Part shown: one piece after another, positions 1 through 22,363 of the stretch
Layout: each line of letters starts with the position of its first letter
How positions within the stretch are numbered: the stretch's first letter is position 1
Origin: a virus
Strand: one strand, 5' to 3'
Virus record (IMG/VR): IMGVR_UViG_3300021964_012597
Coordinates: 1 to 22,363 of that record
DNA length: 22,363 nucleotides
Made by a program: the position numbers and the translations under genes
The notes under the pieces: model-generated
Database searches by the model: none
Told to the model about the DNA's origin: nothing
What the model saw: only the letters and a program-made list of their open reading frames with translations

Positions 1-890
1 AATCACGCCCTGGGCAAAACTTTTTTATCCAAACAGCCGCTGAAGGTAGTGACGCCCAAGGCTTAACCGAAGCAAATCATAAATCTTCAGACATTATAGG
101 GTTAGGAAATGGATTCTTATCAGACTATTCTGTAGAAGGTTCCGTTGGGGCCTTGCCAACAGCATCTGTCACAATTGAAGGTTTTAACCTTGTTGGTTCT
201 ACTGGTACTATTGATGTCGCCACTCCAGGGATTGATCTGGAAGCTGGTACAGCTATTGCTAACATTGAGTTCGCCTTACCAAAAGCAACTGGTGATAATG
301 ATGGTGATGCTGGCGAAAACTTCAGTACCTCTGATATCTCAGCTCTTCGTCCTGGAGATATTAAAATATCATACAAACCAGCAGGATCGAGCGACTGGAC
401 TTACCCAAGCTTAATTACTGACGTTGGAGCAGGTTCGGTTGAAGACGCAGCTGCTGGATTAAATATTCAAAGCTTTAATCTCTCCTTGCCATTATCAAGA
501 TCACCAATTGATCGTTTAGGTAGCAGATTCTCGTTTGCTCGTGTGGTAGATTTTCCTGTTACAGCGACCTTAAGTATCAACGCTTTAGTTGGCGACCTCC
601 AAACAGGCAACTTGGTAAATCTCATAGATGATGCAACAGAAAGAGATATTCGCGTCATTATGAAAAAACCTGGAACTACCACTAACGCCATGATCTTTGA
701 TTTTAAAGGCGCAAGACTAGACAGTGAAAGCTTTAGTTCTGATATCGGATCTAACAAAAGTGTTGATTTATCTTACTCTGCACAAATTGGTGGTCCAGAA
801 GATAATACGCACGGAGTATTTATTTCTGGTATTTTTAATGATGGTACTGAAAAGAACCGTATCAATACCCCATCAGATTACAATCTGTAA
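1..890 (+). CDS. Tail-tube-like structural protein, 5'-truncated by the window edge (paralogue 1 of 3)
   Basis: The reading frame is open from position 3, so the gene starts before the window; the TTG at 153 lies inside the protein and is not taken as its start. About 295 residues are visible. They are rich in Ser, Thr, Asp and Gly and alternate like beta strands, with no signal peptide or membrane segment. The segment GNGFLSDYSVEGSVGALP and the C-terminal GARLDSESFSSDIGSNKSVD recur in recognisable form in the next two genes, so this is the first of three tandem paralogues. Long beta-rich late-gene proteins of this kind in phages are usually tail tube or tube-associated proteins. That role is inferred from texture and position, not from a diagnostic motif. 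Moderately sure it is a virion protein, less sure which one. Confidence 0.6.
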   Translation, partial: SRPGQNFFIQTAAEGSDAQGLTEANHKSSDIIGLGNGFLSDYSVEGSVGALPTASVTIEGFNLVGSTGTIDVATPGIDLEAGTAIANIEFALPKATGDNDGDAGENFSTSDISALRPGDIKISYKPAGSSDWTYPSLITDVGAGSVEDAAAGLNIQSFNLSLPLSRSPIDRLGSRFSFARVVDFPVTATLSINALVGDLQTGNLVNLIDDATERDIRVIMKKPGTTTNAMIFDFKGARLDSESFSSDIGSNKSVDLSYSAQIGGPEDNTHGVFISGIFNDGTEKNRINTPSDYNL

Positions 891-912
891 GCAATAATTA
901 CATAAATTATTT

Positions 913-946
913 AATTGCACCACAAACTTCGGTTTGTGGTGTAATT
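913..946 (+). terminator. Hairpin with cUUCGg tetraloop between paralogues 1 and 2
   Basis: Perfect 10-bp arms, CACCACAAAC (918-927) and GTTTGTGGTG (932-941), close on a TTCG loop. AATT/AATT pairing at 913-916 and 943-946 extends the stem past one G-T wobble. It starts about 20 bp after the stop codon of the first tail-tube-like gene. Only a short T run (TTGTTT) follows, so it may be a weak terminator or an mRNA-stabilising processing structure rather than a strong rho-independent stop. Confidence 0.7.
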
Positions 947-962
947 GTTTATAGGTATAAGG

Positions 963-2009
963 ATGTCTTTAAGCAAAATATCATACGAGTCTCTCGGACT
1001 ATTTATTAGCAGCGGAATATCTGGTTCGTATTCTGGAGACCAAGGCTTTTCCTTAATAAACACAATACAAGATGCATCTTTTGATTTCTCTATCAATCGT
1101 CAAAACATTAAACAAATCGCCACATCCCCAGGAGACAGTTTTGTTGCTCGACAAGTTTTAAATGCACCAGATGTTAATGTTAATTTCTCGTACCTTTCAA
1201 ACACTGGTTTTTTAAATGAAAAGAAACTTGGTTTTTACATAGGAGACGACAATTCAATATTTAAAAATTACTCACCTCAATCATCTGATGATAAAAATAT
1301 TGCTTTTGTTGTAGCTAACGAAGACAATAATACTGAGTTATTTTATTCCTCAAACTATACTGGGTATGATGTCCTTGGTGTTGGCAATGCTTATTTAACC
1401 AACTATTCTATTGAAGCGTCCGTGCGAAGCCTAACAACCGTTTCTACAACATATACAGCCTCAAATGTAGAATATAGTAAATACAACGAAGATACAAAAT
1501 TACCCGCTGTTAATTTAATTAGCGGTAACCAAGAAAACAGGAACCAACTAACAATTACCGATACGGGATCAAATGATATTACTTATTTTAGATCAAACGA
1601 AATATCACTAGAGTTGGAAAATACTGATTTCGGCGCAGAATTTAGTGGTGGACATATACAGAGTTTTAGAATTGATCTACCTATAGAAAGAAATGATCTG
1701 TACGGATTTGGCTCAAATTATGTCAGAAATAGAAAAATCAAATTCCCAATTATGGCTTCTGCAAATGTTTCTTTGGTCGCGCACGAATTTAATACTGGCA
1801 ATTTATTTAATATCTTTAATCAAGATTCAGAGTATAATTTCAATATCAGCATATTTGATGACGCATCTATGACAACAAAATATAAAATATCCTCGGCCAA
1901 AATGACTAGTCAAAATTTTAGTTCTAGTATTGGAGGCTTTAGTAATGTTGATATAAATTTCGAATTCCCAGTTAATCGCAGTGAAGGTTTGCGCTTTACA
2001 TTGTCTTAA
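963..2009 (+). CDS. Tail-tube-like structural protein (paralogue 2 of 3)
   Basis: 348 residues from the ATG at 963, which has AGG at 953-955 and a second AAGG abutting the ATG. A TTG further upstream lies inside the hairpin and is not used. The protein is beta-rich with no membrane segment. It aligns by eye with paralogue 1 at VGNAYLTNYSIEASV and GHIQSFRIDLPIERNDL, and at the C-terminus (SAKMTSQNFSSSIGGFSNVD). It also aligns with paralogue 3 near the C-terminus. It has an N-terminal part of about 100 residues beginning MSLSKISYESLGLFISSG; the equivalent part of paralogue 1 lies outside the window. It sits 8 nt before paralogue 3, presumably co-transcribed. Tail tube or tube-like virion protein is the best inference. 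Confidence 0.65.
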   Translation: MSLSKISYESLGLFISSGISGSYSGDQGFSLINTIQDASFDFSINRQNIKQIATSPGDSFVARQVLNAPDVNVNFSYLSNTGFLNEKKLGFYIGDDNSIFKNYSPQSSDDKNIAFVVANEDNNTELFYSSNYTGYDVLGVGNAYLTNYSIEASVRSLTTVSTTYTASNVEYSKYNEDTKLPAVNLISGNQENRNQLTITDTGSNDITYFRSNEISLELENTDFGAEFSGGHIQSFRIDLPIERNDLYGFGSNYVRNRKIKFPIMASANVSLVAHEFNTGNLFNIFNQDSEYNFNISIFDDASMTTKYKISSAKMTSQNFSSSIGGFSNVDINFEFPVNRSEGLRFTLS

Positions 2010-2017
2010 TATTAAAA

Positions 2018-2815
2018 ATGAATAAACAAGGCTCAGTATCCAATTATGATCAGTCCATTATTGTTAATGGGTATAGGTTATCTGGCGTTCAAGACATTAA
2101 TGGTTCATATAATATACAAAAAACACCAATTAATATTCTGGGAGCTGGACATGTAACGTCTTTATTAAATTCACCAGTCGAAGGTAACTTTAGTTTTTCC
2201 AGAAATATGATATCAGAAGATCCTTTACTAAATTTAACTGGTGATAGTGAATTTTCTGGCGTGATAGAATATCTTGGGAACAGCTTTGGTTTTTCTGGTG
2301 GATATTTAACAAGCTATAGCGTATCTTGCGGAATAGGCGAAATACCAACAGTAAATACAGATATATCTGTATTTGGTGATATTGGTAGCGGCATATCTCA
2401 TACTCAAACAGGAACTCATCCAGCTATATATATTCCGAATCAAGGATCTATTTCAATTAATTGTGATGGATCAGAATCTAATCGCGTAACAAATTTTGAA
2501 TACAGCATTAATATGCGCAGAAATCCAATTTATACAGTTGGATCAATTTACCCAGCTGAAGTTTGTTTAATTAAACCCTTAGAAATAACAGCTAATTTTA
2601 CCTTAAGTATTGATGATTACGATTCAAAAAGAGTACTAGATGCTATTTTGTCACCAGAAACATCAAATATACAAGTTCAAATAAAGTCCGCTGACCTATC
2701 GCAGACAATAGCCACCTACAATTTAAACAACGCCTCCTTGTTATCTGAATCAATTTCCTCAAATACAGAGGACGAAACATCTGTCAATTTGTCATACCAA
2801 GGGTATGTAAACTAA
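2018..2815 (+). CDS. Tail-tube-like structural protein (paralogue 3 of 3)
   Basis: 265 residues from an ATG 8 nt after the stop of paralogue 2. Its segment GGYLTSYSVSCGIGEIPTVN matches the FLSDYSVEGSVGALPTAS-type block of paralogue 1. The end, NASLLSESISSNTEDETSVN, matches the shared C-terminal block. It is shorter than paralogue 2, mainly in the linker before the second half, so the family keeps two conserved blocks and varies between them. No cysteine cluster, membrane segment or enzyme motif is seen. The stop lies only 5 bp from the stop of the minus-strand gene that follows, so the tail and head modules converge here without a visible terminator. Probably a virion protein of tail-tube type. 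Confidence 0.65.
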   Translation: MNKQGSVSNYDQSIIVNGYRLSGVQDINGSYNIQKTPINILGAGHVTSLLNSPVEGNFSFSRNMISEDPLLNLTGDSEFSGVIEYLGNSFGFSGGYLTSYSVSCGIGEIPTVNTDISVFGDIGSGISHTQTGTHPAIYIPNQGSISINCDGSESNRVTNFEYSINMRRNPIYTVGSIYPAEVCLIKPLEITANFTLSIDDYDSKRVLDAILSPETSNIQVQIKSADLSQTIATYNLNNASLLSESISSNTEDETSVNLSYQGYVN

Positions 2816-2820
2816 TTTCA

Positions 2821-3285
2821 TTAAGCTTCCGCATCATTACCCGCAACCTGCAATGGGCCAACGGCATTAAATTGGTAGGTTTTATAAGTTTGGACTAATT
2901 TATCTATTCTTTCTTGACTTGACTTTACTAGATTATAATAAGTTTTGGCAGATTCGTTTCTATTGTTTCTAGTAATCATTGAATCCTGGTCTCTAATCGA
3001 AATAAAATCAGAAGAAGAAGCAATACCTTTTAATACGTTCCTAGATTGCTTTTTATACCAATGAACCATATATAGTTCATAAAATATCGCCTCTTGTTCT
3101 GTTGATATTCCAGTGCTAGATGTGCTTAACGAGGAGTCGAGTAAAATATTCAACTGGCCAACATTGGATTCTAGCCAACCCGATATATAATCAGTTTGGG
3201 TCCTTCTGTGAATTTCGTCAGTTTGGTCTTCGACGAATTCACCATCCCAAATTTTATACGCTAGTTCTCCAAATATATTTGCCAT
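2821..3285 (-). CDS. Putative head-completion / head-tail connector protein
   Basis: 154 residues, mostly predicted helical, acidic in the first third (IWDGEFVEDQTDEIHRR) with a Ser/Thr-rich stretch near residues 52-62. No enzyme motif, signal peptide or membrane segment. The start codon overlaps the stop of the upstream gene by one base (TAATG), so translation is probably coupled. It is the last gene of the minus-strand head module, after the major capsid protein and a small SAP-like protein. That is where head-completion or connector proteins usually sit. The role is inferred from position and size only. Confidence 0.5.
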   Translation of the reverse strand: MANIFGELAYKIWDGEFVEDQTDEIHRRTQTDYISGWLESNVGQLNILLDSSLSTSSTGISTEQEAIFYELYMVHWYKKQSRNVLKGIASSSDFISIRDQDSMITRNNRNESAKTYYNLVKSSQERIDKLVQTYKTYQFNAVGPLQVAGNDAEA

Positions 3286-3665
3286 TAAAAACCTTTTTTC
3301 ATTAACTCTATGAGCTTTTTACCCTGTTCGCTCTCGGGGTCTACCATTGGTTTTGTAACCATAACTGAATTTCCTTTTCCTCCGTAAGAGCGAGCTTTAA
3401 ATTCTTTTAAAAGCTTATTTTTTAGCATAGACCTATTTCCAGAAGGCAATAAACCAGCTTTTACGGCCAATCTTTGCATATCTGTTAAATTCATTGAAGC
3501 TAAATTTTCTTGAAATATCTCAAGATCGTTTGTTTTGAATGGATTAATTTGATGTACTCCCATTATTTTTTCTAAATTCCTGATTTCCTCTAAATCAGTT
3601 TTACCGTCAGCTACCTGCATCTCTTCAAGAACTTCTTTATTAGATTTTGTTTTTTTTCTTGGCAT
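3285..3665 (-). CDS. Small basic protein with SAP-like helical motif, possibly a head/neck accessory protein
   Basis: 126 residues with a Lys-rich N-terminus (MPRKKTKSNK). Residues about 56-92 read like a SAP-type helix-extended-helix: MNLTDMQRLAVKAGLLPSGN followed by a basic helix. SAP-like motifs often bind DNA in phage and cellular proteins, which would suit a protein contacting the genome or capsid interior. The start is supported by a TAAGG Shine-Dalgarno about 9 nt upstream. A terminator hairpin separates it from the major capsid gene and a GCGTATTATA/GTGTA promoter-like stretch lies before it, so it probably starts a new transcript with its overlapping downstream neighbour. The exact function is unknown. 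Confidence 0.5.
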   Translation of the reverse strand: MPRKKTKSNKEVLEEMQVADGKTDLEEIRNLEKIMGVHQINPFKTNDLEIFQENLASMNLTDMQRLAVKAGLLPSGNRSMLKNKLLKEFKARSYGGKGNSVMVTKPMVDPESEQGKKLIELMKKGF

Positions 3666-3687
3666 AATAAATTTCCTTACTCTTGTT

Positions 3688-3703
3688 TACACTTATAATA
3701 CGC
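3688..3703 (-). promoter_or_regulatory. Promoter-like element GCGTATTATA with GTGTA, upstream of the SAP-like gene
   Basis: On the minus strand GCGTATTATA (3703 to 3694) is one base from the GTGTATTATA element found before phoH and the Cys-rich gene. It is followed closely by GTGTA (3692-3688). The start codon is 27-38 nt downstream and has a Shine-Dalgarno, so this unit would have an ordinary short leader. It lies just after the major-capsid terminator, as expected for a new start of transcription. Confidence 0.4.
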
Positions 3704-3712
3704 TATATAAAC

Positions 3713-3744
3713 AAAAAAATCCATCATTTCTGATGGATTTTTTT
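3713..3744. terminator. Bidirectional rho-independent terminator after the major capsid gene
   Basis: Perfect 14-bp inverted repeat: AAAAAAATCCATCA (3713-3726), loop TTTC, then TGATGGATTTTTTT (3731-3744). The GC-containing core CCATCA/TGATGG is flanked by an A run on one side and a T run on the other, so it can act on either strand. It lies 22 bp beyond the stop codon of the minus-strand major capsid gene, fitting its strong and separate expression. Confidence 0.88.
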
Positions 3745-3766
3745 GAAAATAAATGAAGTTCTAAAA

Positions 3767-4855
3767 TTAGACTTCGATACCTAAGAGGCCCCTATCGTCA
3801 ACAACCATGCGACCTTCTTCTACCATTCCGTAGTAGCCGATCTTTTGCTGCCTGACCGAATATTGGTCGTCAGCAACGAGGTTAAATTGACCACCGCTTT
3901 CTGCGTCAACAGCTACGGCACGGAGCATTGCGTCACGATTCCTATCAATTGCGATAACGATATCAGTTTCGCTTCCAGCGAGCCCGCCAGCTGCATTAAA
4001 AATTGTGGTATAAGTGCCGTTAGCGCCAAGCTCATTGATTTCCATGATATTCATGCCATAAAACTGAGGCAGTCCACCAGCATTAAATAATGCTTCGCGT
4101 AAGGAATCTGGCGCAGCTAAAGCTGTAGATTCGTTTGTGTCAGGCACTGCAGTTGTATTAACTGGGTTATAAGACATTGACCTTATGCTTTCTGTAATTT
4201 CAGGAGAAACAATCAGATCGGTAATACCTCTCGTGCGATCAGGGGTGCCACCAGACCAAGAAGAGTTAATCCTCTTCGAGCGGGTCATAAGCCTGTTCAA
4301 GTCATCCAAGGAAAGCGTTCCAGTTGTCGTAGCTCGTATTACGTGCTCGGTATTTGCGCCACTTAAATAACCGACATCAGCCAATGTACCAAGAATTAAG
4401 TTCGCAGAGGTTTTTTCTTGCTTAAGAAGGACTTCTTGAGCGACTCTAGTGAAAGTTTTGCTAATAACATCAAGACGAGATTTAGCAGCGTATTTTCTAT
4501 CGAAATCAACTGCAGTATCTAAACGATAAGTAGCAAATTTCAATTCAGAGTGAGTTGGCATGATTGTATTACTTGGCAAGCCACCAGCTACAGTTTGAGA
4601 CCAAACCTTGATGTAGTCACCATCAGTAATATCATGATACAGATCCAAAGGAATACTTGGATTGTCATCTGCATCAAACTCTACGGTTGTAAATAAGTTA
4701 CTAAGGGTAGGAGCGTTATTTACCACATCAGCCAAAACTGGCCCGATAAATTCAGCTAATGCCATTTGAGCTTCATAAGCTACCTCACGATTCTTGGAGG
4801 CCATAGCTCTCACAAGTTCGAGTTGTTCTTGTGTTCTTTTTAATGTAATTTTCAT
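3767..4855 (-). CDS. Major capsid protein (HK97-fold type)
   Basis: 362 residues. It lacks a recognisable Shine-Dalgarno; its ATG follows an A-rich stretch. The N-terminus is helical (MKITLKRTQEQLELVRAMAS). Later come features common in HK97-fold capsid proteins of this size: RLDTAVDFDRKYAAKSRLDV near the middle, the DLIVSPEITESIRSM segment and the C-terminal IGYYGMVEEGRMVVDDRGLL. It lies downstream of portal, protease-scaffold and decoration genes, the standard order of a head module, and ends at a strong terminator. No separate long N-terminal delta domain is evident, in line with a separately encoded scaffold. Assignment rests on gene order plus sequence texture. I am fairly sure it is the main capsid protein. 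Confidence 0.82.
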   Translation of the reverse strand: MKITLKRTQEQLELVRAMASKNREVAYEAQMALAEFIGPVLADVVNNAPTLSNLFTTVEFDADDNPSIPLDLYHDITDGDYIKVWSQTVAGGLPSNTIMPTHSELKFATYRLDTAVDFDRKYAAKSRLDVISKTFTRVAQEVLLKQEKTSANLILGTLADVGYLSGANTEHVIRATTTGTLSLDDLNRLMTRSKRINSSWSGGTPDRTRGITDLIVSPEITESIRSMSYNPVNTTAVPDTNESTALAAPDSLREALFNAGGLPQFYGMNIMEINELGANGTYTTIFNAAGGLAGSETDIVIAIDRNRDAMLRAVAVDAESGGQFNLVADDQYSVRQQKIGYYGMVEEGRMVVDDRGLLGIEV

Positions 4856-4895
4856 TTTTTTTATTAAATTTTTGAGTGTTAATGTTCTAAATTAA

Positions 4896-5510
4896 TTATG
4901 CGTCTAATTTAATCATGTAGTAATTACCAGCATAACCATCGTCAGATGCACGAGAACCTGTTCCTAAAACAACGCCAATTACGGGGTCATCAGAAGCGCC
5001 ACTAGCTATTGGGCCAATTTTGCCAACATCAGACTTGGAAATTTTAAACTGATCTCCAACGCCTATTGTTCCGTCAACTGCGTCAGCGGTGATTGTGAAA
5101 ACACCTTTTGTTGCGATAGGCACTGCTTCGCCAGAACCAACAGCTTGCATTTCTGCTTTTTTAGTTGGGTTGTAAAGAAGCTTTTCGCCATTTTCGTCAC
5201 GATTAAGTGTTTGATTTAATGTAATACCAACGCATGGGCTACCAGTAGTAGCAGCAGCAACCTTCAAAGGTACTGTTGGTAAATAATTTCTGCCAACTGG
5301 AGAAGCGTGTTGGTAGCCAACTAATGAATTATTGAGATACTCAATTGGGTCAGAATCAAGGTCTCCAACGGAAACCTTAACGAAGACTCCGTTATCATTA
5401 TCTCCATTTGTGTTTGGGTCATCAAGACCAGCGGAGGTAGTAGATAACGCGAATAAATTTATAACGTTTTTTTCGCTATATTGTTTGTATGGTAGTAGTC
5501 TAAGTGCCAT
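4896..5510 (-). CDS. Putative capsid decoration (cement) protein, copy A
   Basis: 204 residues, beta-rich, no membrane segment. The opening MALRLLPYKQYSEKNVINLF recurs in slightly changed form in the gene at 20433-21086. So do the NGDNDNGVFV loop, the VGITLNQTLNRDENGEKLL block and the C-terminal ASDDGYAGNYYMIKLD. The middle part, with EAVPIATKGVFTITA and then VGDQFKIS, resembles the small barrel of DUF2190-type capsid cement proteins. It lies between the protease-scaffold gene (5-nt gap) and the major capsid gene, the classic position for a decoration protein. Decoration is inferred from fold resemblance and position. Confidence 0.6.
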   Translation of the reverse strand: MALRLLPYKQYSEKNVINLFALSTTSAGLDDPNTNGDNDNGVFVKVSVGDLDSDPIEYLNNSLVGYQHASPVGRNYLPTVPLKVAAATTGSPCVGITLNQTLNRDENGEKLLYNPTKKAEMQAVGSGEAVPIATKGVFTITADAVDGTIGVGDQFKISKSDVGKIGPIASGASDDPVIGVVLGTGSRASDDGYAGNYYMIKLDA

Positions 5511-5515
5511 GGTTA

Positions 5516-7123
5516 TTAGTATTTAATTGTTAAATTTTCTCTTTTGAAAGCTTCTTGAAATTTTTCACGGAAAGTTGGCTCTTCTTGAGCGCTCTCAATG
5601 TTATTATTGCTAATTTTTTCTTCAGCTTCTGTTTTTTCGAGGATCTCCTCGATAACATCAACAGATGCGACAGCAACTTTATCTTCTGATAAAGTTTCAG
5701 AATTTTTGTTTTGGATTTCAGAAAGTCTTTTTTGAACCTCTTCTTCGATTTTCTCACTCATTGCAGCTTCTAGTTTTGCGATGTGAGCTTTGTTTTTATG
5801 CTTCCAAACTACAGCGAGTTTTTCTTGATAAGCGTCAAAAGATTCATCTGTAGAATCTAAGCTCTGGATTTCGCTTGCGAGAATTTGAGAGTCTTCATCA
5901 GATAAATCATATTCTTCATTGATCTTATCCATGCGAGCATTATAAAGCTCTTTAGACAATCGCTCAGTATTCGCAGCTTCCAAACCTTCCAGTTGCTCTT
6001 TAGTTGAAGCAAGCTGCTCTTGAAGCTCTTTAACTGTAGACTCTAATTCAGACTGAGCCTGAACCAACTGCTCTTTTTCAGTTTCTGCAGCGGCGAGTTG
6101 CTCTTTGTATTGTTCATTTTTTTCACGAATTGCTTCGCTCACAACGTTTCCTATGCTTGCAACAGCTTCTTGAGGAGAAAAATCATTCTTCTCTACCTCT
6201 TGTGTTAAAAGCGATTCAAGCTTATCGATAAGTTTTTCGGTTTCCATAATTTTTAAATCCTTAATTGGTTTTACAGTGTTTTTGGTTGAATGTGAATTTA
6301 TTTTTTTTACTTTTTGTAAAAAAGTTTCATTATTTATTTCTATTCTTTCAGAAGCTTCTCTTCTTTTTTCTTTGAATTTTATATCTTTTTGATCGACGGA
6401 ATCAGTAATTACACCCTTAACATCAGCAGCTGGATTTGCTGTAAACCCTATACCTAAAGGATATATATTACCAGTAACTAATCTATAAATTTTTGTGCCA
6501 TCATCCATTTGACCTGGACCGTCCATGGATTTTAAATAAACCTTTAATTCATTTATTTGTTTTTTGTCCGTAATTATTTCAGCCTCATTTAAATTATCGC
6601 TACCTAAAGCAAGAACATAATCATTAAATCCTATTTCCCAACTCGCAGATACCGATTGGTAATAATCACTATCTTTATCATTTGACATTTCAACCATATC
6701 TGCAAACGCTGGATTAACTGTTCTATAAATAACAGCCCCTAAAGAAATGTTAAATGGGTCAACCATTCCAGAAACGTCTTCTAAAACCTCGTTTGAACCA
6801 TAACGAGAAAATCCAGCAGAAACGATATGACCAACAACTTTATTTTTAATGTGTTCGATATTAGTTGGTTTGTGAATAAAATACTTATTGACAGCCGCTG
6901 CTGTCGCGGCATCTATACCGTCGTCGTTTTTATTGAATTTATTAACGACTGCCGCATTAAATGCTACCGCCATTAAATCTATATTTTTTTCTAAATCTAT
7001 AGATGATGGTATTAAGGGTTTTAGCGGCTCAAGTGATGCGCGACTAATATTCAAATCACCGCTCTCTATATCAGAAGAGGCAATAATTGATTCTTCGAAT
7101 TTGGCTGTATATTTATAAGACAT
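5516..7123 (-). CDS. Prohead protease fused to scaffolding domain
   Basis: 535 residues. Residues about 40-240 look like a prohead (capsid maturation) serine protease: EHIKNKVVGHIVSAGF carries the likely catalytic His91, followed by an acidic FNISLGAVIYR strand and QSVSASWEIGF with the likely catalytic Ser159 or Ser161. Residues about 290-440 form a long, heptad-like, Glu/Gln/Lys-rich coiled coil, beginning after KDLKIMETEKLIDKLESLL, typical of internal scaffolds. The tail is acidic and ends with a basic amphipathic segment. The protein would cleave scaffold and capsid termini during head maturation. Family members are often separate genes; here protease and scaffold are joined. A possible internal start at 6247 could give free scaffold. 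The gene follows the 154-aa gene by 1 nt. Confidence 0.8.
   Translation of the reverse strand: MSYKYTAKFEESIIASSDIESGDLNISRASLEPLKPLIPSSIDLEKNIDLMAVAFNAAVVNKFNKNDDGIDAATAAAVNKYFIHKPTNIEHIKNKVVGHIVSAGFSRYGSNEVLEDVSGMVDPFNISLGAVIYRTVNPAFADMVEMSNDKDSDYYQSVSASWEIGFNDYVLALGSDNLNEAEIITDKKQINELKVYLKSMDGPGQMDDGTKIYRLVTGNIYPLGIGFTANPAADVKGVITDSVDQKDIKFKEKRREASERIEINNETFLQKVKKINSHSTKNTVKPIKDLKIMETEKLIDKLESLLTQEVEKNDFSPQEAVASIGNVVSEAIREKNEQYKEQLAAAETEKEQLVQAQSELESTVKELQEQLASTKEQLEGLEAANTERLSKELYNARMDKINEEYDLSDEDSQILASEIQSLDSTDESFDAYQEKLAVVWKHKNKAHIAKLEAAMSEKIEEEVQKRLSEIQNKNSETLSEDKVAVASVDVIEEILEKTEAEEKISNNNIESAQEEPTFREKFQEAFKRENLTIKY
6245..6262 (-). promoter_or_regulatory. Possible internal ribosome binding site for a nested scaffold protein
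   Basis: On the minus strand AAGGA (6262-6258) lies 10 nt before an in-frame ATG (6247-6245) that is Met293 of the protease-scaffold fusion. Initiation there would give a 243-aa protein consisting only of the coiled-coil scaffold half. Phage lambda makes Nu3 scaffold from inside gene C in just this way. The spacing is slightly long and the match could be chance. Confidence 0.35.
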
Positions 7124-7124
7124 A

Positions 7125-7589
7125 TTAATACATGCAACCTACGCCTGGAACACATGGTGCATAAGCAGTTTTATACTCTTTATCATATGCTATTGCACAG
7201 GCCATATACGCCCTGTCTTCATCCAAACCTTCTGTATCAACAGAATCTTTTGCGTGAGACATGCAATTTGCGATATACTTTTGATGTTGCTCTTTTTCAG
7301 ATGCAGGGACCTTCATGTAACCAGCTTCACTTTCCTTTTCCTCTTCCATCATCATACCACAATGACTGGCTGTTAATTTTTTCATTAAAGCTTCGTGAGA
7401 CTCCCCAGGCATAAAAACACTATCTTCGCCCATCTTGTGAGTATGTATTTTATCAAAACCCATTTTCTTCGCCATTTTCATAGCCTCACCAGGGTTATCA
7501 AATTGGTACTTCGATATATCCTCGGCGGAAGTAATCTCAATTTCTACAGTTTGGCCCTTTTGAACTAAATTAGTTTTTAAATTTTTCAT
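7125..7589 (-). CDS. Small conserved phage protein of the head module, unknown function
   Basis: 154 residues. It lies between portal and protease and is probably transcribed from the GTGTAT element just upstream. The N-terminal half is a segment with His/Gly: AMKMAKKMGFDKIHTHKMGE, followed by a PGESHEALM block. The end carries several cysteines (Cys133, 148, 154 region, ending PCVPGVGCMY). From memory, similar pieces with a His-Thr-His and PGxSH signature occur in structural regions of aquatic phages, sometimes fused to protease or portal genes. I cannot name a tested function. Metal binding through the His and Cys residues is possible but unproved. Confidence 0.6.
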   Translation of the reverse strand: MKNLKTNLVQKGQTVEIEITSAEDISKYQFDNPGEAMKMAKKMGFDKIHTHKMGEDSVFMPGESHEALMKKLTASHCGMMMEEEKESEAGYMKVPASEKEQHQKYIANCMSHAKDSVDTEGLDEDRAYMACAIAYDKEYKTAYAPCVPGVGCMY

Positions 7590-7599
7590 ATTTTATCAT

Positions 7600-7613
7600 A
7601 AGTAAATACACAT
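7600..7613 (-). promoter_or_regulatory. GTGTAT promoter-like element before the 154-aa gene
   Basis: Minus strand ATGTGTATTTACTT (7613-7600), with GTGTAT starting 22 nt before the ATG at 7589. It sits in a 45-bp gap after the portal stop codon. The gap also holds an A-run/T-run junction (7614-7626) that could bend DNA or act as a weak stop. The element is shared with seven other transcription-unit heads in the window. Confidence 0.5.
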
Positions 7614-7634
7614 AAAAAAAATTTTTTACCAAAA

Positions 7635-9605
7635 TCATGGCGCATTTTGAGATTCATGATAAAGTATCGCAGCTGGATAAACTTCCAAGCTATGTTTTTC
7701 GCACAAGTCATGTATTTCAGTCTTAACATCTAATTTTTCTATTTTAGATATATCATTTAAGCAAGCTTCCATTGTTGATTGCCATTCATTTTGGTCAGTA
7801 GAAACTACTATAGATTTCGCTAATTCAGAAACCATTTCTTTTTGTTGCTTACTTAATCTCTTTTTATTAAATACTTTTCTCGCAGAAGATAATGACTCTT
7901 TATTAAATTGTTCAATTTCATAAACAATTGATTGAATGCCCTCTCTAGAATGCATATTAGAAGCTTCTTGCGGTACGCCAGTTGTACCTGTTGGCCGACC
8001 AACCTCTGGAGGCGGTCCTGAAGTTTTAGTTTTAACCCCTGGGCCTTCATCTTCTTCTATCATAGGAACACCCCCTACAATTGGATTAAAGTAGCCCTTT
8101 TTACGCTGCTCAACATATTTTTCTTGAGCATCTTCTAATTGAGACGGTTCTGGGTATACTCCAGTTTTAATCGCCTTGATGCCCTCCTCTGGAGGTAATA
8201 TACCAAGCTCAATAAGCCTTGTAACGACTCTCTGAAATTGAACCTCATCTTTTAATTCTATATCCTCAAATTTAGCAATTGGATATTTTCTGAAGCCCAT
8301 ATTTTGACAAACCATTTTGATTTGGGGCTGAAGAAAATCATTTAAAAATGCATTCCTTGCCTCCTTTAATCTTTCCAAAAATATTTGAGCTTTTACTTGG
8401 GTATTTGCAAATTTTTCATTTCCAACAATGATGTTCTGCAAACCCTCCCTAATATCCTCATTAACAATTTGGTATTTTTCTGGCCCTATTACTTTTCTTA
8501 AATCAGGAATTACGAACTCTGCTTTTGTGGTATAATCAGATACTAAAACCCTGCCAACGCTTTCATTTTGAAATAATGACTGCATGGCATTTAAATTACT
8601 TGAGCTAACACCGCCTTTATCTGGATCTGTACCCATTGTGATTAATAAAATCACATTTTGAATAGTTCTACTAATTGCTTGGTCAATTTTTTTAAGCTCT
8701 ATCTTCCAATTAATATCATCAAGAACTGGATACCCAAAAGGTATAGCAAATGGCTCGTAATCCTGCTTTTTATAAAATGAATAAATTAATTTCTTTGGGT
8801 CCAGGGTCATATAAGCGCCATCATTACTCCATTGATTAGATGATATTTTATCTCTAAGTTCTGGCTCTAACGATTTTAAAATTTCTTTATCGTAATCCGT
8901 TTTTGGGAATTTTAACCTCTCCAAATCGTAAGCAGATAAAACTTTTTTATAAATACCCTGATCAAAAGATGAGCTCGATTCAATAGTAATATCATAAGGG
9001 TTAAGCATGATATATTTAACAGGTATTTTACCTGGAGCTAAGGACCCAGATCCATAAACCTGAATCAGTTTATTAAAATCTTCTGCGCTGAATTTGCCAT
9101 CTACTCGATAAAGAAATATATTCCCAGATCGATAGTATTCCCTGAAATATTGATCTTTTAAATTCCAGATTTTAATTTTGTCGAACCATTTATTTATAAA
9201 ATCTTTTGATTTAGAATTGCCGCCCTCAAGGTATACATCTGAATTCGACAGCTCACTCATAATGTCAATAGCGTTCCTAAATATTGGAACATTTGCGTAA
9301 GCTTTTTGACAAAGCTCAATTGTATCTCTGACATTCACGCCCTGAGAGGATGTCTCGTAAGGTAGTAAGCCACTGTCAATATTTGTAAATTTATTTAATT
9401 TCGCTTTGCGATGTATCGAATTACTTCTGCGGGTTGTAGTAGTCGCGGAAGCTTTTGATTCAAATTTATAAAATGATTCACCATCAAACCTTGGTTCCCA
9501 ATTATGCTCTTGTTGACCTAAGTTGCTAACAATTTTTTCTATTGGCTCATCTTTGTTGAATTTTTTCCAGTAATCTGAACGTTTAGTATATTTTCTCTTT
9601 GACAT
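7635..9605 (-). CDS. Portal protein
   Basis: 656 residues from the ATG at 9605 (MSKRKYTKRSDYWKKF). A GTG five codons upstream is in frame but lies inside the promoter-like element, so it is not used. The N-terminal region has the usual portal pattern, PYETSSQGVNVRDTIELC and ANVPIFRNAIDIMSELSN, then a wing/crown-type region with YFREYYRSGNIFLYRVDG. This is followed by a long helical stem and clip (KVIGPEKYQIVNEDIREGLQ, then FLERLKEARNAFLNDFLQPQ). The C-terminal 130 residues are charged and probably face the capsid interior. The length is in the upper range for portals. The protein forms the dodecameric ring through which DNA enters, docking with the terminase encoded just upstream. The assignment is strong from order and pattern. 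Confidence 0.85.
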   Translation of the reverse strand: MSKRKYTKRSDYWKKFNKDEPIEKIVSNLGQQEHNWEPRFDGESFYKFESKASATTTTRRSNSIHRKAKLNKFTNIDSGLLPYETSSQGVNVRDTIELCQKAYANVPIFRNAIDIMSELSNSDVYLEGGNSKSKDFINKWFDKIKIWNLKDQYFREYYRSGNIFLYRVDGKFSAEDFNKLIQVYGSGSLAPGKIPVKYIMLNPYDITIESSSSFDQGIYKKVLSAYDLERLKFPKTDYDKEILKSLEPELRDKISSNQWSNDGAYMTLDPKKLIYSFYKKQDYEPFAIPFGYPVLDDINWKIELKKIDQAISRTIQNVILLITMGTDPDKGGVSSSNLNAMQSLFQNESVGRVLVSDYTTKAEFVIPDLRKVIGPEKYQIVNEDIREGLQNIIVGNEKFANTQVKAQIFLERLKEARNAFLNDFLQPQIKMVCQNMGFRKYPIAKFEDIELKDEVQFQRVVTRLIELGILPPEEGIKAIKTGVYPEPSQLEDAQEKYVEQRKKGYFNPIVGGVPMIEEDEGPGVKTKTSGPPPEVGRPTGTTGVPQEASNMHSREGIQSIVYEIEQFNKESLSSARKVFNKKRLSKQQKEMVSELAKSIVVSTDQNEWQSTMEACLNDISKIEKLDVKTEIHDLCEKHSLEVYPAAILYHESQNAP

Positions 9606-9620
9606 TGTAATATTGTACAC
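9606..9620 (-). promoter_or_regulatory. GTGTAC promoter-like element immediately before the portal start
   Basis: Minus strand GTGTACAATATTACA directly abuts the portal ATG, with GTGTA starting 15 nt before it. TACAAT is itself a fair -10 hexamer. If used as such, transcription would start at or next to the start codon and give a leaderless message. No Shine-Dalgarno is visible. Confidence 0.5.
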
Positions 9621-9622
9621 TT

Positions 9623-9646
9623 TAAAAGTTAAAAAGTTAACTTTTA
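9623..9646. repeat. AT-rich dyad between terminase and portal
   Basis: Inverted repeat TAAAAGTTAA (9623-9632), loop AAAG, TTAACTTTTA (9637-9646). It lies 13 bp past the terminase stop and just upstream of the portal promoter-like element. The stem has only two GC pairs and no good U tract follows, so it may be a weak terminator or an operator. Confidence 0.5.
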
Positions 9647-9658
9647 GACTTTATTTTT

Positions 9659-12600
9659 TTATGTTATGAACATTGGGACAAAAGTATTTTGAACCTTAAT
9701 CGACTCTACGTTCATCATGTCATAATATGATTTTACCATCCATGCTCCAAGTACAAAAGCCGAATAACTATCTTTCCTGGCTTTATCTGGGCCACCTTGT
9801 CTTTTTAGGGATTGAGGCAAATCAAATGTTTGAGTTCCTTGTGGCGAAACCTTGATATTAATCAAAGCGCATTCTGTCTTCGTGAGATTAATCATATCAT
9901 ATTGATGTTCAATGAAATCAATCATTTTAGCGTCCTTACCCTGATTATTTTCAGAGTCCTTATTTCTTAAAAACTTTAATTTGTCAATCGGTATTCTTTT
10001 TGACCTTTGATCGTGGTAATCTTCATTTACTGCCCTAGAGGCGAACCATATTTTCTTTTTATCAAAACATGCTTGTAAATGTTCGTTAGCCCTACTGATC
10101 CATCCGCTGGTAGGCTTTCGAAGCACACAGATTCTTTTTTCACTAAGATTATATTCGTTCTTTGCGGCCCTTAATACTTTTTGATAATTTTCAGTATCAT
10201 CAAGCTCAACATCAATTGTTTTTATTTCGATTTTAGAGGATTTAAATAATTCACTTTCATTAGCTGCGCTAATAAATTGCACGCCACCATTGTAGTCGCC
10301 GCATATCCCAACAACATTAAAATGAGTCAAAATATAATGAAAATAAAAGATATGATCTTTCATCCTTGCTCCAGATAAAGCGTAACTATGCACAAGAGTG
10401 CCTTGTTTTGCATTATCATTAATTTTAAAAACCTGCATAGCGAAATCGTCACTGCTTTCACTTTCTGCCCAAGACGGGTCAAAAGATAAAATATACTTAC
10501 CATCTGGGTCACCACATACTTGTATTGATTGGCCCTCTCCATCTTCAATCGTACATGCAGCCATTTTTGATGTCTTGAAATACCCAGAGCTATCATCTGT
10601 AAATATCGCGCCAAACTCTCTATCAAATTGACTTTGACTCATTGAGGCTTTTGCTTGGTCAATCAAATTTTTATCATACAATTGTTTTGGCGCACAGTCA
10701 TAACTAAACTGCATAACAACCCGATGCGCCTCCACATTTTTTTCGTGGCCATCTCCAAGTATTAAATTATCAAATTTTTCATAAAGTTTATAAAGGTATT
10801 CGAATTTATAAGACGCAGAAGAAAGCATTATTAATTTATTGTTTGGCCATCTATATCTTTCGCTTTCTTGCATTTTACCTTGAGATATCATCTCTGTTTC
10901 AAGATTATAAATGTCTTCTCGTTCAGTAGGATTTTCTACAACAGACAAGAATGGGACAATAACTTCGTTATAAATTCTTTCTGGCATTAGCAACATCTCA
11001 TCAATAATAATCCTATGAAATCTAAAACCACGAAGTTTTTCGCCATCCCCTAGCGGCAATGCATGTATTTGGCTTTCGCCTATCTCCATAGTCCATTGGT
11101 CATTACTTTTACTTTTTCGGGTAATGCACTGGCCAAGCATTTGAGCCTCTGGCTTATTTGCAATATCTTCGATTTTTTTAAAAATCATTTTGGCCTGACG
11201 AAAAGATTTACTAATTATGCCAGTCTGAACACCTTGATTAAGAATAGCGTCCAAAAAAGCAAAGATACCAGTAGTGAATGATTTGGACATACCGCGAGAA
11301 TTATGATGCACGATTCCATTGCCAATATAATTCTCTTCGTTCTCAACGGTAATATCTACAGAAATTGTTTTGCACTCTCGTATCTCCTTAACCTTAGAGA
11401 ACACGACCCGCTCCTGTTGGATTTCGTCAATTAAATCCCGCGTACTTGAGTCAATACCAACCAAGTCCTTAAATCTATTCTGAGAGAAATTTTCACCCCA
11501 TGATCCGCGTACCCCAGTAATACTCTTGAAAGAGCCTTGCTCCTTAAGCATTTTACCCAATCCTGGAACCAAGCTGTTTTGGTAATTTCTTTTTTTAGAT
11601 CTCTGTATGATTGTATTTAAATTATCTTTTTTATGCCTTACGATAAAATCAACTTCATTTTGGAATTTCAGCAATGAATGGTAATCATTACTGATTACCA
11701 AGTCATAATAAGGCGTCCCATTATGCTCTCCGCTTTTCCTTAAGTTAGATTCAATGCCTATATTATTCAATAACATTTTTACCTGCCTCAACATTTCAAG
11801 CGATGTATTCTTTAACCCAACCTTACTAGAAGATTTTAAGTAGGATGCGTACCCATCCGCATCAAACAAACCGCCTATAAGAGCACATAATTCAACTCCT
11901 GAAGCTTGCAAAAGTTCATCTGGAATAATTTTGTTTTTACTTTTTAGTGATTTATCCCAACCAAAACCTTCCAAAAATGACACTAGCTTTCGGTTAAATA
12001 TGGAATATTCATAAAAATTTAAATTCCCACTCTTTTGTCTAGAGTAAGATTTAAAACTGTTTGTTTTAATAAAATTCAAAATAACATCCTGCACCTCTGA
12101 ATTCTCAGAACAGTAATGTATGCCGTTTTTGTCAACATAGCCATCCCCAAGAACATAACCAAGTAGATAAAACAAATAAGGAGATCTTTTGATGCTTGAC
12201 TCTTTTGTGATATCATTGTCGCCCCACACGTTAGTCCCAAGTTTAATAGGTATATGATCTTCTGTTGTAATATCTTTTATATTTTTAAACTCAAACTTTC
12301 CTTTAGTATCATAAACTAAAGTCTTATGACCGATTTTTGCCTTAAATGAGTCTCCAGACTGGGTTGATATAAATAAACCATCTTCTTCCTTATTAACCCA
12401 TTTGTCTGAAACAAGGTTAAGCTTTTTTCTCGATCTGACCTTTTCACCGATCTTAATGTTTTTGATTTTTTTAAACCCAGACTCGGAAAGAACATATTCG
12501 TTTTGATCCAAACACCAAATCCCCAAGAAGTAATCCGACTCCAACATCGACTTAATTGCCATATGTTGAAAAGGGAACAGTTTTACCCCAGACAATAAAT

Positions 12601-12751
12601 CAACCGCAAAAGTGCTATTACCTCTTAAAAATTTATATAAAAGAAGTTTAGCTTCTCTTTCGTCCAGAAAACCTTCTTTATTCAGAATAAGTTCATTAAT
12701 TTTTGACGAGTAGTTTGCTCTCTGGGCTTGATTACCTGTATCCCAGCTCAT
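9659..12751 (-). CDS. terL: Terminase large subunit interrupted by an intein
   Basis: 1030 residues as translated, 625 after removal of a 405-aa intein. The start at 12751 overlaps the cupin stop (ATGA) and has a strong GGAGG site upstream. The extein shows the packaging motor: P-loop SRGMSKS rebuilt at the splice junction (compare SRQLGKT in T4 gp17), Walker B IIIDEM, then LIMLSSASYK as coupling motif. The C-terminal RNase-H-like nuclease has its three acidic positions in ILSFDPSW, GICGDYNGG and KMIDFIEHQ. It pumps DNA through the portal encoded next and cuts concatemers. The P-loop departs from the classic GK(S/T) by having Ser before Lys. It is the last gene of a six-gene overlapping operon. 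Confidence 0.92.
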   Translation of the reverse strand: MSWDTGNQAQRANYSSKINELILNKEGFLDEREAKLLLYKFLRGNSTFAVDLLSGVKLFPFQHMAIKSMLESDYFLGIWCLDQNEYVLSESGFKKIKNIKIGEKVRSRKKLNLVSDKWVNKEEDGLFISTQSGDSFKAKIGHKTLVYDTKGKFEFKNIKDITTEDHIPIKLGTNVWGDNDITKESSIKRSPYLFYLLGYVLGDGYVDKNGIHYCSENSEVQDVILNFIKTNSFKSYSRQKSGNLNFYEYSIFNRKLVSFLEGFGWDKSLKSKNKIIPDELLQASGVELCALIGGLFDADGYASYLKSSSKVGLKNTSLEMLRQVKMLLNNIGIESNLRKSGEHNGTPYYDLVISNDYHSLLKFQNEVDFIVRHKKDNLNTIIQRSKKRNYQNSLVPGLGKMLKEQGSFKSITGVRGSWGENFSQNRFKDLVGIDSSTRDLIDEIQQERVVFSKVKEIRECKTISVDITVENEENYIGNGIVHHNSRGMSKSFTTGIFAFLDAILNQGVQTGIISKSFRQAKMIFKKIEDIANKPEAQMLGQCITRKSKSNDQWTMEIGESQIHALPLGDGEKLRGFRFHRIIIDEMLLMPERIYNEVIVPFLSVVENPTEREDIYNLETEMISQGKMQESERYRWPNNKLIMLSSASYKFEYLYKLYEKFDNLILGDGHEKNVEAHRVVMQFSYDCAPKQLYDKNLIDQAKASMSQSQFDREFGAIFTDDSSGYFKTSKMAACTIEDGEGQSIQVCGDPDGKYILSFDPSWAESESSDDFAMQVFKINDNAKQGTLVHSYALSGARMKDHIFYFHYILTHFNVVGICGDYNGGVQFISAANESELFKSSKIEIKTIDVELDDTENYQKVLRAAKNEYNLSEKRICVLRKPTSGWISRANEHLQACFDKKKIWFASRAVNEDYHDQRSKRIPIDKLKFLRNKDSENNQGKDAKMIDFIEHQYDMINLTKTECALINIKVSPQGTQTFDLPQSLKRQGGPDKARKDSYSAFVLGAWMVKSYYDMMNVESIKVQNTFVPMFIT
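11300..12514 (-). other. Intein with LAGLIDADG homing endonuclease inside TerL
   Basis: 405 residues, from Cys80 of the terminase (CLDQNEYVLSESGFKKIKNI, block A) to the terminal HHN (NYIGNGIVHHN, blocks F/G). The next extein residue is Ser, so the splicing nucleophiles are Cys1, Asn405 and Ser+1, with the usual penultimate His. Two dodecapeptide motifs, LLGYVLGDGYV and LIGGLFDADGY, mark an apparently intact DOD-type homing endonuclease. Block B has a His in AKIGHKTL, but the usual Thr three positions earlier is Lys. Insertion falls exactly in the ATPase P-loop, a typical conserved target of homing elements. TerL should be inactive until splicing. The splice junction was checked codon by codon. 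Confidence 0.93.
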
Positions 12752-13101
12752 TTTTGTGAACCTCCACAATTCTCCCTCTGTATATCAGATTCACTTAACT
12801 CAACCCAATATATCTCATAAGCAACTGTATCTTCAAGAGCCTCAAACATATGATATTCATTTGGTGGAACTGTAGTCATCTGAAGATCAGTGACCATAGT
12901 CTCATCAACTAAATCGTAATCGTTTTTCCAACAAGTTATTTTTAGCTTGCCCTTTTCAACAAAAAAAGCGTTAAATTTATATTGGTGTTTGTGTTTTGAG
13001 CAGAAGCCGCCTTTTTTAGTTTCGATCCTATGTATTTCTACATTATTTTTGCAAAACAAAGATTGTGTTTCGCCCCAAACTTTTCCTTGAATATTGTTCA
13101 T
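12748..13101 (-). CDS. Small cupin-fold protein
   Basis: 117 residues. The sequence GGFCSKHKHQYKFNAFFVEK has the His-x-His spacing of cupin motif 1, and VPPNEYHMFEALED the Pro-x3-His of motif 2, so a metal-binding single cupin barrel is likely. Opening with KVWGETQSLF and following the same pattern, small cupins of this type occur beside terminase genes in other aquatic phages (from memory). No substrate can be inferred. It starts 2 nt after the ERCC4-nuclease stop, with AAGG before the ATG, and overlaps terL by 4 nt, so it is translated with the packaging genes. Confidence 0.72.
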   Translation of the reverse strand: MNNIQGKVWGETQSLFCKNNVEIHRIETKKGGFCSKHKHQYKFNAFFVEKGKLKITCWKNDYDLVDETMVTDLQMTTVPPNEYHMFEALEDTVAYEIYWVELSESDIQRENCGGSQK

Positions 13102-13103
13102 GT

Positions 13104-14027
13104 TTAACCTTTTTCGTGTTTATCTATATAGTATTGTAAATCTACATTCCACAGTTTTTTACCATTAAATAATAATTTTGGAATTAATTTTTCTGAATTT
13201 TGCCTGTTACCCGTAAATATAAACTGGCAATTTTTACTAAATTCATGCTGTATCGCCCGCATATTATGAAAAATATAATTAAGATTTGCCTTGTGCGCCG
13301 AGTATCTGTTATTCTTTTGAATTTTATCAATCGACGATTCTGTTACCACGTAAAGAAAGCTGTCAAATTTTTTAGCTCTTTCCAATTCTGACCTAAATCG
13401 ATGAAGATTATTACTTGATAAAGTTGATTTAAAATCGGTCTCACTTTTCCTATCGACATACGTATAAGAATAATACTCACCAGATGTAGTATAATCTCCG
13501 AAATCTAATTTCATTAATGAGGAATTTTTAAAAGTCAAAGGCTCTTGCTCTCTAGTGTCAATAAATATTGTTAAATCATCAGGCACATGGCTATTGAAAA
13601 ATTTTTGGTTTATAGACTTGTTAAACATTGGCGGAACGCCTACCTGTTTACAAACCTCAGAATAGCTACCAAATATTTTTTGACATAAATCAATACTCGG
13701 CAAATTTAAAGATTGTAACTCCAGATGAAATGGAGCGAATTTCAACTCCTTCTCTTTTACCCTGCTTGAGATTTTTTTTATTATATAAGCTGCAACAGTT
13801 TGCTTGTCCTCTTGCTTGCACCATTCAATAAATTCATTCCTATTGCAAAAATCAGTGTTAAAATAATCTTTTTTGTTCTTGAAAGGGATAGGCGTCCGAT
13901 GCAATAAACTCTGCCTGGGATAATATGTTGTATAATATTCAGCCATTGTAATTCCATGGCTTTTAAAGTGCTTATGTAATCCAGATTCAGATTTGAAAGT
14001 TTGGCCGCATATTTTACACTCGTTCAT
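13104..14027 (-). CDS. C2H2 zinc finger fused to ERCC4/XPF-family nuclease
   Basis: 307 residues. A C2H2-type finger opens the protein: Cys4, Cys7, His20, His24 in ECKICGQTFKSESGLHKHF. Residues about 25-60 continue with the SHGITMAEYYTTYYP type extension seen after such fingers in phage proteins. The C-terminal half is an ERCC4 nuclease: IFIDTRE (Asp157, Arg159, Glu160), LDFGDY (Asp178) and VDRKSETD (Arg193, Lys194, Asp198), followed by LHRFRSELERAKKF. This core cleaves structured DNA such as flaps and branches in known relatives. It overlaps the upstream HTH gene by 4 nt (ATGA). The likely job is resolving branched DNA before or during packaging, which is inference. An alternative is a free-standing homing-type endonuclease. 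Confidence 0.82.
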   Translation of the reverse strand: MNECKICGQTFKSESGLHKHFKSHGITMAEYYTTYYPRQSLLHRTPIPFKNKKDYFNTDFCNRNEFIEWCKQEDKQTVAAYIIKKISSRVKEKELKFAPFHLELQSLNLPSIDLCQKIFGSYSEVCKQVGVPPMFNKSINQKFFNSHVPDDLTIFIDTREQEPLTFKNSSLMKLDFGDYTTSGEYYSYTYVDRKSETDFKSTLSSNNLHRFRSELERAKKFDSFLYVVTESSIDKIQKNNRYSAHKANLNYIFHNMRAIQHEFSKNCQFIFTGNRQNSEKLIPKLLFNGKKLWNVDLQYYIDKHEKG

Positions 14028-15076
14028 AAAATATCATCCCTTCCTATCCCTAAAACCCTTGCTTTCCAAGAAGCCATATTCTCCATTCTTTCAGCCTCTT
14101 CATCTACGGTTTTCTTTTGCATTTCTGCTATCAACACCATTCTCTTACGCTCTTCCTCGTCTTGAAATAACCTAACCAAAGATAATATAGAGGCATTATC
14201 TTTTCTCCGCGAATCAATTCTCTTAGCCCTATCACCATTTAATTTTTGAATTAAAGATTCCATTCTTTTTTCGCACTGATTATATTCTTCGCTTTTTGTT
14301 TTTAATAATTCAGCAAGCCTAACAGTCATATCTTGCTGTTCATCAGCTTCATTAAACATTCGATTTAATTTTTCTATATGACCAGAAATGTTTTTCAGAT
14401 TAATATAATCCACACAAACATTAATATATAAATTGATTTCGTCAGCGGTTAAATCTGGCTTGTCCCATGTAGCTCTAATAAATTCGGCTTCAAATAATTC
14501 TCTATCCCCTTCGTTATTATAACTATTGATTGTTTGCAAGAAACGGGGTGAGGACAAAAAGTTTTTTAAGGTTTCAATACATTTTTTTTCATGAACAGGC
14601 AGCTTATTTAATTCAAGAGATTCGTTTGCAAATTTATTTATCCTATTCAAAGATTCCAATAAGTTTCTTGGCGACTCGTATCTTTTCCCCAGCGCTGACT
14701 CTGAATCATGGACCTGTTCTGGAGCGCGTTTTCTGATATATTCTGCAGCTACCAAGGTCTCTTTACTAAGAGGCGTTATTCTTTTATCTGGGAACATTAA
14801 ACAAGCTACTTCGTATGCAGACATGCCATCTTCGGCAGAGTTTAAAATAAATTCTTTTTGCTCCTTACTTAAGGTTATATTCTTAACTTTTTCGCGCTTA
14901 GTCGTTTTAAACTTAAGCCCTTGCTCTATTAAAAACTCTCGTACAGCGCGGCCTTCTTTGCTTCGACCATCTAAAGCATCATTATTATAAACCAGTTTTG
15001 TTAATTTAATTAAATCTGGAGTTTTATCATAATTGTCTACTATAAGTTTTTTTTGTTCTTCTGATAAATTACTCAT
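14024..15076 (-). CDS. Tandem helix-turn-helix protein, candidate small terminase
   Basis: 350 residues, almost all helical. Two similar repeats of about 50 residues open the protein: LSEEQKKLIVDNYDKTPDLI near residues 4-53 and LSKEQKEFILNSAEDGMSAY near 69-116. Each ends in a (R)SKE or LSKE helix, as in HTH DNA-binding units. The rest is a long charged, coiled-coil-like helix (ERKRMVLIAEMQKKTVDEEA) with a short C-terminal tail. The gene overlaps sigma by 8 nt and the nuclease by 4 nt and precedes terL in the same operon. Small terminases join an HTH to an oligomerising helical core and sit upstream of terL, so this is the best candidate here. No direct homology was tested. Confidence 0.55.
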   Translation of the reverse strand: MSNLSEEQKKLIVDNYDKTPDLIKLTKLVYNNDALDGRSKEGRAVREFLIEQGLKFKTTKREKVKNITLSKEQKEFILNSAEDGMSAYEVACLMFPDKRITPLSKETLVAAEYIRKRAPEQVHDSESALGKRYESPRNLLESLNRINKFANESLELNKLPVHEKKCIETLKNFLSSPRFLQTINSYNNEGDRELFEAEFIRATWDKPDLTADEINLYINVCVDYINLKNISGHIEKLNRMFNEADEQQDMTVRLAELLKTKSEEYNQCEKRMESLIQKLNGDRAKRIDSRRKDNASILSLVRLFQDEEERKRMVLIAEMQKKTVDEEAERMENMASWKARVLGIGRDDIL

Positions 15077-15788
15077 GAATAATGACGTCTTTTTTCTGTA
15101 ATATAGAAATTATTTTTTCTTTAAAAGTTTTTTTAAGGTTTTTAATTTGTTTATAACCTGCTTTACGACCCTTTTCATTTGTTCTGTAGCCCATTTTAGC
15201 AGCAACCTCCTCTTCGTTCTTATTTTCAATAAATAGCATTTGATATATTTTGTAGTTTTTGGGAGATAGGCATTTCTTGAGTTCTGCGTGAACCTTCTCT
15301 AATGACAACTCTAAATCAAATTGCTTCTCGTCCTGAATAAAAGAGTCTGCTGAACAGCCTTCAATTGATATTGCCATCTGAATATCATAAGCGCTTTTTT
15401 TAGTTTTTTCCCATTTTGCATATAAGGGGCATTCGTTGCACTGTAAGCCGCTTTGCGTAAAATCACAAAGCTCATCTGAAAAATTTCCTTCTTGGTTATT
15501 ACTAGATTGGGCAAATGGACAATTCAAGCACGGCCTAGAGTAATTAGAATAATTATTTCTTAGTATGTTCTTAATTTGATTACTAATTACTCTATTTAAC
15601 CAAGGTTCTAATGGTCTACTCTGGTCCCATTGACCCCATTTTTTATATATATGAGCCCTTATAATTTGACAAACATCATCGAAGTCTATCCAGCTGACAG
15701 AGTTTAAAAACCATTTCCCCCTGCGCTTTTGTAACTCATGGTCGATTATGTCTTTTTTGTCTTCATATTTAAATTCTTGTTTATCCAT
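15069..15788 (-). CDS. Phage sigma-70-like factor with Cys-rich insert
   Basis: 239 residues. Residues about 20-85 match sigma region 2: KWFLNSVSWIDFDDVCQIIR, then the WDQSRPLEPWLNRVISNQIK core with the usual Asn/Gln helix. Residues about 172-225 look like a region 4 HTH (LSPKNYKIYQMLFIENKNEE, then EVAAKMGYR). Between them is a Cys cluster, Cys87-x2-Cys90, Cys108, Cys117-x2-Cys120, likely a zinc site; ordinary ECF sigmas lack it. It should bind host core RNA polymerase and redirect it, most likely to late phage promoters. It overlaps the zinc-ribbon gene before it by 8 nt. Placement in the packaging operon recalls late sigma factors such as T4 gp55 in role, though the sequence is not obviously gp55. 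Confidence 0.8.
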   Translation of the reverse strand: MDKQEFKYEDKKDIIDHELQKRRGKWFLNSVSWIDFDDVCQIIRAHIYKKWGQWDQSRPLEPWLNRVISNQIKNILRNNYSNYSRPCLNCPFAQSSNNQEGNFSDELCDFTQSGLQCNECPLYAKWEKTKKSAYDIQMAISIEGCSADSFIQDEKQFDLELSLEKVHAELKKCLSPKNYKIYQMLFIENKNEEEVAAKMGYRTNEKGRKAGYKQIKNLKKTFKEKIISILQKKDVIIHE

Positions 15789-16104
15789 TTTCGCGCGGTT
15801 TTTTATCCTTTAAGTCTCTACGCGCAATACCTTGGGGATTTGACCTTTGGTCAAATAATGACTCGAATTTAAAATAAGATCCTTGATTGTGTTCAATTTC
15901 GCAATCTAATCCTTGAATATCAGGGACGTAATCAACATCTGTTTCGTCCTCCATCAACTTAACACTTTTCTTTCGTGTTGAGGTCAAATTTGATCTAGAG
16001 ATACTTTGATTAGATAGCGGCTCACCACAATTACCACAAAACTTTGGCGGCTTTAGTGAGTAAATATTTTTGTGTCCACATTGAGTGCAGTATTCGCTTT
16101 TCAT
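15781..16104 (-). CDS. Small zinc-ribbon protein, possible sigma partner
   Basis: 107 residues. Cys6, Cys9, Cys23 and Cys26 (YCTQCGHK and FCGNCGEP) make a compact zinc ribbon. A basic linker (TSTRKKSVK) follows, then an acidic patch (MEDETDVDYVPDIQGLDCEI). It is the first gene of the packaging operon and its last 8 nt lie within the start of the sigma gene, so the two products are probably made together. The acidic patch and ribbon would suit a polymerase- or sigma-binding accessory protein, but that is only a guess from position. The upstream 33-bp gap has a weak AGTATAAG stretch and no clear GTGTAT element. Confidence 0.6.
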   Translation of the reverse strand: MKSEYCTQCGHKNIYSLKPPKFCGNCGEPLSNQSISRSNLTSTRKKSVKLMEDETDVDYVPDIQGLDCEIEHNQGSYFKFESLFDQRSNPQGIARRDLKDKKPRENG

Positions 16105-16137
16105 ACAAACTTATACTAAACAAGAAAACTTTAAAAT

Positions 16138-16728
16138 TCAATTCGCTGAAATATAGCCACCAATAATAGTAGATTGATTTTGTAAAAATTTGATCTGATC
16201 TTCGGTTAGTTTTTTTATTTGGGCGACGTAATCAACACTAAAGATACCGATAGGTTTTCCTGTTAGGGTTTTAATAGGAAAAGAATAGACGCTCTTAACG
16301 CCTTGGTTTTTTAAATGTTCGCGCTCTGTGCAAGAATGAATTTTACTGACATCCTCGCATAAAAACATTTCTTCTTTTATAGTATCTTTAACTAAAATAT
16401 TAAAATTTGAAATTCTTAAGTTTTGCAATTTAGTGCATTCAGAGCTTATCCCATCACGTACAACCTCATACGTGTTACTAAATTTTTGTTGAGAGCTTCC
16501 AGAGTAATAAGTTTCACCATTATGAAACTCAAAAACATGAACTCTATCACAACTTAGTCTCTCCATTGTATATTCAAGGGCAGCGTAAACATTCGCGTTT
16601 TGATCAACGTGGCTTCTTAATAATTGGCTTTTTGATTTTGTGCTTAACTTGATTTTGAAATAACTAGTTATTATTGCAGCAGATAAAGTCGCTGCTGCCC
16701 CAATAATTGCTGCTAAAATGATTTCCAT
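16138..16728 (-). CDS. Membrane-anchored GAF-like domain protein
   Basis: 196 residues from the ATG at 16728, where the protein begins directly with a hydrophobic anchor (MEIILAAIIGAAATLSAAII); the longer upstream frame overlaps the neighbouring gene. A Lys/Ser-rich linker leads to a domain from about residue 45, with RVHVFEFHNGETYYSGSS, a Cys-bearing middle and a C-terminal SVYSFPIKTLTGKPIGIFSV strand pair. This pattern resembles GAF domains, which bind small ligands or sense redox state. It is the third gene of a cassette of three membrane proteins, starting 4 nt after the coiled-coil gene. A regulatory role in lysis or envelope signalling is possible; enzymatic residues are not seen. Confidence 0.62.
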   Translation of the reverse strand: MEIILAAIIGAAATLSAAIITSYFKIKLSTKSKSQLLRSHVDQNANVYAALEYTMERLSCDRVHVFEFHNGETYYSGSSQQKFSNTYEVVRDGISSECTKLQNLRISNFNILVKDTIKEEMFLCEDVSKIHSCTEREHLKNQGVKSVYSFPIKTLTGKPIGIFSVDYVAQIKKLTEDQIKFLQNQSTIIGGYISAN

Positions 16729-16732
16729 TATT

Positions 16733-17185
16733 TTATTGTTTTTGAGGGTTATTGGTTTCCAATTTGTCAATTAACAATTGTTTGTTTGCATCTATTTTAT
16801 TATGTATCATATACACATCTTGTCTTCTAGCCTCTAAGACGGTTTCTGTTTTACTCCAGTAGTAAAGAATTTCATCTTTCAACTCTTTTTTGATGCTATC
16901 AACATATTGACGTTCAGTTTTTAACTCATCTCTAAGCTCGCTTTTTGTTGAATCTATAACAGCTTTTAACTCATCATCCTTGTGTCTCTCTTCGCTTTTA
17001 AAAGTATCAAGAGATTTTCTTAAGCCAAATATTTCTGACCTAACGAATTCCATACCCTTTTCGGCGGTATCTTCGGCTTGCTTAATATCATTCATTAAAG
17101 ATTTAATAACAAAAGCTACTGAACCTGTTACAAATGTACCGCAAACGCATACAGCTATAGTAGTAATAATATCAATTTCGCTCAT
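16733..17185 (-). CDS. Membrane-anchored coiled-coil protein (lysis-cassette candidate)
   Basis: 150 residues from the ATG at 17185, which has AGGA just upstream and lies 1 nt after the holin-like stop. One N-terminal membrane segment (IITTIAVCVCGTFVTGSVAF) is followed by a long charged coiled coil (SEERHKDDELKAVIDSTKSE) to the end. Single-anchor, coiled-coil architecture resembles spanins of Rz type or other envelope-bridging lysis proteins, but no lipoprotein partner is seen. Placement between a holin-like and a GAF-like membrane protein supports a shared role at the membrane. Function not proved. Confidence 0.55.
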   Translation of the reverse strand: MSEIDIITTIAVCVCGTFVTGSVAFVIKSLMNDIKQAEDTAEKGMEFVRSEIFGLRKSLDTFKSEERHKDDELKAVIDSTKSELRDELKTERQYVDSIKKELKDEILYYWSKTETVLEARRQDVYMIHNKIDANKQLLIDKLETNNPQKQ

Positions 17186-17186
17186 T

Positions 17187-17612
17187 TTATTTCCTAACCT
17201 TACCAAAAAACGCGCCAGCTATGGCGCTAATTAAGTGGCTATCAGATGGTAAAAAAGTTATTCCAGGCAGTTCCATATATTGTACCCTGCTCACAGAATC
17301 TATAAAAAACATAAATCCAGCACTTTGCTCATTAAATGCAAAATAAACTGGGACATCAAAAAATAAAGGAGCTACAATCCTAACCCCAATGATACAAACA
17401 AAAGCTATAATTGCTAAAAGAGAAGTCGTAATGCCAAAGAGCATTTTAGGTATATGCCCTCTAACACTATGTTGGGCTTGGACTTCCATTTCGGCCATGT
17501 CTTTATCCATAGCTTTCTCCATGCGGCGATCTTCACCAGTCTGCATCCACTTATCGGCCAATGTTCGGAGAACAAAGGTGACAATAAAAGTTATAACTTC
17601 TGGAGGAAACAT
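17187..17612 (-). CDS. Holin-like membrane protein (3-TM holin type)
   Basis: 141 residues from the ATG at 17612. A hydrophobic N-terminal stretch (PEVITFIVTFVLRTLADKWM), a charged cytoplasmic loop (EDRRMEKAMDKDMAEMEVQA), a strong membrane helix (FGITTSLLAIIAFVCIIGVR) and a short C-terminal helix (ISAIAGAFFG) give three membrane segments, ending in basic residues. This order and the charged Gln/Glu loop recall the 3-TM holin family of phages and gene-transfer agents. It would form inner-membrane lesions at lysis. No endolysin is in this window, so the lysis assignment rests on topology and the neighbouring membrane genes. Confidence 0.58.
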   Translation of the reverse strand: MFPPEVITFIVTFVLRTLADKWMQTGEDRRMEKAMDKDMAEMEVQAQHSVRGHIPKMLFGITTSLLAIIAFVCIIGVRIVAPLFFDVPVYFAFNEQSAGFMFFIDSVSRVQYMELPGITFLPSDSHLISAIAGAFFGKVRK

Positions 17613-17616
17613 TTGC

Positions 17617-17640
17617 TTATATATATATAAATATATACAC
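17617..17640 (-). promoter_or_regulatory. GTGTAT promoter-like element before the holin-like gene
   Basis: Minus strand GTGTATATATTTATATATAT (17640-17621), beginning 28 nt before the ATG at 17612. The rest of the gap is an alternating TA run. It starts the unit that runs through the three membrane genes. No Shine-Dalgarno is visible. Confidence 0.45.
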
Positions 17641-17659
17641 TGCAAATTTTAAATATAAC

Positions 17660-17986
17660 TTATTCTGCTAAAAAATCGTAACCAAAATGCATATAATTAC
17701 CGTCTGTCGAACTTGTGTCACCAGACGGACATTCAAGATTCCATACGATAGTATTGTTATCTGTTTCGTGCATTAGAAGGCCAGCTGATTGATTTTCCAT
17801 AACAATATTGTCTGGATTGGTAATAACATGCGACTCAACTTGGATTGGTTGGCCTTCAAAAATTAATAAAATCACATTGCCACTGGTTTGTATTTGGGGC
17901 TGCAGCTCTGACGAAAAGGAATAGTCGGAGCGATCTGACTTAATGTAACCCTTAAAGGTTGAATTTATTGTGCTTCTATAATCCAT
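17660..17986 (-). CDS. Hypothetical protein, possibly virion-associated
   Basis: 108 residues, beta-rich and Ser/Thr/Asn-rich, with one pair of strands around VILLIFEGQPIQVESHVITN and a C-terminal YMHFGYDFLAE. It has no membrane segment, signal peptide or catalytic motif. It starts 4 nt after the stop of the Cys-rich gene, with AGGA before the ATG, so the two are co-translated and may act together. I do not recognise the family. A minor virion or adsorption protein is possible from texture only. Confidence 0.55.
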   Translation of the reverse strand: MDYRSTINSTFKGYIKSDRSDYSFSSELQPQIQTSGNVILLIFEGQPIQVESHVITNPDNIVMENQSAGLLMHETDNNTIVWNLECPSGDTSSTDGNYMHFGYDFLAE

Positions 17987-17989
17987 AAT

Positions 17990-18556
17990 TTATCCTACTA
18001 TCGCGTTTAAACAAGAAGCGCTCGTGCCTCCAACAACACAAAATATCAAACATCCAGTATTTAAACCAAAAAATAGACATTTATTTGTGGCGCAAACCGT
18101 ACCATCGTTTGCTATGGTTCGATAGGTGCACAAAACATTATATTCTGTATTTGCGTTAACAACATGAGCGCAAGATTGGCCACTTACCTTAACTATTGTG
18201 GTACTCAATAAACCGTTCGTCACACATGCTCCGCAATAACCCCCATTAAAACTCAAACACCAACTAGAATCAGGGTGACCTATATCGTCTTGTTTTAGGT
18301 AATATGCTATGCAAGAATTAGAAATTTGATCTGCATACCAATCAGATCCACTACTTTGAACCTGTGCGTAACTATTTCCAGCGCAGCTACCTACGGTTGG
18401 ACTATAACCCTTTAAACACGCATAAAGGTAACCGCCCTCAAAAACTTCAAATTGGTTTGACACCCCATTAAGGCCAAATGAATTTTGTGTGGGATGGATA
18501 TGATTATATAAACTTATATCCGATGTATTTACAGGTCTTTGGGTGCAGTTACTCAT
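17990..18556 (-). CDS. Cysteine-rich protein of unknown function
   Basis: 188 residues with 14 cysteines, spread through the protein and densest in the last third (CATNKCLFFGLNTGCLIFC). It is rich in Gly, Ser, Asn and Tyr and beta-like, with no signal peptide or clear membrane anchor; the last 40 residues are hydrophobic. Cysteines do not follow a zinc-finger spacing, so disulfides or several metal sites are more likely. It begins its own unit, with a GTGTATTATATA element ending 5 bp before the ATG, and is coupled to the 108-aa gene. A disulfide-knit virion surface or adsorption protein would fit. That is inference; the family is not recognised. Confidence 0.6.
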   Translation of the reverse strand: MSNCTQRPVNTSDISLYNHIHPTQNSFGLNGVSNQFEVFEGGYLYACLKGYSPTVGSCAGNSYAQVQSSGSDWYADQISNSCIAYYLKQDDIGHPDSSWCLSFNGGYCGACVTNGLLSTTIVKVSGQSCAHVVNANTEYNVLCTYRTIANDGTVCATNKCLFFGLNTGCLIFCVVGGTSASCLNAIVG

Positions 18557-18573
18557 TACAATATATAATACAC
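18557..18573 (-). promoter_or_regulatory. GTGTATTATATA promoter-like element before the Cys-rich gene
   Basis: Minus strand GTGTATTATATATTGTA runs straight into the ATG at 18556. The first 12 bases are identical to those before phoH. GTGTAT starts 17 nt from the start codon, leaving no room for a Shine-Dalgarno if transcription starts 6-7 nt after a TATTAT -10. Confidence 0.55.
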
Positions 18574-18582
18574 ATAAAAAAA

Positions 18583-19308
18583 CTAATTCTCAGTTTTTAA
18601 CTTTTTAATAATAAATTTTAATAATTGACTACGAACAATATCTCTTTCTGAAAACTCAAAGCATTGTATGCCTCTCTGCGAAGACTCTTCGTCATTGAAT
18701 ATATCATACATTTGTTTGAAGCCACTTTTGCCATTAATATCGCTTTGCATCGGATCTCCGCAAATAAATACCTTAGTATCTTCGCCAGCACGGGTAATTA
18801 AAGTCGTGAGCTCTTTAAATGTAAAATTTTGAGCCTCATCAGCTATAACTATTTTATTTATCCAGTTTGCTCCGCGAATATAATTTATTGGCATCGCTTG
18901 TATTCTTAGTTTTTCTATTAATTCGTTTTTTAAAGAAAACGATATCATTTCTTCTAATTTATCTGCCAGCGGAGCCATATAAGGGTTAAATTTTTCATTT
19001 ACATCTCCAGGTAAAGCGCCAAGACCTTTTTCAGCGCTTTCAATAACAGTCCTGACGTATAGTAAATCAAGGTTATCATTTTGCTCCATTAATGTAAGCG
19101 CGGTATACACAGACAAATATGTCTTACTACTACCAGCGGGCCCACTAATAAAAACAATCTTATTGTTTGTATCTAGGGCTTGTGAAATTAACTCTCTTTG
19201 TTTTTGCGAAAAATTAAACTTTTTTGATGAAAATTTAATTGGTCTTGGTTTAGTCAATGGGGTTAATGCGTCTTTTAATTCTTGAGTTTTTTTTCTTGCC
19301 ATAAGCAT
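18583..19308 (-). CDS. phoH: PhoH-like P-loop ATPase
   Basis: 241 residues from the ATG at 19308; a second ATG two codons on (19302) is equally possible, and a GTG at 19323 is inside the promoter-like element. Walker A GPAGSSKT (residues 56-63) and Walker B IVIADEAQN (Asp157, Glu158) are intact. RTVIESAEKGLGALPGDVNE, the classic PhoH block, and FICGDPMQSD follow in the expected order. The N-terminal 30 residues are basic and the size is normal for phage PhoH. The family is widespread in marine phages. It is an ATPase, possibly linked to RNA or phosphate-stress functions; the role in phages is not settled. It begins a separate unit sharing a divergent control region with the small plus-strand gene. 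Confidence 0.92.
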   Translation of the reverse strand: MLMARKKTQELKDALTPLTKPRPIKFSSKKFNFSQKQRELISQALDTNNKIVFISGPAGSSKTYLSVYTALTLMEQNDNLDLLYVRTVIESAEKGLGALPGDVNEKFNPYMAPLADKLEEMISFSLKNELIEKLRIQAMPINYIRGANWINKIVIADEAQNFTFKELTTLITRAGEDTKVFICGDPMQSDINGKSGFKQMYDIFNDEESSQRGIQCFEFSERDIVRSQLLKFIIKKLKTEN

Positions 19309-19323
19309 TACTATATAATACAC
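19309..19323 (-). promoter_or_regulatory. GTGTATTATATA promoter-like element before phoH
   Basis: Minus strand GTGTATTATATAGTA directly precedes the ATG at 19308. It is the mirror partner of the plus-strand GTGTA element at 19332, 8 bp away. Confidence 0.55.
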
Positions 19324-19331
19324 ACATTTAA

Positions 19332-19346
19332 GTGTAAATTATATAT
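19332..19346 (+). promoter_or_regulatory. GTGTA promoter-like element before the mini-protein gene
   Basis: Plus strand GTGTAAATTATATAT ends right at the GTG start at 19347, 15 nt from motif to start codon, as for phoH and portal. It is the only clear plus-strand copy next to a gene start, apart from a GTGTA at 939-943 in the hairpin before paralogue 2. Confidence 0.45.
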
Positions 19347-19532
19347 GTGACTAAAAAAGATATCTTAGATAAACTTGCATTAAACCTTGATACGTACCAA
19401 GCGACATCCTGGCTTGGGAAAAAGAATAAAAACCTTAATGATAAAACTCCAGCAGAACTTATTTTTGATGACAAGCTTGAAGATGTTATTAAAGCGCTAG
19501 ATTTAGAAATAAAAAAGACAAAAAGAAAATAA
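19347..19532 (+). CDS. 61-aa protein resembling the MbcA/ParS/Xre antitoxin toxin-binding domain
   Basis: 61 residues from a GTG start that fits the promoter spacing. The region SWLGKKNKNLNDKTPAELIF resembles the WL-x-NxxL-xxxTPxEL signature of the DUF2384-type (MbcA/ParS/Xre) toxin-binding domain, reduced to one domain with a short basic tail. In toxin-antitoxin pairs that domain grips a RES-type toxin. No toxin is encoded next to it, so it may be an orphan antitoxin or an unrelated small binding protein. It is divergent from phoH and has the opposite strand to nearly all neighbours. Similarity is by motif memory only. Confidence 0.5.
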   Translation: MTKKDILDKLALNLDTYQATSWLGKKNKNLNDKTPAELIFDDKLEDVIKALDLEIKKTKRK

Positions 19533-19541
19533 CAGAGCTAT

Positions 19542-19850
19542 TTAAGATAAAAAAGAACGCAATCTTGAGCATATAAAATTTAAATTATCATAGTCTATTC
19601 TATCAACATTAATAGATCCACCTTTTTCCCTAATAGAAACGCCAGTCTCTGATCCAACCGAAACAAGATCTTCAATAAAATCCCAGGAATACCTGTTTTT
19701 CAACCACCTCCAGTACATATCTTGAAGCTCTGGGTCGCATTCTACCAAAACATCTTGCTTTAAGAAACAGGAACTAAAAAGCGTAACATCCCTAAAACAA
19801 TGAATAGAACTTGGTGGTTCCGACAAAGTGCAACTTATAATTACTGACAT
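19542..19850 (-). CDS. Hypothetical 102-aa protein
   Basis: 102 residues from the ATG at 19850. Longer upstream reading would cross the divergent HNH gene and is rejected. The protein has an N-terminal beta-like stretch with several Cys (HCFRDVTLFSSCFLKQDVLV), a Trp-rich middle (DMYWRWLKNRYSWDFIEDLV) and a C-terminal acidic part. No motif or membrane segment is recognised. A GTGTAT element touches its start codon on the minus strand. It lies back to back with the HNH gene (14-bp gap) and tail to tail with the 61-aa gene. Probably real because of the promoter-like element, but function is unknown. Confidence 0.5.
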   Translation of the reverse strand: MSVIISCTLSEPPSSIHCFRDVTLFSSCFLKQDVLVECDPELQDMYWRWLKNRYSWDFIEDLVSVGSETGVSIREKGGSINVDRIDYDNLNFICSRLRSFLS

Positions 19851-19864
19851 ATAAATACATACAC
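19851..19864 (-). promoter_or_regulatory. GTGTAT promoter-like element for the 102-aa gene, overlapping the HNH upstream site
   Basis: Minus strand GTGTATGTATTTAT fills the whole 14-bp gap and touches the ATG at 19850. On the plus strand the same bases contain TATAAATA (19850-19857), identical to the T4 late promoter core, 7 bp before the HNH start codon. Which strand uses the site is not clear. Confidence 0.4.
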
Positions 19865-20443
19865 ATGAATCCAAACTACATATGTAATCCCTCTGATAAA
19901 GTGGTTTTAATATTAAGTCAGTTCTGGACACCAATTAATATCACAACAGCCAAAGAAGGAATATTAAAATTATCATCCAGTTCACATGTAAAAGCTATTT
20001 CAAATGGCGGACAACCAATGAAATGGGAAGAATGGGTTGAATGTAATTATCTTTACGAAAATCAACCGTTTTTAAGAAGTGTTAATTTCTTGTTTCCTGT
20101 TCCGACCATTTTATTGACGTCAACAAAATGGTCTTACAGGTGTCACGAAGAGCCAAACATAGAATATTTATACAAAAGATTTAAAGGCGCTTGTCAAATA
20201 TGTGGTGATAAATTCCCGATCAGTAAAATGTCTATTGAGCATATTTACCCTAAAAGCAAAGGCGGAAATAATAATTGGTACAACCTTACAATATCTTGCA
20301 AGCGATGCAATTCACAAAAAGGTAATATCTACCCTTATGCTAATCACGAAGGGCAAACGCTAAAGGCGTCAGCGCCTTTGCCCTATTTTCACACCTTTTC
20401 GAAAAGGAGAAAAGAGTGGAACCCTTTTCTGTTTAAAACTTAA
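19865..20443 (+). CDS. HNH endonuclease
   Basis: 192 residues. The N-terminal part (DKVVLILSQFWTPINITTAK) matches the beta-strand lead-in common to stand-alone phage HNH proteins. The nuclease core is Cys110-x2-Cys113 (CQICGDK), ISKMSIEHIYPK with His126 as the likely general base, an Asn-rich loop (GGNNNWYNLT) and Cys145-x2-Cys148 (CKRCNSQKGN), a zinc-supported HNH fold. It nicks or cuts DNA; in phages such genes are often free-standing homing elements, though some assist packaging. It runs against the surrounding genes and its 3' end overlaps the decoration-paralogue gene by 11 nt, which suggests insertion into the region. Confidence 0.85.
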   Translation: MNPNYICNPSDKVVLILSQFWTPINITTAKEGILKLSSSSHVKAISNGGQPMKWEEWVECNYLYENQPFLRSVNFLFPVPTILLTSTKWSYRCHEEPNIEYLYKRFKGACQICGDKFPISKMSIEHIYPKSKGGNNNWYNLTISCKRCNSQKGNIYPYANHEGQTLKASAPLPYFHTFSKRRKEWNPFLFKT

Positions 20444-21086
20444 ACGCCATGCCAGTGTCGAGCTTAATAATGTAATACTTGCCTGGGAACGCATCGTCAC
20501 TTTCACGTTCTCCTTTGGCTAATACTACGGCGATAGGTTTGCGATCACCTAGAAGAAAGACTGGCACATCATTAAACCCTATAAATTTTCCCGTGGAATT
20601 AAGGTCCCAAGTCAAGTAATCGCCAACATCTACTTCTGCATCAAATGCTGACGCAGTTAATGTGAAGATTCCAGCCGTTGCAATAGGAACCTCTTTATAT
20701 GGCAAAACTGCACCTAATTCAGTGAGCTTTGTGTCGCGCCCTAAAAGAGGTTCCCCGTTTTCGTCATACTTTAATGTTTGCCTCAAGGTAATACCGATAG
20801 GCCTATTATTGGCTACATAAGGAGCCTGGACATACGAATTATAGAAAAACCCAACTCTTCCAATAGGCGAAGAGTGAACTTTAGGCGACCATCCACTAGC
20901 CGAACTGCCACTAGCCCAATATAAATTACGTTGAATCGATGGGTAAACCAAAACACCGTCATCATTATCCCCATTTAAAAATGGGTTTTCAATGCCGTTT
21001 TCGCCAGATGAACCGTAGCCCATAGTAAATTCGTTTATGACGTCTTTCTCGTCGTATTGTCTAAAAGGTAGTAATCTTTTTGCCAT
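20433..21086 (-). CDS. Putative capsid decoration protein, copy B
   Basis: 217 residues, a clear paralogue of the protein at 4896-5510. It shares the MAKRLLPFRQYDEKDVINEF opening, the NGDNDDGVLV loop, PIGITLRQTLKYDENGEPLL, and the ending SDDAFPGKYYIIKLD. It is longer by an insert after the N-terminus (NLYWASGSSASGWS) and by a short C-terminal tail. EVPIATAGIFTLTASAFDAE again resembles a DUF2190-like cement barrel. No Shine-Dalgarno is visible; the ATG follows an A-rich leader and a GTGTAT element. It lies well away from copy A and may be an alternative or vertex-specific decoration protein. The paralogy is strong, the function inferred. Confidence 0.6.
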   Translation of the reverse strand: MAKRLLPFRQYDEKDVINEFTMGYGSSGENGIENPFLNGDNDDGVLVYPSIQRNLYWASGSSASGWSPKVHSSPIGRVGFFYNSYVQAPYVANNRPIGITLRQTLKYDENGEPLLGRDTKLTELGAVLPYKEVPIATAGIFTLTASAFDAEVDVGDYLTWDLNSTGKFIGFNDVPVFLLGDRKPIAVVLAKGERESDDAFPGKYYIIKLDTGMAFKF

Positions 21087-21108
21087 TTTTTTTCTTTTTT
21101 TAAATTGT

Positions 21109-21123
21109 TATTTATTAATACAC
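21109..21123 (-). promoter_or_regulatory. GTGTATTAATAAATA promoter-like element before decoration copy B
   Basis: Minus strand GTGTATTAATAAATA (21123-21109) lies 37 nt before the ATG at 21086, the longest leader of the set. It falls in the 54-bp gap after the 321-aa gene. Confidence 0.45.
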
Positions 21124-21140
21124 CAATAATTTTCTTTTTT

Positions 21141-22106
21141 TTAAAAATTTTCATCATCAATGAAGTCGTATTCTTCATCATGTTCAATGCCAAATCTTTG
21201 ACAATCGAGTTTTGCTAAAATTAACTCCTCTATTGTGAAATAGATCGCAAATTGCTCTTCTGTTCTTAATAAAGATGCATTCATTACATCCTGGTCTGCG
21301 GCCTTGTATGATTTTTTAACCTTTCCGCCCCGCACCATTTTCAGAAACATATTGACTCTCGCCATCGCCCATTGGCCACGGGTTTTCCCAGGCCTATGGC
21401 TAGAAGAAAATGCGCCAGCGCCACGACGATATATTTTTTTTAATTGAGAAAGGGTTACTTTTTTAGAATATTTTTTATTATGTTCTGCGACTTTTCGCTT
21501 TAACCCTTCAATCACTCTTTGGCTAAATTCTATATTAACACCTTTTTTGCCAGCAGATCCAGGTTTGTTCTTTTTAGAACCCTTTTTTCTTTCTGATTTT
21601 TTTGACGGCGTTTGTGCTGAAGATTTTGGCCCAGGTCGTTTCGCCGCTTCAGTCTTCTGCTTACATGGACAATCTTCGTTACAAGAGCAATCTTCTTCTT
21701 TATCATCATCATCTTCGACAATTTCTGCTGAAGCTAATGAAGGATTAAGCCCTAATAAATAATCTTGCTCCTCGAAAGTTTCTCCGTCCCATTCTTCTTC
21801 GCTGCCCTTAAGATAATCTGAAACTGATTTTTTAGATTCCCACATCTTGCAAGACCAATAACGAGCTTTTGTTTTGGGCCCAGGATTACTACAATTATGT
21901 CTTGCGCGGAAATTTTTCCTGCGATCTGGATCGTCACGCTTGATTTCCATCTTCGGGTCACCAAAACGCACTAATACTACGTTACCTTTTTCGTTTTTAA
22001 CATAAACTCCAAATTTTTTAGTATTCCCTTTCGGTAAGCGGAAAGGTTTGTTTAAAGTTTTGTTTTCGTTTTTGCCTGATATGTTTTTGGAAAAATCAAG
22101 TTCCAT
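21141..22106 (-). CDS. Multidomain phage protein with conserved aquatic-virus domains, function unknown
   Basis: 321 residues in three parts. Residues about 19-90 form a block (KPFRLPKGNTKKFGVYVKNE, then RFGDPKMEIKRDDP, and HNC with a later YWSCKMW) that I recall as a common domain in marine phage structural proteins. Residues 131-185 change from Asp/Glu-rich to a CSCNEDCPC cluster to a Lys/Pro/Ser-rich basic linker. Residues 190-275 form a second recurring block (KKIYRRGAGAFSSSHRPGKT, then GQWAMARVNMFLKMV). The C-terminus is acidic. A GTGTAT element begins 17 nt upstream of its start. It lies at the head of the block with decoration copy B, so a structural or assembly role is plausible, but no biochemical function is known to me. 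Confidence 0.62.
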   Translation of the reverse strand: MELDFSKNISGKNENKTLNKPFRLPKGNTKKFGVYVKNEKGNVVLVRFGDPKMEIKRDDPDRRKNFRARHNCSNPGPKTKARYWSCKMWESKKSVSDYLKGSEEEWDGETFEEQDYLLGLNPSLASAEIVEDDDDKEEDCSCNEDCPCKQKTEAAKRPGPKSSAQTPSKKSERKKGSKKNKPGSAGKKGVNIEFSQRVIEGLKRKVAEHNKKYSKKVTLSQLKKIYRRGAGAFSSSHRPGKTRGQWAMARVNMFLKMVRGGKVKKSYKAADQDVMNASLLRTEEQFAIYFTIEELILAKLDCQRFGIEHDEEYDFIDDENF

Positions 22107-22123
22107 GATAATAGTTTATACAC
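22107..22123 (-). promoter_or_regulatory. GTGTAT promoter-like element before the 321-aa gene
   Basis: Minus strand GTGTATAAACTATTATC (22123-22107) directly precedes the ATG at 22106, again with no room for a Shine-Dalgarno. Confidence 0.5.
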
Positions 22124-22191
22124 GAAACTTTTCTCAAAAAATCAAAATTAATTCTTGATTAAGATAATTATCTATTATATAATAATATATT

Positions 22192-22363
22192 ATGGCTTTA
22201 TGGTATGACTCAGGAAAAGGTCTAGTAAAACTAGAAAAATCTTTCGCTAAAAAAAACTTAGGACTAGATGTTTATATTTGTTGCACTGGACCTTCTTTAA
22301 AAGAAGCAAAAAACCAAAATTTTCAAATTCCAGGTGTTTTTACAATTGGAATCAACACTTCCT
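22192..22363 (+). CDS. Start of a plus-strand gene, possibly DUF115/glycosyltransferase-like (3'-truncated)
   Basis: 57 residues before the window ends, from the ATG at 22192. The stretch VYICCTGPSLKEAKNQNFQI followed by FTIGIN looks like the GPSL...GIN pattern of DUF115-type putative sugar-transfer or 6-hydroxymethylpterin-kinase-related proteins. With so little sequence this is tentative. It is divergent from the 321-aa gene across an 85-bp AT-rich gap (TATTATATAATAATATATT before the start) that lacks a GTGTAT copy on this strand. Confidence 0.5.
   Translation, partial: MALWYDSGKGLVKLEKSFAKKNLGLDVYICCTGPSLKEAKNQNFQIPGVFTIGINTS

Follow-up and report, generated by a model that had tools for sequence, protein, structure and literature searches.

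The window analysed here, a virus record of 22.4 kb, carries the short word GTGTA ahead of many of its genes, which raises the question of whether the word is a promoter element, which factor would read it and where transcription would begin. An earlier note on this DNA had reported GTGTAT or a close variant before nine minus-strand genes, and had counted 13 words, nine before genes and four in coding sequence. Exact search gave the same counts, with 13 minus-strand copies of GTGTA alongside 2 on the plus strand; nine of the 13 precede the genes starting at 22106, 21086, 19850, 19308, 18556, 17612, 9605, 7589 and 3665, the other four being inside coding sequence at 6410, 14015, 16812 and 19106, although the earlier coordinates were off by up to 5 nt and the copy before gene 9605 reads GTGTAC and not GTGTAT. 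Simple over-representation across the window was considered and rejected, as the total of 15 copies is below chance (24.7 expected) and GTGTAT occurs 9 times against 7.8 expected. The non-random property of GTGTA in the window is its placement and not its total count: for 11/15 copies, a gene on the same strand begins within the next 40 nt (binomial p ~2e-15, calculated post hoc after the pattern had been noticed, and with one of the 11, at 939, overlapping an apparent hairpin). This hairpin, read from the sequence as ACCACAAAC-TTCG-GTTTGTGGT at ~917-943 on the plus strand, is the reason why the copy at 939 was left out of our promoter list.

Measured from the first G to the start codon, five of the nine minus-strand elements lie at 14-17 nt (17, 14, 15, 17 and 15 nt), exactly as had been claimed. 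The GTGTAT at 22118-22123 stands 17 nt before gene 22106, and GTGTA was found at 14-21 nt in 3/3 distinct orthologue upstreams, while that at 21118-21123, 37 nt before gene 21086, is not conserved in relatives, with GTGTA in 1/24 distinct upstreams, namely that of the window's own phage. The product of gene 21086 (20433-21086, minus strand) and that encoded at 4896-5510 on the same strand have similar N-termini (MAKRLLPFRQYDEKDVINEFT and MALRLLPYKQYSEKNVINLFA, respectively) and overlapping tblastn hits, and are apparently paralogues. Gene 19850, predicted to be leaderless, has GTGTAT at 19859-19864, 14 nt from its start, with 6/10 distinct upstreams carrying GTGTA at 14-21 nt; a gene for an HNH endonuclease lies on the plus strand at 19865-20443 amid the minus-strand genes. 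Two further elements stand back to back, GTGTAT(TATA) at 19318-19323 on the minus strand, 15 nt before the PhoH gene 19308 (also predicted leaderless; GTGTA in 12/14 distinct upstreams, irrespective of distance), and GTGTA at 19332-19336 on the plus strand, 15 nt before the divergent gene 19347 (6/7 distinct upstreams), which bears out the earlier statement that this gene shows the same pattern. The remaining minus-strand elements are GTGTAT(TATA) at 18568-18573, 17 nt before gene 18556; GTGTAT at 17635-17640, 28 nt before gene 17612, the first of a gene run that includes a sigma factor and the terminase; GTGTA(C) at 9616-9620, 15 nt before the putative portal gene 9605; GTGTAT at 7606-7611, 22 nt before gene 7589; and GTGTA at 3688-3692, 27 nt before gene 3665, with an intervening AGGA and with GTGTA within 60 nt in 4/4 distinct orthologue upstreams.

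All relatives were fetched by similarity to the sigma or portal protein, and start codons were predicted throughout by a simple purpose-written gene caller. The window's own phage is also represented by a longer record (G001, 43.6 kb), which matches the window at 99.99% identity over 17.3 kb, and the sigma protein has 153 relatives by protein search and at least 575 by alignment search, the longest records of the clade being ~200 kb. These phages form an abundant, uncultivated and apparently marine group. Three MAG contigs carry a relative, in bins assigned to Halobacteriovorax, an uncultured bacterium and Flavobacteriales; naming a host from the Halobacteriovorax or Flavobacteriales bins was rejected, as binning is too unreliable. 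Motif discovery used 13 relatives including G001, and a hold-out set of 129 loci with 1345 distinct upstreams was not used to find the motif; the hold-out loci belong to the same clade, and generality was thus tested within it.

Expectation maximisation (EM) on 469 upstream regions from the 13 records, all gaps of at least 25 nt, returned TTTnGTGTATtATAa in 23% and CTTGACA in 22%, so the motif search among relatives suggested in the earlier note does recover GTGTA. Three of four seeds (GTGTA, TATAAT and AGGAG) converged on TTTnGTGTATtATAa, in which the core is followed by an A/T-rich, G-poor tail. The sense density of GTGTA upstream of genes was 5-51x that in coding sequence across the 13 records, with Fisher p ≤2.1e-5 in 10/13 and weak or no significance in the other three (G005, p 0.014; G017, 0.0055; G010, 0.22). 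In the hold-out upstreams GTGTA was the top 5-mer of the -20 to -6 zone, with 243 sense copies and 5 antisense; these loci, together with a second portal fetch that likewise was not used to find the motif, support its placement independently. No 5-mer of the 1024 fell further below expectation in coding sequence than TACAC and GTGTA (observed/expected 0.55 and 0.63, respectively, in six pooled records). This avoidance varies by record and is weak in G007, and such depletion would be expected if selection acts against stray promoters.

The distance to the start codon is one-sided. Among 964 genes the first G was most often 14 nt (33 genes) or 15 nt (33) away, then 16 (13) or 17 (12), with one copy nearer, and in the hold-out set 14 nt (91) and 15 nt (51) again dominated with three nearer, giving a sharp lower cut-off at 14 nt and a long tail farther out. 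The second upstream class of the relatives, the host-type CTTGACA-17-TAnnnT, has distances of the same shape, with TTGACA at 35 nt (30) or 36 nt (13), a cut-off near 34 nt, an aligned TAnnnT at +23 to +28, and position +35, the usual start site, coinciding with the start codon. With either spacing transcription would begin at the AUG, which should leave most first genes without a leader, and from this layout we predict a 5' end at the AUG for the majority of unit-leading genes; this is the main consequence of the spacing and was absent from the earlier note. Of the genes whose element lies at 14-21 nt, 1/247 had a Shine-Dalgarno sequence, compared with 23/75 of those with it at 22-45 nt (Fisher 3e-15), a contrast weaker than the p-value suggests because at 14-21 nt the element itself occupies that space. 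The genes thus combine a -10-type signal ~12 nt upstream with a mostly missing Shine-Dalgarno sequence, the absence being partly forced by space, and leaderless genes have been inferred by the same spacing logic before (PMC3160421).

The two classes rarely coincide, as the individual elements are carried by 156 and 134 of the 964 genes and both occur together in 7 genes only. They are also spatially separated in three ~200 kb records (p 0.005, 0.019 and 0.0002). Annotation of a sample of long proteins placed RIIA, a DnaB-like helicase, a DNA methylase, UvdE and the small subunit of ribonucleotide reductase behind TTGACA, and a tail fibre and tail proteins, but also the large subunit of ribonucleotide reductase and a Clp-like ATPase, behind GTGTA. 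"Early" and "late" are therefore used by analogy. Judged by its genes, the GTGTA class is not exclusively late: the reductase large subunit and the Clp-like ATPase are not classically late, and "middle/late" is a safer term than the "late" of the earlier note.

Conservation before orthologous genes was seen at the putative portal gene, assigned by distant matches to annotated portal proteins and by its position after the terminase; the search among named phages gave distant matches only, including Microcystis phage MaeS, where an examination of 50 kb revealed no GTGTA pattern. GTGTA lay at 14-21 nt in 30/30 distinct portal upstreams, and the second portal fetch, which has some contigs in common with the first, had GTGTA within 28 nt in 66/66, with 36 at 14 nt, and a single TACAC. 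Elsewhere in the clade, GTGTA was found at 14-21 nt in 25/40 upstreams of the GAF-domain gene of the sigma run and in 21/32 for g7123, while genes inside the sigma-terminase run are nearly devoid of it (sigma 1/52, g15076 0/59, g14027 1/57 and TerL 0/50). An intein with a LAGLIDADG domain splits the large terminase of the window (9659-12754, minus strand).

An array of ACTTT/AAAGT boxes (approximately 9621-9655, minus strand) immediately precedes the portal promoter. At least four boxes were present at this site in 65/66 relatives, and AAAGTYRACTTT in 37/66, with ACTTT starts clustering at -35/-34, -28/-27, -17/-16 and -6/-5 from GTGTA. Arrays of at least five boxes occurred once per record in 6/7 records and in 0/5 shuffles of one genome. 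The array may be the operator of a regulator or a packaging site. Outside the portal promoter, the search for a -35 element yielded no more than weak signals, a G at -18 and TTG at -20.

The earlier note also placed a phage sigma factor in the same window, and a Sigma70_r2 protein is indeed encoded at 15069-15788 on the minus strand (Pfam E 1.8e-6), which makes this ECF-like sigma the candidate reader of GTGTA. Region 2, the only region found by Pfam, is followed by a cysteine-rich linker, in which C87, C90, C108 and C120 are invariant in an alignment of 65, and a C-terminal helical domain. An AlphaFold2 model (mean pLDDT 74, pTM 0.37) had ECF sigma factors as its best Foldseek matches, at E 0.014 or worse. 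The adjoining gene (15781-16104, minus strand) encodes a zinc-ribbon-like protein that falls below the Pfam cut-off and has relatives in 47 searched loci. A Sigma70_r2 protein orthologous to that of the window was present in 8/8 records searched, encoded in a conserved run with the terminase, and it is from this universal presence and synteny that we infer the pairing of GTGTA with the sigma. No RNA polymerase beta domain was detectable in the 8/8 records, although the same search was positive in 14/14 controls; a search for a T7-like RNA polymerase gave no match, but the controls gave none either. No relatives of the sigma were found among named phages in the phage collection searched.

Taken together, the -10-type element of a window-encoded phage sigma proposed in the earlier note agrees with what was computed for the clade: a strand-specific motif at a preferred position at unit starts, conserved before orthologues, avoided inside genes and separated from a second class. 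The element and sigma of the clade would form a phage sigma-directed late promoter system, in which the sigma directs RNA polymerase to the element; a sigma-70 family protein and a recurrent phage-specific element before structural genes are both present. We put a probability of roughly 0.78 on the reading that GTGTA is the -10 element of a phage-sigma promoter for middle/late genes, alongside host-type early promoters and mostly leaderless first genes. Most likely, host core RNA polymerase together with the phage ECF-like sigma would read GTGTA, TTTnGTGTATtATAa, and drive structural and other middle/late genes across this large clade, with early genes transcribed from ordinary host-type promoters (CTTGACA, 17 bp, TAnnnT). 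Transcription would begin at or within a few nt of the start codon, leaving most unit-first genes leaderless; genes with a more distant start site would more often have a Shine-Dalgarno sequence. A fuller code, in which the cysteine-linker sigma reads GTGTA, both classes are mainly leaderless and the portal ACTTT array is the phase-locked operator of a master late switch, is put forward tentatively, as somewhat less than an even bet.

The word could instead be a -10 or extended -10 variant for the host housekeeping sigma, with the phage sigma uninvolved, given that its TA sits where a -10 TA belongs and that TTG is slightly raised at the expected -35 position (15/243). The core, however, has GTG directly before TA and not the TGn plus TATAAT of an extended -10 promoter of host sigma-70, its tail is weakly constrained whereas host-type sites have T at 0.77, and a distinct, spatially separate host-type class already exists with little overlap, which together make this unlikely. 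That the promoter is correctly identified but read by another phage factor, either an additional Sigma70_r2 protein or an undetected regulator, seems less probable still: G003, G004, G006 and G007 encode two or three Sigma70_r2 proteins each, of which the extra ones possibly serve another expression class, but only the window-type sigma occurs in all eight records and within the conserved terminase run.

GTGTA might also act in the mRNA as a translation-initiation signal, having a preferred distance to the start codon, taking the place of the Shine-Dalgarno sequence and occurring also in intergenic gaps of <25 nt. Its one-sided distances, with a limit and a tail, are unlike a spacing optimum and match the shape of the TTGACA class, and distant copies are more often accompanied by a Shine-Dalgarno sequence. 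Furthermore, genes inside the sigma-terminase run lack the word, and coding DNA avoids it in both orientations, so we regard a role in translation as highly improbable and the phage-sigma promoter as the better account.

Among known systems the precedent closest in sequence is not T4 gp55, as the earlier note had it, but phiEco32 gp36, whose middle/late promoters read tAATGTAtA (PMC8948821, PMC4331800). Only TGTAt is common to this consensus and TTTnGTGTATtATAa, and our system differs in its GTGTA core, predicted leaderless layout and phage group, and in a sigma without detectable similarity to gp36 (hhalign probability 0.1). T4 remains a precedent in its logic, since its gp55 late promoters (TATAAATA) are likewise phage-specific with a single -10-type word, but the word differs, our motif search giving GTGTA and CTTGACA and not TATAAATA. 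The T4 and phiEco32 stretches each had 2 upstream GTGTA and no 14-15 nt peak, and T4 showed its own TATAAATA at distances of 22-36 nt, far enough from the start codon to allow a leader, compared with mostly 14-15 nt for GTGTA. Phage 7-11 also uses a phage sigma, gp47, for late genes, but with a bipartite consensus of unrelated sequence (GTAAtg-16-aCTA; PMC8948821). Leaderless bacterial and archaeal genes have a TA-like signal ~12 bp upstream, of Pribnow type in bacteria (PMC3160421); likewise the TA of GTGTA is found ~10-12 nt before the start and a Shine-Dalgarno sequence is mostly missing, the differences here being a phage-specific core and a second, host-type class of the same layout. Within the literature collection searched, no paper paired GTGTA with "late promoter".

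If confirmed, GTGTA would be a means of reading gene regulation in uncultured phages. It would supply a working map of regulation in an abundant phage group that has no isolate with this sigma in the phage collection searched, allow genes to be assigned to transcription classes by sequence, and permit start-codon calls to be corrected. A further question would then be what a phage gains by making most of its unit-leading genes leaderless.

Follow-up and report, generated by a model that had tools for sequence, protein, structure and literature searches.

How a sigma-like protein carrying a cluster of cysteines comes to lie among phage packaging genes, what those cysteines do and which promoters the protein serves are the questions raised by this locus. 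The window, that is, the whole stretch of DNA that was analysed, is a complete IMG/VR record of 22,363 bases. On its minus strand, genes follow in the order GAF-like protein, zinc-ribbon protein (ZR), sigma factor (C4 sigma), p3, ERCC4 nuclease, a 117-aa protein, terminase with intein and probable portal:

16138-16770, minus strand: GAF-like protein
15781-16104, minus strand: ZR, 107 aa, with a Cx2Cx13Cx2C motif at residues 6-26
15069-15788, minus strand: C4 sigma factor, 239 aa (Pfam, AlphaFold model, PDB fold matches, 187-sequence alignment)
14024-15076, minus strand: p3, 350 aa, directly downstream of the sigma; possible small terminase (helical hairpin)
13104-14027, minus strand: ERCC4-type nuclease with a zinc finger at the N-terminus (profile matches)
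9659-12769, minus strand: terminase large subunit, interrupted by an intein (profile matches)
7635-9620, minus strand: probable portal (weak profile match)

The coordinates and strand of the sigma and ZR genes, and their 8-nt overlap (15781-15788), had been given correctly by the first-pass annotation, which also placed the sigma in a packaging operon; the operon is indeed linked to packaging and is of late type. Because the sigma and p3 genes (8 nt) and the p3 and nuclease genes (4 nt) overlap as well, overlap is a habit of this operon and not peculiar to ZR and sigma. The terminase intein is of the LAGLIDADG type and occupies residues ~81-485 of the frame. Elsewhere in the window, a paralogous pair of proteins (4896-5510 and 20433-21086) shares the start MA.RLLP..QY.EK.VIN.F and is probably of the capsid-decoration type.

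The product of 15069-15788 is a sigma-70-family protein that consists of region 2, a Cys-bearing linker and region 4:

Residues ~5-83: sigma2
Residues ~84-155: C4 linker module
Residues ~158-234: sigma4

The Pfam model Sigma70_r2 scores 28.1 bits against the window protein (cut-off of 24 bits) and the region 2 model matches 54 of the 54 aligned relatives, while the Pfam region 4 models match just 9 and 3 of these 54. In an AlphaFold model of the sigma, both sigma2 and sigma4 are confidently predicted and the middle of the chain is poorly modelled (insert pLDDT of ~47-71; overall pTM of 0.39). The top PDB matches from Foldseek are all sigma factors, none with E < 0.001; sigma2 aligns with the SigE domain 8b3z (Z 7.4, 2.5 Å, 74 residues) and sigma4 with CnrH 4cxf (Z 7.5, 3.0 Å, 67 residues). 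These results are in agreement with the earlier proposal that sigma region 2 and a region 4-like HTH flank the cysteines. Residues D38 and Q41 are invariant in the alignment of relatives and presumably fit the clamp-binding part of region 2. The conserved region-2 residues suggest that binding to core polymerase has been retained.

The linker features are as follows:

15429-15530, minus strand: Cys module (Cys87, 90, 108, 117 and 120), in which 87, 90, 108 and 120 are invariant and the loops variable
15396-15431, minus strand: CPLYAKWEKTKK segment, which starts at the last Cys (conservation)

Five cysteines at positions 87, 90, 108, 117 and 120 had been reported by the first-pass annotation. 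The positions are correct, but just four of the residues are invariant: Cys87, Cys90, Cys108 and Cys120 are unchanged in 187 of 187 distinct relatives, in which His46 likewise never varies, whereas position 117 is Cys in 88 sequences, Asp in 80 and another residue in the remainder. As judged from this alignment, Cys117 is not a core ligand. The loops between the invariant cysteines vary in length (8-23 and 9-11 residues) and fall into two main spacing groups, x8/x9 and mostly x10-23/x11. Invariant ligands across loops of variable length point to a C4 metal site, structural in appearance, formed by Cys87/90/108/120. The metal is most likely zinc, as had been suggested, with an iron-sulphur site as the alternative. 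The most conserved stretch of the protein runs from the last Cys onward, CPLYAKWEKTKK. Because it directly follows the region 2.4 helix, the module is proposed to stand in place of sigma region 3; whole-chain fold searches, which probe the insert little, returned no known-fold match for it. A further linker residue of the window sigma, Cys145 (15354-15356), corresponds to His in 168 of the 187 relatives and may be an additional metal ligand. A link between Cys117 and the C-terminal Cys of ZR was also considered and set aside: the ZR Cys accompanies C117 in 52 of 87 cases and D117 in 15 of 75, a relation that is not strict and is confounded by descent.

Two promoter motifs, CTTGACA and GTGTA[A/T], were found by reading the upstream regions of relatives and by an unbiased motif search, with genes and starts called by a longest-ORF rule. 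They define two mutually exclusive classes, a host-type TTGACA...TATAAT promoter and a -10-only GTGTA[A/T] promoter. In co-directional leaders, the sense:antisense counts of GTGTA are 14:1, 16:2, 20:1, 19:4 and 26:0 in the group-A genomes G001 to G005, 5:2 in G007, 10:0, 14:0 and 7:0 in the divergent genomes G008 to G010 and 7:1 in the window, a 7- to 34-fold enrichment over the genome. At 13-18 nt from the start codon, GTGTA is present in 126 of 1707 genes vs 1 for its reverse complement, and its G precedes the start codon by 14 nt in 61 genes, 15 nt in 30, 16 nt in 13, 17 nt in 18 and 18 nt in 4. The motif is scarce where genes overlap (4/593), and control stretches (T4, Stills, MaeS and one further phage) contain one GTGTA and one TACAC in 139 genes. 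TTGAC peaks at -35 (92 genes) and -36 (31 genes) relative to the start codon, and both motifs occur together at one gene vs 19.7 expected. A motif search of leaders with neither motif, made for a third class, gave just T-tract/CTTG and Shine-Dalgarno-like signals, and no class proper to C4 sigma was found.

The GTGTA elements of the window are:

22119-22123, minus strand: 17 nt ahead of the start codon at 22106
19332-19336, plus strand: divergent element ahead of the gene at 19347
19319-19323, minus strand: ahead of the phoH-like gene (start 19308)
18569-18573, minus strand: 17 nt ahead of the start codon at 18556
17636-17640, minus strand: -10-like element heading the run of genes between 17612 and 9659, which includes ZR and sigma
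9616-9620, minus strand: 15 nt ahead of the start codon of the probable portal (9605)
7607-7611, minus strand: ahead of the gene starting at 7589
3688-3692, minus strand: ahead of the gene starting at 3665

At 19319-19336, two elements thus stand back to back in the gap that separates the phoH-like gene from a small plus-strand gene.

The fixed spacings, combined with the usual -35 geometry, would place the transcript start on the first base of the start codon in both classes and GTGTA at -10; at the 14-nt spacing, 58 of 61 genes have a T or C immediately ahead of the start codon. The operon-leading mRNAs of both classes are therefore predicted from the spacing to be leaderless, which would make the lineage an example of such expression. 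According to a statement in PMC5312081, leaderless transcripts have already been reported for phages. A -10 element at a fixed distance from the start codon is likewise seen in the leaderless genes of Deinococcus-Thermus (PMC12340547), whereas here a phage lineage has two such classes, one of them GTGTA.

The two classes are clustered along the genomes (p of 0.004-0.016 in each of six records). A 43.6-kb record shares most of the window; in it, GTGTA is found at 2.4-20.5 kb, among packaging and virion genes, and TTGAC at 24-43 kb, where there is one GTGTA exception. Genes led by TTGAC include rIIA, rIIB, nrdA and an endonuclease (G004) and a DnaB-type helicase (G005); those led by GTGTA include the probable portal and tail genes and also a ribonucleotide reductase (G005). 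The TTGAC promoters are read as early, host-sigma70 promoters and the GTGTA promoters as late ones.

C4 sigma is not the only sigma-like protein of these phages. The 184-205-kb records encode one or two others. A second sigma, ~190-204 aa long, is shared by the five large group-A genomes (G001-G005), and G009, from the divergent group, has it too. In G008-G010 a 280-353-aa RpoD-like sigma accompanies C4 sigma, and a second sigma of ~200 aa is not clearly present in two of these records, which are incomplete (117 kb and 68 kb). The operons of the two sigmas differ in their promoters. In six group-A records (G001-G005 and G007), the C4 sigma operon has an intergenic GTGTA site ahead of it, in G003 beside a TTGAC-type element; in G008-G010, GTGTA sites lie 2.7-3.1 kb upstream of C4 sigma, with some opposite-strand ORF calls between. 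Of the 175 loci whose upstream sequence is long enough, 122 have a GTGTA-led gene within 4.5 kb upstream of C4 sigma, vs 5 for the control. In each of the five large group-A genomes, a host-type promoter lies ahead of the second-sigma operon; in its 74 readable leaders, GTGTA is found in none and the host-type pattern in 61, a loose pattern that also occurs on the opposite strand in 32, so that the firm result here is the lack of GTGTA.

Since the C4 operon is under GTGTA and the second-sigma operon under a host-type promoter, the first switch to GTGTA is more likely made by the second sigma. The best reading, which we hold tentatively and at slightly less than even confidence, is that C4 sigma is made late, resembles ECF sigmas and is stabilised by zinc, and that together with its partner ZR it keeps late transcription going on host polymerase and is not the first late switch. 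The protein would have an ECF-type two-domain layout in which the linker has been turned into a C4 module, most likely for zinc, with a basic and almost invariant segment behind it. It would act with the host RNA polymerase, because no phage multisubunit RNA polymerase or beta subunit gene was found in six records. Host sigma70 would drive the second sigma, which in turn would turn on the GTGTA genes, including C4 sigma and ZR; C4 sigma would be made late, its operon (ZR-sigma-p3-nuclease-terminase) lying in the GTGTA-governed part of the genome. C4 sigma and the translationally coupled ZR would then most likely maintain late transcription, or redirect it, during the build-up of packaging proteins, and the zinc module, in the place of region 3, could set the geometry of the two domains or give a docking surface.

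A somewhat unlikely alternative is that GTGTA is read mainly by C4 sigma itself, with ZR, as a self-amplifying late sigma begun by read-through, and that the second sigma serves otherwise. C4 sigma and GTGTA promoters do occur together in all nine records examined (G001-G005 and G007-G010), among them the two without a clear ~200-aa second sigma, and the C4 operon bears the promoter that C4 sigma would read. However, this alternative requires a first supply of the protein, and a conserved second sigma with host-type promoters fits the role of switch more simply. Natural knock-outs were considered as a means of settling which sigma reads GTGTA and were set aside: no genome with one sigma and truly without the other was found, and contigs in which C4 sigma is missing have no terminase either, so they are probably fragments.

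Relatives of C4 sigma are encoded on at least 575 IMG/VR stretches, a number well past what chance would give, and three were found in genome bins. A tblastn search of ~50,700 deposited phage records gave no cultured relative of the sigma (best match E 0.5) and no match to p3. The lineage is a large, common, mostly marine phage group that has never been cultured, and a family this abundant is missing from the deposited records. One homologue (G021, C1:76278-76946) contains a single in-frame TGA. The pairing of ZR and sigma noted in the first-pass annotation recurs without exception: ZR adjoins the sigma in 211 of 211 testable loci, and the seemingly sole locus without it, L185, is an artefact of an N-terminally extended sigma. 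Neither of the outcomes that this annotation had named as refuting its view, a profile search without sigma regions or relatives in which the pair never occurs together, is borne out. The two genes overlap in 136 of 214 loci, and p3 lies directly downstream of the sigma in 212 of 212. Gaps of more than 150 nt are rare between ZR and sigma (1/214, the L185 artefact) and between sigma and p3 (4/221), compared with p3-nuclease (63/207); the GAF-ZR junction has 1/100. This survey identifies ZR-sigma-p3 as the conserved unit. Because p3 is linked just as tightly, the adjacency of ZR and sigma is no proof of a complex, and binding of ZR to C4 sigma is put forward as a hypothesis. It is unlikely, though a reading to be weighed, that ZR is instead an anti-sigma or an unrelated virion or packaging protein and not a coactivator. 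Within the block, ZR shows the lowest conservation (mean column identity of 25%), and gene order alone does not show function; the unbroken adjacency and the frequent overlap argue against this view.

The tight linkage of p3 bears on a further reading, in which C4 sigma would tie polymerase or promoter DNA to the terminase, with ZR and p3 belonging to the complex so formed. By analogy with T4, where gp55 makes physical contact with gp17 and influences packaging in vitro (PMC9026906), such a packaging-linked factor has a precedent; it is consistent with the fixed ZR-sigma-p3 block beside the terminase and with the joint absence of C4 sigma and terminase from contigs. It is nevertheless quite improbable, as synteny with packaging genes may reflect mere late expression and the region-2 residues suggest that polymerase binding has been kept. 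The identification of p3 as a small terminase is only suggestive: it has no sequence match to the Stills and MaeS proteins at the equivalent position and no Foldseek match below E 0.29, and a second structural aligner lists the HK97 small terminase among generic helical matches (Z 7.6, 93 of 122 residues).

Among known systems, the parallel to T4 gp55 and gp33 that had been drawn at first fits poorly. In T4, gp55 has a region-2 domain and gp33 replaces sigma4 on the beta flap (PMC7892883). This lineage resembles that system in a phage sigma that would work on host polymerase and in -10-only late promoters; for gp55, a contact between late sigma and terminase is known. In contrast to gp55, C4 sigma has its own sigma4, and it has no sequence relation to gp55 (hhalign probability of 0.2 in a negative profile comparison); gp33 consists of five helices, whereas ZR has a Cx2Cx13Cx2C ribbon motif, and its profile matches are to zinc-ribbon and unknown families and no others. 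A gp55 homologue (phrog_234) was unmatched among the families listed for 54 members and in seven records (five of 184-205 kb), and these seven records gave no credible match to gp45 (phrog_223), the one clamp match (E 0.013) being negligible. A T4-type machinery was rejected on these gp55 and gp45 profile results. C4 sigma would work like a phage late-type sigma but is not a member of the gp55 family.

The group 4 (ECF) sigmas, such as E. coli SigE and M. tuberculosis SigL and SigH, also have sigma2 and sigma4 alone, with matching folds. Unlike their short linker, that of C4 sigma is ~75 residues with the invariant C4 module; C4 sigma is, moreover, phage-encoded, and its partner gene is an upstream zinc ribbon. 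The closest cultured terminases (24-25%) are those of the Slashvirus Stills and the Microcystis phage MaeS, in which a sigma likewise lies a few kb upstream of the terminase, but these sigmas have no C4 module and no zinc-ribbon gene directly precedes them. CorE/CorE2 (ECF238) also have cysteines in the linker between sigma2 and sigma4, and in CorE-like sigmas such a Cys is essential for activity (PMC8999054); CorE, however, is metal-responsive, with a linker CXC and a C-terminal Cys-rich domain, and C4 sigma has a CxxC...C...C linker with no C-terminal domain and no conserved C-terminal Cys. That the module is a metal or redox sensor switching the sigma in the manner of CorE is highly improbable given this absent domain, CxxC in place of CxC, the invariant ligands and the little use of such a signal to a late phage gene.

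The open-access literature, in a search that was not exhaustive, gave no published account of C4 sigma or of the GTGTA motif. The broader proposition that this is an undescribed sigma class, with a C4 zinc module for region 3 and a dedicated zinc-ribbon partner, that reads a -10-only GTGTA late promoter starting on the start codon and so leaves late genes leaderless throughout the lineage, is doubtful as a whole. If the C4 module is indeed a substitute for region 3, a metal-stabilised module can replace that part of a sigma. The two phage sigmas, the zinc-ribbon protein proposed as partner and the two promoter classes with their constant spacing to the start codon are concrete parts by which late-gene control in an uncultured, mostly marine phage group becomes testable. 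Finally, at L256 (G003, ~181-185 kb) the motif CAACGACTTATG is repeated in the leaders of small genes and is possibly a regulator site.
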